This document shows positions 1-64,000 of a stretch of 64,000 nucleotides of DNA, in pieces. Both the position numbers and the translations under genes were made by a program. The DNA is taken from the NCBI RefSeq assembly GCF_010501075.1, contig NZ_QVMN01000003.1, positions 200,292 to 264,291 of the forward strand, given 5' to 3'. Under the pieces are notes generated by a model. It worked only from the letters and a program-made list of their open reading frames with translations, was not told where the DNA came from and made no database searches. Every line of letters begins with the position of its first letter. The first letter of the stretch is position 1. The stretch is from Dysgonomonas sp. 25. GTDB taxonomy: Bacteria; Bacteroidota; Bacteroidia; Bacteroidales; Dysgonomonadaceae.

Positions 1-1
1 A

Positions 2-1516
2 AATTCTAAAAATGATATTATAGCAAATCAGGAAGTTACAATTACTTCAAACGATTGGAGAAAATATGATGTAACGCTGACTTCGCAGGAGACAGAGGAA
101 AAAGGCCGTTTGAGAATATTCCTCGCATCAAAAGGTTCGGTTGCTCTCGAACATGTATCTCTTTTCCCAAGCGATACTTATAAAGGACGAGAAAACGGAT
201 TGAGAAAGGATCTTGCTCAGGCTTTGACCGATATTCATCCGGGTGTATTCCGCTTTCCCGGAGGATGTATAGTGGAAGGAACAGATCTGGACTCTCGCTA
301 CGACTGGAAGAAAAGTGTTGGCCCTGTAGAAAACAGGCCTGTGAACGAAAACCGATGGCGCTACACATTCCCTCACCGTTTCTATCCTGACTATTATCAA
401 AGTTACGGATTAGGATTTTATGAATATTTCCTCCTGTCCGAAGACATGGGAGCCGAACCTCTACCCGTACTAAGCTGCGGACTTGCCTGCCAGTTTCAGA
501 ACGGAGAAGAGCATTGCCATGTCCCTGTCGGAGAACTGGATTCTTATATTCAGGATGCATTAGACCTTATCGAATTTGCTAACGGTCCTGTAACTTCTAC
601 CTGGGGTAAGGTGCGCGCAGAAATGGGACATCCGGCACCCTTTAATCTGAAATATATCGGAATCGGAAACGAGCAATGGGGCAAAGAATACCCTGAACGC
701 CTCGAACCGTTCATTAAAGCTATCCGTGCAAAATATCCGGCAATAAAAATCATTGGTAGCTCGGGACCTTCGGCTGATGGCAAAGAGTTCGATTATCTGT
801 GGCCTGAAATGAAACGACTGGAGGCTGATTTGGTTGACGAGCATTACTACAAAGAACCAGAGTGGTTCTTGAACAGTGCCAACCGCTATGATAATTACGA
901 TCGCAAAGGGCCTGCTGTTTTTGCGGGAGAATATGCATGCCACGATTATTCAAGAGGAAAAGATAATAATTTCAAATCGGCGCTATATGAGGCAGCCTTT
1001 ATGACCGGGCTGGAAAGAAATGCCGATATCGTTCATATGTGTACGTATGCTCCGCTGTTTGCTCATGTAGAGGCATGGCAATGGAATCCTGATATGATCT
1101 GGTTTGACAATCTCCATTCGATGAAGACGCCTAATTATTACGTACAACAGCTATATGCCCGTAACAAAGGCACAAACGTAATGAAGTTGACGATGAACGG
1201 GAAACCGCTTACAGGGCAAAACAGTTTATATGCGTCGGCGGTATTCGACAAAGAACTGAACGGTTATATCATCAAAGTTGTCAATACGAGCAACGAAGCA
1301 AAAGATATACAAATTGAACTGAAAGGCGCAAAAAAGAATCAGACATTTACTTTAGGAGATTGTGTATCGATGCAGGATAACAACCTGAATACAATAAATA
1401 CATTAGACAATCCTCAGAATATTGTGCCGGAGAAAACAACGGCAATCCTCAATGGCAATACGCTGAATATAAAAGCAGAAGGACAATCGTTCAATGTGTA
1501 TAAAATAAGGTTTTAA
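2..1516 (+). CDS. Alpha-L-arabinofuranosidase, GH51, 5'-truncated by window edge
   Basis: The reading frame is open from base 2, so the gene begins before the window; a TTG at 110 is only an internal codon. The product removes terminal alpha-L-arabinofuranosyl residues from arabinan or arabinoxylan. The visible part starts in a beta-rich, CBM4-like region (about the first 45 residues). It is followed by the GH51 barrel, recognisable from FRFPGGCIVEG, the acid/base motif GIGNEQWG (Glu codon 671-673) and the nucleophile motif FAGEYACH (Glu codon 929-931), and by the usual C-terminal beta-sandwich. A signal peptide cannot be judged because the N-terminus is missing. It is the first gene of an arabinose locus with transketolase 92 bp downstream. 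Family assignment is secure; exact substrate is inferred. Confidence 0.95.
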   Translation, partial: NSKNDIIANQEVTITSNDWRKYDVTLTSQETEEKGRLRIFLASKGSVALEHVSLFPSDTYKGRENGLRKDLAQALTDIHPGVFRFPGGCIVEGTDLDSRYDWKKSVGPVENRPVNENRWRYTFPHRFYPDYYQSYGLGFYEYFLLSEDMGAEPLPVLSCGLACQFQNGEEHCHVPVGELDSYIQDALDLIEFANGPVTSTWGKVRAEMGHPAPFNLKYIGIGNEQWGKEYPERLEPFIKAIRAKYPAIKIIGSSGPSADGKEFDYLWPEMKRLEADLVDEHYYKEPEWFLNSANRYDNYDRKGPAVFAGEYACHDYSRGKDNNFKSALYEAAFMTGLERNADIVHMCTYAPLFAHVEAWQWNPDMIWFDNLHSMKTPNYYVQQLYARNKGTNVMKLTMNGKPLTGQNSLYASAVFDKELNGYIIKVVNTSNEAKDIQIELKGAKKNQTFTLGDCVSMQDNNLNTINTLDNPQNIVPEKTTAILNGNTLNIKAEGQSFNVYKIRF

Positions 1517-1608
1517 TTGATTATCAAAGGACATCCGGAATGTTATCCTGTAATCCAAGGAGACTTCCGGAGTTCTTTATTCTAACGAAGCAAAAATTAT
1601 AAAACAAT

Positions 1609-3639
1609 ATGAATACTATTTCTTTACTAAATAAAGCGGCAGACAATATCCGCATATTATCTGCATCGATGGTCGAAAAGGCTAAATCCGGGCATCCGGG
1701 CGGAGCTATGGGCGGAGCAGATTTCATCAATGTCTTATATAGTGAATTTCTTGTATATGATCCGCAAAATCCGGAATGGGAAGGCCGTGACCGTTTCTTC
1801 CTCGATCCCGGGCATATGTCTTCGATGTTATATGCGACACTGGCACTCACCGGCAAATTTTCGATGGATGATCTGATGCAATTCCGTCAATGGGGTAGTG
1901 TAACACCCGGGCATCCTGAAAGAGATCTCGAAAGAGGGATTGAAAATACATCAGGGCCGTTGGGACAAGGACATACATTTGCTGTAGGTGCCGCCATAGC
2001 TGCTAAATATCTGAAAGTTCGCTTTGGCGAAAGGATGAACCAGACTATCTACGCTTTCATCTCCGATGGCGGTATTCAGGAAGAAATATCTCAGGGAGCA
2101 GGACGTATAGCAGGACATCTGGGGCTGGACAATCTCATTATGTTCTACGATTCCAATGGCATACAATTATCCACTAAAACATCGGAAGTAACATCCGAAG
2201 ATGTAGCGGCAAAATATCAGGCATGGGGATGGCGTGTTATCACTATAAATGGAAATGACGCAAATGAAATCCGGGAAGCCTTGAAAAAGGCAAAACAAGA
2301 GGACGCAAAACCGACCCTGATTATAGGCAACACTATAATGGGCAAGGGATGTTTGAAAAATGACGGATCGAGTTTTGAAAACGAAACCGAAACGCACGGA
2401 CAGCCATTGAGCGCAGCCGGTGCTTGTTTCGATACAACAATTACCAGTCTGGGTGGAGATGCTGAAAATCCGTTTGCTATCTTCCCCGAAGTGAAAGAAT
2501 TATATGCGAAACGGGAAGCCGAATTGAAAAAAATAGTTGCTGAACGCTATGCCGAAAAAGAGGCTTGGGCAAAGGCAAATCCCGAATCGGCTAAGAAAAT
2601 GGAGAGATGGTTCAAAGGCTATATCCCCGAGATAGACTGGACAGCCATTGAGCAGAAGCCCAATCAGGCAACCCGCACAGCCTCTGCTACAGTTTTGGGT
2701 GTACTGGCCGAAAAGGTAGAGAATATGATTGTATCTTCCGCCGATCTATCCAATTCAGACAAAACGGATGGATTCCTCAAAAAGACACACAGCCTTCGCA
2801 AAGGGGATTTTTCAGGAGCATTCTTGCAGACGGGCGTTTGTGAATTGACAATGGCTTGTTTAAGCATTGGGATGGCTCTTCATGGAGGCGTAATTCCAGC
2901 TTGCGCGACATTCTTCGTCTTTTCCGATTATATGAAGCCTGCCATACGTATGGCAGCATTGATGGAGCTTCCGGTGAAATTTATCTGGACACATGATGCT
3001 TTCCGTGTGGGAGAAGATGGACCGACACACGAGCCTGTAGAGCAAGAGGCTCAGATTCGTTTGATGGAGAAACTGCAAAATCATCACGGACACAATTCGA
3101 TGCTGGTACTTCGTCCTGCTGATGTAACGGAGGCTACCGTAGCTTGGAAAATGGCTATGGAGAATCTGTCGACGCCAACAGGATTGATATTTTCACGCCA
3201 GAATATCAACGATCTTCCTGCTAACACAAATCGTTATCAAGAAGCTTTGCAAGCTGAGAAAGGAGCATATATCATACAAGACGAAAGCGATTATGACATC
3301 ATCCTATTAGCTTCGGGATCGGAGGTGTCTACCTTGGTTGATGGAGCTAAACTGTTGGCAAACGATGGCATTAAGTCCCGTATTGTATCTGTCCCGTCTG
3401 AAGGCCTCTTCCGAAAACAAAGCAAGGAATATCAGGAGTATGTAATTCCTGCGGGCAAAACAATATTCGGTCTGACAGCCGGGCTGCCTGTCACGTTGGA
3501 AGGGCTTGTAGGCAATAATGGAAAAGTATGGGGTATGCATTCATTCGGATATTCTGCTCCTTACAAAATACTGGACGAAAAACTCGGATTCACAGCCGAA
3601 AATGTATATAAGCAGGTGAGAGGCTTATTGTGTAAATAG
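1609..3639 (+). CDS. tkt: Transketolase
   Basis: 676 residues, the normal full length for a bacterial transketolase. It transfers two-carbon units between pentose and other sugar phosphates in the cytoplasm using thiamine diphosphate. Seen in the sequence: the N-terminal SGHPGGAMG motif near residue 30, the TPP-binding segment ISDGGIQEE near residue 150, a second conserved block with FSGAFLQTGVCE and GMALHGG in the Pyr domain, and the DGPTHEPVEQ segment. Its place in an arabinose locus fits a dedicated copy that takes the xylulose-5-phosphate made by AraABD into the pentose phosphate pathway. A terminator at 3664-3703 ends this unit. Confidence 0.97.
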   Translation: MNTISLLNKAADNIRILSASMVEKAKSGHPGGAMGGADFINVLYSEFLVYDPQNPEWEGRDRFFLDPGHMSSMLYATLALTGKFSMDDLMQFRQWGSVTPGHPERDLERGIENTSGPLGQGHTFAVGAAIAAKYLKVRFGERMNQTIYAFISDGGIQEEISQGAGRIAGHLGLDNLIMFYDSNGIQLSTKTSEVTSEDVAAKYQAWGWRVITINGNDANEIREALKKAKQEDAKPTLIIGNTIMGKGCLKNDGSSFENETETHGQPLSAAGACFDTTITSLGGDAENPFAIFPEVKELYAKREAELKKIVAERYAEKEAWAKANPESAKKMERWFKGYIPEIDWTAIEQKPNQATRTASATVLGVLAEKVENMIVSSADLSNSDKTDGFLKKTHSLRKGDFSGAFLQTGVCELTMACLSIGMALHGGVIPACATFFVFSDYMKPAIRMAALMELPVKFIWTHDAFRVGEDGPTHEPVEQEAQIRLMEKLQNHHGHNSMLVLRPADVTEATVAWKMAMENLSTPTGLIFSRQNINDLPANTNRYQEALQAEKGAYIIQDESDYDIILLASGSEVSTLVDGAKLLANDGIKSRIVSVPSEGLFRKQSKEYQEYVIPAGKTIFGLTAGLPVTLEGLVGNNGKVWGMHSFGYSAPYKILDEKLGFTAENVYKQVRGLLCK

Positions 3640-3663
3640 ACTCTGTGTTCATTTTAAATCTTT

Positions 3664-3703
3664 AGTATCCGTTGTTCAATTAGAATTGCAGCGGATACTT
3701 TTT
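3664..3703 (+). terminator. Rho-independent terminator after tkt
   Basis: AGTATCCG (3664-3671) pairs with CGGATACT (3692-3699). The loop contains a second short pairing CAATT/AATTG, and a run of T follows. It separates tkt from the GH127 gene. Confidence 0.8.
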
Positions 3704-3724
3704 CAAAAAGTATAATAAACAACC

Positions 3725-6085
3725 ATGAAAAGAATCCTCATAGCAACAGCCCTGCTTACATTATCGTTGCTTATTTGCGCCCAACCGACCACTCAAGTCG
3801 AATATTTCGATTTGCAGGATGTGAGGCTTTTAGACAGTCCCTTTAAGCATGCACAGGATCTGAACAAAAAATACCTGTTAGAATTAAATCCTGACCGGCT
3901 ACTTGCTCCTTTTCTGCGCGAAGCAGGATTCGCACTCAAAGCCGAAAGCTATACAAACTGGGAGAACTCGGGTCTGGACGGGCATATCGGAGGGCATTAC
4001 CTTTCGGCATTATCGCTAATGTACGCATCAACAGGAGACATGGAAATCAAACAGCGGCTTGACTATATGCTTTCCGAATTGCATCGCTGTCAGGAGGCTA
4101 ACGGAAATGGCTATATAGGTGGAGTTCCGGAAGGAAAAGCAATATGGGAAGAAATAGCTGACGGAAACATTCGAGCCGGAAGTTTCAACCTCAATGACAG
4201 GTGGGTTCCCTTATACAATATACACAAAACTTATGCAGGCCTACGCGATGCCTGGCTTTATGCACAGAGCGAGCCAGCCAGAGAGATGCTTGTCAAAATG
4301 TCCGATTGGGCTATCAGTCTGGTTTCTCAACTGACGGAAGAGCAGATACAAGACATGCTCCGCAGTGAATATGGAGGCCTGAACGAAACCTTTGCCGACG
4401 TGGCAGTAATAACCGGCGACGAGAAATATCTCAAACTGGCACGTCAGTTCTCTCAACAGCTCATACTTGATCCTCTGCTCAGACACGAAGACCAATTAAC
4501 CGGGATGCATGCCAATACTCAAATTCCGAAAGTACTTGGATTCAAACGTATTGCCGATATTGAAGGAAACACCGAATGGTCAGAGGCTTCGCGTTATTTT
4601 TGGGAAACAGTTGTAAAACATCGCTCGCTGTGTATAGGAGGAAACAGTGTAGGAGAGCATTTCAACCCTACAAACGATTTCTCGAGAGTAATACAAAGTA
4701 TCGAAGGTCCCGAGACCTGCAATACATACAATATGCTTCGCCTGACCCGCATGCTCTATCAGACATCGAAGGATAAAAGCTACATCGATTATTACGAAAG
4801 GGCGTTATATAATCACATATTGTCCTCTCAAAATCCGACAACCGGAGGATTGGTATATTTTACGCAAATGCGGCCGGGGCACTATAGGGTATATTCTCAA
4901 CCCCAGACAAGTATGTGGTGCTGTGTAGGCTCCGGGATAGAGAACCATTCCAAATACGGAGAAATGATATATGCACATACAGATAATGAACTATTCGTAA
5001 ATCTGTTTATCCCCTCTCAATTGACGTGGGGAAAGAAAAAAGTTGTTATTGTACAGGAGAATAACTTCCCCGACAAACCCGAGACGGAGTTAACAATCAA
5101 TCCTGAAAAAACAACTGAATTCACACTGCAACTACGCTATCCGGCATGGGTTAGCAAAGGTGAGCTAAGAATCAGCATTAACGGGAAGGAATATCCGGTA
5201 TCCGAAAACTCAGCAGGCTACGTTTCTATCCACCGCAAATGGAAAAAAGGAGACAAAATAGTGATGAAAATGCCAATGAAAATATCCACCGAACAATTGC
5301 CGGATCATTCCAACTACTATTCGATTATGTATGGGCCTCTTGTGCTGGCAGCAAAAACCGAAACGGATAATATGGACGGCCTTTTTGCGGATGACAGCCG
5401 TGGCGGCCATGTTGCACATGGAAGACAAGTACCGATGAAGGATATGCCTGTCATTGTCAGTGAGCCTTCAGAGATTACTTCTTTGGTAAATCCGGTCGAA
5501 GATAAATCCCTGACATTTACTTTGACGAGTCTCTATTCAGAAAAATATCCCTCAACCCTCGAGCTCATACCATTCTATCGTCTGCACGAATCCCGCTATA
5601 TTATATACTGGCCTCAGGCTACAAGCGAAGGACTAAAGAAAATGCAGGAAAAAATAGAACAGGAAGAAAGAGAGCAGATAATATTGGATAGCAAAACAAT
5701 CGATAAAGTTGTGTGTGGAGAACAACAGCCCGAATCCGACCATTTCATCCAATCACAGGATTCGTGGACAGGATTTATTGAAGATATCCACTGGCGCGAA
5801 GCAAACGGCTGGTTCAGTTACCGGATGAAGAATACGCATAGAGGAGGAAAGTACTTATACCTGAAGTATTTTGATATAGATCAAGCGCGAGCATTCGATA
5901 TATCGATAGAGAATCAGATTGTAGGTTCGGCAAGGTTTGAAGGAAATCATGGAAACAATATGCAGGTTCAAATACTGGAGATACCTGAAGATATTGATAA
6001 TGAATTTTTGGAGATCAAAATATCGGGCAATTCTAACCTGATGACTCCTAAAATAGTTGAAGTTAGAATTTTAAGTTCTGAATAA
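3725..6085 (+). CDS. Secreted beta-L-arabinofuranosidase, GH127 (DUF1680)
   Basis: 786 residues with a signal peptide (MKRILIATALLTLSLLICAQ), so it acts in the periplasm or at the cell surface. GH127 enzymes are cysteine-nucleophile glycosidases that release beta-L-arabinofuranose; Zn is held by a Glu and three Cys in the characterised B. longum enzyme. Here the Cys pair of the motif MWCCVGSG is at residues 399-400 and the ETCNTYNM motif supplies the Glu-x-Cys. The toroid (alpha/alpha)6 domain fills the first two thirds and beta-sandwich domains the rest. With the GH51 enzyme upstream this covers both arabinofuranose anomers. AraR follows 80 bp downstream. Confidence 0.93.
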   Translation: MKRILIATALLTLSLLICAQPTTQVEYFDLQDVRLLDSPFKHAQDLNKKYLLELNPDRLLAPFLREAGFALKAESYTNWENSGLDGHIGGHYLSALSLMYASTGDMEIKQRLDYMLSELHRCQEANGNGYIGGVPEGKAIWEEIADGNIRAGSFNLNDRWVPLYNIHKTYAGLRDAWLYAQSEPAREMLVKMSDWAISLVSQLTEEQIQDMLRSEYGGLNETFADVAVITGDEKYLKLARQFSQQLILDPLLRHEDQLTGMHANTQIPKVLGFKRIADIEGNTEWSEASRYFWETVVKHRSLCIGGNSVGEHFNPTNDFSRVIQSIEGPETCNTYNMLRLTRMLYQTSKDKSYIDYYERALYNHILSSQNPTTGGLVYFTQMRPGHYRVYSQPQTSMWCCVGSGIENHSKYGEMIYAHTDNELFVNLFIPSQLTWGKKKVVIVQENNFPDKPETELTINPEKTTEFTLQLRYPAWVSKGELRISINGKEYPVSENSAGYVSIHRKWKKGDKIVMKMPMKISTEQLPDHSNYYSIMYGPLVLAAKTETDNMDGLFADDSRGGHVAHGRQVPMKDMPVIVSEPSEITSLVNPVEDKSLTFTLTSLYSEKYPSTLELIPFYRLHESRYIIYWPQATSEGLKKMQEKIEQEEREQIILDSKTIDKVVCGEQQPESDHFIQSQDSWTGFIEDIHWREANGWFSYRMKNTHRGGKYLYLKYFDIDQARAFDISIENQIVGSARFEGNHGNNMQVQILEIPEDIDNEFLEIKISGNSNLMTPKIVEVRILSSE

Positions 6086-6108
6086 AAACCCGAATAGAGA
6101 TAAAACAT

Positions 6109-6143
6109 TATCTTTGTCGCGTTATAATGTATAGAATACACTT
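6109..6143 (+). promoter_or_regulatory. araR promoter -7 element and candidate AraR operator
   Basis: TATCTTTG at 6109-6116 matches the Bacteroidetes -7 consensus TAnnTTTG; no clear TTTG is seen at -33. Immediately downstream TGTA-tagaa-TACACTT (TGTA 6128-6131, TACACTT 6137-6143) has the same 5-bp spacer as the operator at 6980-6998. This suggests autoregulation and argues that translation starts at 6166 rather than at the ATG at 6127, which would lie almost at the transcription start. Confidence 0.5.
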
Positions 6144-6165
6144 TTACACTAACTCAAATTCTCAG

Positions 6166-6855
6166 ATGTCACCATTTTATATTGAACAGGAAAAGTTTTT
6201 CGTATCCGTCGACTGCATAATACTCGGATTTAAAGAAGGCAAGCTCTATTTACTTATTTCGAAACGGAAATTCGAGCCACTAAAAGGTCAGGATACGCTT
6301 ATGGGCGGATTTGTCCGGTCTGATGAAAGCCTGTCCGAAACGGTTACCCGCGTCCTTTTTGAATATACAGGTATACAGGATGTGTTTATGGAACAGGTAG
6401 GCGCCTACGGGGAAATTAACCGTGATGAAGGCGAGCGGGTTATTTCGTTGGCCTATTATGCTCTTATTAATCTGGAATTATTTGATGAAGAGCTTTGCAA
6501 AAAACATAATGCCCGATGGGAAGAATTGGAAAAAGTAGGCAAACTTATTTTTGACCACAACCAGATGTTAAGCGACACAATGGACATATTGAGAAAAAAA
6601 GCAGCAACGCAACCGTTGGGTTTCAATCTGTTACCAGAGAGATTCACGCTGCCGCAACTGCAATCCTTATATGAGGCTATTTATCAAACAACCTTGGATA
6701 AACGCAACTTCCGCAAGAAAATTCTGGAAATGGACATACTCGAGAAACAAGAAGATAAGGATAAATCCAGCTCCAAACGTGGTGCATTTTACTACGAATT
6801 CCGAAAAGAAAAATATAACGAACTGCTAAGGAAAGGTTTTTACTTCTCGCTGTAA
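6166..6855 (+). CDS. araR: Arabinose-responsive Nudix-family transcriptional regulator
   Basis: About 229 residues from the ATG at 6166 (MSPFYIEQEKFF). An ATG at 6127 in frame would add 13 residues but overlaps the promoter. The protein has a Nudix-like sensor domain (residues ~10-140, with SVDCIILGF, LPLKGQ-like and GGFV-DESL segments but no complete catalytic Nudix box) and a C-terminal winged helix (GFNLLPERFTLPQLQSLYEAIY). This is the layout of Bacteroidetes AraR, a repressor of arabinose genes released by L-arabinose. It sits directly before araDAB and the symporter, as expected. It is followed by a terminator at 6884-6911, so the catabolic operon needs its own promoter. Confidence 0.88.
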   Translation: MSPFYIEQEKFFVSVDCIILGFKEGKLYLLISKRKFEPLKGQDTLMGGFVRSDESLSETVTRVLFEYTGIQDVFMEQVGAYGEINRDEGERVISLAYYALINLELFDEELCKKHNARWEELEKVGKLIFDHNQMLSDTMDILRKKAATQPLGFNLLPERFTLPQLQSLYEAIYQTTLDKRNFRKKILEMDILEKQEDKDKSSSKRGAFYYEFRKEKYNELLRKGFYFSL

Positions 6856-6883
6856 TAAGCACAATATAAGATATATACAATTT

Positions 6884-6911
6884 AGAAGAGGGCGCATAGC
6901 TCTCTTTTTTT
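6884..6911 (+). terminator. Terminator after araR
   Basis: AGAGGGC (6887-6893) pairs with GCTCTCT (6899-6905, one G-T pair) around a 5-nt loop, followed by a run of T to 6911. Confidence 0.75.
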
Positions 6912-6998
6912 GTAAATATGTTTTACAACATGCTTAAATAAGTGTATAAATAAACACTTATTATTAATATTGCATAATCAAGTGTAATCAATACACTT
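6911..6998. promoter_or_regulatory. Candidate AraR operators before araD
   Basis: Three inverted repeats lie within 90 bp. TGTAAA-tatgt-TTTACA is at 6911-6927. A perfect 9-bp repeat, AATAAGTGT (6937-6945) and ACACTTATT (6954-6962), has an 8-bp spacer. AAGTGTA (6980-6986) and TACACTT (6992-6998) have a 5-bp spacer. The last two share AAGTGT/ACACTT arms and flank a weak -7-like TAATATTG (6965-6972), so a bound repressor would cover the promoter. Assignment to AraR is inferred from position. Confidence 0.6.
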
Positions 6999-7042
6999 AT
7001 ATAAGCAATCAAGATTATATCTCAAAAAATAAAGAGAAAGGC

Positions 7043-7726
7043 ATGTTAGAAGCATTAAAGAAAGAAGTATTCGACGCCAACATCGACCTTGTGAAGCATG
7101 GTTTGGTCATCTTCACATGGGGCAATGTCAGCGCGATAGACCGCCAATCGGGGCTTGTTGTTATCAAACCGTCAGGAGTTTCGTACGATACGATGACAGC
7201 CGGAGACATGGTAGTCGTAGACCTCGAAGGCAATGTAGTAGACGGCAAATTGAAACCATCTTCCGATACGGCAACACACCTTGTATTATATAAGGCATTT
7301 CCGAATATCGGAGGAGTAGTTCACACACACTCCACATATGCGACTGCGTGGGCTCAGGCAGGGCGCGATATTCCGAATATCGGAACAACTCATGCCGATT
7401 ACTTCAAAGATGCCATCCCTTGCACACGCCAAATGACACCGCAAGAAGTACAAGGCAAATATGAATTGGAAACAGGAAATGTTATAGTCGAACGTTTCGA
7501 AGGCCTGAATGCCGACTACACACCGGGTGTACTTGTCAATAATCACGGCCCTTTCTCATGGGGCAAAGATGCTCACGATGCAGTTCACAATGCAGTTGTA
7601 ATGGAACAGGTAGCCAAAATGGCATTCGTCGCATACAATGTCAATCCTCAATTGAAGATGAACGACGAGCTCATCAAGAAACATTTTTTCAGAAAACATG
7701 GTCCGGATGCTTACTACGGACAATGA
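7043..7726 (+). CDS. araD: L-ribulose-5-phosphate 4-epimerase
   Basis: 227 residues, the normal length of the class II aldolase-fold epimerase that converts L-ribulose-5-phosphate to D-xylulose-5-phosphate. The metal site is visible: the [11 protein letters not shown] motif provides two His, and NNHGPFSWG a further conserved His. [11 protein letters not shown] and KPSGVSY are the family's phosphate-binding segments. It is the first gene of the araD-araA-araB-symporter operon and is followed after 42 bp by araA. Start at the first ATG after the operator region. Confidence 0.97.
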
Positions 7727-7768
7727 GAATAAAAATATCTGATTTACTAATTATAAAAATTTAATATC

Positions 7769-9271
7769 ATGGATTTTAAAGACTTTGAAGTATGGTTTGT
7801 AACCGGCGCACAGCTTCTTTACGGAGGCGACGCAGTAGTAGCAGTTGACGCTCACTCAACTGAAATGGTAAAAGGCTTGAACGATTCAGGAATCCTTCCT
7901 ATAAAAGTTGTTTATAAAGGAACTGCCAACTCTTCGGCGGAGATTTCTCAAATCATGCGTGAAGCAAACGGCGATACAAAGTGTGTAGGTATGATTACAT
8001 GGATGCACACATTCTCGCCTGCTAAAATGTGGATACACGGCTTGATGGATTACAAAAAACCGCTTCTGCATCTTCATACTCAATACAATAAAGAAATTCC
8101 TTGGAGTGAAATCGATATGGATTTCATGAACCTCAACCAATCGGCTCATGGCGACCGTGAATTCGGTCATATTACCAGCCGTTTGCGCAAGCCTCGTAAA
8201 GTGGTGGTAGGTTATTGGAAAGATAAAGATACTCAAAGCAAAATAGCCTCATGGATGCGTGTTTGTGCCGGATGGGCAGATTCGCAAGACATGCTTATTA
8301 TCCGTTTCGGAGATAATATGAACAATGTTGCGGTAACAGACGGTGACAAAGTTGAAGCCGAAATTCGCTTAGGTTATCATGTCGACAATGCTCCTATCGC
8401 GACATTAGTACCCTATATAGAGGCTGTTGCAGAAGCAGAAATAGATGCTCTTGTAGCTGAATATGAAAAGATTTACGACTTTGCCGACGATTGTAAAAAG
8501 GGTACGGAAAAACATCAGGTTGTACGTGACGCAGCCGCTCAGGAAATCGGACTCCGTCGTTTCTTGCAAGACAAAGGCGCGAAAGGGTTTACAACAAGCT
8601 TCAACGAATTGTCAGGCATGAAACAGTTGATGGGCTTCGCTTCTCAACGCCTGATGGCTGAGGGGTACGGATTCGGAGCGGAAGGAGACTGGAAATCAGC
8701 AGCACTCGTGCGCACTATGTGGGTAATGGGTAGAGGATTGCCGGGCGGACAATCGTTCCTCGAAGATTATACATTAAACTTCGACGGAGATAACAGCACC
8801 ATCCTTCAATCACATATGTTGGAAATCAACCCGGACATTACAGGAGTAAAACCTCGCGTAGAAGTACATTTCTTAGGAATCGGTGATGCAGGAGTATGTG
8901 CCCGCCTCGTATTCCAGGCGCACAAGGGTGAAGGCGTTGCCGCTACAATAGTAGACATGGGTAACCGCTTTCGTATGATAGTGAATGAAGTGGAAGTAAG
9001 AGAACCTAAAGCGCTGCCTAAACTTCCTGTTGCATGTGCATTGTGGAAACCGATGCCTGACTTCGAAATCGGTGCAGGTGCATGGATTCTGGCCGGAGGT
9101 ACTCACCACTCAAGTTTCTCTTTCGCGGTAACAACCGAAATGTTAGAGGATTATGCTGAAATTGCAGACATCGAATTGTTGATTATCGACAAAGACACTA
9201 CTATTCGCCAGTTCCGTCAGGATTTGCGCAACAATGAGGTGTATTACATGCTAAACAAAGCTTTAAGATAA
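7769..9271 (+). CDS. araA: L-arabinose isomerase
   Basis: 500 residues, full length. It interconverts L-arabinose and L-ribulose in the cytoplasm with a divalent metal, usually Mn. Typical segments are FVTGAQLLYG at the N-terminus, MITWMHTFSPAKMWI, the metal-site regions GYGFGAEGDWK and HMLEINP, and the C-terminal GGTHHSSFS. It lies between araD and araB in one operon; a long-looped inverted repeat follows the gene (9284-9342). Confidence 0.98.
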   Translation: MDFKDFEVWFVTGAQLLYGGDAVVAVDAHSTEMVKGLNDSGILPIKVVYKGTANSSAEISQIMREANGDTKCVGMITWMHTFSPAKMWIHGLMDYKKPLLHLHTQYNKEIPWSEIDMDFMNLNQSAHGDREFGHITSRLRKPRKVVVGYWKDKDTQSKIASWMRVCAGWADSQDMLIIRFGDNMNNVAVTDGDKVEAEIRLGYHVDNAPIATLVPYIEAVAEAEIDALVAEYEKIYDFADDCKKGTEKHQVVRDAAAQEIGLRRFLQDKGAKGFTTSFNELSGMKQLMGFASQRLMAEGYGFGAEGDWKSAALVRTMWVMGRGLPGGQSFLEDYTLNFDGDNSTILQSHMLEINPDITGVKPRVEVHFLGIGDAGVCARLVFQAHKGEGVAATIVDMGNRFRMIVNEVEVREPKALPKLPVACALWKPMPDFEIGAGAWILAGGTHHSSFSFAVTTEMLEDYAEIADIELLIIDKDTTIRQFRQDLRNNEVYYMLNKALR

Positions 9272-9283
9272 GTTAATGAGTAA

Positions 9284-9342
9284 ATTAGCAAATGTGAGAA
9301 TTGGTATATAATTTTATTTCGGATATTCTTGCATTTGCTAAT
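9284..9342 (+). other. Long-looped inverted repeat between araA and araB
   Basis: ATTAGCAAATG (9284-9294) and CATTTGCTAAT (9332-9342) are perfect 11-bp complements separated by 37 nt, in the 104-nt gap between araA and araB. There is no T tract, so it is unlikely to be a simple terminator. It may set the relative mRNA level of araA and araB. Confidence 0.5.
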
Positions 9343-9375
9343 CTGCTGATTTTCATATTTACAAATTAAAATATT

Positions 9376-11043
9376 ATGAAATATACAATTGGCCTGGATT
9401 ACGGCTCCGATTCATGTCGGGCGGTAATTATTAATACTCAAAATGGAGAGGAAATAGCATCTTCGGTAAAATATTACAAAAGATGGAAAGAGGGCAAATA
9501 CTGTGATCCGATAAATAATCAATACAGACAGCACCCTCTTGACTACATAGAAGCTTTGGAAGAGTCTGTAAAAGAAGCTTTAAGCAAAGCGCCAAAAGGA
9601 ACTGCCGAAAAGGTAGTCGGGATGTCATTCGATACCACAGGTTCTACGCCTGCACTTATCGATGAAGAAGGACAGGTTTTGGCTTTGCGTCCTGAGTATG
9701 CCGAAAATCCAAATGCCATGTTTGTGCTATGGAAAGATCATACTGCCGTAGAAGAAGCAGCTAAGATAAACGAGATTGCGAAACGCTGGCCTATTGACTA
9801 TACTGCCTACGAAGGTGGAATATATTCGAGCGAATGGGTATGGGCAAAAATGGCTCATGTACTGAAAGTAGACCCTTCAATCAGAAAAGATGCTTACAGT
9901 TGGGTAGAGCATTGCGACTGGATGCCGGCTTTGATAACAGGTACCACAAAGGCAGCGGATATTGTAAGAAGTAGATGTGCAGCCGGACACAAAGCAATGT
10001 GGCTGAAAGAATGGGATGGCCTTCCGTCCGAAGATTTCTTGGTGGAAATTGAACCTCTACTCAAAGGATTCAAAGACAGATTATTCCACGAAACACATAC
10101 AAGTGATGTAAAAGTGGGAAACCTCACACCTGAATGGGCTAAAAGATTGGGATTAACGACTAATGTAGCCGTAGGGGTAGGTGCGTTCGACTGTCACATG
10201 GGAGCAGTAGGCGCCGAAATAGGTCCTAAAACTTTCGTACGTGTGATAGGTACATCGACTTGCGACATTATGATAGTGCCTTACAACGAGATGCACGGAA
10301 AATTAGTTCCGGGAATATGCGGACAGGTAGACGGTTCGGTTGTTCCGGGAATGATTGGTTTGGAAGCGGGGCAATCCGGTTTTGGAGACATTTATGCATG
10401 GTTCAAGTCTGTGTTGGCATGGCCTTTGGAAAAATTAGTCGGCTCATCCGATTTGATAGATAAGGCTACAAAAGATAAACTTATCGAAGAAGCTCTTGAT
10501 AAAATTATACCTGAGCTTTCTATTGAAGCTGCTAAAATACCAGTATCTGACAGTTCTGTTCTTGTAATCGACTGGATGAACGGACGACGCACACCTGATG
10601 CTAACCAATTGGTAAAAGGGTCTATTACAGGTCTTAATCTGGCAAGCTCTGCACCGATTATATTCAAATCATTGGTCGAAGCTACTGCATTCGGTTCTAA
10701 AGCTATTGTAGACCGTTTCCTGCAAAATGGTATCGAGATAGAAAGCGTTATCGGCATCGGAGGTATTTCCTTGAAATCTCCTCTTGTGATGCAAACGCTT
10801 GCCGATGTATTGGGCATGCCGATCAAAGTGGCCAAGTCGGAACAAGCCTGTGCATTTGGAGCAGCAATGTTTGCCGCAGTCGTAGCAGGCGAACATCCTG
10901 ATATTTATGCGGCACAAAAAGCGATGGGACAAGGATTTGCATCTGTATATACTCCCAATATGGATAATCACCGCGTATATATGTCTGCATACGAAAAATA
11001 CCAAAAACTTGGCAAGTTCACAGAAACTGAATTATTTTCTTAA
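9376..11043 (+). CDS. araB: Ribulokinase
   Basis: 555 residues; FGGY-family carbohydrate kinase that phosphorylates L-ribulose with ATP. N-terminal phosphate motif GLDYGSDSCRAVI, the MSFDTTGST segment, VGAFDCHMGAVG and GTSTCDIMI in the core, and the C-terminal GIGGISLKSPLVMQTLADVLG motif typical of AraB. Third gene of the operon, 12 bp upstream of the transporter gene. No anomalies. Confidence 0.97.
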   Translation: MKYTIGLDYGSDSCRAVIINTQNGEEIASSVKYYKRWKEGKYCDPINNQYRQHPLDYIEALEESVKEALSKAPKGTAEKVVGMSFDTTGSTPALIDEEGQVLALRPEYAENPNAMFVLWKDHTAVEEAAKINEIAKRWPIDYTAYEGGIYSSEWVWAKMAHVLKVDPSIRKDAYSWVEHCDWMPALITGTTKAADIVRSRCAAGHKAMWLKEWDGLPSEDFLVEIEPLLKGFKDRLFHETHTSDVKVGNLTPEWAKRLGLTTNVAVGVGAFDCHMGAVGAEIGPKTFVRVIGTSTCDIMIVPYNEMHGKLVPGICGQVDGSVVPGMIGLEAGQSGFGDIYAWFKSVLAWPLEKLVGSSDLIDKATKDKLIEEALDKIIPELSIEAAKIPVSDSSVLVIDWMNGRRTPDANQLVKGSITGLNLASSAPIIFKSLVEATAFGSKAIVDRFLQNGIEIESVIGIGGISLKSPLVMQTLADVLGMPIKVAKSEQACAFGAAMFAAVVAGEHPDIYAAQKAMGQGFASVYTPNMDNHRVYMSAYEKYQKLGKFTETELFS

Positions 11044-11055
11044 ATCTAAAAAAAT

Positions 11056-12801
11056 ATGAATTGGAATTCACATGAATTTATCTGGCTCGACTGGGTTGTT
11101 ATCACAGTCGGAATTCTGGCTATAACATGGGCTGTGTGGCGTTCTGTGCAGAAAGACAAACGCCTGCAACAAGGTGCTAACAGCGAAGACTACCTTTTTG
11201 GTAAAGGCGAGCCATGGTATATAATTGGTGCTGCCATTTTTGCCGCAAACATTGGCTCGGAGCACCTCGTCGGACTGGCTGGTACCGGTGCGAAATCAGG
11301 TGTAGGTATGGCACACTGGGAAATGCAAGGTTGGATGATACTTATTTTGGGATGGCTTTTCGTGCCGTTCTACCAACTTATGAATAATAAGATGGGTAAA
11401 ATCATCACCATGCCCGATTTCCTTAAATATCGTTATACACCCAAGACAGGTTCGTGGTTATCTATCATCACACTTATAGCATATGTATTGACCAAAGTGA
11501 GTGTAACGGCCTTTACAGGTGGTATCTTTATGGAAAGCCTTCTTGGATTGCCTTTCTGGTATGGCGCTATTGGCTTGATAGTTTTGACCGGTATCTTTAC
11601 CGTTATGGGCGGTATGAAGGGTGTAATGACACTATCGGCAATACAGACACCTATACTTATTCTTGGTTCATTCCTTGTGCTTTTCTTGGGATTATCTGCG
11701 TTGGGCGGTGGAAGTATAGCCGATGGCTGGAATGCAATGATTGACTATTCCAAAACGCTAAACGTAGGAGCAGACGGCGTTGCATACGGTACAAATCATA
11801 TGTTCCACTTTAGTACAGGCGATCCGCTATATGACGACTATCCGGGTTTTTGGGTATTTATCGGAGCGGCGATCATCGGTTTCTGGTACTGGTGTACCGA
11901 CCAACATATCGTTCAGCGTGTACTTGGACAGCGCAAAGGTGAATCGAACGAAGTAGTCATGAAACGTGCCCGTAGAGGTACTATTGCTGCCGGTTATTTC
12001 AAATTATTGCCTGTATTTATGTTCTTGATTCCGGGAATGGTGGCTGCTGCATTGGCCGCACGTCCTGAAAGCGGTTTCACATTAGACAATCCTGATACGG
12101 CATTCGGTTCTATGGTGAAATTTGTTTTGCCTGCCGGTGTTAAAGGGATTGTAACTATCGGTTTCATTTCGGCATTGGTCGCTTCATTAGCTGCATTCTT
12201 CAACTCTTGTGCTACGCTATTTACCGAGGATTTCTACAAACCGATGTTCAAAAATAAGAGCGAAGGTACATATGTGATGGTAGGCCGCGTTGCAACAATG
12301 GTCGTTGTGGTGCTTGGTATTGTCTGGATACCGATTATGATGAGCCTTGGTAGCCTTTACGATTATTTGCAGGGCATCCAATCGTTACTTGCACCTGCGA
12401 TGGTGGCTGTATTTGCCCTTGGTATATTCTCCAAGAGGATTACGCCAAAAGCCGGTGAAGTGGGTATGATAGCCGGTTTCCTTATCGGTATGTTGCGCCT
12501 ATTGACCAATATTTTCACTGATACAGGTAAAGCCGTGATGACAGGCGGATTTTGGGAGTATACTTCTTGGTTTTGGCAAACTAACTGGCTTATCTTCGAG
12601 ATATGGTTACTTGTCTTCATCATATTGTTGATGGTTGTAGTATCATTGTTCACGAAGAAACCAACGGCACAGCAGATTGAAGCTATCACTTTCACAGATG
12701 ATTATAAGAAACAAATCGGAAAAAGCTGGAGCAAATGGGATGTTATCGCCTCTTTGGGTGTTGTTGCATTCTGCGCTTTATTCTACTGGTATTTCTGGTA
12801 A
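11056..12801 (+). CDS. Sodium:solute symporter (SSS family), probable L-arabinose importer
   Basis: 581 residues with about 14 hydrophobic segments. It has the SSS hallmarks FAANIGSEHLVGLAGTGAKSG in the first third and GFWYWCTDQHIVQRVLGQR in the middle. SSS proteins couple sugar uptake to Na+ across the inner membrane. Being the last gene of araDAB and 12 bp from araB, it most likely imports L-arabinose; the substrate is an inference from context. It is followed by a strong terminator at 12862-12888. Confidence 0.92.
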   Translation: MNWNSHEFIWLDWVVITVGILAITWAVWRSVQKDKRLQQGANSEDYLFGKGEPWYIIGAAIFAANIGSEHLVGLAGTGAKSGVGMAHWEMQGWMILILGWLFVPFYQLMNNKMGKIITMPDFLKYRYTPKTGSWLSIITLIAYVLTKVSVTAFTGGIFMESLLGLPFWYGAIGLIVLTGIFTVMGGMKGVMTLSAIQTPILILGSFLVLFLGLSALGGGSIADGWNAMIDYSKTLNVGADGVAYGTNHMFHFSTGDPLYDDYPGFWVFIGAAIIGFWYWCTDQHIVQRVLGQRKGESNEVVMKRARRGTIAAGYFKLLPVFMFLIPGMVAAALAARPESGFTLDNPDTAFGSMVKFVLPAGVKGIVTIGFISALVASLAAFFNSCATLFTEDFYKPMFKNKSEGTYVMVGRVATMVVVVLGIVWIPIMMSLGSLYDYLQGIQSLLAPAMVAVFALGIFSKRITPKAGEVGMIAGFLIGMLRLLTNIFTDTGKAVMTGGFWEYTSWFWQTNWLIFEIWLLVFIILLMVVVSLFTKKPTAQQIEAITFTDDYKKQIGKSWSKWDVIASLGVVAFCALFYWYFW

Positions 12802-12861
12802 CTGAAAAGACTGTTGAAAGGGTAACAGCTTTCATCTATTATAACAATGAATATATTTAAA

Positions 12862-12888
12862 ACCTGCAATTGGTCGTTGCAGGTTTTT
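12862..12888 (+). terminator. Terminator of the arabinose operon
   Basis: Perfect 8-bp stem ACCTGCAA (12862-12869) / TTGCAGGT (12877-12884), followed by TTTTT. Confidence 0.85.
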
Positions 12889-12989
12889 CTATTCTGATTC
12901 TCGAAATTTTGAAAGCTGATCACAACTTGGCATCGTCTGAACTGTAAATACTTCTGTTGTATATCCTCTGCTAAGTTATGGATATAAAA

Positions 12990-13017
12990 AAAGACTTACG
13001 ATTTCTCGTAAGTCTTT
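12990..13017. terminator. Bidirectional terminator beside the tRNA fragment
   Basis: Perfect 12-bp stem AAAGACTTACGA (12990-13001) / TCGTAAGTCTTT (13006-13017) with A and T runs on the two sides. It lies 10 bp from the 3' end of the tRNA-Val fragment and would be that gene's natural terminator (- strand). Confidence 0.8.
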
Positions 13018-13027
13018 GATTTTCAAG

Positions 13028-13073
13028 TGGGCGTTGACGGATTCGAACCGCCGACCCTCTGCTTGTAAGGCAG
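13028..13073 (-). tRNA. tRNA-Val(TAC) 3' half; left attachment site of the prophage
   Basis: Read on the - strand this is the 3' half of a tRNA. The anticodon loop CTTACAA (anticodon TAC, positions 13065-13067) and 3' anticodon strand GCAGA (13058-13062) are present. So are the T arm GGCGG-TTCGAAT-CCGTC (13036-13052), the acceptor 3' strand AACGCCC (13029-13035) and the discriminator A. No CCA is encoded. To the right, where the D arm and GGGCGTT 5' strand should be, the sequence is unrelated. Tyrosine-recombinase elements commonly cross over in tRNA anticodon or T arms, so this is best read as the displaced 3' end at the element boundary, with an intact copy expected at the other end outside the window. 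Confidence 0.8.
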
Positions 13074-13151
13074 GTTGTTTTGTACTGATAATTAGCGTGT
13101 TACAAAATTCTGGTAAACTATTAGTATAACAGATTCTAAATTGCTCTCGAT

Positions 13152-13838
13152 TTAGAAATTTGTTCTTCTCTCTATAACTCTATATAGTTTTTTTATTTCA
13201 GCTAAATTTAGGCTGAAATCTGCATATTCTTTTGACGGGTTTAAAGCCCGAAATACAATCTTATTATCTTTCCTGACGAATTTTTCTACCTTCCTGAACA
13301 GAATATCCCCCTCCAGAATTACAACCCAAATTTCGCCATTTATTTCATCCATTTGTAGATTATCTTTATCCAACTCTTTAGCTATGGCAATATCTCCCTT
13401 TGTAAGACTTCGCCTACTGCCATTATCCATTGCCTCCCCTTTTACTTCAAAAGCAACATACAATCCTGTATTGATATTATCCACTACATAACCGAGTTGC
13501 AAATCCCCTAATTCAAATGTATTAGCATATTGTTGGTAAGATGAAATAGGAATATAAGGAATACTGATTTGGTACTCTCCATTTGACAGTGTTTTGTATT
13601 CCAAACCGAAATCATCAACAAGAACACCATATAGTTCCTCTTTGGTTTTTACATCTAAGAATCGGGTTATTTTTGGCATAGCTTCGATAGGAATACGCCC
13701 CTTCTCATACCTGATAATAGTTGTACGTCCAGCGTTCAACCACTCAGCCAGTTCATCCTGTGTTATACCTAAGAATTTTCTGTGCTGTTTGATTCGTTTA
13801 AAATCAAACGTTTCGTAATCAATTGTTTCCTTAGACAT
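13152..13838 (-). CDS. Phage repressor, XRE HTH plus S24-like domain with altered catalytic residues
   Basis: 228 residues. An N-terminal XRE helix-turn-helix (about residues 13-65, GITQDELAEWLNAGRTTIIRYE) is followed by a LexA/CI-like S24 domain (about 125-225). The position of the nucleophile in GDSM reads GEAM (Ala136). The general-base Lys seems to be Arg182 in ILFRKV, so autocleavage is doubtful. The gene is transcribed leftward at the element's left end and diverges from the early genes. Three operator-like repeats at 13891-13974 lie between them. It most likely maintains lysogeny; without self-cleavage, induction would need another route such as an antirepressor. Confidence 0.85.
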   Translation of the reverse strand: MSKETIDYETFDFKRIKQHRKFLGITQDELAEWLNAGRTTIIRYEKGRIPIEAMPKITRFLDVKTKEELYGVLVDDFGLEYKTLSNGEYQISIPYIPISSYQQYANTFELGDLQLGYVVDNINTGLYVAFEVKGEAMDNGSRRSLTKGDIAIAKELDKDNLQMDEINGEIWVVILEGDILFRKVEKFVRKDNKIVFRALNPSKEYADFSLNLAEIKKLYRVIERRTNF

Positions 13839-13890
13839 TTCTTTCCGTAATCAAAAAAATACCGTAATCAAATAGTGAAATATTATTAAA

Positions 13891-13974
13891 AATGTTCCAT
13901 TTGGCACATTTTTATTTGCATAATGTTCTAAATTGAACTTTCTTTGCTTCTGAAAAGTTCCAAATAGAACATTT
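13891..13974. promoter_or_regulatory. Three repressor operators over the early rightward promoter
   Basis: Three related dyads, consensus AAnGTTCyAaaTwGAACwTT, start at 13891, 13922 and 13954, that is 31-32 bp or about three helical turns apart. A rightward promoter is visible: TTTG (13915-13918), a 20-bp spacer and TTTCTTTG (13939-13946, one mismatch to TAnnTTTG). The middle operator fills exactly the spacer of that promoter. This is the arrangement expected for a CI-like genetic switch. Confidence 0.75.
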
Positions 13975-14065
13975 TAATGCGAAGATACAGGATTTTGTTA
14001 ATATCCCAACATCTTTAGTATAAAAAAATAACTAAAGATGAGAATAAAACTATAAAGTATAACTC

Positions 14066-14383
14066 ATGCAAGGGCTATTTTCTATGATAAATGTTGCAAA
14101 ATCAATGATAGCTAAATCGCTTGCAGAGCCAATACCACAAAACTTCGATAACTGCATATTTGGGTTTCGCTGCATAGTCGAGTTCTTAGGCAAAGATGAT
14201 GAAGTAATACTCGAAACTGCCGAAATACTTAACTCAGAATGGGAGTTAATACCTGAAATCAGCGAACAGTTTATGCAATATGTAGCTCAAATGGTCGAGG
14301 ATAGGAATATTGAGTATAAGCTAATAATTGAACAAGAAAAAGAAATACAGAATGACCAACAATATTGGTCTATGGTTCTTTGA
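14066..14383 (+). CDS. Hypothetical early phage protein
   Basis: 105 residues, first gene after the repressor operators, so among the first expressed on induction. The protein looks soluble and helical, with an acidic middle (EFLGKDDEVILETAEILNSEWE) and no motif I recognise. In phages this position often holds a Cro-like or antirepressor protein, but no HTH is evident here. About 390 bp without a gene follow. Confidence 0.6.
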   Translation: MQGLFSMINVAKSMIAKSLAEPIPQNFDNCIFGFRCIVEFLGKDDEVILETAEILNSEWELIPEISEQFMQYVAQMVEDRNIEYKLIIEQEKEIQNDQQYWSMVL

Positions 14384-14528
14384 CGTATTGGAAAAACAAA
14401 CCCCTGTTACGACAGTTTCCACATTGGGTTGTGGAGTGGTTTTGTATAAAAACGACACTTTTACGCACTGCCTTATGGCTATTAACTTCGGGGTTGGCGG
14501 ATAATAAAACCCTGTGCGATTAATATAT

Positions 14529-14545
14529 AGTATCATTTTGATACT
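14529..14545 (+). other. Perfect hairpin next to the tRNA-like element
   Basis: AGTATCA (14529-14535) and TGATACT (14539-14545) form a 7-bp stem with a 3-nt loop, two bases upstream of the tRNA-like element. It has no T tract and could be an operator or a 5' cap of that RNA. Confidence 0.45.
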
Positions 14546-14547
14546 TA

Positions 14548-14594
14548 GGGAATATACAAAAGGAGTACAGTCAGTTCGAGCCTGACTATTCCCA
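14548..14594 (+). ncRNA. tRNA-like mini-structure: acceptor stem plus T arm only
   Basis: GGGAATA (14548-14554) pairs perfectly with TATTCCC (14587-14593), and A follows at the discriminator position. Inside, GTCAG-TTCGAGC-CTGAC (14570-14586) is a canonical 5-bp T stem with the 7-nt loop TTCGAGC that fits TPsiCRANY. Bases after the acceptor are TA, as at tRNA positions 8-9. Only a 13-nt linker replaces the D and anticodon arms. It is either a deleted tRNA pseudogene or a functional minihelix. The remainder of the 14384-14770 gap holds a direct repeat TTTCCGAAAACTTTT (14596-14610 and 14673-14687) and no gene that I can support. Confidence 0.5.
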
Positions 14595-14770
14595 CTTTCC
14601 GAAAACTTTTTTCTCGCTTAAATTGCTGAATTTCAAAAAGTATTCCATTAATACATCGGAAATGTTAAATTTTTTCCGAAAACTTTTAGAATCCAAGTTA
14701 CAGCAAGGAATAAGCATACGATACCTTTGAATTAGAATAACAATTTAATTAATTTAATATTTTGTAAACT

Positions 14771-15649
14771 ATGGAAAAATCAATAGGCTTAGGTACTGGA
14801 ACAGGCATTTGGCTATTGGGTATGTACATTGAAGAAGTGTATATGACACCCGAATTAGCTCAGGAATTGCTTGGTAAATATAACACCCACAATCGGGACA
14901 TGAATAACATTCATGTAAACTATTTAGCAACACAAATGACGAGTGGTTTATGGGTTGAAAAAAGCGGGTTGGCTATTAAGTTCGATGAAAATATGAGGAT
15001 GGTTGATGGTCAGCAACGCTTACAAGGCATAATTGTCTCAGGAGTACCACAAAACTTATTAGCAATTAGCAATGTAGACGAAAAAGCCTTTGAGATTCTT
15101 GATACACAAAGGACAAGGACTGCCGCCGATTCATTTAAAATAAAAGGCTATCCTTACCATGTACAATTAGCAGCAATAACCAAAAGATATATGGTATTAT
15201 TAAGAGATAGTTTGGATTTTCATAAATCTTCAAAGAAATATAAGATAACACCAAGCCTTCAATTGGTAGAATATGAAAGCAATAAAGAACATTGGGATGA
15301 TATATTGCTGAAAGGATTAAAATTGAACTCAGCATTTAATACCCTTACTACAACCGACTATTGCGGATTCATGTCTTTCTTAATAAGAAATAGAGGGCAA
15401 TCGGTTGAAAAAGTATTGGCTTTTTTCAATCAGTTTGCAACACTCGAACACTGCGAGTACCAAGCAATTGACGAAGCACGCCGTAGACTTGTTAATATCC
15501 GAAACTCAAATCGTAATAGAAGAAATAAAAAAACAGGGATAACAGATGAAATAAAAACAAGTCACATATCAACCGCATGGAACGCTTACAATTCTAATAT
15601 AAAAGACTTAGAAGGAGTAAGATTTGATACTCTAAACTTCTTCATGTAA
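14771..15649 (+). CDS. ParB-like N-terminal domain phage protein
   Basis: 292 residues. The segment IKFDENMRMVDGQQRLQGIIVSG (broken here for reading at residues ~70-92) carries the DGxxRLxxI signature of the ParB/Srx fold, followed by a mostly helical C-terminal part without recognised motifs. ParB-fold proteins in phages act as nucleases, CTP switches or partners of DNA-modifying enzymes; which applies here cannot be told. The ATG at 14771 is used; an internal ATG at 14822 is an alternative. A strong terminator follows at 15687-15719, so it forms its own short unit. Confidence 0.65.
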   Translation: MEKSIGLGTGTGIWLLGMYIEEVYMTPELAQELLGKYNTHNRDMNNIHVNYLATQMTSGLWVEKSGLAIKFDENMRMVDGQQRLQGIIVSGVPQNLLAISNVDEKAFEILDTQRTRTAADSFKIKGYPYHVQLAAITKRYMVLLRDSLDFHKSSKKYKITPSLQLVEYESNKEHWDDILLKGLKLNSAFNTLTTTDYCGFMSFLIRNRGQSVEKVLAFFNQFATLEHCEYQAIDEARRRLVNIRNSNRNRRNKKTGITDEIKTSHISTAWNAYNSNIKDLEGVRFDTLNFFM

Positions 15650-15686
15650 AATACCAATACTTAACATTATATAACTGACACCTTCG

Positions 15687-15719
15687 GGCGTACTAATTCA
15701 TTTTAGTACGCCTTTTTTT
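15687..15719 (+). terminator. Strong terminator after the ParB-like gene
   Basis: Perfect 10-bp stem GGCGTACTAA (15687-15696) / TTAGTACGCC (15703-15712) followed by seven T. Confidence 0.9.
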
Positions 15720-15777
15720 GTCCTAATTCCAGCCAGCTTTAGGGCGTGAATTTCATAATAAACTCATTAATAAAGCT

Positions 15778-16062
15778 ATGTCGTTATCTACAAATATCAA
15801 ACAAGCCATAAAAGAAGCTATACTCGAAATTATAGCCGAAGTCATGTCTGAATATATTAAGGGACAGCCTCAAAGAAAGGGTAAAAATATTGATCCTGAC
15901 TTGATTAGCACCAGACAGGCATACAAACTTAGAGGAAGAAGCAGAGTCACACACCTAATCAATTTAGGATTGCTAAAGCAAATCAACACAGGGACAAATG
16001 CGACATCCGTAAAGTATATCTCCAAAAAGAAATTAATCAGTTTAGATAAAGTAAACATTTAA
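15778..16062 (+). CDS. Small HTH protein, excisionase-like
   Basis: 94 residues. A helical N-terminal third is followed by a winged-helix-type segment at about residues 40-90 (DLISTRQAYKLRGRSRVTHLI, then a basic wing NATSVKYISKKKL). This matches the compact MerR/Xis-like HTH_17 layout used by phage excisionases and small regulators. It starts the second early transcription unit just after the terminator. Function is inferred from fold-like pattern and size only. Confidence 0.6.
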   Translation: MSLSTNIKQAIKEAILEIIAEVMSEYIKGQPQRKGKNIDPDLISTRQAYKLRGRSRVTHLINLGLLKQINTGTNATSVKYISKKKLISLDKVNI

Positions 16063-16075
16063 CCCCAATCAGCCA

Positions 16076-16261
16076 ATGACAAATAACGACTTCAAAAAAT
16101 ACCTCAAAAGGGCAATACAACTCTGCGAGGATTATGACACCACTACCCTTGACTCCGAAACAGTGCAAATGATTTGGTTTACTCCGCAACAGTTGAGACA
16201 GTTTGCCGAATATATCGAAAAAGAGACTATCAAACTAAATACCGATAATAAAAAACAATAA
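16076..16261 (+). CDS. Hypothetical small phage protein
   Basis: 61 residues, helical and charged, with no recognised motif. It lies 13 bp after the HTH gene and 9 bp before the next gene, clearly part of the same operon. Its tight spacing is the main support. Confidence 0.55.
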   Translation: MTNNDFKKYLKRAIQLCEDYDTTTLDSETVQMIWFTPQQLRQFAEYIEKETIKLNTDNKKQ

Positions 16262-16270
16262 TTGAGAACT

Positions 16271-16765
16271 ATGAGCAATGAAGGAAAAACGCATTGGAAG
16301 CGGTTGGTCAATTTGGATTACATCGGAGCATATTCGCTCGATGGTCAAGACCTCACAGTTGAAATAACTAAAGTAGAAGTACGGCGAGTAAAAGGGGAAG
16401 GAGGTAAAGAAGAAGATTGCACCGTTGCCGAGTTGAGAGGACAAAAACCTTTCATAATAAACAGGACAAATGCCAAAACCATTACCAAAATCTACGGAAG
16501 CCCATACATTGAAGATTGGGTAGGTAAAAAGATAACACTTTACCCTACAACGACAAAAGTTGCAGGAGAAGTCGTTGAATGTCTGCGAGTGCGTCCCGTC
16601 ATGCCAAAAGAAACAACCTTTGATGCAGAAATAGAAGCCGACAAAAAACAATTGGAAGCCTGTCAAACACTTGCAGAACTACAAGAAGTGTATATGAGTC
16701 TCAAGCACCGTAAAGACACGAAAATAGTAACTGTAAAAGACAGGCTAAAAGAAGTATTGAAATGA
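16271..16765 (+). CDS. Conserved-type phage protein coupled to the YqaJ exonuclease
   Basis: About 164 residues from the ATG at 16271; a TTG three codons earlier is not needed. The N-terminal two thirds look like a beta-rich domain (NLDYIGAYSLDGQDLTVEI, DWVGKKITLYPTTTK) and the end is helical with many Lys. The stop codon overlaps the start of the YqaJ-like exonuclease gene by 4 bp, so the two are translationally coupled. In phage recombination cassettes that partner is often an annealing or DNA-binding protein. I do not recognise the family, so that role is only a suggestion. Confidence 0.6.
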   Translation: MSNEGKTHWKRLVNLDYIGAYSLDGQDLTVEITKVEVRRVKGEGGKEEDCTVAELRGQKPFIINRTNAKTITKIYGSPYIEDWVGKKITLYPTTTKVAGEVVECLRVRPVMPKETTFDAEIEADKKQLEACQTLAELQEVYMSLKHRKDTKIVTVKDRLKEVLK

Positions 16766-17424
16766 AGATATACAAAGAGCTTTTGCAACAATCCGAAGAA
16801 TGGTTCTTGCTCAAATATGGGAAGATTGGAGGTTCTACCCTCAAAAAACTCATGGTAGACAAAGATGTTCGGGATTGTGCCATATATGACGAACTCTTAT
16901 CCACACGATTCGAACCTTTCGAACTCGAAGAAATGTTTACGTCCAACGATATGGAGCGAGGCAATATTTATGAGCCACTTGCCCGTATGGAATACGAGAG
17001 AGTATATGAGAAAAAGGTTACACAGTACGGATGGATAGAAATGGATAACGGCATAGCAGGACTAAGCCCTGATGGTATAATCGGCAAAAGGATGGCAGAA
17101 GCTATCGAAATTAAATGCCCCAACCGTGTCACACATACAGCCTATCTCCGCAACCCTATGTTGATGATACAAGAATATATCTGGCAGATAGTCATGTATT
17201 TTACCGTTTTGAAAAACCTCAAAACACTACACTTCATTTCCTACCGTCCCGAAAATACAGCCAATCCGCTACTCGTCTATGATGTTACGCCCGACACCGT
17301 TGTTCAACTAAGCAAGAAGGATATAAGTAACATTTCGAGTTTGGTAATGAGAACTAAAGACAGGCTCTCCCTGCTAAGAGTAGCACTCGAACAAGATACA
17401 GCACGTTTCACACCCAAATTTTAA
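16762..17424 (+). CDS. YqaJ/lambda-exonuclease-family recombination nuclease
   Basis: 220 residues. The PD-(D/E)XK nuclease pattern of YqaJ is clear: QSEEWFLLKYGKIGGS near the start, MERGNIYEPLARMEYE, then LSPDGII followed by AIEIKCPN, giving the D-x(n)-E-x-K catalytic set, and a helical QEYIWQIVMYF segment. Such enzymes resect double-stranded ends for phage single-strand annealing recombination. It is coupled to the upstream gene by a 4-bp overlap and followed 11 bp later by an SSB-like gene, forming a recombination cassette. Confidence 0.85.
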   Translation: MKIYKELLQQSEEWFLLKYGKIGGSTLKKLMVDKDVRDCAIYDELLSTRFEPFELEEMFTSNDMERGNIYEPLARMEYERVYEKKVTQYGWIEMDNGIAGLSPDGIIGKRMAEAIEIKCPNRVTHTAYLRNPMLMIQEYIWQIVMYFTVLKNLKTLHFISYRPENTANPLLVYDVTPDTVVQLSKKDISNISSLVMRTKDRLSLLRVALEQDTARFTPKF

Positions 17425-17435
17425 AACCAACAATT

Positions 17436-17720
17436 ATGAATGACAATAAATTCCTGTATGGCTCTATCTGCCTGACAGACATACCAAAAGAACTGATAAG
17501 AAAAAGCGAAAAAAATGGCAAACAATATCTCAATATTGGCATATCGCAGCTAAAAGAAAAAGGTAAATATGGCGACACACATGCCGTCATTGTCAATGTC
17601 CCTAAAGAGCAACGTCAACCCAATGACAGGACTATTTATATTGGTAATCTCAAAACTTGGGATGGTACAAGTTCCTCTCAGCAAGGAACAACACAAGAAG
17701 AAGATGATTTGCCATTCTAA
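17436..17720 (+). CDS. Small SSB-like single-strand DNA-binding protein
   Basis: 94 residues. A short beta-rich body (YGSICLTDIPKEL, QYLNIGISQLKEKG, HAVIVNV) ends in a flexible polar linker and the acidic-aromatic tail EEDDLPF. That tail is the same kind as that used by SSB to recruit partners. With the YqaJ nuclease just upstream this fits a recombination or replication SSB, although the body is shorter than a normal OB fold. A terminator-like hairpin follows at 17765-17795. Confidence 0.6.
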   Translation: MNDNKFLYGSICLTDIPKELIRKSEKNGKQYLNIGISQLKEKGKYGDTHAVIVNVPKEQRQPNDRTIYIGNLKTWDGTSSSQQGTTQEEDDLPF

Positions 17721-17764
17721 CGTATAAACACTTTTGTAATTCTAAATCAAGTAAACTATTTGAG

Positions 17765-17795
17765 GGGCTGCTGTTGTGAAACATCAGCCCTTTTT
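17765..17795 (+). terminator. Terminator after the recombination cassette
   Basis: GGGCTGCTG (17765-17773) pairs with CATCAGCCC (17782-17790) with one mismatch, followed by TTTTT. Confidence 0.75.
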
Positions 17796-17814
17796 CATTA
17801 AAAAGAGAAATAAT

Positions 17815-18507
17815 ATGAATAATAAAGAAAAAGAAATATTCGAGGCGGGTAAATATAAATGCCCGATTCCTATACCCAATATAAAAAAAGGCGATGTACT
17901 ATTCTGCAAGTCGCCAACTTCCATTTGGCTCTGTATTGTTTCCCATATCGAAGGAGACAAAGTGTATTACCACGCCAATTACAACATAACGGCTAAACTT
18001 TTGAATCTCGATGATTGGTTTCTGGTTGACTACATCAACCGCAAAGCCACTTCCGAAGAAAAAATATTCATGCTTAAAGAATTGGAGAAAAACAAACTCT
18101 GTTGGATTGAATCACAGAAGATTATTTTCCAGACCGATAAACTCTTAATTGTCCCTGATACTATCAACATCTTCCAATTGGGATATAATGATAAGCAGTT
18201 AGGAATTGGAACACAAAACGACTCGGTGATACTTCTAAGCTCAGAAAAGACCTACGGACTATATCATTTTCAATCAGAAATCTTTGAAAAAGTCGATTGC
18301 GTACTTATTCCCTGCAACTATAAAGACCTACAACCAAAAGATATAGCATTTAGAACAAAGAATAACCCCAACACCATAACACCCGATATTCAGAACCCTA
18401 TGGACTATGTGAAGATTATGGAACAAGGCTATGTATATATCTGTGGAGAATCATTACTAAAAGCTTACGATACAGAATTTTTCTGGTTTAAAGTCGTGAA
18501 AGGTTAA
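17815..18507 (+). CDS. Hypothetical phage protein
   Basis: About 230 residues from the ATG at 17815; an in-frame GTG at 17776 lies inside the preceding terminator and is rejected as start. The protein is beta-rich and repetitive in style, with several short 'x-KKGDVLF' and 'LQPKDIAFR' segments that resemble small SH3-like barrels. I do not recognise the family. Its stop overlaps the next start (TAATG), indicating coupling with the Cys-rich gene that follows. Confidence 0.6.
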   Translation: MNNKEKEIFEAGKYKCPIPIPNIKKGDVLFCKSPTSIWLCIVSHIEGDKVYYHANYNITAKLLNLDDWFLVDYINRKATSEEKIFMLKELEKNKLCWIESQKIIFQTDKLLIVPDTINIFQLGYNDKQLGIGTQNDSVILLSSEKTYGLYHFQSEIFEKVDCVLIPCNYKDLQPKDIAFRTKNNPNTITPDIQNPMDYVKIMEQGYVYICGESLLKAYDTEFFWFKVVKG

Positions 18508-18737
18508 TGGCAAAAAAGGGGATTGAAACCAAGAACGGAATCCCTGTCAGGTGCGAATACTGCTTACATAATCAGGGCGAAAACCAACGCTTTAAATACA
18601 TGTGGCATTGCTCGCACCTTTCTTTTTGCGTTGTATTTGGCTTGCGGTATTGCGAAGCGAAAAAGAATGGCAAAGGGGATTTCGAAATAGATAACGAAAA
18701 ATACAAAAAATGGGAATATATCAACTCGGAAAAATAA
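18507..18737 (+). CDS. Small Cys-rich phage protein
   Basis: 76 residues with CEYC, then WHCSHLSFC and YCEAKK, a spacing that could hold a zinc ion or an Fe-S cluster. It is coupled to the gene before by an overlapping stop/start and overlaps the adenine methyltransferase start by 28 bp. No family recognised; the ordered cysteines and tight packing are the support. Confidence 0.55.
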   Translation: MAKKGIETKNGIPVRCEYCLHNQGENQRFKYMWHCSHLSFCVVFGLRYCEAKKNGKGDFEIDNEKYKKWEYINSEK

Positions 18738-19372
18738 AAGCAATAAGAGGTGACTGCATGGACTATATGTTGGCATTGCCAGACAATACTTATGATTTAG
18801 CAATAGTTGACCCGCCCTATGGAATAGGCGAAGGAGGTAAGGATAAAAATAGGAGGAGAAAAGGAGAGGTTAGCAGAGTCGGATATAAAGATAGTTCCGA
18901 GTGGGATAAGTCTATACCCGACAAATCTTACTTTGATGAGTTATTCAGAGTTTCCAGAAATCAAATAATATTCGGGGCTAATTATATGGTTGAATATTTA
19001 AAACCCTCAATGGGATGGATTGTTTGGGACAAAGGAAACCATGCCGATTTCAGTGATTGCGAGTTACTATATACATCTTTTAATCGGGCATTAAGAAAAA
19101 TCTATGTGTATTATATGTCCGACTATAATGGAAAATGGCACTTAAAGATACACCCGACTCAAAAGCCGATAGAATTATATAAGTGGATTTTGGGAAATTA
19201 TGCGACTAAAGGCGATTCGATTCTTGATACTCATGGAGGTTCTTTTTCTCATGCAATAGCTTGTCACGATTTGGATTTTGACTTGACAATCATAGAAAAG
19301 GACAAAACATATTTCAATGACGCAATTAACAGATTGAAAACGCATCAGCAACAACTAAAAATGAATTTTTAA
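18710..19372 (+). CDS. Adenine-specific DNA methyltransferase (beta class)
   Basis: 220 residues. The catalytic DPPYGIG motif (near residue 32), the target-recognition-like middle, HPTQKP near residue 147 and the SAM-binding SILDTHGGSFS block come in the order DPPY first, SAM loop last, as in beta-class N6-adenine or N4-cytosine enzymes. The FxGxG-type loop is altered to THGGSFS, as in many phage DNA modification methylases. It lies with a cytosine methyltransferase and no cognate nuclease, so it probably protects phage DNA from host restriction. Its stop overlaps the next start. Confidence 0.85.
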   Translation: MGIYQLGKIKAIRGDCMDYMLALPDNTYDLAIVDPPYGIGEGGKDKNRRRKGEVSRVGYKDSSEWDKSIPDKSYFDELFRVSRNQIIFGANYMVEYLKPSMGWIVWDKGNHADFSDCELLYTSFNRALRKIYVYYMSDYNGKWHLKIHPTQKPIELYKWILGNYATKGDSILDTHGGSFSHAIACHDLDFDLTIIEKDKTYFNDAINRLKTHQQQLKMNF

Positions 19373-19551
19373 TGAATAGTGAAAAACAATTTGTTACTGT
19401 CCTAATTTGTAAGAGTCCGAAAACACAGATTCTCTTAGACAAGCGGCTTCCCGAAGAAGAAAAGCAAAAGCGTATCTCCCGATACCTCGATAAAGAAGGG
19501 AAGTTAAAGATTGATACAGTAAAAAATCACAACGTATATGGCATCAAATGA
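19372..19551 (+). CDS. Small hypothetical protein between the two methyltransferases
   Basis: 59 residues (MNSEKQFVTVLICKS...). The ATG overlaps the stop of the adenine methyltransferase (TAATGA) and the gene ends 14 bp inside the cytosine methyltransferase gene. A short beta strand is followed by a highly charged helix (KRLPEEEKQKRISRYLDKEG). No family recognised. Support is the seamless stop/start overlap on both sides. Confidence 0.6.
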   Translation: MNSEKQFVTVLICKSPKTQILLDKRLPEEEKQKRISRYLDKEGKLKIDTVKNHNVYGIK

Positions 19552-20986
19552 AAATAAAGAATTAGTATTACTTGATTTGTTTTCCGGCACAGGTGGATTC
19601 CATAAAGGACTTGCCGATGCAGGCTTCCAATTCAAGAAAACATATTATTCAGAAATAGATAAACACGCAATCGCAAACTATAAATACAATTATCCAAATG
19701 CAGAATACATCGGAGCAGTTGAAAATATCATTCAGTCGGGAATCAGACGACCAGACATTATCACATTCGGTTCGCCTTGCCAAGATTTCTCGCTTGCTGG
19801 AAACAGAGAAGGACTTGCAGGGAATAAAAGCTCCCTTATCAAAGAAGCAATTATCGCAATATCTCACTTCCGACCAGACATATTTATCTGGGAAAATGTT
19901 AAAGGAGCTTTCAGCTCAAACTCTCGCCGAGACTTTTGGGCGATTATCAAAGCGTTTGCCGACATTGGGGGTTATGCAATCGAATGGCAACTTGTTAATA
20001 CATCATGGCTATTACCCCAAAATCGTGAGCGAATATATCTTGTCGGACATCTTGCAACCTCTTTCCGAAATTGGCGAAACGTATTTCCTATCACACAAGA
20101 TGAAGGAATATCTCACAAAAAGGACGGAACAGACAAGCGACAATCACAAACCGAAAATTGTACAACAATCAGATGTAACTACGGACAAAGAGCAGACGAC
20201 ACATTCGTCAGGACAAGCCGCATAAAATCTGAAAACTCCAAAATAAATAAGGTTGGTAGGATTAGAAAAGGACAAGATGGGATTGTCATTAACGATAAAG
20301 GTCTATCATCAACAATAGTTGTAGGACATGGAGTCGTACCCATAATATTAGTTGATACAGATAAAAAAGATAATATTGAAATCGGAGACTCAATAGACCT
20401 CAAATCCGTAAATCAGGATAAACGTGGCAATGTCAATAGAAAAGGTATCACACCCACTTTAGATACACGTTGCTATCAAGGAGTAGTAGTACAACTCAAT
20501 CCTTCCACCGAAAGCAATAATAAACAGCCATACCAACAAAATCGAATTTATGGTACTGATGGCATTAGCCCTGCGATACCCACAGACTCTCGTAGCCCCC
20601 TTATAGCATCGCATAACACTTTCGTTGGCGACCCTGTACACTTCCACAAGGAACAACGGATATATACAGAAGTGACACCGACCATTCAGGCAAGTTATGG
20701 TACAGGAGGAGATAACATTCCTTACGTAAACAATATTCGCCGACTAACCGAAATAGAGTGCGAAAGACTACAAGGCTTTCCTGACAACTGGACTCGATAC
20801 GGAGACTATAATGGAGAAATCAAGTTATTGCCAAAAACTCAGCGATATAAACTATTAGGCAATGCTGTCACCGCAAAAATGGTTGAAATGATAGGCAAAA
20901 GGTTACTGACAAACTATAAGAAAGCTGATGCCATCAGGCTCTTTTATAGCAACCCTGATACCGAAGATAATCGACAAGCAGCATAA
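19538..20986 (+). CDS. DNA (cytosine-5)-methyltransferase
   Basis: 482 residues. Motifs of C5 methyltransferases are present in order: LDLFSGTGGFHKGL (SAM binding), FGSPCQDFSLAG with the catalytic Cys, IWENVKGA, QNRERIYLVGH, a long variable target-recognition region (about residues 195-395), and the closing RRLTEIECERLQGFPDNW and LLGNAVTAKM. The variable region is longer than in simple enzymes. As no restriction endonuclease is seen nearby, this is most likely a phage orphan methyltransferase for anti-restriction. Confidence 0.93.
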   Translation: MASNENKELVLLDLFSGTGGFHKGLADAGFQFKKTYYSEIDKHAIANYKYNYPNAEYIGAVENIIQSGIRRPDIITFGSPCQDFSLAGNREGLAGNKSSLIKEAIIAISHFRPDIFIWENVKGAFSSNSRRDFWAIIKAFADIGGYAIEWQLVNTSWLLPQNRERIYLVGHLATSFRNWRNVFPITQDEGISHKKDGTDKRQSQTENCTTIRCNYGQRADDTFVRTSRIKSENSKINKVGRIRKGQDGIVINDKGLSSTIVVGHGVVPIILVDTDKKDNIEIGDSIDLKSVNQDKRGNVNRKGITPTLDTRCYQGVVVQLNPSTESNNKQPYQQNRIYGTDGISPAIPTDSRSPLIASHNTFVGDPVHFHKEQRIYTEVTPTIQASYGTGGDNIPYVNNIRRLTEIECERLQGFPDNWTRYGDYNGEIKLLPKTQRYKLLGNAVTAKMVEMIGKRLLTNYKKADAIRLFYSNPDTEDNRQAA

Positions 20987-20996
20987 AATATTACTT

Positions 20997-21590
20997 ATGG
21001 ATGAAACAATACTGATTAATTATATGCGGAAGATTCGTAAGAAATTTCGATTCACCGCAGTAGAACAAGCCTTGTTTTACGAACTATTGGCAATACATAA
21101 GTCGGACAATTCAGAAATAATCTATTGCTCCAATACAGAACTGACAGACCGATTGAATATTGCAGAAAGTAGTCTTTATACAGCAAGGAAGAATCTAATA
21201 AAAGCAGGAATAATTGTCTATCAAGTTGGCAGAAGTACAAGAAGCGTAGGTCAATACTCTTTCAAGAAAGATACTATCTCCGACACTACCCCCGATACCC
21301 TTTTCTTCGCTTCCAGTAAAGGATTGAACGAAACTCCGTCACCAAAAAAGGCACGGGGAAAGACCTTCATTCCTCCTACTTTCGAGGAAGTCCAAGCCTA
21401 CTGCTTAGAGCGAAAAAACACTATCGACCCTCAGAAATTTATTGACTTTTATTCCGCTAAAGGTTGGATGATTGGCAAAAACAAAATGAAGGACTGGAAA
21501 GCCGCAATAAGGACATGGGAACAAAGCAGGAAAAATAATGAAAATAGGTCAGATTTTTCGAAACCAAAAGACTATGGCAAAGGATTCTGA
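20997..21590 (+). CDS. Phage replication initiator, winged-helix plus DnaD-like C-terminus
   Basis: About 197 residues from the ATG at 20997; the open frame extends upstream but overlaps the methyltransferase. The first 100 residues form a wHTH (FTAVEQALFYELLAIH, TELTDRLNIAESSLYTARKNLIKAG). The end (PTFEEVQAYCLERK, FIDFYSAKGWMIGKNKMKDWKAAIRTWEQ) is the DnaD-like tail common in phage O-type initiators. The next gene is a DnaC-like ATPase overlapping by 53 bp, so the pair probably opens the phage origin and loads the host DnaB helicase. Confidence 0.8.
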   Translation: MDETILINYMRKIRKKFRFTAVEQALFYELLAIHKSDNSEIIYCSNTELTDRLNIAESSLYTARKNLIKAGIIVYQVGRSTRSVGQYSFKKDTISDTTPDTLFFASSKGLNETPSPKKARGKTFIPPTFEEVQAYCLERKNTIDPQKFIDFYSAKGWMIGKNKMKDWKAAIRTWEQSRKNNENRSDFSKPKDYGKGF

Positions 21591-22200
21591 AAAAGTCCTG
21601 TCACCCGAATATATATCACGACTACGCATACTTCTATCCAACATAATCAAAGAGCAAATTCCCAACTTCATATATGACGACCTCAACACGGACGTAATTG
21701 CCAACCTGTTCCTGTACTACACAGGACAGGTTAGCGATTACAACCTCCGTAAAGGAATTTGGCTTATGGGAGGAAATGGAGCCGGCAAAACAAGCCTGTT
21801 ACAAATCTTTTCGGAGTTCGGAAAAAGAAGATATGATGGATTTAAAATATTTGATTGCAGCAAAGTAGCCAACGATTACGCAATCAATGGCGACCTCGAT
21901 GTCTACACATACAATCAAAATGGATATAGTCGCCGAGCCGTAGATATGGCATTTGATGAATTAGGGCGGGAAACCATACCAGCCAATCATTTCGGGCAGA
22001 AGCTCAATGTCATGCAGCACATACTACATATCCGCTACAACCTGTGGAGAACCGAAGGAGTGCAAACCTATATCACAACCAACTGCGATGCAGATGAAAT
22101 ACATGCCCTGTATGATAGCCCTAACGACAGATTTATTTCAGACCGCATACGGGAAATGTACAACATTATCCATTTGGGAGGCGAATCACGAAGAAAGTAG
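21538..22200 (+). CDS. DnaC-like AAA+ helicase loader
   Basis: 220 residues from 21538 (an ATG at 21574 is an alternative start that reduces the overlap with the initiator gene). Walker A is GGNGAGKTSL near residue 78 and Walker B MAFDELG near 140; sensor-type ITTNCDADE follows, the usual DnaC/IstB pattern. It would act with the preceding initiator to load host helicase. The window contains no phage helicase, primase or polymerase, which agrees with dependence on the host replisome. Confidence 0.85.
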   Translation: MKIGQIFRNQKTMAKDSEKVLSPEYISRLRILLSNIIKEQIPNFIYDDLNTDVIANLFLYYTGQVSDYNLRKGIWLMGGNGAGKTSLLQIFSEFGKRRYDGFKIFDCSKVANDYAINGDLDVYTYNQNGYSRRAVDMAFDELGRETIPANHFGQKLNVMQHILHIRYNLWRTEGVQTYITTNCDADEIHALYDSPNDRFISDRIREMYNIIHLGGESRRK

Positions 22201-22225
22201 TAATAAAATTAATCTAAGTAAAATT

Positions 22226-22588
22226 ATGATAAAAGGCTTTGATAAAGAAACCCAACCATTATCAGCATACGAAAAGGATATTTTGTTGCCGATACTCATT
22301 AAAGGTCTAAGAGCGAGAATAGGGAAAGAATACGCAGTAACAAATAAGCAGATAGTAAAATCCCTGAGTCCCGGACATAAAATATCCGATACACGGGTTC
22401 GCAAAATCATTAACTACATACGGATTAACGACCTCGTTCCTGCGCTTATCGCTACATCGGCAGGATATTATATCGCCCAGACAGAGGCAGAACTACTCGA
22501 TTACGAAAGAAGCCTCGAAGGGCGTGAAGATGCTATTCGCACGGTTCGGCTTAGTATCGAGAGGCAAAGAAAAGCAATATATAACTAA
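22226..22588 (+). CDS. Winged-helix phage protein
   Basis: 120 residues from the ATG at 22226. The central part (EKDILLPILIKGLRARIG, VTNKQIVKSL, ISDTRVRKIINYIRIND) has the helix pattern and wing of a winged-helix DNA-binding domain, followed by a charged helical tail (EGREDAIRTVRLSIERQRKA). It follows the helicase loader gene by 25 bp. Such small proteins are frequent in Bacteroidetes phage replication regions; the function is unknown. Confidence 0.65.
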   Translation: MIKGFDKETQPLSAYEKDILLPILIKGLRARIGKEYAVTNKQIVKSLSPGHKISDTRVRKIINYIRINDLVPALIATSAGYYIAQTEAELLDYERSLEGREDAIRTVRLSIERQRKAIYN

Positions 22589-22640
22589 GAATAATAAAAC
22601 TTCCCAAACCATTCACTTTTACAAAACCACTCCTTAAATA

Positions 22641-23525
22641 ATGAAACTCTTACAAAAAGAACGTAAGGCTATCGAATTTATCCGAAAAGCCTCAGACCTT
22701 GCATTGTCAATGAGTGACGAAGGCTTTCATGTGGCTTTCTCTGGTGGGAAAGATTCACAAACGCTTTATCACCTAATGCAGCTTTCGGGATGCAAATTTA
22801 CGGCTCACATGCAAGTGACCACAATCGACCCGCCTCAGTTAATGCGCTTTGTTCGGCATCAGTATCCAGAGGTTCAGTTACACCTTCCTAAGAAAACTAT
22901 GCGAGAACTTATAATCGAGAAACGTATGTTGCCAAGTCGCAGGGCAAGGTATTGTTGTAAGGAATTAAAGGAACATGCAGGAAGTGGCACATGCACCTGT
23001 GTCGGAATACGTGCAGCCGAAAGTGTCAACAGAGCGAAGCGTCAACCAATCGAAAAGGAATTGAAAAGAAAGCCAGCATATAAACCTGTCTACGAAATTG
23101 ACGGGACAAGTCTGGTGGAAAAAGTAGGCGGGTTCGACTTATTCGATATGAAAACCGAAACAGTTGTTACATGCGTCAAAGGTACTGACAAGATAATCTT
23201 ATCTCCGATATTTTCTTGGACTGACAACGATGTCTGGACTTTCATTCGAGGTAACAATATTCCGTATTGCAATCTTTATGATGAAGGACACCAACGTTTA
23301 GGCTGTCTTTTTTGCCCGATGGCATCCAAAAGGGAAAAGACTTTAATGCTTAAACAGTTCCCACGCTTTGCCGAGAGATTCTACCTCCCTGTAATCAGGC
23401 AAATCATGGCAATGGGAAGCTATGCTTCGTTTGATTCTGCCGAGAGTGTATTCGATTGGTGGATAGGTAGAGACAATATAAAAACATGGCATGCAAAAAA
23501 AACATACGCCCAATTACAATTTTAA
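22641..23525 (+). CDS. PP-loop ATP pyrophosphatase (PAPS reductase/DndC-like family)
   Basis: 294 residues. The adenylation PP-loop is FSGGKDS near residue 35. A Cys set follows: RARYCCKEL, GTCTCVGIRAAES and GCLFCPMAS. Together these are typical of PAPS-reductase-fold enzymes such as DndC and related phage proteins rather than assimilatory CysH. They activate a substrate with ATP and often handle sulfur or an Fe-S cluster. The gene is followed after 3 bp by a radical SAM gene. The pair may modify DNA or a nucleotide, but the substrate cannot be read from the sequence. Confidence 0.85.
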   Translation: MKLLQKERKAIEFIRKASDLALSMSDEGFHVAFSGGKDSQTLYHLMQLSGCKFTAHMQVTTIDPPQLMRFVRHQYPEVQLHLPKKTMRELIIEKRMLPSRRARYCCKELKEHAGSGTCTCVGIRAAESVNRAKRQPIEKELKRKPAYKPVYEIDGTSLVEKVGGFDLFDMKTETVVTCVKGTDKIILSPIFSWTDNDVWTFIRGNNIPYCNLYDEGHQRLGCLFCPMASKREKTLMLKQFPRFAERFYLPVIRQIMAMGSYASFDSAESVFDWWIGRDNIKTWHAKKTYAQLQF

Positions 23526-23528
23526 ATT

Positions 23529-24392
23529 ATGAAAATAGGACTTATTGACGTAGATGGTCGCAATTTTCCAAACCTCGCTTTGATGAAAATTGCAGCCTAC
23601 CACCGACAGGAAGGTGACACCGTTGAATGGTGCAACCATTTCGAGCAGTACGACAAAGTATATAAATCCAAAGTATTTACTTTCACCCCTGACGATACCA
23701 CCCATATCCAAGCAACTGAGATTATAAAAGGCGGTACAGGCTACAACTCCTTTGAAGAACTCTTTTGCGATTCCATACAGCCCGACTATTCGATATACCC
23801 CATGTATAAAGAAGCATACGGATTCCTTACAAGGGGCTGCATCCGCAACTGTTCGTGGTGTATTGTCCCCAAGAAAGAAGGAACTGTCAAACCATATCGA
23901 GATATTGAAGAAGTTATGCAAGGACGAAAGTCGGCAATACTGATGGATAACAATATTCTTGCCTCCGATTATGGTCTGGAGCAAATTGAGAAGATAATCA
24001 AACTTCGTTATCGGGTAGACTTCAATCAAGGCTTGGATAGCCGTTTGGTGACGGACGAGATTGCCAAAATGCTATCGCAAGTACGATGGATAGAATACAT
24101 ACGCTTTGCCTGTGATACAATGGCAGCCGTAGCACCTTTGAAGGAAGCCCTAAACAAACTCAGAAAACACGGATTCAATAGGCGAGTCTTTGCCTATCTG
24201 CTTGTCAAGGACGTAGAAGATGCCTACAAACGTAGCCAAATTCTCAAAGAACTTGGAATCGTGCCATTCGCTCAACCGTACAGGGACTTTTCCAATAACA
24301 AAGAACCATTGCCGGAACAAAAACGCTTTGCTCGCTATGTCAACCGCAAAGCGATATTTTATTCAACCGATTGGGAAAATTATAAAAGATAA
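23529..24392 (+). CDS. Radical SAM family protein
   Basis: 287 residues. GFLTRGCIRNCSWCIVPKKEG near residue 100 gives a CxxxNCxWC cluster motif for [4Fe-4S]-SAM. Upstream residues (MKIGLIDVDGRNFPNLALMKIAAYH) look like a partial B12-binding-type Rossmann region. The rest (RVDFNQGLDSRLVTDEIAKML, RFACDT) matches the radical SAM barrel. It is 3 bp from the PP-loop enzyme gene, strongly suggesting a joint pathway. Radical SAM/PP-loop pairs are seen in phages; their reaction is unknown to me. Confidence 0.85.
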   Translation: MKIGLIDVDGRNFPNLALMKIAAYHRQEGDTVEWCNHFEQYDKVYKSKVFTFTPDDTTHIQATEIIKGGTGYNSFEELFCDSIQPDYSIYPMYKEAYGFLTRGCIRNCSWCIVPKKEGTVKPYRDIEEVMQGRKSAILMDNNILASDYGLEQIEKIIKLRYRVDFNQGLDSRLVTDEIAKMLSQVRWIEYIRFACDTMAAVAPLKEALNKLRKHGFNRRVFAYLLVKDVEDAYKRSQILKELGIVPFAQPYRDFSNNKEPLPEQKRFARYVNRKAIFYSTDWENYKR

Positions 24393-24397
24393 CAGAT

Positions 24398-24691
24398 ATG
24401 AAAATAGCTACTATATTAAAATCGAACCTTGCTATTACCCATAAGCAAGGCGAAAAGATTCGGGACAGGATTATCAAGAAACTCTATCATGGTAAGCGGG
24501 TAACTGTCGATTGTGGCGGACTGATTGCTATGACCACACAATTCCTGAAACCCATTTGCGAAATTGTACTGCTATATTCCCAAGACTTTCTGAACGAAAA
24601 TGTCCGATTTACAAATATCAGGAAGATTAATGCCCTTCTACTCGAACATTGTATTGATAACATTTTAAAAACTAAAGAAGATGATAAATAA
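24398..24691 (+). CDS. STAS-like domain protein (DUF4325-like)
   Basis: 97 residues. The pattern GEKIRDRIIKKLYHGKRVTVDCGGLIAMTTQFLKPI resembles STAS-like domains that accompany anti-sigma or kinase-like proteins. Helix, then strand 'vtvdcggl', then 'qfLkpi' are in the expected places. It lies 5 bp after the radical SAM gene and overlaps the next gene by 11 bp. The family call is moderate; no partner kinase is visible here. Confidence 0.5.
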   Translation: MKIATILKSNLAITHKQGEKIRDRIIKKLYHGKRVTVDCGGLIAMTTQFLKPICEIVLLYSQDFLNENVRFTNIRKINALLLEHCIDNILKTKEDDK

Positions 24692-25511
24692 AGAATTAGA
24701 AGATTTTTGCTGCAAGCTGCATATCCAGCCATCCGAGCTTTCAGGAACATCACAAAAACAGCCCCTACCATTGTATCGGGCTGTTTTTTCTTATCTAATG
24801 TACCCTACTTATACACAGACGCAAATAGGTCGGTTGTTCAACCGCAAGCCTTCTGCAATAAACACCTCCATGAGTCGGCTGAAAGACGCTCTTTCGGTTG
24901 GCGATAAAAGCGTCATTCGGATTTTTGATATACTCAATATTAATCCCAATTTCATTTCCACGAGTAAACCTGAATTTAACTCTTTCAGCAAACAAGTTTA
25001 CGAGGCCAACAAACTAAAAGGATTTCACGATACTATACACCCCGACAAGCATCACCTTTGCCTTATTGTCAGTGAACTCATGGAAGCCATCGAAGCCGAT
25101 AGGAAAGGTCGTAGAGCCAACTTGCTTAAATACGAATTTTGTATGGATAAAGTGGCAAAAGAGGATAAAGATGCTACGTTCCCCAAATATTTCAGGGAGT
25201 ATATTAAAGATACAGTCGAGGATGAATTAGCTGACGCAGTAATACGCTTGTTCGACTTTGCAGGAGCAAGGAGTTACGACCTTAGCAATATTCCGTTTTC
25301 CTCCAACCAAAAAAGGAATAGCCTTTTTACTGAAAGCATTTGGGATATAATCATAGAATTAGTTGCATGTGAAGAAGAAGAAGCGGTATTTTGTGCTATC
25401 CGAAAAATAGAAGAACTATGTAAAATTCTAAACATAAATCTCTGGAAACATGTAGAATTAAAACTGAAATATAATAAATATCGTCCGTACAGGCATGATA
25501 AGCTATATTAA
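24681..25511 (+). CDS. DnaA-domain-IV-like HTH fused to a MazG-like pyrophosphohydrolase
   Basis: 276 residues with two parts. Residues ~28-75 (LYRAVFSYLMYPTYTQTQIGRLF, RKPSAINTSMSRLKD) look like the DnaA C-terminal DNA-binding helix-turn-helix. Residues ~105-200 contain HLCLIVSELMEAIEADRKGR and DTVEDELADAVIRLFDFAG, the ExxE...ExxD metal pattern of MazG/dUTPase-type NTP pyrophosphohydrolases. Such an enzyme would hydrolyse nucleotides, for example to exclude a base from phage DNA or dampen ppGpp signalling. It ends the early operon and overlaps the convergent HTH gene by 4 bp. Confidence 0.7.
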   Translation: MINKELEDFCCKLHIQPSELSGTSQKQPLPLYRAVFSYLMYPTYTQTQIGRLFNRKPSAINTSMSRLKDALSVGDKSVIRIFDILNINPNFISTSKPEFNSFSKQVYEANKLKGFHDTIHPDKHHLCLIVSELMEAIEADRKGRRANLLKYEFCMDKVAKEDKDATFPKYFREYIKDTVEDELADAVIRLFDFAGARSYDLSNIPFSSNQKRNSLFTESIWDIIIELVACEEEEAVFCAIRKIEELCKILNINLWKHVELKLKYNKYRPYRHDKLY

Positions 25512-25978
25512 TCCGAACATTCGCTTTTCTCTTTTTCCTCTCTGAGTTTTTCCACGCATTTTTGTAATTCCTCTTTGTTTTTACGCAAAACTGTTATCTC
25601 CGAAGTTTGATTCTGGCTATACATCTGTATATTACCCAAAGCAAGGGATAAATATTTGATAATCTCTGTAAGTTCATTTGCTGATATTTCGGCTACTTCT
25701 TCTTCTCCTTTGAGCTTTACCCGCATATTAGTATTGTGAAACAACAGGTTTTTATGGTAGCCATGTCCAGTGATAAGCCATTCAAGGCTTATTTCTGGAT
25801 AAACTTTCGAGATAAGATTCAAATTATCACTATTTATACAGCTTTTTTTTTGCAATAAAAAACTCTTGGATAAATTCGTCTTTTCATAGAAACCCTTATG
25901 ACTTTCCCCTATTAATTTCAAAAATAAGATTAACCTTTCCCTAATTGACAACTCTTTTAACTTGTCTTGATTTTCCAT
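25508..25978 (-). CDS. HTH regulator with coiled-coil tail
   Basis: 156 residues. The N-terminal part (SIRERLILFLKLIGESHKGFYEKTNLSKSFLLQK and YPEISLEWLITGHG) is the Bacteroidetes variant of an XRE/bacteriophage CI-type HTH. The C-terminal 60 residues form a predicted coiled coil (ITVLRKNKEELQKCVEKLREEKEKSE). It faces a 440-bp intergenic region carrying dyads at 26206-26225 and 26259-26274, probably its operators, and diverges from 26418. A second repressor at the early/late border could time late or lysis genes. Confidence 0.7.
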   Translation of the reverse strand: MENQDKLKELSIRERLILFLKLIGESHKGFYEKTNLSKSFLLQKKSCINSDNLNLISKVYPEISLEWLITGHGYHKNLLFHNTNMRVKLKGEEEVAEISANELTEIIKYLSLALGNIQMYSQNQTSEITVLRKNKEELQKCVEKLREEKEKSECSD

Positions 25979-26205
25979 GTTAGATAAATTTTATAATCAA
26001 AGTTTTAATTAAATTCTTAATCGACTTTTGTGTGACTGTAATTCCGTATGCCAATTTATACAAAAATAAGTTTTATTCTATTATATACTGAATATCAATA
26101 TTTAAAATTTGATTTTCAACCCCTAAATAATCAAATTTAATAATGTTGTGGTTAAAAAACTTTTCGGAAATACGATTTATATTGCTGCAAAATTAACATT
26201 CTGAA

Positions 26206-26274
26206 TAAAAGTTTTGATACTTTTACTGAATACTAAGGGCTAAAATTATGAATATTAGGATTATAATTATAATC
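26206..26274. promoter_or_regulatory. Candidate operators in the 25979-26417 intergenic region
   Basis: TAAAAGT (26206-26212) and ACTTTTA (26219-26225) form a perfect dyad with a 6-bp spacer, and GATTATAATTATAATC (26259-26274) is a perfect 16-bp palindrome. The 439-bp AT-rich gap between divergent genes shows no ORF and no RNA gene that I can support. Confidence 0.45.
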
Positions 26275-26417
26275 ATTCGACTTAGCTTATTTTCAATTAG
26301 TGAGGCAAATCTACGAAAATCTATATATTAAAATCAAAACGACAGAATGAAAAGGACAATCATATACAAAAGAATTATTACCTAAATATTTTATACAATT
26401 TAATATAGCTTATAGAT

Positions 26418-26723
26418 ATGGAAAAAACAACCAAAAAAAATCAAGATGAAATTATTGTCATTAATCATATCAGATACAAATATAATGACAAGGACAATAT
26501 CATAGTTGGCAGAATGGATAATGGAGAGTACCTACTTCATGTTGGTAATGATGATTACCCCCATTTATACCGCACAATGTTTCTATCGGAGGAAATTCTT
26601 GTCGGCATTATGGCTTCTATCATTGCCTATTTTCGGCAAAACCACATTGATATAACGAAAATAATAATTGAGCATTTAAAAGGAAATTCAATGAAATTTA
26701 TGTACACACCAAAGAAAAATTAA
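26418..26723 (+). CDS. Hypothetical phage protein
   Basis: 101 residues; a beta-rich start (EIIVINHIRYKYNDKDNIIVGRMDNGEYLLHV) and a hydrophobic helix (LSEEILVGIMASIIAYF). No motif recognised. It diverges from the HTH regulator gene at 25508-25978 and is the first of three rightward genes between the two regulators. Confidence 0.55.
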   Translation: MEKTTKKNQDEIIVINHIRYKYNDKDNIIVGRMDNGEYLLHVGNDDYPHLYRTMFLSEEILVGIMASIIAYFRQNHIDITKIIIEHLKGNSMKFMYTPKKN

Positions 26724-26782
26724 TAATGGTGTATTAAAGTGGAGGTATTATTAAAAATGTGTTATAGGCTGGATTAATTATC

Positions 26783-27208
26783 ATGGCAAAGAATTATAGA
26801 AAAAATAAAATTTTTATTCCCAATACTGTAAAATTCCCAAAGTTAGCAAATCAAAAGAGGGCAAAGAGAGTAAATAGGGTAGTTGAAAAGAAGCAGCCCT
26901 TAGATGATGTTATATTGGAGAACAGTGGCATTGATGCTAAAAGATTAGCAATGTTGATAAATATATGTCATGCTGTGGCTGATGTAAATGAGAGGCTTTC
27001 TATGGAAATCAGTGAAATTCTGAAAGTGGCAGACCCCACATTAGAGTTACAGTTCCAAAGGTCAATACGGCAAATCCGCAATCATGCAGCCGACATGGTA
27101 CGTTTTGTGGACACCCACACGTCACCTGAGTTTTCGGAAGGCTTTGGCGAAGTAGCAGACGCACTAATGGAGGTTATAATGAATTTTTTTCGTGTACAAG
27201 AACAGTAG
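26783..27208 (+). CDS. Hypothetical helical phage protein with basic N-terminus
   Basis: 141 residues. The first 40 are strongly basic (NYRKNKIFIPNT, QKRAKRVNRVVEKK) and the rest is all-helical (MLINICHAVADVNERLSMEISEILKVAD). It could bind DNA or RNA through the basic end. No family recognised. It is followed after 3 bp by the next gene. Confidence 0.55.
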   Translation: MAKNYRKNKIFIPNTVKFPKLANQKRAKRVNRVVEKKQPLDDVILENSGIDAKRLAMLINICHAVADVNERLSMEISEILKVADPTLELQFQRSIRQIRNHAADMVRFVDTHTSPEFSEGFGEVADALMEVIMNFFRVQEQ

Positions 27209-27211
27209 TAA

Positions 27212-27568
27212 ATGAATAATCTATTAATTCGTTATTGTACCCACTTTAGAGTTAATATCTTGGATTTTAAGGGGGAATCACGGGACAATAATCTCCCTAC
27301 TTACAGGCATATTTTCTACTATTGTGTGAAAAATAAATTTTCAAATGTCAAACTAAAACATATTGCTGACGTAGCGGATAAACAAATCTCAGGTGTAGGA
27401 TATGGAGTTAAGAAGATTGCCAACTTGATAACACCGATTATCAAAACTGGCAGTTCCCAGAATCTAATTACGCCAGAGATGCAAATCATAAAAAATCATG
27501 TAGCTTCTTTTTTAAATATTTGCGAAGAATATAAAGAAACAGACCTGAAATTACCAGAAAGAGAGTAA
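27212..27568 (+). CDS. Small DnaA-domain-IV-like HTH protein
   Basis: 118 residues. LPTYRHIFYYCVKNKFSNVKLKHIAD (read in two parts) and ISGVGYGVKKIANLI have the same layout as the N-terminal domain of the MazG-like fusion at 24681 (LPLYRAVFSYLM...QIGRLF...INTSMSRLKD). That suggests a stand-alone copy of the same DnaA-IV-like DNA-binding fold. Its 3' end overlaps the convergent spanin-like gene by 83 bp, so the last 27 residues of one of the two may be dispensable. Confidence 0.5.
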   Translation: MNNLLIRYCTHFRVNILDFKGESRDNNLPTYRHIFYYCVKNKFSNVKLKHIADVADKQISGVGYGVKKIANLITPIIKTGSSQNLITPEMQIIKNHVASFLNICEEYKETDLKLPERE

Positions 27569-28052
27569 GTCCACCAATCCATTTCAGGAATATATCAGAT
27601 TCCTTTTGTGTATTGGTTTCGGATTTTGTCGAATTTGTGCTATTAATTTTACTTATAGACTTTGACTTGTCATTGGTTTTTTCCCAACCTTGTTGGTTAA
27701 CCTTTGCTTGCTCTGTCATTTGAGCATTTTTATCTGTTTTCTTTTGGAAGAAAGTCTCTTTTTCTTTCTTCACTGGAGGTTTACCTGTTAAAGTATTAAC
27801 AGGCTTGTCGGTGTCGTATTCAGTCTCTTTGTAGTTGACATTCATTTGTTCCGACAAAGCCTTGTTCACTATTTTTTCAATTTCGGCTCGGAGTTCCTGT
27901 TCTTGAGTCGCCTCTATATTACTATTCTGTTGGGTTGAACCTGTATATTTCTGTTCAGCCCTTTCTTTCTTTGTGCTTCGACACGAAGCGAAAAACCATA
28001 GCAATACAAGAAGTAAAGCAGTAATCAATACATTCCGAAGAAACCTTCTCAT
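27486..28052 (-). CDS. Candidate unimolecular spanin (u-spanin)
   Basis: 188 residues. The N-terminus MRRFLRNVLITALLLVLLWF ends in a lipobox-like FASC (Cys24), predicting an outer-membrane lipoprotein after processing. The middle is a Lys/Glu/Ser/Thr-rich, largely unstructured or helical stretch. The C-terminus has one membrane segment (about 155-176, WIGGLTLFLVISGLFLYIL) and a basic tail. A lipoprotein end plus an inner-membrane end in one chain is the u-spanin design that fuses the two membranes at lysis. It overlaps the endolysin gene by 4 bp and ends the lysis cassette. Classification rests on topology and context, not on sequence similarity. Confidence 0.6.
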   Translation of the reverse strand: MRRFLRNVLITALLLVLLWFFASCRSTKKERAEQKYTGSTQQNSNIEATQEQELRAEIEKIVNKALSEQMNVNYKETEYDTDKPVNTLTGKPPVKKEKETFFQKKTDKNAQMTEQAKVNQQGWEKTNDKSKSISKINSTNSTKSETNTQKESDIFLKWIGGLTLFLVISGLFLYILRKYLKKKLHDFL

Positions 28053-28555
28053 GGCATATTCCTTTCAATAGTCCTTATCACATTTTTCAGTATAGTAGCA
28101 TAGTTGGGGTCGGTAGCATATCCCGCTTTCGCTATTTCTTCCGCAAATCTGTACGGATTGTGCCGCACCTCCAAAGCCTTAGCATAACGTTTATTTTTAA
28201 AGAAAAATTCCGCATGGTCGCTGAAACATTCCTCTGGCGAATCATAAGCTCTAAACCAATCCTTTACTTTATACTCCCACTTTCCGTCACTTCTTTTTTT
28301 CTTCGATATAATTTGTGGAAATACGCCGTTTTCATGGCTCAGTACCTCTCTGGTCGTAAGCAGTTGACGCTTATCGGCAGGGGTATCTTTTGTTGCTTTC
28401 ACCCCGAAAAACATATTTCGAGGGGCTTTGTTCGCCCACTCACTTTCGAGAGCCGCCTGTGCCAGCGTAAACATGGCATCTATTCCCGTTTTCAGTTCTG
28501 TTTCCTTTGCAAATGGGAGATAGGTATTGACAAATACTTTTGGACTTAGTTTCAT
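28049..28555 (-). CDS. Endolysin, FlgJ-type glucosaminidase
   Basis: 168 residues from the ATG at 28555; an upstream in-frame codon would overlap the holin-like gene and is less likely. The glucosaminidase pattern is clear: AQAALESEWANKAPRNMFFGVKA has the catalytic Glu in the ALESEW motif, followed by FRAYDSPEECFSDHAEFF and YAKAGYATDPNYATIL-like segments (here EIAKAGYATDPNYATIL). It cleaves the glycan strands of peptidoglycan. There is no signal peptide, so it needs the adjacent holin for release. Confidence 0.9.
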   Translation of the reverse strand: MKLSPKVFVNTYLPFAKETELKTGIDAMFTLAQAALESEWANKAPRNMFFGVKATKDTPADKRQLLTTREVLSHENGVFPQIISKKKRSDGKWEYKVKDWFRAYDSPEECFSDHAEFFFKNKRYAKALEVRHNPYRFAEEIAKAGYATDPNYATILKNVIRTIERNMP

Positions 28556-28866
28556 TCCTTTCGTCTTAACGCACAATCCGTCACAACACACTTAAACTGT
28601 TTCAGTAGGCTAATATCCTTCGAGTTCTGGGTTACTATCTTTTGCAGTTCCCCAACGGTAGCCCGCAGTTCCGAGTTGTCCCGTTTCATCATTTCCTTAT
28701 CGTCACGAAGGTCTTTTATCGTCTCTTGGTACACTTCCTGTACGGCTTTCATCGCTTCCGCTTCGGCTTGTTTCTTGATAGAACGCCATTTCACTAAAGC
28801 AACAATACCGCCTCCCGCTATAAATGTCAGGACTGGTTCTAAGTATGTAGTGAGAAATTCTTGCAT
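28552..28866 (-). CDS. Holin-like small membrane protein
   Basis: 104 residues: one N-terminal membrane helix (EPVLTFIAGGGIVALVKW) and a long charged coiled coil (KQAEAEAMKAVQEVYQETIKDLRDDKEMMKRDNSEL). Single-TM proteins with a cytoplasmic coiled coil are common holin candidates directly upstream of endolysins in Bacteroides phages. It overlaps the endolysin start by 4 bp. The role is inferred from topology and position. Confidence 0.6.
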   Translation of the reverse strand: MQEFLTTYLEPVLTFIAGGGIVALVKWRSIKKQAEAEAMKAVQEVYQETIKDLRDDKEMMKRDNSELRATVGELQKIVTQNSKDISLLKQFKCVVTDCALRRKE

Positions 28867-28872
28867 GGGTTA

Positions 28873-29175
28873 TTATTTTGTTTTTGTAGGAGCAGGAGCT
28901 ACTGGAGTAGCATCAGCCTCTATTTCCGTCATTAATTCATCAAAAACTGAAAGATGGTCTAACATAGAGTAATCATCGTTGAAATCCGTGTTAATCCTCC
29001 CGTTTTCCTTCCTTATATACCCTATTTGCAAGAACTGTTCGTCTGTTTCTTCCGAAATAGCACACTGCACAGAAGTCAGCATCCCGTTTGTGATGATGTA
29101 ATGAATGGCATAGGTTATCTTTCCCTTTACCACCTGAGCATCCTTGTTTGTGACGATGTTCGTAATTTGTAACAT
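28873..29175 (-). CDS. Hypothetical late phage protein at the head of the lysis operon
   Basis: 100 residues, beta-rich (LQITNIVTNKDAQVVKGKITYAIHY) with a proline/alanine-rich tail. No family recognised; its position, just before holin and endolysin and after a phage leader at 29206-29265, suggests a small structural or accessory protein. The start codon is preceded by the CTAACACAAAC element (29187-29197) also found before other late genes. Confidence 0.6.
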   Translation of the reverse strand: MLQITNIVTNKDAQVVKGKITYAIHYIITNGMLTSVQCAISEETDEQFLQIGYIRKENGRINTDFNDDYSMLDHLSVFDELMTEIEADATPVAPAPTKTK

Positions 29176-29205
29176 AATGTCTTGTAGTTTGTGTTAGGTA
29201 AAAAA

Positions 29206-29280
29206 AGCCCGACTCGGATTTTACTCCAAATCGGGCTATGTGCCTCTATTTATACTGTAAATATAATGCTTTTTTCTATG
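29206..29280 (-). promoter_or_regulatory. Late promoter and attenuator-like leader, copy A
   Basis: Read on the - strand: -7 element TATATTTA (29258-29265) with a CTTG 20 bp upstream. Then comes the box AGAGGCAC (29240-29247) starting 11 bases from the last base of the -7. A terminator follows with outer stem AGCCCGA/TCGGGCT (29231-29237 and 29206-29212), inner stem GGA/TCC and a T7 run. The lysis operon starts 30 bases later. The box can alternatively pair GGC with the GCC of the terminator stem, so it could act as an antiterminator. Confidence 0.7.
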
Positions 29281-29292
29281 CTTTACAAGTAT

Positions 29293-29766
29293 CTATTTTT
29301 GCGTATTCTTCAACTGTTCTTTTAGTGCATCAATATCTTTTTTCTGGTAATCTACTGTCGCCTCTAATTTTCCGATTTTCAGGTTTGCTTGACTTAATTT
29401 GTCATAAGCCTCTTTTAAATCCTTAGAAGAATCAGGATTGATAATATTCAAACTATCCGCTTGGGGAGCGTTCATCATAGCATTATCAGACAATGTAGCA
29501 CTATTGTTGTATGTAAAATTCTTCGCTGCTTCTTCCAAATCAAATTCCTTTAAAAACTCTACTGGAACTTCATAGTAATTAGCAAATTGTTGTAATATTT
29601 CATCGGAAATAGTCTCCGATATTTCAAGCTCGTAAATTCTACTTTGAGTCATATTATTGTCTTTGGCAACTTGTGATTGGGTTCTTCCCTTATAACTTCT
29701 CATTGCTCTCAACAATCTGCCCTGATGAGTTTTTTTATTTATTGGTTTTTCTACAATTTCACTCAT
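29293..29766 (-). CDS. XRE-family regulator with coiled-coil tail
   Basis: 157 residues from the ATG at 29766 (MSEIVEKPINKK); the TTG six codons earlier is not preferred. HTH at about residues 17-60 (RLLRAMRSYKGRTQSQVAKDN, MTQSRIYELE), then a linker and a C-terminal coiled coil (LKIGKLEATVDYQKKDIDALKEQL). It lies upstream of the lysis operon promoter and is transcribed in the same direction. It is the third HTH regulator of the prophage and may control late or lysis timing. Confidence 0.75.
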   Translation of the reverse strand: MSEIVEKPINKKTHQGRLLRAMRSYKGRTQSQVAKDNNMTQSRIYELEISETISDEILQQFANYYEVPVEFLKEFDLEEAAKNFTYNNSATLSDNAMMNAPQADSLNIINPDSSKDLKEAYDKLSQANLKIGKLEATVDYQKKDIDALKEQLKNTQK

Positions 29767-30162
29767 ATTTTTTCTTTTTTTCAAATATATACAATAAAAG
29801 TATAATATGCTTACTCCAAAATTACTATATATAATCTGAAATTAACATAATTTCGCAATCATAAATTGTTAAAATAATTAAACAGCTATAACTCAACCAA
29901 TTAGTCATTTTTACCGAATAGTTAATTATCAAAATATTTCAATTACATTTGTCAGTATTAACAAAATGGCTTATACGGAGTCGAAACCCTGATGTTGTAG
30001 AAGGATTGTAGCATACGCAAAACATATAATCCAGCCTGTCAATATATACCAAAATAGTCGAGCTTGCTCACTGCCTTTTTACAACGGTCTTTTCAAAAGA
30101 GGTCTTTTTTTTATGCATATCTACAAGCACCGCTTAATTGATAAGGTACATTGATTAAGCTC

Positions 30163-30188
30163 AGGGGCGCAATTAATGCGCCCCTTTT
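30163..30188 (+). terminator. Strong GC-rich terminator in the 29767-30311 gap
   Basis: AGGGGCGCA (30163-30171) and TGCGCCCCT (30177-30185) form a perfect 9-bp stem with a 5-nt loop, then TTT. The gap of 545 bp holds no ORF that I can support. A weaker hairpin, AACCC/GGGTT, lies near 30285-30296 just beyond the stop of the giant tail gene and may end the leftward tail transcript. Confidence 0.7.
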
Positions 30189-30311
30189 ATTGCTCTATAC
30201 AGATATTTCTTTCAACTTTAGACCTTAATACCAATTTTCAATGCTACACACGCCCTCTAACGATTGCAGATAATCATGGAGTAACCCGTGAAGGGTTGCT
30301 CTTTGATTTAG

Positions 30312-33300
30312 TTATCGAGGCCAGTAATTAAACATCCAGTATTGCCCGTCAAAGATAACTACGCTCGTGTCTCCCCTTCCGTTTCTGTGCCACAAATCAT
30401 TAACTATATTACCATCAGTATGTATTTGTTTGCCATTGCCGTAAATATGAATATTTTTAGCATTAACCCGTCTAATAAGTATGCACGTTCCCTCATACGG
30501 ATTAGCAGGCAAAAAAAGATTTATATCGCTCGTGCTGTTATAGCATGATACATAAGTATCACCCTGATTTAATGTTGTTGTCGCAGATATGCGTCTTACG
30601 CCGAAACACAAACCATTAGCTTTCAGTATATCAAACCATCCTCCGTATGCAGGGGCGGGATTCGAGGCTGAATTGCTTGCCCGTCCAAAAACGCCCACAA
30701 GCCCCCAATTGTTGAAGTAAGATTTATTCATAGCCCCAAACCCCAATCCTGCAATAGAAGCTTTTATATTATAGCCTGTGGTTGCGGAATAAGGACTTAC
30801 CCCCGCACGGTTAGCCAAAATACCCTGTGAACTCATATATGCCGTATTGTAATCACTGTCTCTCGATTCAAATACCCCGTTCGAAGCATCAATCTTAGTA
30901 GTCTGTGTTACAGTCTTTAGCCCATTAGTTTCGGTGTAAATCGTCTGGCTGTTCTGAAATTCGATTTTTCTGTTCTGGCTGTCTATTTCCAATGATTGAC
31001 CATCCGCTACACTCTTGGAGTAAAAACGACCATTATTCTGTACCTCGAACACACTTGTCCCGTCAGCCGTCTTTACAGATAGATTTTGTGCTTCAATAGC
31101 TTTAGCAATCGTATGTCCGTTTAGCTCTATTGTTTTAGCCCCTAAAGAAATTTTATTGTCGGTCAATGTCAGGCTCGAACCCGCAATTTGCCCTATATCT
31201 TCTGGTGCTGGCTGCCAATCAGAAGGCTTGGTCGATTTCTCTATCATCAGGTTTTTTATAGCAACCGAACCTGTCATATTATCATGTCGCATATTAATGC
31301 TAAAAGTGGCATTTGTAGCTTGTTGAGCAGACAGGGTAAAAGAATATGCTACTTTTATCTCACCCGTTCCGCTAACTCTACTTACTATACTATGACTTGT
31401 AAATCCAGCCGTCCAGCCTGTCACATTTCCAGAACCTTGAAAGGTTAAATAAGGGTTTGCATTTTTTACTATATTTTGGAATTTATAGTCGAAAGACACC
31501 GTTATTACATCACCAGCTTGCCAGTTTTCGGCATTGACAGTATGCCCGAAAAGACACTGATTGATAGTATTGGTAAGAGTTACCATATTGCTCCAATCTT
31601 TCGATGTCTTTAAAGCATAATTCCTTCCTCCCACCTGTATTTTACTCACTTCGAGGCGTATGTCGCTGGCTGTCTGATTTATCTTCGAGTACAAAGTTTC
31701 GCCATTACCTAATGAATTTACGCCTGTTTTCTCGACAACCGATGTTATGCGGCTATCCGTCTGCTCGATTCGACTCTTACTGACATATACGTTAATCTGT
31801 TGCCACGTAGAGCCATTCCAGCGATAAGTTAAATAACAACCATCAGTAAGACTTATCTTATACCACAGGTCGCCAACTCTGTGACCGCCTTCGGGAACTG
31901 CGGGTGTCGTATCAGAATAATAGGTGCGATTCTTTGAATTAGCCGATGCCTGAGCGTTGTTAGCGACTGTTTGTGCTGTATCAACCAAAGCCTTTGCCTT
32001 ATCTGTAACACCCTTCAATAATGCAATTTTAGCATCATAGTAGACTTTAAAATTATTTCGGAATGTAGTACCTGCAATAGTGCTGTTTATTGTAAGGTTT
32101 GTCAACAAAGGGGTAATATAACTATTCAGTGCATTGTAGGCATTAACGTAAGTTGTAGTCGCTACGCCGTAAGTGTTCGCCTGTGCTACCACTGTCGAAT
32201 ATTCCCCTTTGATTATATTCCATTCTTTTAACGCTTCCTGCTTCTCGCTTGGTGTTAACAGATTATCATTCGCTATTTCCGATAATTTAGTATTTGCCGT
32301 ATTAGCCGATGTCTGGGCGTTATTAGCGGCTGTTTGCGCTGCATTAGCTTTCGTATCATCCGTATATTTAGTTGTAATTTTCCAATCCGAATCGACAAAC
32401 GCCCCCGATGTACGGGTATTTTGGCTTTGCTTTATCGTTCCGTCATAAGTTACCCACAAATCGCCTTTGGCGTATGGTACTGTCGGGCGGTCTGTGGCAG
32501 CAGAAGTATAAGATTTGTAGACAGAATTTTTGCCTTCCACTTTTGTTATAGTAGATGAAATCTGCCCTGCCTGTTGCTCTATTTTCGATTCCGTAGTTGA
32601 TACTCTGCCTTGCAGGGAATTGAAATCGGTTTGGCTTACTTTCGAAGAAACAGAATCACTCAGGACTTTCAACTCCGATTCGACAGACTTACCCGTAGAT
32701 TCAATGATAAAATTTCCTTTAAATTTATTCCCGGAAGGAGATATAACAGTAACCTCTTTGCCTGTCAGATTAAAGGAATTTATACCAGCATATTGTTTGA
32801 TAGAAGGGGCATCAGAGCCATAAGAGGAAATGATGATAGCCGATTGCCTTTTAGCATCTGTCCTGTTCCCGAATTGGATTATATCATCCCCCTTAGTCGG
32901 TATGTCCGACCCGTCAGCATCCGTTTTTGATAATACAATATAATCACTTCCCACAGCCAGAACCCGCCTCCAATAATATTTCATGTCCTGACCGTTGAAT
33001 TTTCGGCAAATGGCTTGGTCATTTATGACAAACTGATTTAGTATTTTTCCGTTATCTGTCTCGAAGAAACACTTATACCCATCAGTCTGAATCTCCACTT
33101 TGGAGCATACCATACTGGCAGGGGAAACTAAAATCTGACCTCCTACGCTCTTTATTTCAGCGACAGAAAGAGTGCTGAAAGTCGTCTCACGCCTTACGAA
33201 CAGATTATCGAGTTCGGCGTATGACTGACCGTTATTGGCATCTTTCCAGATACGAAAACCTGAGCCAAATTGACCTGACGTAAATGTATCGTTCCCGAAC

Positions 33301-35192
33301 TGATTGGATATGACTTGCCCTTTGCTCGTGATGTCCTTGTGTACCGTCAAATCCTTTTCAATAGATAAACTTTGTATAAACCGCAGATTACCCTCTGCAT
33401 CATCATCTTTCAATCGGCTAAGAAAATAATGCGTACCCAATGAAAGTATCAGCGACTTTACTTGCTCCAGTGTTACCCCTGTATTGTTTGTGATAAGCTG
33501 GTTAATGGAATTTTGAATTTTATCCAATGTTCCTGCCACTTGTTCGTTGCTCAGTGTTACATCGTATGTCGGTATGAGTTTAGTGCCGATGTTTATTTTT
33601 AAAGATTGAATAATAACCGAAGCGTCAATATTCAGGTCTGTATCATCGAAATTCAGAATATCGCCCTCCTTTATGCTTTCGCCCAATTCAGGATTGTTAG
33701 CCATGAATATCTCGTCTATCTTAGGCGTATAGGTGAATTTCGTTTTGTCGTTCTCCGATAAATATTCCTCAGCCGCTACTTTCAGTCGTTGTGCCGCAGC
33801 TTTGATATACACATCGGGCATTTCAATTCCCAAAATAACAAATTTGTCGGCAGCATGTATCTGATAATTGTTGTTAGGAAATGCGACACCGCCACCAATC
33901 GCATCATCGGTAAAACGCTTACACCTTACCACATATCGGGTATATCCAAGTGATGTATCTTTGGTTATTCCTCTCTCCAATATATCGAAAGTCCTTCCGA
34001 CACACATACCGCTTTTCATCGCTATTTGCATTGTATCGGTGGTAGCATACTTGTATTGCCCGTCACTGTCTTTGGCGGCAATATCAAAACCTAAATCTTT
34101 CAGGTAAATAGTAAATGATTCAGGAATTTCGCCTTCTCCCTTTTGTGGAATCTCACCGCTATCTGTCGGATTCTCGGCACTTAGCACTTCATCAATATTG
34201 CCGTTGTCTCCATATTTCAGGCTTACACTTATTCCCGCATTGTTTAGTTCCGTTTGTGTCATACCCTCCAACGAAGGAAAAATATCAGGTAGTTCTTTGT
34301 CTGAACCGTCAAAATAGATACTCCCTTCACGTAAGCCATATTCAGCAATAGTATTCGAATCGAGATATACTTTCGAAGGGTCGGAAATCACAATCGGAAA
34401 CTCAGGCAACATCAAATTAGGGATATACACACTATCCTTTATATATTGCTTCCCGCTTCCGTCTTTTAGCTTGTTATAATACTTGTGAGGAATATTTCGG
34501 GTGCTGCCATAAGCTCTCAGTCGGGTTATTATTTGAGCGTCCTGATTCGTTGTTTGCTGAATGTCGTATAAGCCTTTTCCCTTGCCGTAACCAAAAACCT
34601 TTCCTACCGCAATACCCGCCGTTCCGATTGTTATAGTACGGTTTCTGATAATAAAGTTCGCACCGAACTCAGAGTTGGCTAATCCCAATGCTTCCCAACA
34701 TGATATTTTATTGATTGTAATATTTTTATCAGAAGTAACAGAGTCAGGCGAAACAATAACAGTCCATTTTTCATCGCCACTATATACCCTGTCAAGGTTT
34801 GCCTGTAACCTGTCGGCTAAGTCCTGCACACTGTTCGCATAGAATGAAAATTCCGAAAGGCTGGTATAATGGATTTTATTATCAAAAAGAACAACGTCCA
34901 AAAATTCCACTCGTGTCAGTTCGTCCGATAATGAGTTGAACTTTATGTTATCATAGACAAATGCTGCCCCGTAAGTACCCTTTCGGGCTTTTTTCTGTTT
35001 GGGAGGAATATAATTCAGGACAAATTTCTCATTCCTGAAATGAAAGTAATCTCCGATTTCAAAATCTATCGGTGTAGGAGACTCAAATTTTGCCGAGACA
35101 AAACACTCTCCTAAGAAAGTTCCGTTATAAGTAAGTTTGTGTAGTTCGGCTTTTGGAGTAAGCCCGTCTTTTGAGTAAAGTGTAACTTTCAT
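30312..35192 (-). CDS. Giant phage tail protein (tail-associated protein/receptor-binding fibre)
   Basis: 1626 residues. About the first 560 residues resemble the baseplate hub/tail-associated proteins of siphophages (KVTLYSKDGLTPKAELHKL, a GEYLSENDKTKF-type middle). A long region with coiled-coil and short repeat motifs follows (QTAANNAQTSANTANTKLSEIANDN and similar). A CBM-like sandwich comes next, ending in EKSTKPSDWQPAPEDIG, typical of phage tail tips (about 1190-1335). The last 280 residues are a beta-rich fibre end with VGVFGRASN and a compact tip. It should bind the host surface. It is coupled by a 4-bp overlap to the upstream gene, probably a distal tail protein. Confidence 0.85.
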   Translation of the reverse strand: MKVTLYSKDGLTPKAELHKLTYNGTFLGECFVSAKFESPTPIDFEIGDYFHFRNEKFVLNYIPPKQKKARKGTYGAAFVYDNIKFNSLSDELTRVEFLDVVLFDNKIHYTSLSEFSFYANSVQDLADRLQANLDRVYSGDEKWTVIVSPDSVTSDKNITINKISCWEALGLANSEFGANFIIRNRTITIGTAGIAVGKVFGYGKGKGLYDIQQTTNQDAQIITRLRAYGSTRNIPHKYYNKLKDGSGKQYIKDSVYIPNLMLPEFPIVISDPSKVYLDSNTIAEYGLREGSIYFDGSDKELPDIFPSLEGMTQTELNNAGISVSLKYGDNGNIDEVLSAENPTDSGEIPQKGEGEIPESFTIYLKDLGFDIAAKDSDGQYKYATTDTMQIAMKSGMCVGRTFDILERGITKDTSLGYTRYVVRCKRFTDDAIGGGVAFPNNNYQIHAADKFVILGIEMPDVYIKAAAQRLKVAAEEYLSENDKTKFTYTPKIDEIFMANNPELGESIKEGDILNFDDTDLNIDASVIIQSLKINIGTKLIPTYDVTLSNEQVAGTLDKIQNSINQLITNNTGVTLEQVKSLILSLGTHYFLSRLKDDDAEGNLRFIQSLSIEKDLTVHKDITSKGQVISNQFGNDTFTSGQFGSGFRIWKDANNGQSYAELDNLFVRRETTFSTLSVAEIKSVGGQILVSPASMVCSKVEIQTDGYKCFFETDNGKILNQFVINDQAICRKFNGQDMKYYWRRVLAVGSDYIVLSKTDADGSDIPTKGDDIIQFGNRTDAKRQSAIIISSYGSDAPSIKQYAGINSFNLTGKEVTVISPSGNKFKGNFIIESTGKSVESELKVLSDSVSSKVSQTDFNSLQGRVSTTESKIEQQAGQISSTITKVEGKNSVYKSYTSAATDRPTVPYAKGDLWVTYDGTIKQSQNTRTSGAFVDSDWKITTKYTDDTKANAAQTAANNAQTSANTANTKLSEIANDNLLTPSEKQEALKEWNIIKGEYSTVVAQANTYGVATTTYVNAYNALNSYITPLLTNLTINSTIAGTTFRNNFKVYYDAKIALLKGVTDKAKALVDTAQTVANNAQASANSKNRTYYSDTTPAVPEGGHRVGDLWYKISLTDGCYLTYRWNGSTWQQINVYVSKSRIEQTDSRITSVVEKTGVNSLGNGETLYSKINQTASDIRLEVSKIQVGGRNYALKTSKDWSNMVTLTNTINQCLFGHTVNAENWQAGDVITVSFDYKFQNIVKNANPYLTFQGSGNVTGWTAGFTSHSIVSRVSGTGEIKVAYSFTLSAQQATNATFSINMRHDNMTGSVAIKNLMIEKSTKPSDWQPAPEDIGQIAGSSLTLTDNKISLGAKTIELNGHTIAKAIEAQNLSVKTADGTSVFEVQNNGRFYSKSVADGQSLEIDSQNRKIEFQNSQTIYTETNGLKTVTQTTKIDASNGVFESRDSDYNTAYMSSQGILANRAGVSPYSATTGYNIKASIAGLGFGAMNKSYFNNWGLVGVFGRASNSASNPAPAYGGWFDILKANGLCFGVRRISATTTLNQGDTYVSCYNSTSDINLFLPANPYEGTCILIRRVNAKNIHIYGNGKQIHTDGNIVNDLWHRNGRGDTSVVIFDGQYWMFNYWPR

Positions 35193-35644
35193 TTGAATAA
35201 GACTATATCTGCAATAGGATTATTAACTTTCAGCTTCACAGAGAATACGACAATATCGTCCTGACCGTCACGCCTGTATAACACATCTTCGGAATAACCC
35301 ATGTATCGCACATTGGTTCTACCTATTCGGGTATAAGTGTCGTATATATTGAAGCTCCCACCCGAAGCCAGATAAGTGAGGAATTGTTTTATCCGGGTAT
35401 TAGCGGTTCTATGTACTCCTACATAGACAAATTCACATTCCATTTCGTAGGCTTTGAAATAAGGTGTGTCAGGGATATATTCATCATCCCCCTGTTCGTC
35501 CATCCAATTACGGGAAGGAATATCTTTCAAGTCGGGAAATAGTTTGAATGGAATACTCTTTACATAAATACCCCATTCCATACTATCCCTTACAGCCATG
35601 TTTCCTGCCAACTTTTGAAAAAAGCAAGGTTTATAGTTTTGCAT
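35189..35644 (-). CDS. Distal-tail-like phage protein
   Basis: 151 residues; beta-rich (FVYVGVHRTANTRIKQFLTYLASGGSFNIYDTYTRIGRTNVRYMGY, shown in part as ANTRIKQFLTYLASGG). The size, strands and place directly upstream of the hub/fibre gene fit the distal tail or adaptor protein of a siphophage. It is the first gene after the late leader copy B. The 'GACACAAAC' element lies 6 nt before its start. Confidence 0.6.
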   Translation of the reverse strand: MQNYKPCFFQKLAGNMAVRDSMEWGIYVKSIPFKLFPDLKDIPSRNWMDEQGDDEYIPDTPYFKAYEMECEFVYVGVHRTANTRIKQFLTYLASGGSFNIYDTYTRIGRTNVRYMGYSEDVLYRRDGQDDIVVFSVKLKVNNPIADIVLFK

Positions 35645-35668
35645 AAGTTCGTTTGTGTCAAATAAAAA

Positions 35669-35751
35669 AGCCCGAACCGGATTTTACTCCAATTCGGGCT
35701 GTGTGCCTCTGTTATCTATACAAAGATAGTTATTTTCTATTTATATTCAAA
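35669..35751 (-). promoter_or_regulatory. Late promoter and attenuator-like leader, copy B
   Basis: A textbook Bacteroidetes promoter on the - strand: TTTG (35748-35751), a 19-bp spacer and TATCTTTG (35721-35728). The box AGAGGCAC (35703-35710) starts 11 bases after the -7, exactly as in copy A, so it lies within the first bases of the transcript. The terminator follows: AGCCCGAA (35693-35700) with TTCGGGCT (35669-35676), inner GGA/TCC and TTTTTT. Copies A and B are almost identical over about 47 bases. The tail operon begins just downstream. Confidence 0.8.
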
Positions 35752-35797
35752 AAGTCAATGTTCACTAAAATAACAAATAGGTTCAAGCTGATTCGTA

Positions 35798-36019
35798 TTA
35801 ATAATTGAATCTAAATTCTGAATTTAATAGATTAACATCTGTTATTTTAGAAAGAGGTCTTATTGTCAATTTGTCGACATTTGCTTCGAGAAACACAAAT
35901 TCAACTTTCTCCTCTTTGTATATACAAAAACAATACCCTGAAGTATTATACTGATGGAAATAGAACTTGAAAATATAATTAGGCTGTTTCTCTATAAAAT
36001 ATCTTACATACTTAAAGAG
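35798..36019 (-). pseudogene. Open 73-codon stretch without start, possible gene remnant
   Basis: Between the tail leader and the cargo module a 73-codon frame (36019 to stop at 35798, - strand) is open but has no ATG, GTG or TTG near its beginning. Its composition (KQPNYIFKFYFHQYN, YKEEKVEFVFLEANVDKL) looks coding rather than random. A 5'-truncated remnant is a reasonable reading, but chance cannot be ruled out. I recognise no family. Confidence 0.3.
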
Positions 36020-36079
36020 TTACTTATAACAATTCTGTTTGGGTTAATATACATTATTTTTAAGTTTAGATAGTTTATA

Positions 36080-36784
36080 CTATATTCTGAAATATTCATT
36101 TAATATTTCAGAATTGTCATGTTTAATATTGTCTATATTGTATTTTATTTTTCCTGCCTCAAGTAAAATTATTTTATCACATAAATCATTTATATAGTTA
36201 ATATTATGACTGGATATTAAGATTGTCTTATTATTCATTTTGCCGTAAGCATTTATTATTTTATTCAGTATTGATTGAGAAGTAGGGTCTAAAAAGTTAA
36301 AAGGTTCATCCAATATTAGAATGTCCGGAAAGGGTAACATGGCTCCTATGATGCCTATCTTTTGTTTATTTCCTTTAGAATAGGATTGGATATATTTCTT
36401 CTTGTCAAGGATTTCATTATTCATAAAATCCGCGAATAATTCTATTCTTGAAACATAATCATTATCGCTAATCTTATATACATCTTTTATTAAATGGAAA
36501 TATTCTTCTGGATAAAGAAAATCTATTAAAAACTTCTCATCAATATACGAACCTGTATATTCTTTCCATTTATTTGATTCTCCGACGGATTTACCATCAA
36601 TTAATACTTCTCCATTTGTCGGTTTTAGCAAATCAAGAATTAATTTGAACAAAGTTGTTTTTCCCGAACCATTATTACCTATGAAACCTACCGTTTGGTT
36701 GGTTTGAATGGATAGAGTCGGAATGTTTAAGCTCTCAACTTCTTGTTGGAATTTTTTAGTAATGTCTTTTAATTCAATCCTCAT
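36080..36784 (-). CDS. ABC transporter ATP-binding protein (bacteriocin immunity/export candidate)
   Basis: 234 residues: Walker A GNNGSGKTTLF near residue 37, signature-like YSKGNKQKIG near 138 and Walker B ILILDEPFNFLD near 154. It overlaps the membrane gene upstream by 11 bp. ATPase-plus-membrane-protein pairs of this small kind often provide self-immunity to bacteriocins (LanFEG-like) or export. It lies at the 3' end of cargo module 1. The region is visibly more AT-rich than the phage genes. Confidence 0.8.
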   Translation of the reverse strand: MRIELKDITKKFQQEVESLNIPTLSIQTNQTVGFIGNNGSGKTTLFKLILDLLKPTNGEVLIDGKSVGESNKWKEYTGSYIDEKFLIDFLYPEEYFHLIKDVYKISDNDYVSRIELFADFMNNEILDKKKYIQSYSKGNKQKIGIIGAMLPFPDILILDEPFNFLDPTSQSILNKIINAYGKMNNKTILISSHNINYINDLCDKIILLEAGKIKYNIDNIKHDNSEILNEYFRI

Positions 36785-37457
36785 TGCCCATCTTTATTTT
36801 ATTATATCTATTCTTTATATAATATTTCGCCAAATTTGACAACCATATTCTGTGTGTAATAATAAGAAGAAAGGACAAAATAATCATCGTATAATATAAT
36901 TCTTCTGTTGTTAACAAAAAACTCAGTCCTATCACAATCAAAAAGAATATGATATATCCAATGCAGGATATTAAATATTGACTCATATTTGTACCTTGCC
37001 AGTTCATAAAATTACCCATTTGTAAGTCTAATTTTTTAGTGCTAAAACGTGAAGTTTGAAAAGCAATAAATAACAATATTCCGATACCCATTATATAATA
37101 TGTAATAAATTCCAGAATTGTCACTCCTTGTATGGAGGTGGGGAGTAATAATATCACCATTATCAAGGAGATTAGAGAGTATAAATAATATTTTTTGTAC
37201 AAAATTATTTCTAACGATAGAGGTATAGTTAATAATTTGTTAATGTAATTGGCTTCAATACTAAAAAAATATTGAGCATATATACAGCCAGCCATTGAAA
37301 TAACCATTGGGTAAAAGACAATTCTGCATATCGCAGAATTAGCAAAAAAATCACTTGAAAAGATTTGAAAATAGATAAAACCTATAAAATAAACAGATAT
37401 TAACAAAGTCTGTTTGAGCCTTTTATTTCTTAATATTAACGCTAACTCGAATTTCAT
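36774..37457 (-). CDS. ABC transporter membrane protein of cargo module 1
   Basis: 227 residues with about six hydrophobic segments (TLLISVYFIGFIYFQIF, IILYKKYYLYSLISLIMVIL, YLISCIGYIIFFLIVIGLSF). It is the likely permease partner of the ATPase at 36080, with which it overlaps. No conserved motif identifies the substrate; immunity to the module's own peptide is inferred from context. Confidence 0.7.
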   Translation of the reverse strand: MKFELALILRNKRLKQTLLISVYFIGFIYFQIFSSDFFANSAICRIVFYPMVISMAGCIYAQYFFSIEANYINKLLTIPLSLEIILYKKYYLYSLISLIMVILLLPTSIQGVTILEFITYYIMGIGILLFIAFQTSRFSTKKLDLQMGNFMNWQGTNMSQYLISCIGYIIFFLIVIGLSFLLTTEELYYTMIILSFLLIITHRIWLSNLAKYYIKNRYNKIKMGNED

Positions 37458-37468
37458 ATACTCAAAAA

Positions 37469-38122
37469 TTAAACATTTGATTCCTCAAATTGGGTGTAAA
37501 TTGCTTTTTTTAAAAAACGCCTGTCAATCAACAAAATTCCTACTCCAAATAAGATTAGAAGAAAGAAAAACAACTCATCTATTAGAATTAAAGAATAAAC
37601 TAAAACAATTAGGAGTAAAAATGCTAAGTATAATAGAAAAGAGACATTCTTACTAACAAAATTATTAATAAAAAATATACAGTAGGTATTTACAATAATA
37701 AGAAAATAATAATTTAAGAAAAACAATGGTGTAACAGTTGTACTATCTCCTTCAAAAAGTATAGACATTAGATAAAATAAAATCACTATATCACAGAATA
37801 TCCATACATTTATTATCTCTAATAATAATATACAATTTAAAAAATTATTTCTTTTAAATGGTAATGTCCAATATGGTATAACTTTTATATAGGTGTTCTT
37901 AAAGAAGAATTTAAGGGTATAATCTGATATTATAACTATTAGAGGGAGTAAAAAGCCATGTACTGAATAGGTAATAATCTTTAACGAGTAACAACAAGCA
38001 AAGAATAAAATCATTACTAATAATATTTTGAACACTAACATACCTTTTTCTTCTTTTCTAAAAGAAGAAAGACACCTATGTTTAATTAAAATTATAAATA
38101 ATCCAATAAGACTTTTTCCCAT
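37469..38122 (-). CDS. Second membrane protein of cargo module 1
   Basis: 217 residues, about six membrane segments (ILLVMILFFACCYSLKIITY, NVWIFCDIVILFYLMSILF, LLYLAFLLLIVLVYSLIL). It lies 11 bp before the permease gene and 22 bp after a strong hairpin that separates it from the peptide gene. It could be a second permease subunit of the ABC immunity transporter. No family recognised. Confidence 0.6.
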   Translation of the reverse strand: MGKSLIGLFIILIKHRCLSSFRKEEKGMLVFKILLVMILFFACCYSLKIITYSVHGFLLPLIVIISDYTLKFFFKNTYIKVIPYWTLPFKRNNFLNCILLLEIINVWIFCDIVILFYLMSILFEGDSTTVTPLFFLNYYFLIIVNTYCIFFINNFVSKNVSFLLYLAFLLLIVLVYSLILIDELFFFLLILFGVGILLIDRRFLKKAIYTQFEESNV

Positions 38123-38144
38123 TTATTTTATGTTCAATATCAAA

Positions 38145-38172
38145 TCCTGTAAGGAGAAATCTCCTTACAGGA
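38145..38172. terminator. Perfect 13-bp hairpin between peptide and immunity-type genes
   Basis: TCCTGTAAGGAGA (38145-38157) and TCTCCTTACAGGA (38160-38172) are perfect complements with a 2-nt gap. It starts 11 bp after the peptide stop codon on the - strand and has no strong T tract in that direction. A partial terminator or 3' protective stem that raises peptide mRNA relative to downstream genes is likely. Confidence 0.65.
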
Positions 38173-38182
38173 CATTTTTACA

Positions 38183-38377
38183 TTAACTAACAGCTTGGTT
38201 TATACAACTCATATATTGATAATAAGCATATCCAAAACCAGCAGCCCCGATAACAGCCCCAATTCCTGTACCAAAAGATGCAGCCCAGCCTACAGCAGCA
38301 ATCATACAGCCCGCATATTCTGATGCACAAGCACCACCACGTACCACTTCCATTTGTTCCAAAGATAAAGTTTTCAT
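38183..38377 (-). CDS. Double-glycine-leader bacteriocin-like peptide 1
   Basis: 64 residues. The leader MKTLSLEQMEVVRGG (15 residues) has the pattern used by C39-peptidase exporters (L-S/x-L-x-x-M-x-x-V-x-GG). The predicted mature part is 49 residues with three Cys (mature positions 2, 9 and 43) and a central Gly/Ala-rich hydrophobic stretch. That stretch has Gly at mature positions 21, 25 and 29 (a GxxxGxxxG zipper), as in membrane-inserting class II bacteriocins. The exporter gene is 60 bp upstream and a CxxC thioredoxin-like gene beyond it, so disulfide bonds are plausible. Antimicrobial activity is inferred, not shown; a signalling peptide is the alternative. Confidence 0.75.
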   Translation of the reverse strand: MKTLSLEQMEVVRGGACASEYAGCMIAAVGWAASFGTGIGAVIGAAGFGYAYYQYMSCINQAVS

Positions 38378-38437
38378 AATAATCTACGGTTAACCACCAC
38401 CGTAAGTTTTAAATTAAAAAATTAGTAGATTGATATA

Positions 38438-40549
38438 TTATTGAATCAAGTCAATAATCCGGTTATTTTCGATTCTATATGTTTTGTCTACTATTGAATC
38501 GAATATTGAAATGTCATGTGATATAAATAGTATAATAAGATTCGGCTTTATTTTTGCTAATAATTGGTATATTATTTTTGCTGAATCTTTATCCAATGAT
38601 GATGTTGGTTCATCCAGAAATAATACTTGCGGATTATCATATAAAGCGCGGAGTATTCCTATTATCTGCTTTTGTCCTCCTGACAGGCTTATCCCTTCTT
38701 CTCCAACTTCTGTATATATATTCTGTGGAAAATCATTGAAAAAAGTAAGCAGGTTCAATTCTTGAATGAGTGAATTAATCCTATCTACATCTAAAGATTT
38801 AGTCATTGTAATATTAAAGAGTATATTTCCATTAAAAATATGCACATTCTGAGGCACAACTCTTATCCTATCTTTTATATATTTCTTATCTATATCAGAT
38901 AAATTCAAATCATTGTAAAAGATATGCCCTTCATTCACCTGATAATTACCTAATAATATATCGAGCAATGTACTTTTTCCAACACCGCAGTTCCCTGTCA
39001 AGGTGGTAATTGTCCCTTTTTTCAATTCAAGAGTCGCCTTACTGTATAAGCTTTTGGCAATGCCTGCATATCCAAAGGATATATTTTCTGCCTTTATTGT
39101 TTCGATAACCCCAGCGATTTCCTCAGTATTGTCAACTTCATCTTTCTTTATATTCATTATATTGTACATTCGCTCGAATGATATTTTTGCTTCTGTAAAT
39201 GGAATAAATAGTAAAGAAAAGTTTGTTGTGGAAGATATAATAAGACCTGAAATACTCAATAATGCAATTAAATCGCCAATTGATAGCAAACCTAAGCCAA
39301 TATAATAAATACTCAAACTGATAATACTAATTAAAAAAACTGTCGAAAAAATACTGATTATTGCATTTAAACTTACATAGATACTGGCTAAAGAAAACCT
39401 CTTGGCTTGGTATTCTTCAAATAGCTTACCATTGTGTTGGGCAAAATATTCTTCTCGATTCATGTTCTTAATATCCGATATTCCTGAAATTGTGGAAATA
39501 TAATTCGCTTCGGTAAGAGCATAATATACTTGAACTTCTCGCTGTCTGCTGACAATATTTTTACTTTTTATCATAATCAGACAAACCAAAACAGGAATAA
39601 AACAAAGAGCAATTATTCCTACTGGAACAGAATAGTAAAATATTAATATAACCGCAACAATAACCGTAAGTATATCGTTTATATAGTTACTGAAAAACAG
39701 TTGTATTACAGATTGTATTTTGGTGGTATCGTTTATTCTGGCTACTAAATCCCCAACCTTCCGAGTATTGAAAAATGGTTTTGGTAGGAGCAAGAGGTTT
39801 TCATAAAAAGTATTGGTTATCCTATTATTGAACTGGCGGCTTTGGTAGTTAAATAAAGTACCTTTTATATAAGCCAAGCCTGTTCGAGTTATTAGTAATA
39901 TACCCAAAACTATTATACTCCCGATTATCTTAGTTGAATTTTGAGAAGGTAGAATATTATCCACAAGCTGCTGTGAATAGACCGAAAGGGATAGCCCCAA
40001 TATAGAAATGATAAGGCTGAAAAAGAGTCCGTGAAATAGAATTTTCTTGTCTTTGGTTATGAGATTGGTGATAAACTTACGTTTATCCTTTTTGTAATTT
40101 TTTATTTCATATATATGCTCATAATCTTCATCGGGGATAACCGTCAGGCAATATTGTCCTTCCCAGATTGTTTCCAATTCGGTTTTATTTAGTTTCTGTA
40201 TTCCTCTCGCTGGGTCGCCAATTATGTATTTTTCACTCTTCTTGTCGTAATAAAAGAAAACGACATAATGCAAAAAGCCATCTATTGATACTCTCAAAAT
40301 AATAGGATAGACGCTTTTTTCGAGTTCTTCGGTATCTCCTATGCAACCTTCCGATTTAAAACCTACTTTATTGGCACATTGGTATAGCCCCGCTAAAGTA
40401 GTCCCTTCCTTTGTCGTCCCACTTAAATATCGGAGTTCTTCAATAGATTTGCTCCTATTATAGTATTTCAGAACCATCATCAGGCAGGCAATACCACAAT
40501 CGGCTTTATCGTGTTGGAAGAACAATGATTTTTTAACTTTTCCTATCAT
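38438..40549 (-). CDS. C39-peptidase-containing ABC exporter (PCAT) 1
   Basis: 703 residues in three parts. The N-terminal C39 peptidase (1-135) has Gln12, catalytic Cys18 in KADCGIACL, and the His/Asp segment GFLHYVVFF and IGDPARGI. A six-segment ABC membrane domain follows (about 160-440). The ATPase has Walker A GNCGVGKSTLL, signature LSGGQKQI and Walker B VLFLDEPTSSLD. It cuts the leader after Gly-Gly and exports the peptide; the substrate is most likely the peptide encoded just downstream at 38183. It overlaps the thioredoxin-like gene by 17 bp. Confidence 0.93.
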   Translation of the reverse strand: MIGKVKKSLFFQHDKADCGIACLMMVLKYYNRSKSIEELRYLSGTTKEGTTLAGLYQCANKVGFKSEGCIGDTEELEKSVYPIILRVSIDGFLHYVVFFYYDKKSEKYIIGDPARGIQKLNKTELETIWEGQYCLTVIPDEDYEHIYEIKNYKKDKRKFITNLITKDKKILFHGLFFSLIISILGLSLSVYSQQLVDNILPSQNSTKIIGSIIVLGILLITRTGLAYIKGTLFNYQSRQFNNRITNTFYENLLLLPKPFFNTRKVGDLVARINDTTKIQSVIQLFFSNYINDILTVIVAVILIFYYSVPVGIIALCFIPVLVCLIMIKSKNIVSRQREVQVYYALTEANYISTISGISDIKNMNREEYFAQHNGKLFEEYQAKRFSLASIYVSLNAIISIFSTVFLISIISLSIYYIGLGLLSIGDLIALLSISGLIISSTTNFSLLFIPFTEAKISFERMYNIMNIKKDEVDNTEEIAGVIETIKAENISFGYAGIAKSLYSKATLELKKGTITTLTGNCGVGKSTLLDILLGNYQVNEGHIFYNDLNLSDIDKKYIKDRIRVVPQNVHIFNGNILFNITMTKSLDVDRINSLIQELNLLTFFNDFPQNIYTEVGEEGISLSGGQKQIIGILRALYDNPQVLFLDEPTSSLDKDSAKIIYQLLAKIKPNLIILFISHDISIFDSIVDKTYRIENNRIIDLIQ

Positions 40550-41051
40550 TCTTATCTTTTATTATCTGTTCTACTCTTACAGCCCCTTTATATGTTTTAT
40601 ACAATTCTCCATCGACATACAACAAGGTAAAAGGAGTAGTAGGAATATCGTAGCTGGTTATGAATGAGTAATTTTTATCACGGAGGAATTGAAATTGACT
40701 ATCGTCCAGATTATATGATGCAATAAATTCTCCAATTTCTTCATTTGTATTATTTGAAATAAAAATAACTTGGCTATCATTCAGTTCCCCTCGCAATCTG
40801 TAAAACTCTTTTATTTCTATATGGCAGATTTCACAAGTGGTATTGAAATAGACAATTATAGTATTTCCTGTACAAATATCATTCAGTTTTACAACCTCGT
40901 TTTTCAAGTTATAAACTTCTATTTGTGGTACTTTTTCTACTACACTCTCTGTAAGCATCATATCATTTTTCTTTTCCTGTATTTTAACAACAAGTAATAT
41001 CATTACTCCTACAAGACATAAAGCAAAAATGATTAGTAATACTTTTTTCAT
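40533..41051 (-). CDS. Membrane-anchored thioredoxin-like (TlpA-type) protein
   Basis: 172 residues: an N-terminal membrane anchor (VLLIIFALCLVGVMILLVV) and a thioredoxin fold with YFNTTCEICHIE (CxxC) and the cis-Pro segment DIPTTPFTLLY. It would face the periplasm and make or isomerise disulfides. Overlap with the exporter gene and the three Cys of the peptide suggest it matures the exported peptide. It lies 1 bp after the membrane gene at 41053. Confidence 0.8.
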   Translation of the reverse strand: MKKVLLIIFALCLVGVMILLVVKIQEKKNDMMLTESVVEKVPQIEVYNLKNEVVKLNDICTGNTIIVYFNTTCEICHIEIKEFYRLRGELNDSQVIFISNNTNEEIGEFIASYNLDDSQFQFLRDKNYSFITSYDIPTTPFTLLYVDGELYKTYKGAVRVEQIIKDKNDRKS

Positions 41052-41052
41052 T

Positions 41053-41709
41053 TTATTGTAGATATAAAGAGAGATAAACGATAAAAACTATAAATAAAAT
41101 AAATGGCATAACGTATGATAGATTTATATAAAATATGCTGTCAAAATAACTAATTTTCAATATTTTTTTACATGCTATTACAGCTAATACGATATATATG
41201 ACTTCAAATAAGTTTATGGTTTTCAGTGGAAATATGAGCCAATCTTCCAAACCCTCATAACCTATCAGGCTATATAAAGACAAAGGGCTAAAATCGGTCA
41301 AATCTTTATAGCCATACTCTGTGTTGATGAAACCAAACCAATATAACCTTACAATAAGAAATATGATAAAACTCCATTCTGCACAAATAAAAATCCTCCA
41401 ATAGTGTTCGAATTTATACTTTTGGCTAATCTGTCCTTCTCTGAAAATATCTTTGCAAGCTAATATCGCATCCAGTATAGTTGCAAAAATAAGTGTTCGT
41501 AGAATGATTAAGACTGGAGGAAGTAAATAAACCAAGAAATTATATGACTGTGATACTTGAAATACCCTTTCAGCTATTTCATCAGGGTAATTTTCTAATA
41601 AGAAGCTATAATATAAATCATCCGTTTGGATGAAATAATTAAATCCTGCGGTATAGATTATATTAATCAGGAGGATTATTAGCAGATGAAGATAATTGTT
41701 CCTTAGCAT
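41053..41709 (-). CDS. Membrane protein, first gene of cargo module 1
   Basis: 218 residues, about five membrane segments (YLHLLIILLINIIYTAGF, LVYLLPPVLIILRTLIFATI, FEVIYIVLAVIACKKIL, MPFILFIVFIVYLSLY). No motif recognised. It is separated from the thioredoxin-like gene by 1 bp. A TACATTTG -7 element (41753-41760) lies at a suitable distance, so it likely starts the cargo operon. A role in immunity or in electron supply to the redox protein is possible. Confidence 0.6.
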   Translation of the reverse strand: MLRNNYLHLLIILLINIIYTAGFNYFIQTDDLYYSFLLENYPDEIAERVFQVSQSYNFLVYLLPPVLIILRTLIFATILDAILACKDIFREGQISQKYKFEHYWRIFICAEWSFIIFLIVRLYWFGFINTEYGYKDLTDFSPLSLYSLIGYEGLEDWLIFPLKTINLFEVIYIVLAVIACKKILKISYFDSIFYINLSYVMPFILFIVFIVYLSLYLQ

Positions 41710-41752
41710 GACAGGCTTAGTTTATCCGTTTTGTAATATTTTATGTTAAATA

Positions 41753-41760
41753 CAAATGTA
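41753..41760 (-). promoter_or_regulatory. Promoter -7 element of cargo module 1
   Basis: TACATTTG on the - strand matches TAnnTTTG and lies 43 bp before the ATG at 41709. No TTTG is seen at -33. The surrounding TACAAATGTATTAA (+ strand 41751-41764) recurs in the divergent late promoter region at 54233-54246. The 220-bp gap 41710-41929 also has a tandem repeat ATTAACCCAA at 41906-41925 and no gene. Confidence 0.5.
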
Positions 41761-41929
41761 TTAACTAAACGTTAACAATCCTATTTGGTATGTTCGAAAT
41801 ATAGATTTTTAATAAAAGGCTATACTGAAAATAAGCATATTACACTATTTTCACATAGAATTTAATTAAATGTGGGACAAAATGAAGATGTCTCCTCTTG
41901 TTAAAATTAACCCAAATTAACCCAAATTT

Positions 41930-42451
41930 TTAGATTGTTTTCCAATCCCCGTCCTTCAATTCGTAATTTCGTGTTTTCACTTTTCCGCTTATCGTTGCAG
42001 TACCGCCACCTCTGAAATACAGATACGATTTCCCTTGCGTTAGGTTCTCCACTATTACATGTGCATTGTTGTACACTCGGATAAATGCTTTTGCATTATC
42101 ACGGATTATTACCTTTACCTTACTATTATGGCGTACATGAATATCACGGGAAGCAAACCCCGTCAGTTCTATTTTTCCTGAGCAGTTCCCGTTCAAAATA
42201 GCAATGTCGGGATTCACCAAATTTACCTTTGTATCAGTAAAGACACCTTTACTTTCTGCAATTGCCCCGAAATGTTCTTTAATAAACTCATTGGACGGAT
42301 AATTATTCAGGATGCAGAAATCAAGTCCTTCAATATACATATCAGCCATTTGTTCTTTAGTCGGGCTGCCCCAACTATTAGTCCATGCAACACATAAACC
42401 AAGCTTTACGGCCTCTTTTTTCAGCACTTTCGATACCTCCTTTGTTTTCAT
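41930..42451 (-). CDS. Hypothetical phage protein with beta-repeat region
   Basis: 173 residues. The first 60 are helical. The rest is a series of short strands (NPDIAILNGNCSGKIELTGF, RDIHVRHNSKVKVIIRDNAK, FIRVYNNAHVIVENL) suggesting a small beta-helix of the kind seen in phage tail accessory and adhesin proteins. It lies between the cargo module and the tape measure gene. No family is recognised with confidence. Confidence 0.6.
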   Translation of the reverse strand: MKTKEVSKVLKKEAVKLGLCVAWTNSWGSPTKEQMADMYIEGLDFCILNNYPSNEFIKEHFGAIAESKGVFTDTKVNLVNPDIAILNGNCSGKIELTGFASRDIHVRHNSKVKVIIRDNAKAFIRVYNNAHVIVENLTQGKSYLYFRGGGTATISGKVKTRNYELKDGDWKTI

Positions 42452-42789
42452 ATTATCTATTTATATATGACAAGCCTTTCCCCACCATAAGTATATGGAT
42501 AAGGGTGAAAAATGATGAGAAATAACACCGTGACCTCTTTTCTTGTCTGGTTTCAGCACTCTAAATGGCTGTTTCTCAAAATTTTCAGAGTTCAATACAC
42601 ACAGTCCCCACACTGACCTTACTTTTTCGCTTACGCTTTATGGTGTTGCCTGTTGTCGGCTTGTAGGACAGAGCAGGACATTATAGTAAGGGTATTGCCA
42701 CTCGGTTTTGACTCCTTCAGGAATCTCGTTCTAATATTTAACTCCCCAGAACTTGTTATAAGAAGGGTGTCTTTGGTTTTAAGAATTTC

Positions 42790-42930
42790 GAGCAGCCCAC
42801 ACAATCACTGATGAGGCTGCTCTGCTTATGAAATATCTACTTCTTGAAATACCATACCAAAAGTATGAAAACGAGTATAGGAGGGGAATTATAAAGCTCT
42901 TGACTCTTTCACAATTCCGTAATTGTGAAA
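42790..42930. terminator. Hairpins downstream of the tape measure gene
   Basis: GAGCAGCC (42790-42797) / GGCTGCTC (42815-42822) and, closer to the gene, TTTCACAATT (42907-42916) / AATTGTGAAA (42921-42930), a perfect 10-bp stem with a 4-nt loop starting 2 bp after the tape measure stop. They probably end the leftward head-tail transcript. The rest of the 480-bp gap (42452-42932) holds nothing I can support. Confidence 0.6.
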
Positions 42931-42932
42931 AA

Positions 42933-45900
42933 CTAATTGATATTAAACTTAACACCACTACCGTTAATGCTTGCATTTCGCAGGATAGAGTAAGTATCTT
43001 CCGATAATTCTACAAGCCTGTCGGTATTGTTTGCGGTTCGTAGCGTATTCATTTGGATAAGCATAATATCAGCTTGCATCAGGGCAAAATTTGTATTACC
43101 ATTTTCGAAATACGACATAATACGTCCGACATAAGATAACTGCATGGATAAATCGGCTCGCATAGCATTTATATAACTTGCCAGAATGTTTGCTGTATCT
43201 TCTGTGACTCCCTGTATGCCCTTCGATAAAGTATCTCCCGAAGTCGATTCTTCCAAGTCAATCCCTGCTTGTTTTGCCGCATCGTACAAATACTCCCATG
43301 CCTTTTGCCAATCGTTGAGATTACCTTTTAGTTTGGCTAACTCATTGACCAAGCCGTTCATATCATATCTACTCATTTCTCCGTCACCGAGAATCCCCCC
43401 TCTGCCATCACTACCGAATAGATAATTACGAAGATTCGCCATAGCAGGCTCTATATATTGAAGTTGTAGTACATTTTTGAACACACTTCTCATTATATCT
43501 GCTACTGTTTTGTCAAATGCTTCTGCCGCATCTTCACCCCTTGACCAAGCATCTACAAGCGCATCAGAAATACTCTTAGCCCAATCTTTTATTTTTACAC
43601 CAAACTGTTCTCCGGCTAAGTCCTCGTAGAAATATCTGATTTGTTCTTCGAGTTCCTTTATTTGCTCTTTGTAATCTTCTACTGCGTTTTTATCCGTTTT
43701 CTTCTTTTTTTCCTCATTACGAAGTTGTGATTTGATTTCATCCCTTTGTTTTTCGAGATTTTTTATCATATCCTCCGATTGAGTACGTGTGACAGCACCC
43801 AATTGACGGTCAATGGTTTTCAAAATATCATTATAAGCTATTCCCAATTTTTTGACTTCGAACTGAGATTTTTGGATAGCTTTATTCAATTTATTATCAT
43901 GCCATTGGTTGATAGCACTCAGCCCACTTGTGACAATTCCCACTGTGTTCGCCAAAGCACCTACCGCATCACCGTTCTTCGCAGAATCCCAAGCTGCCTT
44001 TGCTTTGCCGTTAACAGCACTCAAAACGCTCATAAAACCTTTCACGTCTCCCCATGTGCCATCATCCGTATCAATACCTCTCGACTCGGCAAGTTCAGCG
44101 ATATTATCAATAATTTCCTGTAATCCCCTTATCGTTTGGTCAATAGCTTTAACAATCATATCTACAAAAGAAACAGCACCCATCGCAGAACCAGCGAAAG
44201 CCTGCATACCTTCGGCTGCCTGCATTGAGCCTTCGGCTGCTTGCATATTACTTTGAGCTAAATTAGCTGCACTCTCATCGCCACTGGCTAAAGCAGAATT
44301 ATATTGCTTGGTAAAATTTTGTAAATCCTGTGAAGATGAAGCAAAGTCCGAATCTGCCTTCTCTTTAATCGCATTAAGGACATTTTCCAAACCTCCATCC
44401 TGATACTTCATAAAAAGATTTATCCCTTTGGATGATTTCTTCAATTCCTCATCTATCTTTTTGATGCTATTGTAATATTCATCCGCACTAATTACACCCT
44501 TATCAAGCTGTTCTTTTAGGTTTGCTTTTATCAGATTGCCTATCTGCAAGGCTTCATTTTTTGTCAGGCTATATATCGCAGTGAAGAATTTGTTATACTC
44601 AGGCGTGAGTTTCATCAATTCTCCTTTTAACTTGGATTCGAGTTTTCGAGCCAGTTGCTCATTATTATTGCTTCGGGCAATACTGATTTTTTCCTCATAT
44701 TCCTGTGTTATAGCCAATCGCTTCGACTCCATACTGAGATAGTCCTTCAATGTCGAAGTATAAATATCCTGCTTCCGCTTCTTTTCTTCTTTTTCGGCTT
44801 CCTCGATAGATGTATAAAGTTTTTTCACCTGTTCGTTGATAAACAGTTTCGCTCTATCTCCATCTTCCAGTTTTAGAAAATCCGAATAGGAGATACCGCT
44901 TTGAGCCTCAAAAGCTGCTTTTAATTCATCTATGTAGGATTTCACTACTTCATCGGGGTTCTCAAAAGCGATACTGCTTGCCAGCTTTTTGTCGCCGGTA
45001 ATATCAGAGATTTGGCGGTATAGATTATATTTATCCTTATATTGGGACAAATACTTCTCTAATCTTTGGATTTCTAACAAAGCTGTTTTACTTAGCTTTT
45101 CTATCTCAATAGCTCCGATTTCTTTGTTCCATACTATGCGTACATTTTTGGCAGCATCACTACTCCTTTTCTCTATTTTTTTCAGTTGTTCACGCAGATA
45201 ACTTACATATCCTTCATCGCTCAAATGCTTTTCATCCACATGCTTATATTCATCGACAGAAGTCAGGGCTTTGACAGCATCTTCTTTCGACATTATTTTC
45301 CGCAAATCCTCGTATCGCTTCTTGGCATCCTTAATAAGTTCCACCTGACGTTTCAGTTCTTCGGTATAAACATCTTTCTTTGAGCTACCCCCTTTGGGTT
45401 TGGGAGATAAATCTGCCGGAGTCAAACCCATCAATTTCCCTGCGGCTTCGATGGCATCCTTTATTTTAGAATCCAAATCAAATTGCTCTGCCATTTGCTT
45501 TAAGGAGTTGCTGATTTCTTCGGGTTTAGCAAATGCTTTTAATTTGAAATCGTACTCACCTTTGATTAAAATGGGCTTTTGTTCTTCCATGCGGGTTTTC
45601 ACCTCTTTGTACTTCTCTTTCATTTCTTTGACTATATCATTGAAATTACTGTCGGTAGTTATGGTAATCGCAGTTCCGAGTGTATCTCTCAGTTCTTTAC
45701 GCCAACCGTCAAGGTTATCGGTATTCTTTCCGTTTACTGTAAATTCGATATTCCATTTCGAGAGGATTTCTTTTTGTCCGTATGTTCCAAGTTCTTCCAT
45801 GCTTTTGATATAGTCACGGAGCATACTCGCATTTTCTGGATTGAGGACATCTATGCCCTTGTTCTTGAAATGTGTTGAAAGAGTATTAGCCAAAGTGGTC

Positions 45901-48128
45901 AGGTCATCATTTGTAGTTTTGGTAATTTGTTCTAAATCCCATAATGACGCACTGTATTCATTTATTTTATCTTTATCATCGCCTATAATCCTTTTGGCAA
46001 GATTAGCGTCTCCAATATCAGTTTTCTTCATGGAGTTGAAAGCTCTTTCCCCTGCATATTCAACCAGAGAATAGATTTCGAGCATTTTTTCGGCATGCGT
46101 TTTTTGTGATGCGAGGATAGTGTCTATCTGATTTATCCTTTCTTCCTTTACCACAGCTTTTCCTAAAGGAGTATCTACACCACCATTCTCTTTTATCTTT
46201 TTCCATGCCTCAGTAAATTTTGTATAGGTGGTATCTAATGACACAGCTAACATGTCTGCCTTGTTCTTGGCTTTCTCCATATCAGTTAGATTATCCACAA
46301 TACCGTTTGAGAAGAAACCGTCTGTCTCTGCTATGGCATATTTGGCAAACTTTTTGGCATCCATCAAAGTATTGTATCTCTCCTGAATTTCGGTTAGATA
46401 CTCCAAATTATCGGCATGTTCTTTAATGGCTTTGGCAAGTTCAGGTTCTTTCTTTGCCAGTTCATTTATGATTTTTGCCCTTTCCGCTTCCGCACCATTA
46501 TCATTCTCATTGGCTTTAGTCAGGTCTTTTAACTTGTCTATTAGCTCATTGACTGATTCGGCATGGTTATTCATTACTGTAATGGTTTCCAGTAATTTCT
46601 CTTTAGCTTCATTCTGATGATTTATGAATGTTACCAAACCACCGATAAGAGCCATAAGCCCTGCAAAAGCAAGAGCATAAGGATTTATTTTCGATAACGA
46701 GTTAAATATAGTCTGTACGATGGTCAGAGTTCGGATTGTTTTCACAAGTCCCTGACTGGCGACAGTTGCGGCGATTATTGCAGCCTTATATGAGCCATAT
46801 CCAATTATTATCATTTTAAGGATATTCCAATACCGTTCCCAATTATCCATGATTTCCACAAGACCGCCGACTGCACCTTTCAGCATATCACTATTGGCAG
46901 ATCCTATACTGTCGAGCATAATATCATAGGCATCCCGAAGATTGGAAATCATACCCGCCAAACTCGTTGCCTGTATCATCTGCATATTGAAGAATTTGCC
47001 ACCTTCATTAGTCAAATCCTCTAATATTTCTTTTATCATGGCAAAAGGAACTTCCCTGTTCGATATTTTGTCGAACACTTCGCCTGCCGAAACTACCCGT
47101 CCTTCCAACTTGGTAAATTTGTTCGCAAGCTCGTCTACAAGCGGAATCCCCGCTTCGGTAAATTGTCGGAGTTCCTGACCTCTCAAAACGGAGGCTGCAC
47201 GTACCTGTCCCACCGCAAGGATTATACGCCCCATATCTACGCCTAACCCTGCCGATATATCTGCAAGGCGTGTCATGGTTTCGAATAATTCATCAGTCGG
47301 AAATGAAAATGCCGAAAGCTGCTTGGCATAATCTGTCAACTCTTTAAAGTTGAACGGACTATATACTGCAAGGTCTTTTATCTGCCCGAATAATTTGTCG
47401 GCAGCCAGTTTGTTTTGTAGAATTGACGCAAGGGATAATCGTTGTTTCTCAAATTCCCCCGAAACCATTGCCAGTTCCTTCACGAAAGCCCCGAGCTGAT
47501 AAACAGAGAAATAGACTCCCAATTGAGTTGCTATTTGAGACAACAAAACCTTTTGACTGAAAAATGTCTTGTTTGCCAATAAAGCGGCTCTATTCAGGTC
47601 GTTTTCTCCCTGCACACCAATCAGAGCAGCCCTGCGTCTGGCAGCTTCCGTTCGTTGTACCTCAGTTAATAATCGCTGATTATTGAGCCTTTCTTCATTC
47701 CTTCGGGCTTGTTCAATCCGGGCTAACTCGGCAGCACTCTTTTTTCTCACGGCTTCGGTTCGTTCTGCTGCGGCTTTTGCTCGTTCCTCCGATGCGACTC
47801 TTTCATTATCAAGGCGAAGATTACCAATATTCAGTTTCCGTGTCTTTTCCTTAGCCTGATTGACTTTCTCCTGATTGATGATAGAATTTGCATTTGCCTT
47901 GTCCTGTGTCTGTTGTAGTCTGAGGTTCGATTGTTCCAGTCGGTTCAACTGCTCTTTCTTCCTTACGGCATCGGTTAACTGTGATGTCATGGAATTTTTG
48001 CCTTTTAAATTCAGAGAGGATAGAATATTTTGCAGTTCTACCGCATCCTTTTTTCTTGCCTCCAGAATTTTTCGCAACTCTTTATCATCCCCGCCAATAC
48101 CGAAACTTAGGTTTCCAATATTTGCCAT
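42933..48128 (-). CDS. Phage tape measure protein
   Basis: 1731 residues, the longest gene of the tail module. The N-terminal coiled coils rich in Gln, Arg, Ala and Glu are followed by the conserved core with VYSPFNFKELTDYAKQLSAF and RGQELRQFTEAGIPLVDEL, the usual tape-measure block. Hydrophobic stretches follow at about residues 440-500 and a long helical region with a Ser/Ala/Gln-rich late part. It sets tail length and helps DNA delivery. A frameshifted chaperone pair directly upstream is the expected neighbour. The CTAACACAAAC element is 12 nt before its start. Confidence 0.95.
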   Translation of the reverse strand: MANIGNLSFGIGGDDKELRKILEARKKDAVELQNILSSLNLKGKNSMTSQLTDAVRKKEQLNRLEQSNLRLQQTQDKANANSIINQEKVNQAKEKTRKLNIGNLRLDNERVASEERAKAAAERTEAVRKKSAAELARIEQARRNEERLNNQRLLTEVQRTEAARRRAALIGVQGENDLNRAALLANKTFFSQKVLLSQIATQLGVYFSVYQLGAFVKELAMVSGEFEKQRLSLASILQNKLAADKLFGQIKDLAVYSPFNFKELTDYAKQLSAFSFPTDELFETMTRLADISAGLGVDMGRIILAVGQVRAASVLRGQELRQFTEAGIPLVDELANKFTKLEGRVVSAGEVFDKISNREVPFAMIKEILEDLTNEGGKFFNMQMIQATSLAGMISNLRDAYDIMLDSIGSANSDMLKGAVGGLVEIMDNWERYWNILKMIIIGYGSYKAAIIAATVASQGLVKTIRTLTIVQTIFNSLSKINPYALAFAGLMALIGGLVTFINHQNEAKEKLLETITVMNNHAESVNELIDKLKDLTKANENDNGAEAERAKIINELAKKEPELAKAIKEHADNLEYLTEIQERYNTLMDAKKFAKYAIAETDGFFSNGIVDNLTDMEKAKNKADMLAVSLDTTYTKFTEAWKKIKENGGVDTPLGKAVVKEERINQIDTILASQKTHAEKMLEIYSLVEYAGERAFNSMKKTDIGDANLAKRIIGDDKDKINEYSASLWDLEQITKTTNDDLTTLANTLSTHFKNKGIDVLNPENASMLRDYIKSMEELGTYGQKEILSKWNIEFTVNGKNTDNLDGWRKELRDTLGTAITITTDSNFNDIVKEMKEKYKEVKTRMEEQKPILIKGEYDFKLKAFAKPEEISNSLKQMAEQFDLDSKIKDAIEAAGKLMGLTPADLSPKPKGGSSKKDVYTEELKRQVELIKDAKKRYEDLRKIMSKEDAVKALTSVDEYKHVDEKHLSDEGYVSYLREQLKKIEKRSSDAAKNVRIVWNKEIGAIEIEKLSKTALLEIQRLEKYLSQYKDKYNLYRQISDITGDKKLASSIAFENPDEVVKSYIDELKAAFEAQSGISYSDFLKLEDGDRAKLFINEQVKKLYTSIEEAEKEEKKRKQDIYTSTLKDYLSMESKRLAITQEYEEKISIARSNNNEQLARKLESKLKGELMKLTPEYNKFFTAIYSLTKNEALQIGNLIKANLKEQLDKGVISADEYYNSIKKIDEELKKSSKGINLFMKYQDGGLENVLNAIKEKADSDFASSSQDLQNFTKQYNSALASGDESAANLAQSNMQAAEGSMQAAEGMQAFAGSAMGAVSFVDMIVKAIDQTIRGLQEIIDNIAELAESRGIDTDDGTWGDVKGFMSVLSAVNGKAKAAWDSAKNGDAVGALANTVGIVTSGLSAINQWHDNKLNKAIQKSQFEVKKLGIAYNDILKTIDRQLGAVTRTQSEDMIKNLEKQRDEIKSQLRNEEKKKKTDKNAVEDYKEQIKELEEQIRYFYEDLAGEQFGVKIKDWAKSISDALVDAWSRGEDAAEAFDKTVADIMRSVFKNVLQLQYIEPAMANLRNYLFGSDGRGGILGDGEMSRYDMNGLVNELAKLKGNLNDWQKAWEYLYDAAKQAGIDLEESTSGDTLSKGIQGVTEDTANILASYINAMRADLSMQLSYVGRIMSYFENGNTNFALMQADIMLIQMNTLRTANNTDRLVELSEDTYSILRNASINGSGVKFNIN

Positions 48129-48147
48129 CGTATATTATGTGTTTGTG

Positions 48148-48902
48148 TTAGGTAAGCTCAGACAGTTTCTTTTCCTGCCATTCATTATCTCTGTTTCGTT
48201 CTCTCGCTTTTCGCAGCGATTCCTCATTTAGCCGGATGCTTTCTTGGTCAGCAAATTTTCGTTTGTGTGTATCTTCTTTGTCATATACCACTCGTGTTAC
48301 ATCAAGTATCATCAATTCATATTTTGCCACAGACCCTTTAAATCTGTACATATATTCAGGAATGACAATCAATCCGAAAAAGAGGACTAATGGCTGTAAC
48401 ACCCAAGCATGGTCTTTTCCTATTGCTGCTCGGCTTCCGATGAAAGTACGTGTCGGAATCGCTCGGCTTCCTCCATCGTCATTGTCATATTCGTTATTTT
48501 CATACGTGCGACCAACGCTAAACCGATGTACCAACTTGCCGCAGGAACTTTTTTTTTAGCAAGTACAAGGATAGGCTCTAATTGGTCAAAGGTGTAGCCT
48601 CTCAGGTAGTAGAAGTATCGCCAGTAGAACCAATGGAAAAAGAAAATCTTTATACCATTCAATAGGCAGAGAGAAGCCGCTTTCGCCATGAATTTTGACC
48701 GTTGTTCGATAACCTTTTCCGAATCGGCATCATTTTCTTTCAGACCTTCTTTCAGTTCCAGTTTTGATAGTTTTTCCAATGTGTAACCTTTCATCCATCC
48801 TACTTTCAATATTTTGTTAGTACGTGGAATGACTATATCTTCTTTTTCATTGTTTTGGATTGACAGTAAATCCTTTTCATCTTGTATGCTTGGTTCTTGC
48901 AT
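48148..48902 (-). CDS. Tail assembly chaperone G-T fusion by -1 frameshift
   Basis: Two overlapping frames. The zero frame runs from 48902 to 48420 (160 residues). The other frame ends at 48148 and has no ATG in its first part (only TTG). They are joined at a run of nine A (- strand, 48557-48549): codons read GCT AAA AAA AAA GTT in frame zero and continue AGT TCC in the -1 frame. A -1 slip there gives a 251-residue product (118 + 133). Overlapping chaperone genes with a slippery run just upstream of the tape measure are typical of siphophages (lambda gpG/gpGT). Efficiency is unknown. Confidence 0.8.
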
Positions 48903-48930
48903 GATTGTGAAGTTTGAGTTAAAAGAAAAA

Positions 48931-48952
48931 GGGAAGGGAAGATTCCCTCCCC
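48931..48952 (-). terminator. Terminator-like hairpin after the tail tube gene
   Basis: GGGAAGGGAA (48931-48940) pairs with TTCCCTCCCC (48943-48952) with one imperfect pair; the A-rich stretch at 48921-48930 gives a U-rich run on the - strand. It would reduce read-through from the abundant tube protein gene into the chaperone genes. Confidence 0.6.
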
Positions 48953-48980
48953 CTGTGGGATTGTGTTAAGGTTAGGAGTC

Positions 48981-49520
48981 TTATTTCTCGTAGAAAAGAA
49001 CATCACCTTTTCCGTCAGGATTGATTTTCGGCGTTGCCGTAAATGCTACCGCAAAGGCATTGGACGAAGTGGAACTCCAGTCGAAGTTCGCTATAAACTC
49101 ACATCGTGGAATTACTACTGCCATCGTTCCGTCAGCACTTGTAATTTTGACCATCGCATTGATAATCTTATTTTCAAGGTCTACGGCTGTACTCTTGGTA
49201 AATCCTGTAATACTCGGATTGGTGGCTGCATTTGTTTTAAAGAAATATTGCAAAATTTCCTTTGCCACAGAAGGAATACTCCCCTCAATGGTAAACTCGC
49301 CCGACTCATAAAGTGCTGCAATTGGCGCACTGAATTGGTCTACCTTTATCTCTGTTTTAGAAGGTTGTGCCTGAGAGAAGCTTACACTGTCCTTTACAGT
49401 AAATATTTCATCCGAATTGTCAAAAGTCGTTGCGGCCAGTGTACCCACTGGAGCGAGTTGTATTTTCGAGATTCCGACAAATACCTTGTCTAAAGCCGCT
49501 TTGGTTAATGTTGCTGCCAT
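48981..49520 (-). CDS. Major tail (tube) protein
   Basis: 179 residues, beta-rich (LAPVGTLAATTFDNSDEIFTVKDSVSFSQAQ, FTIEGSIPSVAKEILQYFF in part), with the size and place of a siphophage tail tube protein. It lies between the tail terminator and the chaperones. A partial terminator downstream fits its high demand. The call rests on order and composition. Confidence 0.75.
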   Translation of the reverse strand: MAATLTKAALDKVFVGISKIQLAPVGTLAATTFDNSDEIFTVKDSVSFSQAQPSKTEIKVDQFSAPIAALYESGEFTIEGSIPSVAKEILQYFFKTNAATNPSITGFTKSTAVDLENKIINAMVKITSADGTMAVVIPRCEFIANFDWSSTSSNAFAVAFTATPKINPDGKGDVLFYEK

Positions 49521-49523
49521 GTG

Positions 49524-49919
49524 TTATAAAGTTTTGATGTGTGTATGGAATTGGATTGCTATGATATTATACCCGTACCCGTCATTTCCAAGTGGAATGG
49601 TAACAGGATAAATGTCGAATAAATAAGTATTGTCTTGTATAGGAAATATGGATAATAGTTTCTCATACATGATTGTTTGTTTCGTACTATTCTTCTCCCC
49701 GTTCGACAGGTTCTTGACAAAAAGTTCTATCCGACAGGTACATCTTCCTAAAGCTCCCCTGTCTGTGACTCGTGTTGCAACCGAGACGATTGCAAAATCA
49801 TTCATCTTGGCTTCAACATTCGGTCGCTGACCTTTGAAAACCTTTTCGGTAACATTGCCTGTCCTGACTGCATTGGCAAGGACTTCCTCTATTTTCCCTA
49901 TGTCGAAATTCAGATTCAC
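49524..49919 (-). CDS. Tail terminator/completion protein
   Basis: 131 residues, small alpha/beta protein (NFDIGKIEEVLANAVR; ATRVTDRGALGRCTCRIELFVK; FHTHIKTL). Between connector and tube genes the expected product is the tail terminator that caps the tail and joins it to the head. It overlaps the neighbour upstream by 4 bp. Assigned by synteny; no distinctive motif. Confidence 0.6.
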   Translation of the reverse strand: MNLNFDIGKIEEVLANAVRTGNVTEKVFKGQRPNVEAKMNDFAIVSVATRVTDRGALGRCTCRIELFVKNLSNGEKNSTKQTIMYEKLLSIFPIQDNTYLFDIYPVTIPLGNDGYGYNIIAIQFHTHIKTL

Positions 49920-50443
49920 TTTTTGATTGGTTTGAAACTCTTTAGAAATGCAGAGATTGAATATTCATATCCTTCCGATAGGACATTTAGTTTGCGTTTG
50001 TTTTCCAGATATACCGAGTATTCAGTTCCCGTTGTAAATACCATTTCGAACTGCCTTGTAGACTTATAGCTTTTCAGGAAATCCATCGAAGTATTCTGAC
50101 CGTAGCCTGCATCCGTATGTATTTTGGCGCAGTAATACTTTCGTATTGCTCCGTCATAGTCCTCAAAATCGAATAATTCTTCACCTTTAATCAGCTTATT
50201 CCTGATAGGGGGCGGGTAATGTTTATTGAATCCCATGATTTCAAGATTTCCCATATAATAAATCCCGAAAGCCAAAGATGTGATAGTATTTCCTGTCAGG
50301 TTTCGAAACTCGGTTTGATTCGGTAGGATATGATTCACCATCCGTATTCCGAATTGTGTCATTTGAGGCACGATGCAATAATACATACTCTTATGTATTT
50401 CATTCTCTATTGCTTCAAACTGTTTCGTTATATCCTTAGCCAT
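49916..50443 (-). CDS. Head-tail connector protein, HK97 gp10-like
   Basis: 175 residues from the ATG at 50443 (MAKDITKQFEAIENEIHK); the open frame extends further but would overlap the previous gene more. The helical start and the 'TNxTGNTITSLAFGIYY' pattern resemble gp10-type neck proteins. It overlaps both neighbours by a few bases in the connector cluster. Confidence 0.6.
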   Translation of the reverse strand: MAKDITKQFEAIENEIHKSMYYCIVPQMTQFGIRMVNHILPNQTEFRNLTGNTITSLAFGIYYMGNLEIMGFNKHYPPPIRNKLIKGEELFDFEDYDGAIRKYYCAKIHTDAGYGQNTSMDFLKSYKSTRQFEMVFTTGTEYSVYLENKRKLNVLSEGYEYSISAFLKSFKPIKK

Positions 50444-50780
50444 TACCGTTTTCGTTAAACCAGATATTTGCACCCAGATTAAAGACCTTCGATTCTTCCA
50501 CCCTGCCATATTTCACTTCATTCAGGATATTATTGGTAAATACCACATAGTCACCTTTTTTTATAATGAAGCTATGCTTCGGCAAAGCCAACTTATAATC
50601 AGCTTTCAGAACCTCTACGTCAATATCCCATCCCCTTACCATATCACGAAGCCCACATTCCGACTCAAACACTGTTTCAAATATTTCCTCTCCCGTGTCA
50701 GGGTCGGTTATTGGTGTCCCGTTTAGGTCGGTTTTGGCTCTTTTTATTTCAATATGGTGCGGAAATCTTGGATTCTCCAT
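50436..50780 (-). CDS. Head closure/adaptor protein
   Basis: 114 residues, beta-barrel-like (FPHHIEIKRAKTDLNGTPIT, ALPKHSFIIKKGDYVVFTNN). This is the pattern of phage head-closure or SPP1 gp16-like stoppers, in the usual place between connector and tail genes. Overlaps the following gene by 8 bp. Confidence 0.6.
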   Translation of the reverse strand: MENPRFPHHIEIKRAKTDLNGTPITDPDTGEEIFETVFESECGLRDMVRGWDIDVEVLKADYKLALPKHSFIIKKGDYVVFTNNILNEVKYGRVEESKVFNLGANIWFNENGNG

Positions 50781-50841
50781 TACTTTAGGCTCTAAATGAT
50801 AGTCATTTGCTAATTTTCAAATTGACGTATTAGCCATTGAC

Positions 50842-51378
50842 TTACCATAGGTTTACTATCTTGATATTCGAATTGTATTTCTTATCCAGATACTTTTTGT
50901 AAATAGACATTGCCAGATTTTCAAACCGTTTTTTATCCGTTACCGATACCGTTTTGTTTGATTCGGTTCTCGACCATCCTCCGTCAGATTCCTTTGTACC
51001 CGTATAAGAGGTCGGGCTTGTAGACGCCCACATCAACAGGTCTGCATAAAGCAAGTCTTTCTCTTTTGCTGTCAGGTCGTTTGTATCAGTAGCTTTTTTT
51101 ACCTCTCGATAAGCACGGATTGAATTTAGGACGTTATCAGGCACATCAAATCCAACAAGACCTCTCAGATATTCCTCGATTGTGATATAGAATACTGCTA
51201 CAATTTTGGTATTTGAGGTAAATGATATTGTTTTCGGATTTTCAGGGATGATAGTATCGTCACATACGAAATGTTTAAATTCCCAACCATCATCAGGAGT
51301 AGCGGTGAGGGTGGCAGAATTGGATTCCACCACCTTTTCCACTTTTCCTTCTCCCAATATGTCTATTACTAAAGCCAT
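50842..51378 (-). CDS. Putative head-tail connector with N-terminal InlB-type repeat
   Basis: 178 residues. The first 75 (GEGKVEKVVESNSATLTATPDDGWEFKHFVCDD, shown in part as SATLTATPDDGWEFKHF) look like one InlB/FN3-type beta repeat often found in surface proteins. The rest is helical (LTAKEKDLLYADLLMWAST, RFENLAMSIYKKYL), as in head-tail adaptors. It is 3 bp from the capsid gene. The fusion is unusual; the adaptor role is inferred from order. Confidence 0.55.
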   Translation of the reverse strand: MALVIDILGEGKVEKVVESNSATLTATPDDGWEFKHFVCDDTIIPENPKTISFTSNTKIVAVFYITIEEYLRGLVGFDVPDNVLNSIRAYREVKKATDTNDLTAKEKDLLYADLLMWASTSPTSYTGTKESDGGWSRTESNKTVSVTDKKRFENLAMSIYKKYLDKKYNSNIKIVNLW

Positions 51379-51381
51379 TTA

Positions 51382-52542
51382 TCACGCAATAGTTAGGTAC
51401 GTCATATATTGTGGCTTATCAGGCACAACTAATGCAGTAAGCTCGGACTCGATATACTGAGTATTGGTTTTGGTATCATACCATTGTTTCAATATTGTGC
51501 GTCCTCTGTCATACCATGCGAATCGAGCCGCAGGGTCAGGAACGGCAATAGGCTCTACTGCTTTTATCGTTCCAAGTTTTCCGTCAGGGACGAGTACCCA
51601 TACATCAGATTTGAAAGACCTCATTTGGTCTTTTACTACCTTACCCTCTGTCTTGTCAAATTTCTCAACTGCTACGATATTGTCAATTACCTTAATAGGG
51701 CAGCCGATAATACCTTCCAGTTTCGATTTGATTACGGATTCATCCAATACTGCTCCTAATGCTGCAATATTAGCAGGGTCGGCAAGTGGATGGATATTCA
51801 GGGCTACCGCAGTTCTGATTTTCGAGTGTTCGATGCATCTACGAAAAGTCAGGTAATCTACTTCGAAGTGCATTGCAGCTACACCACGCTTTTTCAGGTC
51901 ATACACTTGGTCTTTCAAGTTTCTGATTGGGTCTGACGCTGTACCTTCCGTGTTGTTATCATCCGTAAACCAGCGTTTTGCCGCAGTCAGTACAGTTCTG
52001 TTTTTGTCTGGGATTCTTGCAGAGAAAGTAATGTTCTTGATTCCCGCAGGATTGTTAGTCGCATCCAGAACGAAAGTCCCTGTCGAAACCATTTGGTCAC
52101 GCTGATAAGTCATAGCGTTATAGTTCCCACCAATTAGTTTTGATGTGTGGTCAAACACAAGGTCACGCATTTTCGTACTCAGGTTCGTAGAGAACTTACC
52201 TGTTCTTTGTGCGAAAATCATTTCCTCACGGAGTATCTTTTCGTTCAATGCGTACCCGTGCTTCATTCTCGGTATTGTGCCGGAACTAAGCTCGAAACCT
52301 TCATGGTGTTTATACACGCTTGGAGAATCCACGTCTACATAAGTAGGCAATGTGTTTAGTCCCAATTCAGCCTGTATCTGATGATAGGTAAAGTCAATCT
52401 GAATGTCACTATCCCATTCAAATCCATCAGTTTTCTTTCCATTGTGTAGATTGGCAAGATAGGTGTCTACAAATTCCTGATAAGATTCATTGGCGAAGCC
52501 ATACTTTATCAGGTCATAATGTGTGTTGTCTCTTGGTGTCAT
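51382..52542 (-). CDS. Major capsid protein
   Basis: 386 residues. Fits a phage coat protein in size and place: scaffold and a small structural protein upstream, connectors downstream. Features include a helical N-arm (DTYLANLHNGKKTDGFEW), a long spine-type helix (EKILREEMIFAQRTGKFSTNLSTKMRDLVFD in part) and a beta-rich P-domain-like part (GIIGCPIKVIDNIVAVEKF, VWVLVPDGKLGTIKAV). Probably HK97 fold; not proven by motif. It is 3 bp downstream of the 52546 gene. Confidence 0.8.
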   Translation of the reverse strand: MTPRDNTHYDLIKYGFANESYQEFVDTYLANLHNGKKTDGFEWDSDIQIDFTYHQIQAELGLNTLPTYVDVDSPSVYKHHEGFELSSGTIPRMKHGYALNEKILREEMIFAQRTGKFSTNLSTKMRDLVFDHTSKLIGGNYNAMTYQRDQMVSTGTFVLDATNNPAGIKNITFSARIPDKNRTVLTAAKRWFTDDNNTEGTASDPIRNLKDQVYDLKKRGVAAMHFEVDYLTFRRCIEHSKIRTAVALNIHPLADPANIAALGAVLDESVIKSKLEGIIGCPIKVIDNIVAVEKFDKTEGKVVKDQMRSFKSDVWVLVPDGKLGTIKAVEPIAVPDPAARFAWYDRGRTILKQWYDTKTNTQYIESELTALVVPDKPQYMTYLTIA

Positions 52543-52545
52543 AGT

Positions 52546-53163
52546 TTAGATTCCTTTTACGAATTTTATCATTGGCAGCACTGCCTTTACGCACTCTGGA
52601 ACAGGCTGAATCCTGTCCTCCATTACCTCGCCGTGATATACGGAAGCAACTGTCGCAGCCTTATCTCCGTCCTCTACCCATACGTCATTTTCTGTTATCC
52701 CTGTCGGCACGGCAAAAATTTTCGCTCCCGTACCCGCTTTGGATGCTTTTACCAAAATGTCCCCTTTTGCCAATACGCCGAAAGCGTTTGCAGCAATGGT
52801 GAATTTGTACAGGTTATTTCCAGAATCAAGTGCAGTCCCCGAAACTGTTACGCCAGTTCCGGCAGTAGTCAGCGCAGCAGGGGATTTCATCAGGTTCAAT
52901 CCGTCTTTGAGTACGCTGCCGTGTGCAAATACCTTCACTTCTGTATCTGTCGCAGACACAGGTTCGGCAACTTCGAAGGTTTCAATAACCTTCGCCACAT
53001 TGTCATCAAGATGTACCAATGTTCCTGCCCGAAGTACAGTTCCGATAGGAGGAAGTTCTTCAAGAACGCCCCCACCTCTCTCTTTTTGGCTCACGGTCAG
53101 CCATACGGGATTTGAGCCTCCGTAGGTTTTCTTTTTTTGACCGTAGGTGTTAAATGTTCCCAT
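52546..53163 (-). CDS. Head decoration/fibre-like structural protein
   Basis: 205 residues, beta- and Gly-rich (GGGVLEELPPIGTVLRAGTLVHLDD, TGVTVSGTALDSGNNLYKFTI) with low charge, typical of capsid decoration or head fibre proteins. It lies between scaffold and capsid genes. CTAACACAAAC lies 12 nt before its ATG. Confidence 0.6.
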   Translation of the reverse strand: MGTFNTYGQKKKTYGGSNPVWLTVSQKERGGGVLEELPPIGTVLRAGTLVHLDDNVAKVIETFEVAEPVSATDTEVKVFAHGSVLKDGLNLMKSPAALTTAGTGVTVSGTALDSGNNLYKFTIAANAFGVLAKGDILVKASKAGTGAKIFAVPTGITENDVWVEDGDKAATVASVYHGEVMEDRIQPVPECVKAVLPMIKFVKGI

Positions 53164-53190
53164 TGTTTTGTAATAGTTTGTGTTAGTTTT

Positions 53191-53829
53191 TTATTCGGTT
53201 ATTCTACCTGTTTGTTTGAGGTGATCCATATAAGCATCTTTATCTTTTTTACTTATTCCACCCCCATAACCGCCTCCATAAGCAGGGACATAGCTGTCGA
53301 TATTCAATTTAGCGTAAGCCTTGTCATACTTAGTTTTTCCCGCTTTTGCTAAATCTTCAACAGTAGTATTTTCGTTTATTTCCAGCAAGGGAAGTATTAG
53401 TTCCAATACTGTTTCATCCAAAACTCCGTCCTCCTTCATTAGCATGACTGCATCGTCAAGCATTTTTTGTTTCTTTGCGGCGGTCTGTTTAGCCAGTTCA
53501 GCGTCTTCAAACTTTTTCAGGCGTGACTCGATGTCACTAAGTTTTTCATCCTCTTTTTCTGGCTTCTGTGGTTCAATTGTCTGTTTCGGCGGATCCGGTT
53601 TGTAATTCTTTTTGAAATCATTGACCCGTGTCGCCACTTCATTATTCAGTTGTCCGTTAAATGACTTTAGCACATTCGCATGTTTAGCCAGATACTCGCC
53701 TCTCTTATCTTCCTCGCTCGGAAGAAAGGGCATAACTGAATTATCCAGATAATCGTTCCATGTTCTCTCGGAAAGGCTGTTTTCTCCTACCATTCCTTTT
53801 AGTTCCGTTGAAAGTTTTTCTTTCTCCAT
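53191..53829 (-). CDS. Capsid scaffold protein
   Basis: 212 residues, strongly charged and helical (EKEDEKLSDIESRLKKFEDAELAKQTAAKKQKML in part), with a Pro-rich middle (KPDPPKQTIEPQKPEKE) and a Gly-rich turn (AYGGGYGGG). This is the usual composition of phage scaffolds, directly upstream of the capsid genes. It starts 52 bp after the leader copy C. Confidence 0.75.
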   Translation of the reverse strand: MEKEKLSTELKGMVGENSLSERTWNDYLDNSVMPFLPSEEDKRGEYLAKHANVLKSFNGQLNNEVATRVNDFKKNYKPDPPKQTIEPQKPEKEDEKLSDIESRLKKFEDAELAKQTAAKKQKMLDDAVMLMKEDGVLDETVLELILPLLEINENTTVEDLAKAGKTKYDKAYAKLNIDSYVPAYGGGYGGGISKKDKDAYMDHLKQTGRITE

Positions 53830-53880
53830 GTAGTTTGTAAGTTTGTGTTTGTACTCGTAAAATGTTGCGGTCTAAGACCG

Positions 53881-53931
53881 AAAAAGCCCGAATACAACTG
53901 TTTATCAGTTACATTCGGGCTTATAGCCTCT
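53881..53931 (-). promoter_or_regulatory. Attenuator-like leader, copy C (intercistronic)
   Basis: On the - strand: box AGAGGC (53926-53931), then AGCCCGAAT (53913-53921) pairing with ATTCGGGCT (53885-53893), inner stem ACTG/CAGT and TTTTT. No -7 element is seen before it, so it would be read by transcription coming through com. The inner stem differs from the other copies but pairs, so it covaries. In this copy GGCT can pair with AGCC (4 bp) as an alternative fold. Confidence 0.7.
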
Positions 53932-54011
53932 TAATTGGGATTCTACTCCCTTATGTCTTAGCGGTATGTATTACAAGCCTTGCTGGTGGAGAACAGCAAT
54001 CAATACTCCCG

Positions 54012-54203
54012 CTATTGTTCTATCAATACTACTCTCTTACAACTACGGCATTTTATTTCTATTGCAAAATCTTTTCCTTTGAGGACTTCAAAAAGCCTTT
54101 TCTCGCATTGCGGGCATACTACCCAATTTTGTTTTTTCGTATAGGAATAAGTGTAGTTGCATTTTCCTGTTTGTGTCTCTGTATCCTTTTTGAACCTATC
54201 CAT
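54012..54203 (-). CDS. Com-like zinc ribbon protein
   Basis: 63 residues. WVVCPQCEKRLFEVLKGKDF followed by IEIKCRSCKRVVLIEQ gives a CxxC...CxxC zinc ribbon with the CxxCxKxLF...IEIKCxxCK pattern of the Com family. In phage Mu, Com is an RNA-binding activator of mom translation. No mom-like gene is visible downstream; the next genes are scaffold and capsid, so it may act on late mRNA instead. It is the first gene of the leftward late operon from the divergent promoter at 54223-54254. Confidence 0.7.
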   Translation of the reverse strand: MDRFKKDTETQTGKCNYTYSYTKKQNWVVCPQCEKRLFEVLKGKDFAIEIKCRSCKRVVLIEQ

Positions 54204-54222
54204 TTAAGGTCATTCGTTTCGA

Positions 54223-54326
54223 CAAATATACATACAAATGTATTAATATGCAAATATCGGGCGGTTTAGACTGTATATTCGCAAAAATATACAATATTTA
54301 CTATATTTGCATGTATAAATATACAT
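54223..54326. promoter_or_regulatory. Divergent late promoters with three palindromes
   Basis: Leftward: TTTG (54251-54254), 20-bp spacer and TATATTTG (54223-54230). Rightward: TTCG at 54279-54281 region, 20-bp spacer and TATATTTG (54302-54309). Three dyads are interleaved: ATACAT-acaa-ATGTAT (54228-54243), TGTATATT-cgcaaa-AATATACA (54272-54293) and ATGTAT-aaat-ATACAT (54311-54326). The first and third are mirror images of one another. A regulator binding them would control both halves of the late genes together. Confidence 0.7.
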
Positions 54327-54328
54327 TT

Positions 54329-54378
54329 AGAGGCACGATAGCCCGATGTTCCCTTTAGGGGGAGTATCGGGCTTTTTT
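54329..54378 (+). promoter_or_regulatory. Attenuator-like leader, copy D
   Basis: Box AGAGGCAC (54329-54336), AGCCCGAT (54340-54347) pairing with ATCGGGCT (54366-54373), inner stem CCC/GGG and a T6 run. It lies 20 bases after the -7 element and directly before the terminase start. The outer stem has T/A where copies B and C have A/T, and the inner stem is different but paired, so sequence varies while pairing is kept. Confidence 0.75.
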
Positions 54379-54387
54379 ATTCTGCAC

Positions 54388-55986
54388 ATGGAAAATATAA
54401 CACAACTTGACAACACTTTTCCTGAACCCGTCTACACCTTAGATTATATAAACCATCTGAGGGAGGAAGATTCATCTTTGAATATCATAGCCCAGAAAGG
54501 GAGTCAGGAACTATTCTTGGCGTGCGAAGCCGACATTTGCATATTCGGAGGCATGCGGGGAGGTTCAAAAACCTTTTCCTTACTTATGGAAGCCTTACCA
54601 GATGTACGCAATCCGAATTTCTATGCTTCATTGCTTCGTAAGGAAAAAGAGGATAGCCGCAAGACAGGTGGTATTATTGATAAGTCCGATGGCATATATG
54701 CGCAATATGGCGTATATAATAAGTCTCAACAAGACATGACTTGGAACTTTCATGCAGGGGGAAAACTAAAGTTCGACTACTATTCGGATGGCTTCGAGGA
54801 TTTCAAAAAGCGTTTTCAGGGCTTGGAGCTTTCCTTTATTGGAGTGGACGAGATTACCCACATGCCATACGAATATTTCAAATACCTCCTTACTTCCAAC
54901 CGTAATGCACATAAGATAAAGAACCGTTTTAGGGGAACTTGTAACCCTGACCCCGACTCGTGGGTAGCGCATTTCATTGATTGGTGGATTGGTGAGGACG
55001 GGATGCCATTGCCGGAACGCAACGGAGTCCTTCGATACTGCTTTATGTATGGTGAAACTGTATCTGAAATCTATTGGGGTGACACTAAGGAGGAAGTGTA
55101 CGAGCAAGCGAAAGAGCGTATCGACAAGCTCTGGCGTAAAGAATATGAGGCTTTTGGTAACAAAGAGGACATATTTATAAAGTCTGTAACCTTTCTTGTC
55201 GGTAAACTGGAAGAAAACACAAAACTCTTAAAATCCGACCCCAACTATCTCGGAAACCTCGCCAATCAGTCAGACGAGCAAGTCGCCCGTGACTTGGACG
55301 GGAACTGGAAGTTTAAGACGGCAGGATTCGGGCTACTCACTTTTGAGGACATGGAAAACTTCTTCAACAACTCGTATCAGAATGATAGCTTACGCTGTGT
55401 CACCTGTGACGTGGCTTTCGAGGGCGGGGACAAATGTGTTATGTGGTATTGGGAAGGCTATCATGCCAGAGACGTAAGAGTTATATCTGTCGATGCCAAA
55501 CTTACGGTAGCTTATGCAAAAGATTTCCTGAAACTGCATGGAGTATTGGAGGAAAACTTCTGCTATGACGTAAACGGATTGGGGCAAGTATTCAAAGGAT
55601 TTATGTCCCGTGCCAGACCATTCAATAATAAAGAAATGCCTACCAACGGCGACAGGACAATGTTCGAGAACCTGAAAGCTGAATGTGCCTACAAGTTTGT
55701 ACAACGCATGAAAGCCAAAGGGTACAGCATCGAAGCCTCACTACTTAAACAAAAATTCTCTGGCAAGAACTACAAAAATGTATCACTGGAGAACATACTG
55801 CTAAAAGAGCGAAAAGCAGTAGCCCAAGACGACAAAGACCCCGATAAGAACTGGAAGCTCATATCAAAGCCCGAAATGAAAAAACTCATTGGGCGTTCCC
55901 CCGACTTTATCGAAAGTTTCTTCATGCGTGAGTTCTTCGAGATAAAAGCAGCCAAAGCCAGACGCACAGGCGTATGGCTCTTATAA
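54388..55986 (+). CDS. Terminase large subunit
   Basis: 532 residues from the ATG at 54388; the open frame begins at 54346 but that codon lies inside leader copy D. Walker A is GGMRGGSKT (about residues 54-62). Walker B is FIGVDEITHM near 150, and the RNase H-like nuclease begins with VTCDVAFEGGDKCVMW. This is the ATPase-nuclease that packages phage DNA. It is followed by the portal gene. No small terminase is recognised in the window; it might be one of the unassigned genes. Confidence 0.92.
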   Translation: MENITQLDNTFPEPVYTLDYINHLREEDSSLNIIAQKGSQELFLACEADICIFGGMRGGSKTFSLLMEALPDVRNPNFYASLLRKEKEDSRKTGGIIDKSDGIYAQYGVYNKSQQDMTWNFHAGGKLKFDYYSDGFEDFKKRFQGLELSFIGVDEITHMPYEYFKYLLTSNRNAHKIKNRFRGTCNPDPDSWVAHFIDWWIGEDGMPLPERNGVLRYCFMYGETVSEIYWGDTKEEVYEQAKERIDKLWRKEYEAFGNKEDIFIKSVTFLVGKLEENTKLLKSDPNYLGNLANQSDEQVARDLDGNWKFKTAGFGLLTFEDMENFFNNSYQNDSLRCVTCDVAFEGGDKCVMWYWEGYHARDVRVISVDAKLTVAYAKDFLKLHGVLEENFCYDVNGLGQVFKGFMSRARPFNNKEMPTNGDRTMFENLKAECAYKFVQRMKAKGYSIEASLLKQKFSGKNYKNVSLENILLKERKAVAQDDKDPDKNWKLISKPEMKKLIGRSPDFIESFFMREFFEIKAAKARRTGVWLL

Positions 55987-56003
55987 CACTTAACACATTA
56001 TAC

Positions 56004-57557
56004 ATGGAAATCAAAACTATTACACCAGACGAAATCTATGGAACAAGAGAGAGGTTTTATCGTAATCTCCCTAATCGGGGCATTACGCAAAACTATAAGC
56101 TATTCCGTAAGGAAATATATCAATCGGAATTTCTCTCCGAATTAGACCCGAATGGTCATAAAATAAATGACCCGACATACTACGAGGATATAAAAAAGGA
56201 AATGCCGATTCTTGACAGTAACAACGAACCGACAGGAAAGAAAAAGATTGTAGAAGTTCCCATCGAGAGGGTATCAGTTCCATTGCAAAAGGTTATCCTA
56301 CAAAAGCACCTCACACATCTTTGCGGTGAGGAAATCAAATTTATACATCACAATCTCAATCCTTCCACAACCGAAGCCCAGACATACATCAAATTTAAAC
56401 AGGGATGGAAAAAGCGGAACATGGAGACAGCTAAATTCGAGTTTTGTCAATCCATCAAAGCTACTGGCGATGGTGCATTTTGCGCCTATATGAATGACAG
56501 GCAATTCAACTACCGTGTGTTTTCTTATATGAAAGGCGACAGCTTGCATCCTATACGGGACTCAAAAGGGAATCTCCGCTTGTTCGGACGTGGTTTCAGT
56601 GCCTACGATTACGCAAGGAAAGAAGAAGTCCCTTATATGGAAGTCTGGGACGACACCTATTGCACATTACTTACATACTCTACCGATAACAAAAACGGCA
56701 AATCAATAGCGTGGGACAGTAAGACTTTTCAGCCGATTTTGAGTGACGTACCCGATACCGATGGTTGGGTAGTAGTAGAAGAACCGAAGAAACATGGCTT
56801 TAGAAAAATACCTATTGTATATCTCAAATGCGAAGAAGGAGCATGTTGGTCGGCAGTACAGGATTTGATTGACAAACTCGAACTGGCACTCTCTCAGCTA
56901 TTCGAGAATAACAAAGCGTATGCTTTCCGCATAATGGTGGTAAAAGGCGATGTCGAAATACAAGGTGACCTCAAAGGGCAAGCCAGAGCCATGTTATTTA
57001 ATAATGACGAAGGCGATGCACACTTTATGGAGAAAGCCGATGCCAGTTCCTCCTTTGAGCTTCAACTACAAGAAACACTCAAATACATTCTTATGGGTAG
57101 CTTTACCGTATTGCCACCCGACACGCCACAGGGCGACCTTCCAAGTGTTACCATTAAGATTATGTACTCTCCCGCCATTGAGCAGGGACTTAATGACAAG
57201 AATTTTTATAACAAGTCGATAGACAATATTATATCGTTGTTCAAAGAAGGCTATGCTTTGGAAAAAGACAATTCCGTTTCCGATTTCGAGAAGCTGGATA
57301 TTAGGGGTGATATATCAATTTATGTACATCAGAATGATAGCGAGATAATCAACAATTTGGTCATGGGTGTTACATCGGGATTCACCTCTATTGAGACAGC
57401 GCAGGAACGTTCTATCTATTCCGCAGAGGATGAGCCTAATCGTTTGCAAAAACAGAAGGAGCAGGAGATACAGGACGAAAGGGATGCTATCACGAGCCAA
57501 CAGGCGAATAACGGTATGAATGAGAAAAATGTACAACGGCAGATTGTAGCTAAATGA
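56004..57557 (+). CDS. Portal protein
   Basis: 517 residues from the ATG at 56004; the frame is open from an ATG at 55974 that would overlap terminase. The helical and loop pattern (RFYRNLPNRGITQNYKLFRKEIY, SVPLQKVILQKHLTHLCGEE), an extended stem and the C-terminal Glu-rich helix (RLQKQKEQEIQDERDAITSQQ in part) are those of an SPP1-type portal. Its place after terminase and before the head morphogenesis gene is standard. Confidence 0.85.
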   Translation: MEIKTITPDEIYGTRERFYRNLPNRGITQNYKLFRKEIYQSEFLSELDPNGHKINDPTYYEDIKKEMPILDSNNEPTGKKKIVEVPIERVSVPLQKVILQKHLTHLCGEEIKFIHHNLNPSTTEAQTYIKFKQGWKKRNMETAKFEFCQSIKATGDGAFCAYMNDRQFNYRVFSYMKGDSLHPIRDSKGNLRLFGRGFSAYDYARKEEVPYMEVWDDTYCTLLTYSTDNKNGKSIAWDSKTFQPILSDVPDTDGWVVVEEPKKHGFRKIPIVYLKCEEGACWSAVQDLIDKLELALSQLFENNKAYAFRIMVVKGDVEIQGDLKGQARAMLFNNDEGDAHFMEKADASSSFELQLQETLKYILMGSFTVLPPDTPQGDLPSVTIKIMYSPAIEQGLNDKNFYNKSIDNIISLFKEGYALEKDNSVSDFEKLDIRGDISIYVHQNDSEIINNLVMGVTSGFTSIETAQERSIYSAEDEPNRLQKQKEQEIQDERDAITSQQANNGMNEKNVQRQIVAK

Positions 57558-58402
57558 TTCCTGTTTACAAAATAGAAGCCCAGAAAGCAGAAGCAAAGAA
57601 GTATATAGATAGAGTCATAGATATTATGGCTCTATCCGATGCCGGCATAAAGGATATTATTCGCAACAATGCAAAAAAGCTGATAGAGAAATCATTTTCC
57701 TATAAGGATCTGGGGTCGGCTTTTCATTTTTCAGCTAATGAAGATTTAGACCAGATAACGACAGATATATTGCGGCAAACACAAAGGCAGATATTCAATG
57801 CTATCTACATGGATTGCTATAATGCCGATGCTATTGCGCACGAAAAAGAGAACGAGAAGCATACCGACAAATATTTGCTTGCGTTCCTTGCCATGCAAGT
57901 AGCAGGAGAGACTATCGAAGATAGAATTAGTCTTTACGCAAGGCAGTTCCGGGACGAGATAGAAGCATATATAGCGATTGGCATTAGCAAGGGGCTGAAT
58001 CCTACACAGATTCTCAATTACTATCTCACTTTTTTCAAAAATCCGTTAGCCTCACCATTGATTCTCGAAGCCATCAGAAAGCAGGGATATAAAGCCGAAG
58101 TAATATTACAGAAAGGGAATCTCAACAAAAAGAATAAGTACAAATCAGCACATAATAATCTCGTTCGGCTTAGGCAGGATTCCACTATGAGAGCCTACAA
58201 TCATGCTATCAATTCCATCTGGCTCAACAATCAGAACATTGCGGGTTGGTACACAGTCAGGGGCAGTTCCTATCCATGTGCCGTCTGTGACGACCATATA
58301 GGAGAGTTTCATTCCAAAGACGAGTTCTTCTATGGGTGGCATCCTCGCTGTTGCTGTATTATGTTACCAATTTATATAACCGTATTATATGAAACTAATT
58401 AA
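57554..58402 (+). CDS. Phage head morphogenesis protein (SPP1 gp7/Mu F-like)
   Basis: 282 residues. The C-terminal motif SSYPCAVCDDHIG followed by WHPRCCCIMLPI is the zinc-binding signature of the Mu F/SPP1 gp7 head morphogenesis family. A helical body precedes it. It overlaps the portal gene by 4 bp and the next gene by 14 bp. These proteins are injected or help DNA delivery. Confidence 0.85.
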   Translation: MIPVYKIEAQKAEAKKYIDRVIDIMALSDAGIKDIIRNNAKKLIEKSFSYKDLGSAFHFSANEDLDQITTDILRQTQRQIFNAIYMDCYNADAIAHEKENEKHTDKYLLAFLAMQVAGETIEDRISLYARQFRDEIEAYIAIGISKGLNPTQILNYYLTFFKNPLASPLILEAIRKQGYKAEVILQKGNLNKKNKYKSAHNNLVRLRQDSTMRAYNHAINSIWLNNQNIAGWYTVRGSSYPCAVCDDHIGEFHSKDEFFYGWHPRCCCIMLPIYITVLYETN

Positions 58403-58772
58403 AATCAGGCAGGGAAAGGACAATCTACCTTTCAAATCACAGGCAGAAGCAGACAGGTATAGCTATCTTTCCGATATGCAGGAAAAAGGTATGATTTCAG
58501 ATTTGAAGCGTAATATTACTTTTACCCTTATAGAGCCAGTATATAAGAAGAAAATCGTAAAAAAAAGGCTCAAAACCAAGATAAAGACTGAGACGAAAAA
58601 AATATGTGTAAAAGCTGGTGTAACGCTTACTGTGGATATTATGTATTGGAATAGAAAAGGAAAACGGATTATAGAAATGATAAAACAGCCAAAAGACTAC
58701 AAAGACCCTGTATATATCCTAAAAAAAAAGTTACTATATTATCTCCATAGGATAGATATAATCGAGAATTAA
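58389..58772 (+). CDS. DUF1064-like phage protein, putative nuclease
   Basis: 127 residues. PFKSQAEADRYSYLSDMQEKGMI at the start, KAGVTLTVDIMYWNRKGKRIIEMIKQPK in the middle (read in two parts) and YILKKKLLYYL at the end follow the order of DUF1064 proteins, a PD-(D/E)XK-type nuclease family in phages. Here the D...E-x-x-K set is D, E in RIIEMIK, and K. It is the last recognisable phage gene before the second cargo module, and overlaps the head morphogenesis gene by 14 bp. Confidence 0.6.
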   Translation: MKLIKIRQGKDNLPFKSQAEADRYSYLSDMQEKGMISDLKRNITFTLIEPVYKKKIVKKRLKTKIKTETKKICVKAGVTLTVDIMYWNRKGKRIIEMIKQPKDYKDPVYILKKKLLYYLHRIDIIEN

Positions 58773-58791
58773 ATTTTCAAACATTTCTATT

Positions 58792-59838
58792 TCAAGAACC
58801 ATCATCTGAAATACCGTAATTTTGCATTTTATATAAATTTTTAGTATTAGGAATAAATTTTAAATCTGCTTTAATATCATCATCAATGCTAACTGTTTTA
58901 TATGTACATATTATTCTTTCTTCCCTCTGAGGTTTCCCTAATAAAAATGATGTGTCATATATTTGAGTAAAGCCATGCAAATAATATCCTTCATCATTTT
59001 TATTATATCTGATAGATATGGAACTATACATCTTTTTTGCATCGAATGTCCTTCTTTGCATATATTTCTTCTGAGAATTTATCAATTCATAATCAATACC
59101 TACAAGTGTAGTGTCTTCTTTATTAATTGTATATGCAATAATACCAGAATCATGGCTTTTATTATAAATTATAATTGAGGAATCGGAAATGTGAAATGAA
59201 TTTTTTTCGGAGCGAGTTATATCTTTCCTGATAAAGTCCGCAGACAAAGAAATATGATGATTATTATTTTGCATAATTGCGCTGTTTGCAGAGTCAACAC
59301 TACTTTTTAGTTGAGACAACATATATATATAATCCAATTCTGATTTTTTAATATTTGCTTTTTTTAGTTTTGCAGTGTACAGAAATTCGATATTCCGATT
59401 ACTACCTTTATTTACTTCTTTTTCTGTACCTATACATTTGTAGGTATATTCTTTATTTTTAATTAGTTTGTCTTTCAAATTAATAACCGCTTTTTCATAT
59501 ATTGCATATATATCTATTGGTGTAATAGTTACTTCCGATAGAGTCAATTGCATTTGAGGAAACAAATAAACCGTATTTTGTGAATGTAAAATATTATTAA
59601 TTGTTAGTTCTGTTGGAGAGTAACCATTTAAAATGAATATTATAGTATCACTATTATTTCCATCAAGTTTGATAGTACCATTTTTATCCGAAAAACAAAT
59701 TTTATTAGACCTAATATTTTTTGCCTCTACCATTTCTAATGGCTTGTCATTTATATCACATACAACACAATCTATTCCTTGAGCTGAAATACTAATAGCC
59801 AGTAAATTAATTAATAGTAGGGTATAAATTGTTTTCAT
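58792..59838 (-). CDS. Secreted protein with CarboxypepD_reg-like N-terminus, role unknown
   Basis: 348 residues with a signal peptide (MKTIYTLLLINLLAISISAQ). The first 95 residues (GIDCVVCDINDKPLEMVEAKNI, GTIKLDGNNSDTIIFILNGYSPTEL) are a carboxypeptidase-regulatory-like beta domain. The rest is a beta-rich region without a recognised motif. It follows the peptide gene downstream by 68 bp, beyond a hairpin. It could be an immunity, receptor-modifying or peptide-binding protein. It is strongly AT-rich. Confidence 0.65.
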   Translation of the reverse strand: MKTIYTLLLINLLAISISAQGIDCVVCDINDKPLEMVEAKNIRSNKICFSDKNGTIKLDGNNSDTIIFILNGYSPTELTINNILHSQNTVYLFPQMQLTLSEVTITPIDIYAIYEKAVINLKDKLIKNKEYTYKCIGTEKEVNKGSNRNIEFLYTAKLKKANIKKSELDYIYMLSQLKSSVDSANSAIMQNNNHHISLSADFIRKDITRSEKNSFHISDSSIIIYNKSHDSGIIAYTINKEDTTLVGIDYELINSQKKYMQRRTFDAKKMYSSISIRYNKNDEGYYLHGFTQIYDTSFLLGKPQREERIICTYKTVSIDDDIKADLKFIPNTKNLYKMQNYGISDDGS

Positions 59839-59862
59839 AATTATTGGAATTAAGTGAATAAA

Positions 59863-59898
59863 ATTCTCGCATCCAAGAATGCTCGTGGATGCGAGAAT
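59863..59898. terminator. Perfect 12-bp hairpin after bacteriocin-like peptide 2
   Basis: ATTCTCGCATCC (59863-59874) and GGATGCGAGAAT (59887-59898) with a 12-nt loop, 8 bp beyond the peptide stop. Like the hairpin at 38145-38172 it separates the peptide from the next gene, and has no strong T tract. Confidence 0.65.
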
Positions 59899-59906
59899 AA
59901 TAGGAA

Positions 59907-60122
59907 TTATGAAGGCATGTTCATCATATCGTCAGCAACCTTATTAACTACGCATTTTACAACTGGAGCAACTATTTTATCTACAACAAAATCAGCAACA
60001 GCTTCTGCTGCATTCTTGATACCGTCCCATGCTTTAGTAAAAATGCTACCACCTTCAATTGTAATCATTTCTTCTTCTGTTAGTTCTCTAAGCCCTAACT
60101 TTTCTAAATCCAAATTCATCAT
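59907..60122 (-). CDS. Double-glycine-leader bacteriocin-like peptide 2
   Basis: 71 residues. Leader of about 25 residues ending in TEEEMITIEGG, with the E-M-x-x-I-x-GG pattern of C39 exporter substrates. The remaining 46 residues form an amphipathic helix with one Cys (SIFTKAWDGIKNAAEAVADF, then VVDKIVAPVVKCVVNKVADD). No similarity to peptide 1 beyond the leader. The start may be either of two adjacent ATG codons (60122 or 60119). A TATATTTG -7 element is at 60190-60197. A membrane-active or signalling role is inferred. Confidence 0.7.
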   Translation of the reverse strand: MMNLDLEKLGLRELTEEEMITIEGGSIFTKAWDGIKNAAEAVADFVVDKIVAPVVKCVVNKVADDMMNMPS

Positions 60123-60189
60123 ATTTGTTTAGTTTTAAAATTAATAAATAAGTTTGTTTTAAGTATATGTTCGAACTCTACTTATTTTA

Positions 60190-60197
60190 CAAATATA
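60190..60197 (-). promoter_or_regulatory. Promoter -7 element before peptide 2
   Basis: TATATTTG on the - strand, 68 bp before the peptide start; no clear TTTG at -33. It would allow the peptide to be transcribed separately from the export genes upstream. Confidence 0.5.
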
Positions 60198-60518
60198 TCA
60201 TCCTTCCGTCTCATAATGCATACGGAACGAAAAAAGTGTACTACCTCCGTTAATTTTCATTAATTTGTCCTCGTCTTTTATCACTTTAATAGGAAAAAGT
60301 ATCTCTACATCAATATCTTCTGCATATACGAAACTTCTTTTTCTCCTTGAATAAGTGATGATTATATTTTTGGACTTCAAGTAATCAAATAATCTATATA
60401 AAGTGGCACGGCTGATGTCTAAATGTTTTGCCAAATCATCAGGCGTTCCAGTCCTGCCTCCTTTAATAAGGTCGTGTAAGATCTCGAGCCTTTCAATCAT
60501 TTCAAATATTTTTGTCAT
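60198..60518 (-). CDS. Small HTH regulator of cargo module 2
   Basis: 106 residues. RLEILHDLIKGGRTGTPDDLAKHL and ISRATLYRLFDYLKSKNI form a DeoR/HTH_11-type winged helix; the last 45 residues are beta-rich with no sensor motif recognised. It lies between the exporter gene (12 bp upstream) and the peptide promoter, so it is the obvious local regulator. Confidence 0.7.
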   Translation of the reverse strand: MTKIFEMIERLEILHDLIKGGRTGTPDDLAKHLDISRATLYRLFDYLKSKNIIITYSRRKRSFVYAEDIDVEILFPIKVIKDEDKLMKINGGSTLFSFRMHYETEG

Positions 60519-60530
60519 AATATTACGTGT

Positions 60531-62684
60531 TTATTCAAGAATGGGTATTTGTTTCTGCCACATGGCATAGTATCGTGTTCCTTCTGTATATAATTCGGCA
60601 TGCGTTCCTTCTTCTATTAGCGTCCCTTTTTCCAGAATAACTATCTTATCGGCTGACATCACTGTACTAAGGCGATGGGCGATAATAATGACTGTTTTAC
60701 CTTGTTTATTAAAATTATAGATAGCCTGTTGTACATCATGCTCCGATTGAGAATCAAGCGAAGATGTTGCTTCGTCCAATATCAGTATTTCAGGATTGCG
60801 GTATAAGGCACGGGCTATCGCTATCCGTTGTTTCTCTCCCCCCGATAATCCGACTCCATGCTCACCAACATACGTTTGGAATCCACTCGGAAGTTTTTCG
60901 ATAAAAGATATTATACCTAACTCTTTACAGATTGTCACAATGCGTTCCATATCGGGAGAATATTCACCCAAAGCAATATTTTCGATTATTGTTCCCGAAA
61001 ACAAATCGAGTTGTTGTGGTACAGTAGCTACATTTTCCCGCATACTACTATTGCTGAAATAGTCAAGGTTGTGCTCCCCTATATAAATCTTTCCTGCATT
61101 CAGAGTGTAAAGTTTTTGCAGCAATACGGCAAGAGTTGTTTTCCCCGAACCGCTTTCCCCGATAATAGCCGTTACTTTCCCTTGTGGGATTTGTAGAGAA
61201 AAGTTTTTAAATACTTTGGCACGAGCTCCATACGAAAAAGAAATCTTTTCAAATCGTATATCTCCGTTCAAGTGTTTGGCAAAATCCATTTTGTTTTCAT
61301 CACTTTCCCGTTCCAAATCCATTATCTCAAACAAACGGTCTGCGGCGATAACCGCATTTTGTATTGTTTTATTTGCACCGATTAACGATAATACAGGACT
61401 TGTAAAATATCCGATTATAGCATAGAAGGAAAGAAGTGTCCCTGCTGTTATCTCATTATCCAATACCAAATACGAACCAACCCAAAGCAATACGATGGTA
61501 AAGACAGAACTGACAAGCCCCGATGATTCAGAAGAAAATATAGAATTGATAGCAGAACGGTAAACCGTCCGTAATAGTTGAATAAAACGATTTTCCGTTT
61601 TAAGATTCTCAAAATCTTCTATTCCAAACTGCTTGATTGTCCTTACTGAGTTCAGTGATTCTACCAACTGGCTTTCAAGGTCGGCAGAATCTTCCATTAC
61701 TTTACGCTCGTATTTCTTATTCAGCTTATTTACAGCCAAATAAATCGCAAGATATAATGGAACTGTTATCAGTATCATTAATGCCAGTTTCCAGCTATAT
61801 ACAAACATCAATATAAACGAAAAGATTAAAATAAATATATTTACAATTAAGGATATGGAAGTACCATTAATAAATGCACGAATCTTAACAGCATCATTTA
61901 CACGGGAAAGAATTTCACCGACACGCATGGAGTCGAAGAACTGTTGCGGAAGTTTTAATAAATGCTTGTAATAACCCAATATCAGACGGGCATCTATCTG
62001 TTGCCCCGTATTTAGCATAAATACCGTTTGTGCGACACCTAAGAATACCCGAAGCAGCAGGATTACAATCATACCGATACTCATAAGATTGAGTAAATTG
62101 GTATTTCCCCCAACTAATACGTAATCGGTTATTTTCCCTATATATATGGACGTAGATAAACCCAATACAGTATAAAGAATCGCACCGACTAAGCATTGTA
62201 TTAAAATGCTTTTATGAGGTTTAAGCAAGAAGAAAAAACGACTGATATTGGATATTTTTTCGTCCTTCGCCTGAAAATCTTCACTTGGTATTAACAGGAT
62301 AAGAACACCTGTCCATATTTTTTCAAATTCGTTGATAGGTAATGTGTGTATTTTGCCATCCTCTGGGTCTAAATAGGTAATGTTTTTTTGCGATACTTTA
62401 TAGATAACAACATAATGTCGAAGCATATCACGCACAATAACATGCGCTATCGCAGGAAGTGGCATTTCTGATAAAAAATCAATTTTTCCCTCAAATGCTT
62501 TAGCTTCAAAACCCAGCTTCTCGGCAGCTTGAATCATTCCTTTAATAGTAGTCCCTTTTCGGTCTGTTCCGGCAATCTGCCTTATTTTTGAAACAGGCAT
62601 TTTTAGTTTGTAATGTTCTGCTACGGAAGCCAAACACGCTGCGCCGCAATCTGTTATATCCCGTTGTTTTATTTTAATTCCCAT
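60531..62684 (-). CDS. C39-peptidase-containing ABC exporter (PCAT) 2
   Basis: 717 residues. C39 domain with Gln7, catalytic Cys13 in ITDCGAACL and the His/Asp segment MLRHYVVIY and TYLDPEDG. The membrane domain is at about 155-440, the ATPase with Walker A GESGSGKTTL, signature LSGGEKQRIAIARAL and Walker B ILILDEATSSLD. It should cleave and export peptide 2. It overlaps the HlyD gene by 11 bp. It differs from PCAT 1 throughout, so the two modules are not a recent duplication. Confidence 0.95.
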   Translation of the reverse strand: MGIKIKQRDITDCGAACLASVAEHYKLKMPVSKIRQIAGTDRKGTTIKGMIQAAEKLGFEAKAFEGKIDFLSEMPLPAIAHVIVRDMLRHYVVIYKVSQKNITYLDPEDGKIHTLPINEFEKIWTGVLILLIPSEDFQAKDEKISNISRFFFLLKPHKSILIQCLVGAILYTVLGLSTSIYIGKITDYVLVGGNTNLLNLMSIGMIVILLLRVFLGVAQTVFMLNTGQQIDARLILGYYKHLLKLPQQFFDSMRVGEILSRVNDAVKIRAFINGTSISLIVNIFILIFSFILMFVYSWKLALMILITVPLYLAIYLAVNKLNKKYERKVMEDSADLESQLVESLNSVRTIKQFGIEDFENLKTENRFIQLLRTVYRSAINSIFSSESSGLVSSVFTIVLLWVGSYLVLDNEITAGTLLSFYAIIGYFTSPVLSLIGANKTIQNAVIAADRLFEIMDLERESDENKMDFAKHLNGDIRFEKISFSYGARAKVFKNFSLQIPQGKVTAIIGESGSGKTTLAVLLQKLYTLNAGKIYIGEHNLDYFSNSSMRENVATVPQQLDLFSGTIIENIALGEYSPDMERIVTICKELGIISFIEKLPSGFQTYVGEHGVGLSGGEKQRIAIARALYRNPEILILDEATSSLDSQSEHDVQQAIYNFNKQGKTVIIIAHRLSTVMSADKIVILEKGTLIEEGTHAELYTEGTRYYAMWQKQIPILE

Positions 62685-63822
62685 TTGTAATAATTTTTGG
62701 ATTTATCCAATCGTCTATTCTATCAAATAATAATTGAGCGAGGCTTCTTTCGGTCAGATAGAATCTGCCTGTCAGGGACATCCCTTTCTTTAGAGTCCCT
62801 TTATAACCATTCGGCAATTCCAGATAATCTTTATTCAGCGAACAGCGTACCCTAAAAAACGATTGATTTTCCATTTGTGCCACATCGGATATTATGTCAA
62901 TGACTTCTCCTTCCAAAAGTCCCCATTGTTGATAGTCATAGGCATCCACTTGAAACTTGACGTTTTGCCCTTTATAGATATAGCCTATATCATTAGGATT
63001 TACATAACATTCGACTAAAAGGCTGTCACCTGTCGTTATCAAAGCAATTGGTTGTGAAGGGGAGAGGAAATTTCCTGCTTTCAAACCTGTATATTGAACG
63101 ATATTTCCACTTACGGGGGCGGTTATACAATATTGTGTTTTTCGCTTTTCTAATTGAAATACTTCCGATTGTAAGTTCCTGTTTTCATGTTCAAGGCGGG
63201 TTTTCTCCGCTTGCCATGTGTTAATTTGTTGCTGTTTCAGGGAGCTTAACAGTGATTGTTCGCTTTGGTATTTACTTTCAACCTGTTCAAAGTCAAATTT
63301 TGATTCTACACCTCTTTCATATAGCGTTTTAGAAACCTGATATTCTTTCTTTGCTTGATTTAGTGACACGGTACGTTCGGATAATTTAGCCTTATATTGG
63401 GCGTACTCACTTTTGTATTTGGGGCTAATGAGATTGTTTCTACCTGATATTAGATTGGATAAATCACTAATGAACTCATTATTTTCAATTTGCTTTTGTC
63501 TGTTCCGTGTAATCTGTTCCTCTAATTCATCGCTCCTCAAACAAATTAGGGTATCGCCTATGCTAACAGGTTTATTTTCATAAATATTGATAGAAGTTAT
63601 TTCTCCGTAAATAGCAGATTGGAGTGTGTTGTTTTCATGTGGTGTTCGTATAATCCCCCTGCTTTGCGAAGATATATCTACATATATAAATGGAAGGCTT
63701 ATGCAGACTAACAAAAGCACAATTATTACTACCAGATATATTATCTTGGATTTACTGTGTCTCTTGACGTAAAGGTTCTGTACAGTATTATGCTGTATCT
63801 CGACCGGAAATAGTTGTTTCAT
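62674..63822 (-). CDS. HlyD-family membrane fusion protein
   Basis: 382 residues. One membrane helix near residues 28-48 (IIYLVVIIVLLLVCISLPF), a long coiled coil (about 90-215), and lipoyl/barrel motifs on both sides (SAIYGEITSINIYENKPVSIGD; ITAPVSGNIVQYTGLKAGN). It links PCAT 2 to an outer membrane channel, probably host TolC-type, as none is encoded here. First gene of module 2. Confidence 0.93.
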   Translation of the reverse strand: MKQLFPVEIQHNTVQNLYVKRHSKSKIIYLVVIIVLLLVCISLPFIYVDISSQSRGIIRTPHENNTLQSAIYGEITSINIYENKPVSIGDTLICLRSDELEEQITRNRQKQIENNEFISDLSNLISGRNNLISPKYKSEYAQYKAKLSERTVSLNQAKKEYQVSKTLYERGVESKFDFEQVESKYQSEQSLLSSLKQQQINTWQAEKTRLEHENRNLQSEVFQLEKRKTQYCITAPVSGNIVQYTGLKAGNFLSPSQPIALITTGDSLLVECYVNPNDIGYIYKGQNVKFQVDAYDYQQWGLLEGEVIDIISDVAQMENQSFFRVRCSLNKDYLELPNGYKGTLKKGMSLTGRFYLTERSLAQLLFDRIDDWINPKIITNGN

Positions 63823-63867
63823 AAAGTTTGTCTCTACTTCTAATTAGTAGTTCGGATAACAGGGGCA

Positions 63868-63875
63868 CAAATTTA
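63868..63875 (-). promoter_or_regulatory. Promoter -7 element of cargo module 2
   Basis: TAAATTTG on the - strand, 46 bp before the HlyD start. No clear -33 TTTG. Confidence 0.4.
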
Positions 63876-63951
63876 TCAAATAGATGAGATAAATGTTGGG
63901 TTAAAAGAGGCGTGCACAGTTTTTATTTAAAACGTTCCTTGTGTGTCAAGT

Positions 63952-63982
63952 GTTTATGTCCTCAAAACATAAACTTTTTTTT
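63952..63982 (+). terminator. Terminator near the right edge
   Basis: GTTTATG (63952-63958) / CATAAAC (63968-63974) followed by eight T. Which rightward gene it serves is not visible. Confidence 0.6.
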
Positions 63983-64000
63983 GATTTGTCTCAAAAACAG

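Follow-up and report, generated by a model that had tools for sequence, protein, structure and literature searches.

Leader hairpins overlapping terminators and an adjoining Com-like zinc-ribbon gene point to a probable shared late-gene switch in a Dysgonomonas prophage and other phages

Introduction

Com is a zinc-finger protein with known RNA binding (PMC6483171). SELEX with Com of Haemophilus sputorum yielded two GAG(N)2CC cores flanking a variable stem of 3–4 nt, together with a C-G closing pair and the loop motif CC(N)2-3GAG; the loop motif was dominant, and RNA carrying the GAG(N)2CC part only was bound very little (PMC6483171). The role of Mu Com is translational, and its binding is thought to alter the structure of the neighbouring RNA (PMC6483171). 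A DNA-modification gene follows Com in four named phages, Mu, Chuche, Phipami28 and PAN70. In open-licence papers we found a description neither of Com as an antiterminator of late operons nor of late-gene control in Bacteroidota phages.

The RAT hairpins of the BglG/LicT system contain internal loops, measure about 30 nt and are bound by PRD-domain proteins; ANTAR sites are recognised in hexaloops; and HK022 put RNA works without a protein and is not known to share strands with a terminator. Here we analysed a window (the whole stretch of DNA under study, 64,000 nt from Dysgonomonas sp. 25) in which a prophage carries repeated leaders, and describe by computation their anatomy, the covariation of a small hairpin, its overlap with the terminator, its two permuted topologies, its co-location with a Com-like gene and its resemblance to the Com site.

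Results

All five leaders of the prophage are of type I, in which AGAGGC is followed by an intrinsic terminator with a 5' arm able to pair with this box. Four lie in the window, as the preliminary description had reported, its wider ends for C and D including the U run. Leader A (29200..29247, minus strand; box to end of terminator stem, 29206-29247) contains AGA (29247-29245), the strand S1 GGC (29244-29242), S1' GCC (29236-29234) and a terminator stem (29237-29206) with a U run after it, and a -7-like TATATTTA stands at 29265-29258 (minus). It precedes the lysis cassette (27486..29175, minus), composed of 28873-29175 (no assigned product), 28552-28866, an endolysin gene (28049-28591) and an Rz-like gene (27486-28052). 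Leader B (35664..35710, minus; box to stem end, 35669-35710) has its AGAGGC at 35710-35705 and its stem at 35700-35669, then a U run, with a -7-like TATCTTTG at 35728-35721 (minus); behind it are the genes at 35189-35644 and, for a 1626-aa tail protein, at 30312-35192 (both minus). Leader C (53881..53931, minus; box to stem end, 53885-53931) has its AGAGGC at 53931-53926 and its stem at about 53922-53885, followed by a U run, and precedes the head operon (53191-53829, 52546-53163, 51382-52542 and onward, minus). On the plus strand, leader D (54329..54378; box to stem end, 54329-54373) has its AGAGGC at 54329-54334, its stem at 54340-54373, a U run after it and a -7-like TATATTTG at 54302-54309. 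It precedes the genes of the terminase large subunit (54391..55986) and the portal (55974-57557); the ORF list puts the terminase start at 54346, within leader D, and the real start is probably 54391. The fifth leader (G000:C32:277075-277120, minus) is found in the same prophage 12.8 kb past the window, where it precedes a small-terminase-like gene.

AGAGGC is separated from AGCCCGA by 4, 4, 4 and 5 nt in A, B, C and D, within the 3–6 nt given earlier. The 11-base distance described for A and B also agrees with our count, in which 10 bases intervene after the -7 element and the box starts at the 11th; 19 bases separate the two in D, and leader C is adjoined by no TAnnTTTG element and no promoter-like element. 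The pattern AGAGGC-N(2,8)-AGCCCGA-N(3,30)-TCGGGCT matched exactly five times in the own genome (3.74 Mb, 58 contigs), all in the prophage, and its reversed version matched nowhere in the same sequence. A looser pattern added two unconvincing places elsewhere in the genome, against nine for the reversed control. Rfam gave no match, neither across the window nor at the leaders. In most leaders the U run directly follows the G+C-rich stem, the small-terminase leaders having poor U runs, and the start codons are located beyond hairpin and U run. By itself the mini-hairpin has little stability (-2.5 to -2.9 kcal/mol), whereas the leader fold reaches -22.5 to -24.0 kcal/mol.

Pairing of the differing inner stems had previously been read as conserved structure; within the window this is weak evidence, since pairing is common to all terminators and A is almost a copy of B, whereas the covariation in other phages is strong. 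In related phages with terminases about 49–89% identical, the pairing of box GGC with GCC of the terminator arm, as first proposed, is present and is kept by compensatory changes (GGC/GCC, GAC/GUC, GCUU/AAGC and GGU/ACC). Examples are L026/L048, with AGAGAC and AGUCC in both copies, Dulem40 (GCUU/AAGC), L067 (GGU/ACC) and L054 (GUUC/GGAC). The box:arm hairpin therefore appears to be under selection. Type I pairing of at least 3 bp starting at box nucleotide 4 was present in 28 of 29 instances, random S1 strands giving a mean of 6.5 and a maximum of 16 of 29 and shuffled boxes at most 27 in 5000; in the L067 head leader the pairing spans 2 bp only. A second topology, type II (S1-C-N-AGA-S1'), is a circular permutation of type I, and both use the terminator base. 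Its pairing held in 26 of 26 cases (25 by script, L052 by eye), as did the C after S1, 18 of these leaders having come from searches without a C requirement. The leader hairpin is 3–5 bp long, with conserved letters flanking the helix end: the AGAG/CC signature is at the open end in type I and in the loop, as CC-N2-4-GAG, in type II leaders of the relatives. The mini-hairpin always overlaps the terminator, its 3' strand being the base of the terminator 5' arm.

Between leaders C and D, on the same strand as C and 81 nt upstream of it, lies a zinc-ribbon ORF (54012..54203, minus) with a promoter-like TATATTTG at 54230-54223 (minus). Its product has the features of the Com family (63 aa, two CxxC pairs, CPQC and CRSC, one zinc ribbon). 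PF10122 was absent from its matches at E up to 1, and no protein of the own genome reached the cut-off when searched with PF10122; because the protein is linked by profiles only, we call it Com-like. The clade proteins L052 and L048 likewise had no PF10122 match. Four of eight proteins from other phages (L226, L206, L205 and L250) exceeded the PF10122 cut-off of 22.9 bits, while L227 and L199 scored below it and L214 and L234 were not listed, L214, L199, L234 and L226 having been queried without the residues preceding the first Cys. With hhalign, the clade proteins gave 97.6% against other-phage Com and 85.2% against Mu Com, and Mu Com matched the other-phage HMM at 9.3e-13 (Z set to 1000).

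Within the terminase clade, each of the 25 loci with leaders encoded a Com-like zinc ribbon upstream of its head-operon leader, and the 15 loci without leaders had none. The table of 40 loci holds terminase relatives of at least 45% identity with sequence repeats removed, plus L137, which came from the pattern search and hence has a leader by construction. L078, L092 and L089 were counted as leader loci after reading the sequence (the U run of L089 is weak), and 8 of the 25 positive loci contributed proteins to the Com-like profile. Of the 15 loci scored as leaderless, three (L053, L058 and L093) do not include the terminase start, and upstream sequence is short in L093 and L076. The plain cysteine pattern found the ORF in 18 of 22 leader loci and the profile found the remaining four; L047, L067 and L068 carry variants of the pattern. 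A profile built from nine clade proteins alone recovered 23 of 24, missing L047.

Such leaders were also found in other phages, often before head genes. After repeats were dropped (50 to 42), a Com-like ORF stood within 700 nt of 29 of the 42 leaders and, among the matches listed, of 1 of 102 control terminators; in the other 13 none was found within this distance, some of these contigs stopping there. Eight of the 29 positives are in the profile and four are clade-like (L225, L229, L233 and L251), and 17 of 30 remained positive with these 12 rows removed. The profile of clade proteins only gave 16 of 42 leaders and 0 of 102 controls, again among the matches listed. In the unrelated set with a tandem hairpin, AGA preceded 8 of the 36 best upstream hairpins, and a C followed in all eight. 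An AGAGCTT scan gave 56 stretches and the GCTT control scan at least 120 (115 loci used); in 393 bacterial genomes of the order AGAGCTT gave one match, unconvincing as a terminator. The case for the leaders in other phages rests on gene context and com, and not on a comparison of pattern density between viral and bacterial sequences. The view that AGAGGC-pattern matches outside the clade are due to chance was dropped given the AGAGCTT scan and the downstream genes. No type I leader was seen at the inspected places near portal-type genes of Freya_1, vir555, DC33, BPP-1, epsilon15 and Carin1, and the Rfam matches in 14 other-phage loci, limited to tRNA, a group I intron and int-alpA, all lay away from the leaders. 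In vir555, a terminator with AGAG in its stem precedes a head gene. The element, earlier thought to be phage-wide, does stand before several late operons of the prophage; that scope proved too narrow, and it extends outside both prophage and clade.

Other candidate regulators were considered. A protein of about 130 aa (L020 931-1329; LoVE 5587-5994), encoded outside the head and tail operons, was found by BLASTP in 7 of 7 leader-rich and 0 of 3 leader-poor phages; a profile search matched 14 of 17 genomes or records, and the protein was rejected, divergent homologues occurring in leader-poor records too. For its AlphaFold model (pLDDT 78.6, pTM 0.52), structure searches at E below 0.001 found nothing in the PDB and nothing viral (best 0.002). 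Put-like and Q-like models were not favoured given the lack of a promoter beside the head-operon copy, the conservation of the RNA pairing and the tracking of the leaders by a protein gene.

Discussion

The best explanation of these data, and in our judgment a probable one, is Com-dependent antitermination of the late operons, with the leader as a protein-dependent transcription attenuator. RNA polymerase would start just upstream of the AGAG box or, at the head-operon copy, arrive from the com gene or the tRNA genes upstream. By default, the intrinsic terminator would be made early and transcription would halt there; alternatively, the nascent RNA may make the 3–5 bp hairpin from the base of the terminator 5' arm. 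We infer that the 63-aa zinc ribbon binds and stabilises this Com-like hairpin, and the bound hairpin would keep the terminator base open, letting polymerase enter the late operon. Given the position of com immediately before leader C, the com transcript should at first end at C until enough Com is present, which would make a delayed, self-reinforcing switch. Several observations weigh against this explanation: the prophage leaders are all of type I, the form bound very little in SELEX work, the isolated mini-hairpin is weak, the window protein has no PF10122 match, U runs are poor at the small-terminase leaders, Mu Com works on translation, 13 of 42 other-phage leaders have no Com-like ORF found within 700 nt and the L067 head leader pairs over 2 bp. 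The preliminary description had suggested attenuation or antitermination of late genes, put-like or protein-dependent. The covariation in related phages supports attenuation or antitermination, and protein-dependent control is favoured over an RNA-only, put-like one because the Com-like zinc ribbon adjoins the head-operon leader throughout the leader-bearing clade loci. The presence of a Com-like gene beside leaders in this, related and unrelated phages points to a shared late-gene switch.

Com may instead bind the leaders and act post-transcriptionally, opening or protecting them for translation or mRNA life, with hairpin and U run forming no working terminator. We regard this as unlikely: the known role of Com is translational (PMC6483171) and the small-terminase leaders have poor U runs, but the start codons are outside the stem, most leaders run from a G+C-rich stem directly into a U run, and the mini-hairpin overlaps the terminator base every time. 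Somewhat less probable still is that the box:arm hairpin is real and works through another phage or host protein or through RNA folding alone, com being a mere neighbour in the late module. The loop motif dominant in vitro is indeed missing from the prophage leaders, and the 13 other-phage leaders with no Com-like ORF found nearby fit this reading; the tracking of leaders by the ORF in the clade, the agreement of the leader core with the Com SELEX motif and a search for a NusG paralogue (PF02357), found in 0 of 7 possibly incomplete phage records, speak against it. Negative feedback, in which Com or a late protein would bind the leader to favour termination or limit expression, seems very improbable; binding could in principle act either way and com is upstream of leader C, but the signature hairpin excludes the terminator base, so stabilising it should oppose termination. 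That these are ordinary terminators, with AGAGGC a chance occurrence or copies of one duplicated sequence, is barely credible. Terminators of the form AGCCCGA..TCGGGCT are indeed frequent and A nearly duplicates B, but this reading is already contradicted by covariation and co-location with com, by five of five leaders in one prophage, by the second topology and by the retention of AGAG, with compensatory changes, between phages whose terminases are about 50% identical.

Com-dependent antitermination, if it operates here, may be general, and we lean towards the view that Com proteins are widespread late-gene antiterminators of phages. Produced immediately before the head genes, a very small zinc ribbon would act on a permutable AGAG/CC hairpin embedded in the terminator and open all late operons together, in quite different hosts and including LoVEphage of the human gut; Mu com-mom would be one offshoot. 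LoVEphage has been induced from several gut Bacteroidota hosts (PMC12629997). For the phage group that includes it, our proposal offers a named kind of regulator, a predicted binding site and a set of operons to open. If true, Com-family proteins would gain a testable job outside mom control, and minimal zinc-ribbon RNA recognition would be linked to transcription termination.

Known systems share parts of this arrangement. HK022 put, like the leaders putatively, is a phage 5'-end leader RNA opposing termination. In the BglG/LicT RAT, as in the leaders, a small hairpin takes up part of the terminator 5' arm and is thus incompatible with the terminator, this hairpin being stabilised by protein in RAT and putatively so here; the leaders differ in their hairpin of 3–5 bp and the zinc ribbon. 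ANTAR sites are recognised in hexaloops, whereas the conserved letters of the leaders flank the helix end. ANTAR targets (PMC3369936), as is proposed for the leaders, form either an antiterminator or a terminator; in these targets and in some other-phage leaders, two hairpins stand in tandem and the second lies on the terminator. Lambda Q and AlpA are phage proteins that let polymerase past a promoter-proximal terminator, as proposed here, but they load at a promoter DNA element (PMC9371919), whereas here the head-operon copy is without an adjacent promoter and the RNA pairing is conserved.

There is a close likeness to Mu com-mom, where a small four-cysteine zinc ribbon is encoded just upstream of its target, as the Com-like one is upstream of its putative target here; the window protein falls below the PF10122 cut-off. 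The leader core, a short variable stem with AGAG and CC on opposite strands, resembles the Com SELEX motif (PMC6483171); the loop motif CC(N)2-3GAG is seen with N of 2–4 in the type II leaders of the relatives, and the five prophage leaders have the outer AGAG..CC form only. The Mu target is also a short hairpin with a C-G closing pair, a required GA and CC opposite, and TGA[ATGC]CTGCGA[GCAT]C in the Mu record corresponds to both the outer and the loop forms. In Mu, neighbouring structure hides the mom start codon from translation; masking of this type is absent from the leaders, whose start codons come after the U run. Unlike com-mom, the leaders stand in several copies per phage, ahead of late operons, with a hairpin that overlaps the intrinsic terminator.

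Late operons of the prophage share one leader

The preliminary description had reported four leaders, each an AGAGGC box followed by an intrinsic terminator, and re-reading of the sequence agreed with it. Leader A (29206-29247, - strand) precedes the lysis cassette, in which 28873-29175 is followed by genes that matched endolysin and Rz-like proteins, and leader B (35669-35710, - strand) stands ahead of 35189-35644 and of a 1626-aa protein that matched tail fibres. Leader C (53881-53931, - strand) stands before the head operon, where 53191-53829 comes first and genes matching major head proteins come next, and leader D (54329-54378, + strand) precedes the terminase large subunit and portal genes. 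A fifth leader lies in the same prophage 12.8 kb right of the window (G000:C32:277075-277120, - strand), ahead of a small-terminase-like gene (protein read by eye). In the own genome, the exact leader pattern had 5 matches and the reversed pattern 0. Host-type -7 elements (TAnnTTTG or TTTA) precede the motif by 10 bases in A and in B, by 11 in the fifth copy and by 19 in D; there is none in C.

At leader D, the AT-rich near-palindrome ATGTATAAATATACAT (54302-54328, + strand) separates the -7 element from the box; relatives of leader D with an 18-22 base gap also carry an AT-rich near-palindrome there, and ATGTATAAATATACAT may be an operator. The inner loop of terminators A (29206-29237) and B (35669-35700), GGAGTAAAATCC, reappears as GGGAGTAGAATCCC immediately upstream of leader C (53942-53960), and contig L024 carries GGGAGTAAAACCCC at the matching position. 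Small-terminase-like gene leaders (the fifth copy, G298 13452 and L019) retain box and hairpin, and their U runs (TTTATT, ATTTG, TATTTT) are poor in all three phages seen.

Several other features were observed nearby. Inside the head-tail operon, a G-rich terminator-like hairpin lacking an AGAG box (48929-48954, - strand) lies ahead of a ~160-aa gene (48420-48902); several relatives have a G-rich terminator ahead of its ortholog, including loci without AGAG leaders there. Peptidase-containing ABC transporter genes occupy 36080-41709 and 60531-63822 (-) between late phage modules, an HlyD-like gene adjoins the right-hand set, and the prophage may carry these genes as cargo. Beside the transporter genes, a long perfect inverted repeat (38144-38173) reads as a terminator-like hairpin on both strands. 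To the right of the window, contig L020 encodes at 931-1329 (window coordinates about 64639-65037) a ~130-aa core protein family of these phages, for which neither Pfam nor PHROGs gave a notable match and which is modeled by AlphaFold as beta-strands followed by long helices; VgrG-like and PAAR-like proteins (6422-8605 and 1870-2214, - strand; translations read by eye) lie there between late modules.

Box and terminator arm stay complementary in related phages

Terminase relatives comprised 16 loci from genomes and 71 from viral contigs. The leader layout recurs upstream of their terminase genes with the letters changed: a second Dysgonomonas alginatilytica prophage has AGAGAC..AGUCC in its two copies, Dulem virus 40 has AGAGCUU..AAGCC, LoVEphage AGAGCUU..AGGCC, contig L067 AGAGGU..GACCC and contig L054 AGAGUUC..GGACC. 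Many relatives, chiefly from rumen and Prevotella-like sources, had no leader at the terminase gene. The alternative pairing first proposed for the window was kept: at least 3 bp joined the box (from nucleotide 4) and the start of the terminator arm in 28 of 29 instances, the head leader of L067 being the sole exception. Random letters in S1, the box-side strand of this mini-hairpin, paired in a mean of 6.5 and a maximum of 16 of the 29, boxes shuffled among instances in at most 27 (5000 shuffles), and of the 15 instances whose S1 does not start GGC 14 paired, a count reached in 8/5000 shuffles; these statistics are guides only because related sequences are not independent. At -2.5 to -2.9 kcal/mol, compared with -22.5 to -24.0 when the leaders are folded as a whole, the mini-hairpin is weak and therefore needs help.

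A scan of related loci placed AGAG near the stem start at 24 of 75 terminators with an ORF behind, compared with 4 of 58 others. The element takes two forms, type I being AGA-S1-loop-S1'-C, where S1' is the partner strand in the terminator 5' arm, and type II S1-C-N-AGA-S1' (for example AAGC-CAAAGA-GCUU, GAC-CAAAGA-GUC, GGC-CUGAGA-GCC). Both have a G:C end pair, AGA before the G and C after the C; type II is a circular permutation of type I, with the terminator base as the 3' strand in each. All 26 type II instances paired (one, misread by the script, was verified by eye), and C followed S1 in 26/26, 18 of which had been found by patterns not demanding it. In leader-rich phages the element stands on three to five late operons, and a tRNA gene lies immediately upstream of the head-operon leader in 6 of 15 scanned sources.

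The element was real, and its range wider than the preliminary description had claimed, extending to further viral contigs. There the AGAGCTT..AAGCCG terminator pattern gave 56 stretches, and AGA was the commonest trinucleotide ahead of GCTT..AAGCCG terminators among the matches listed (7 of 109 distinct; next 4). From 42 leaders in such contigs, AGAGGC pattern matches included, 29 downstream proteins were tested: 18 matched portal, head protease, terminase or connector families (two, from L225 and L233, being terminases in or near the clade of the window's terminase); one further protein matched an endolysin and another a protease family classed as 'other'. Control ORFs gave 1 such match among 10 tested (of 11; Fisher p 0.008). 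Some leaders follow a tandem hairpin with AGA and C flanks; AGA occurred at 8 of the 36 best upstream hairpins, with C in 8/8, versus 4/302 hairpins before ORFs in control contigs, none with C; the 12 test contigs set against these controls were picked by eye.

A Com-like gene accompanies the leaders

Between leaders C and D, an ORF on the - strand (54012-54203) with its own TATATTTG upstream encodes a 63-aa protein with CPQC and CRSC, resembling the small phage zinc-ribbon RNA-binding protein Com; this protein is the likely regulator of the leaders. We searched 40 terminase-clade loci with a Com-like profile, counting matches with E below 1e-3 that lay on the strand of the head operon in the interval from head leader to terminase gene. 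Matches were obtained at 24/24 loci first scored with leaders and 1/16 others; the latter, L089, proved to have a leader too, and the count therefore became 25/25 with and 0/15 without, 8 of the 25 having contributed proteins to the profile. A second profile, built solely from clade proteins, found 23/24 leader loci.

In the other phages, a Com-like ORF lay within 700 nt of 29/42 leaders (17/30 without training and clade-like rows) versus 1/102 control terminators, where the single match was weak (E 0.007). The clade-only profile gave 16/42 versus 0/102, and a plain cysteine pattern 13/50 versus 0/73. With hhalign, the clade proteins scored 97.6% against Com proteins of other phages and 85.2% against Mu Com; they did not reach Pfam PF10122.

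Comparison with Com target sites

According to Nowacka et al. 2019 (PMC6483171), RNAs selected for Haemophilus sputorum Com have two GAG(N)2CC cores, arranged symmetrically about a stem 3-4 nt long whose sequence is free; the target has a C-G closing pair and the loop motif CC(N)2-3GAG, and RNA carrying the GAG(N)2CC part alone showed very little binding. Our AGA/C core was defined before this comparison, though the Mu aptamer, too, was known ahead of it. In the Mu record, TGA[ATGC]CTGCGA[GCAT]C carries both halves, the outer and the loop form. The window leaders have the outer form only; since the outer part alone bound very little, this speaks against a simple transfer of the Com site to the window. 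The open-licence published papers searched, including passages of PMC3091744, held nothing relevant on Com in late-gene control or antitermination. Binding of the protein to the leaders and the direction of control are what we infer here. The leaders suggest a new role for an RNA-binding protein of a known type, Com-like; in Mu the Com target governs translation; in the window leaders the start codons come after the U run.
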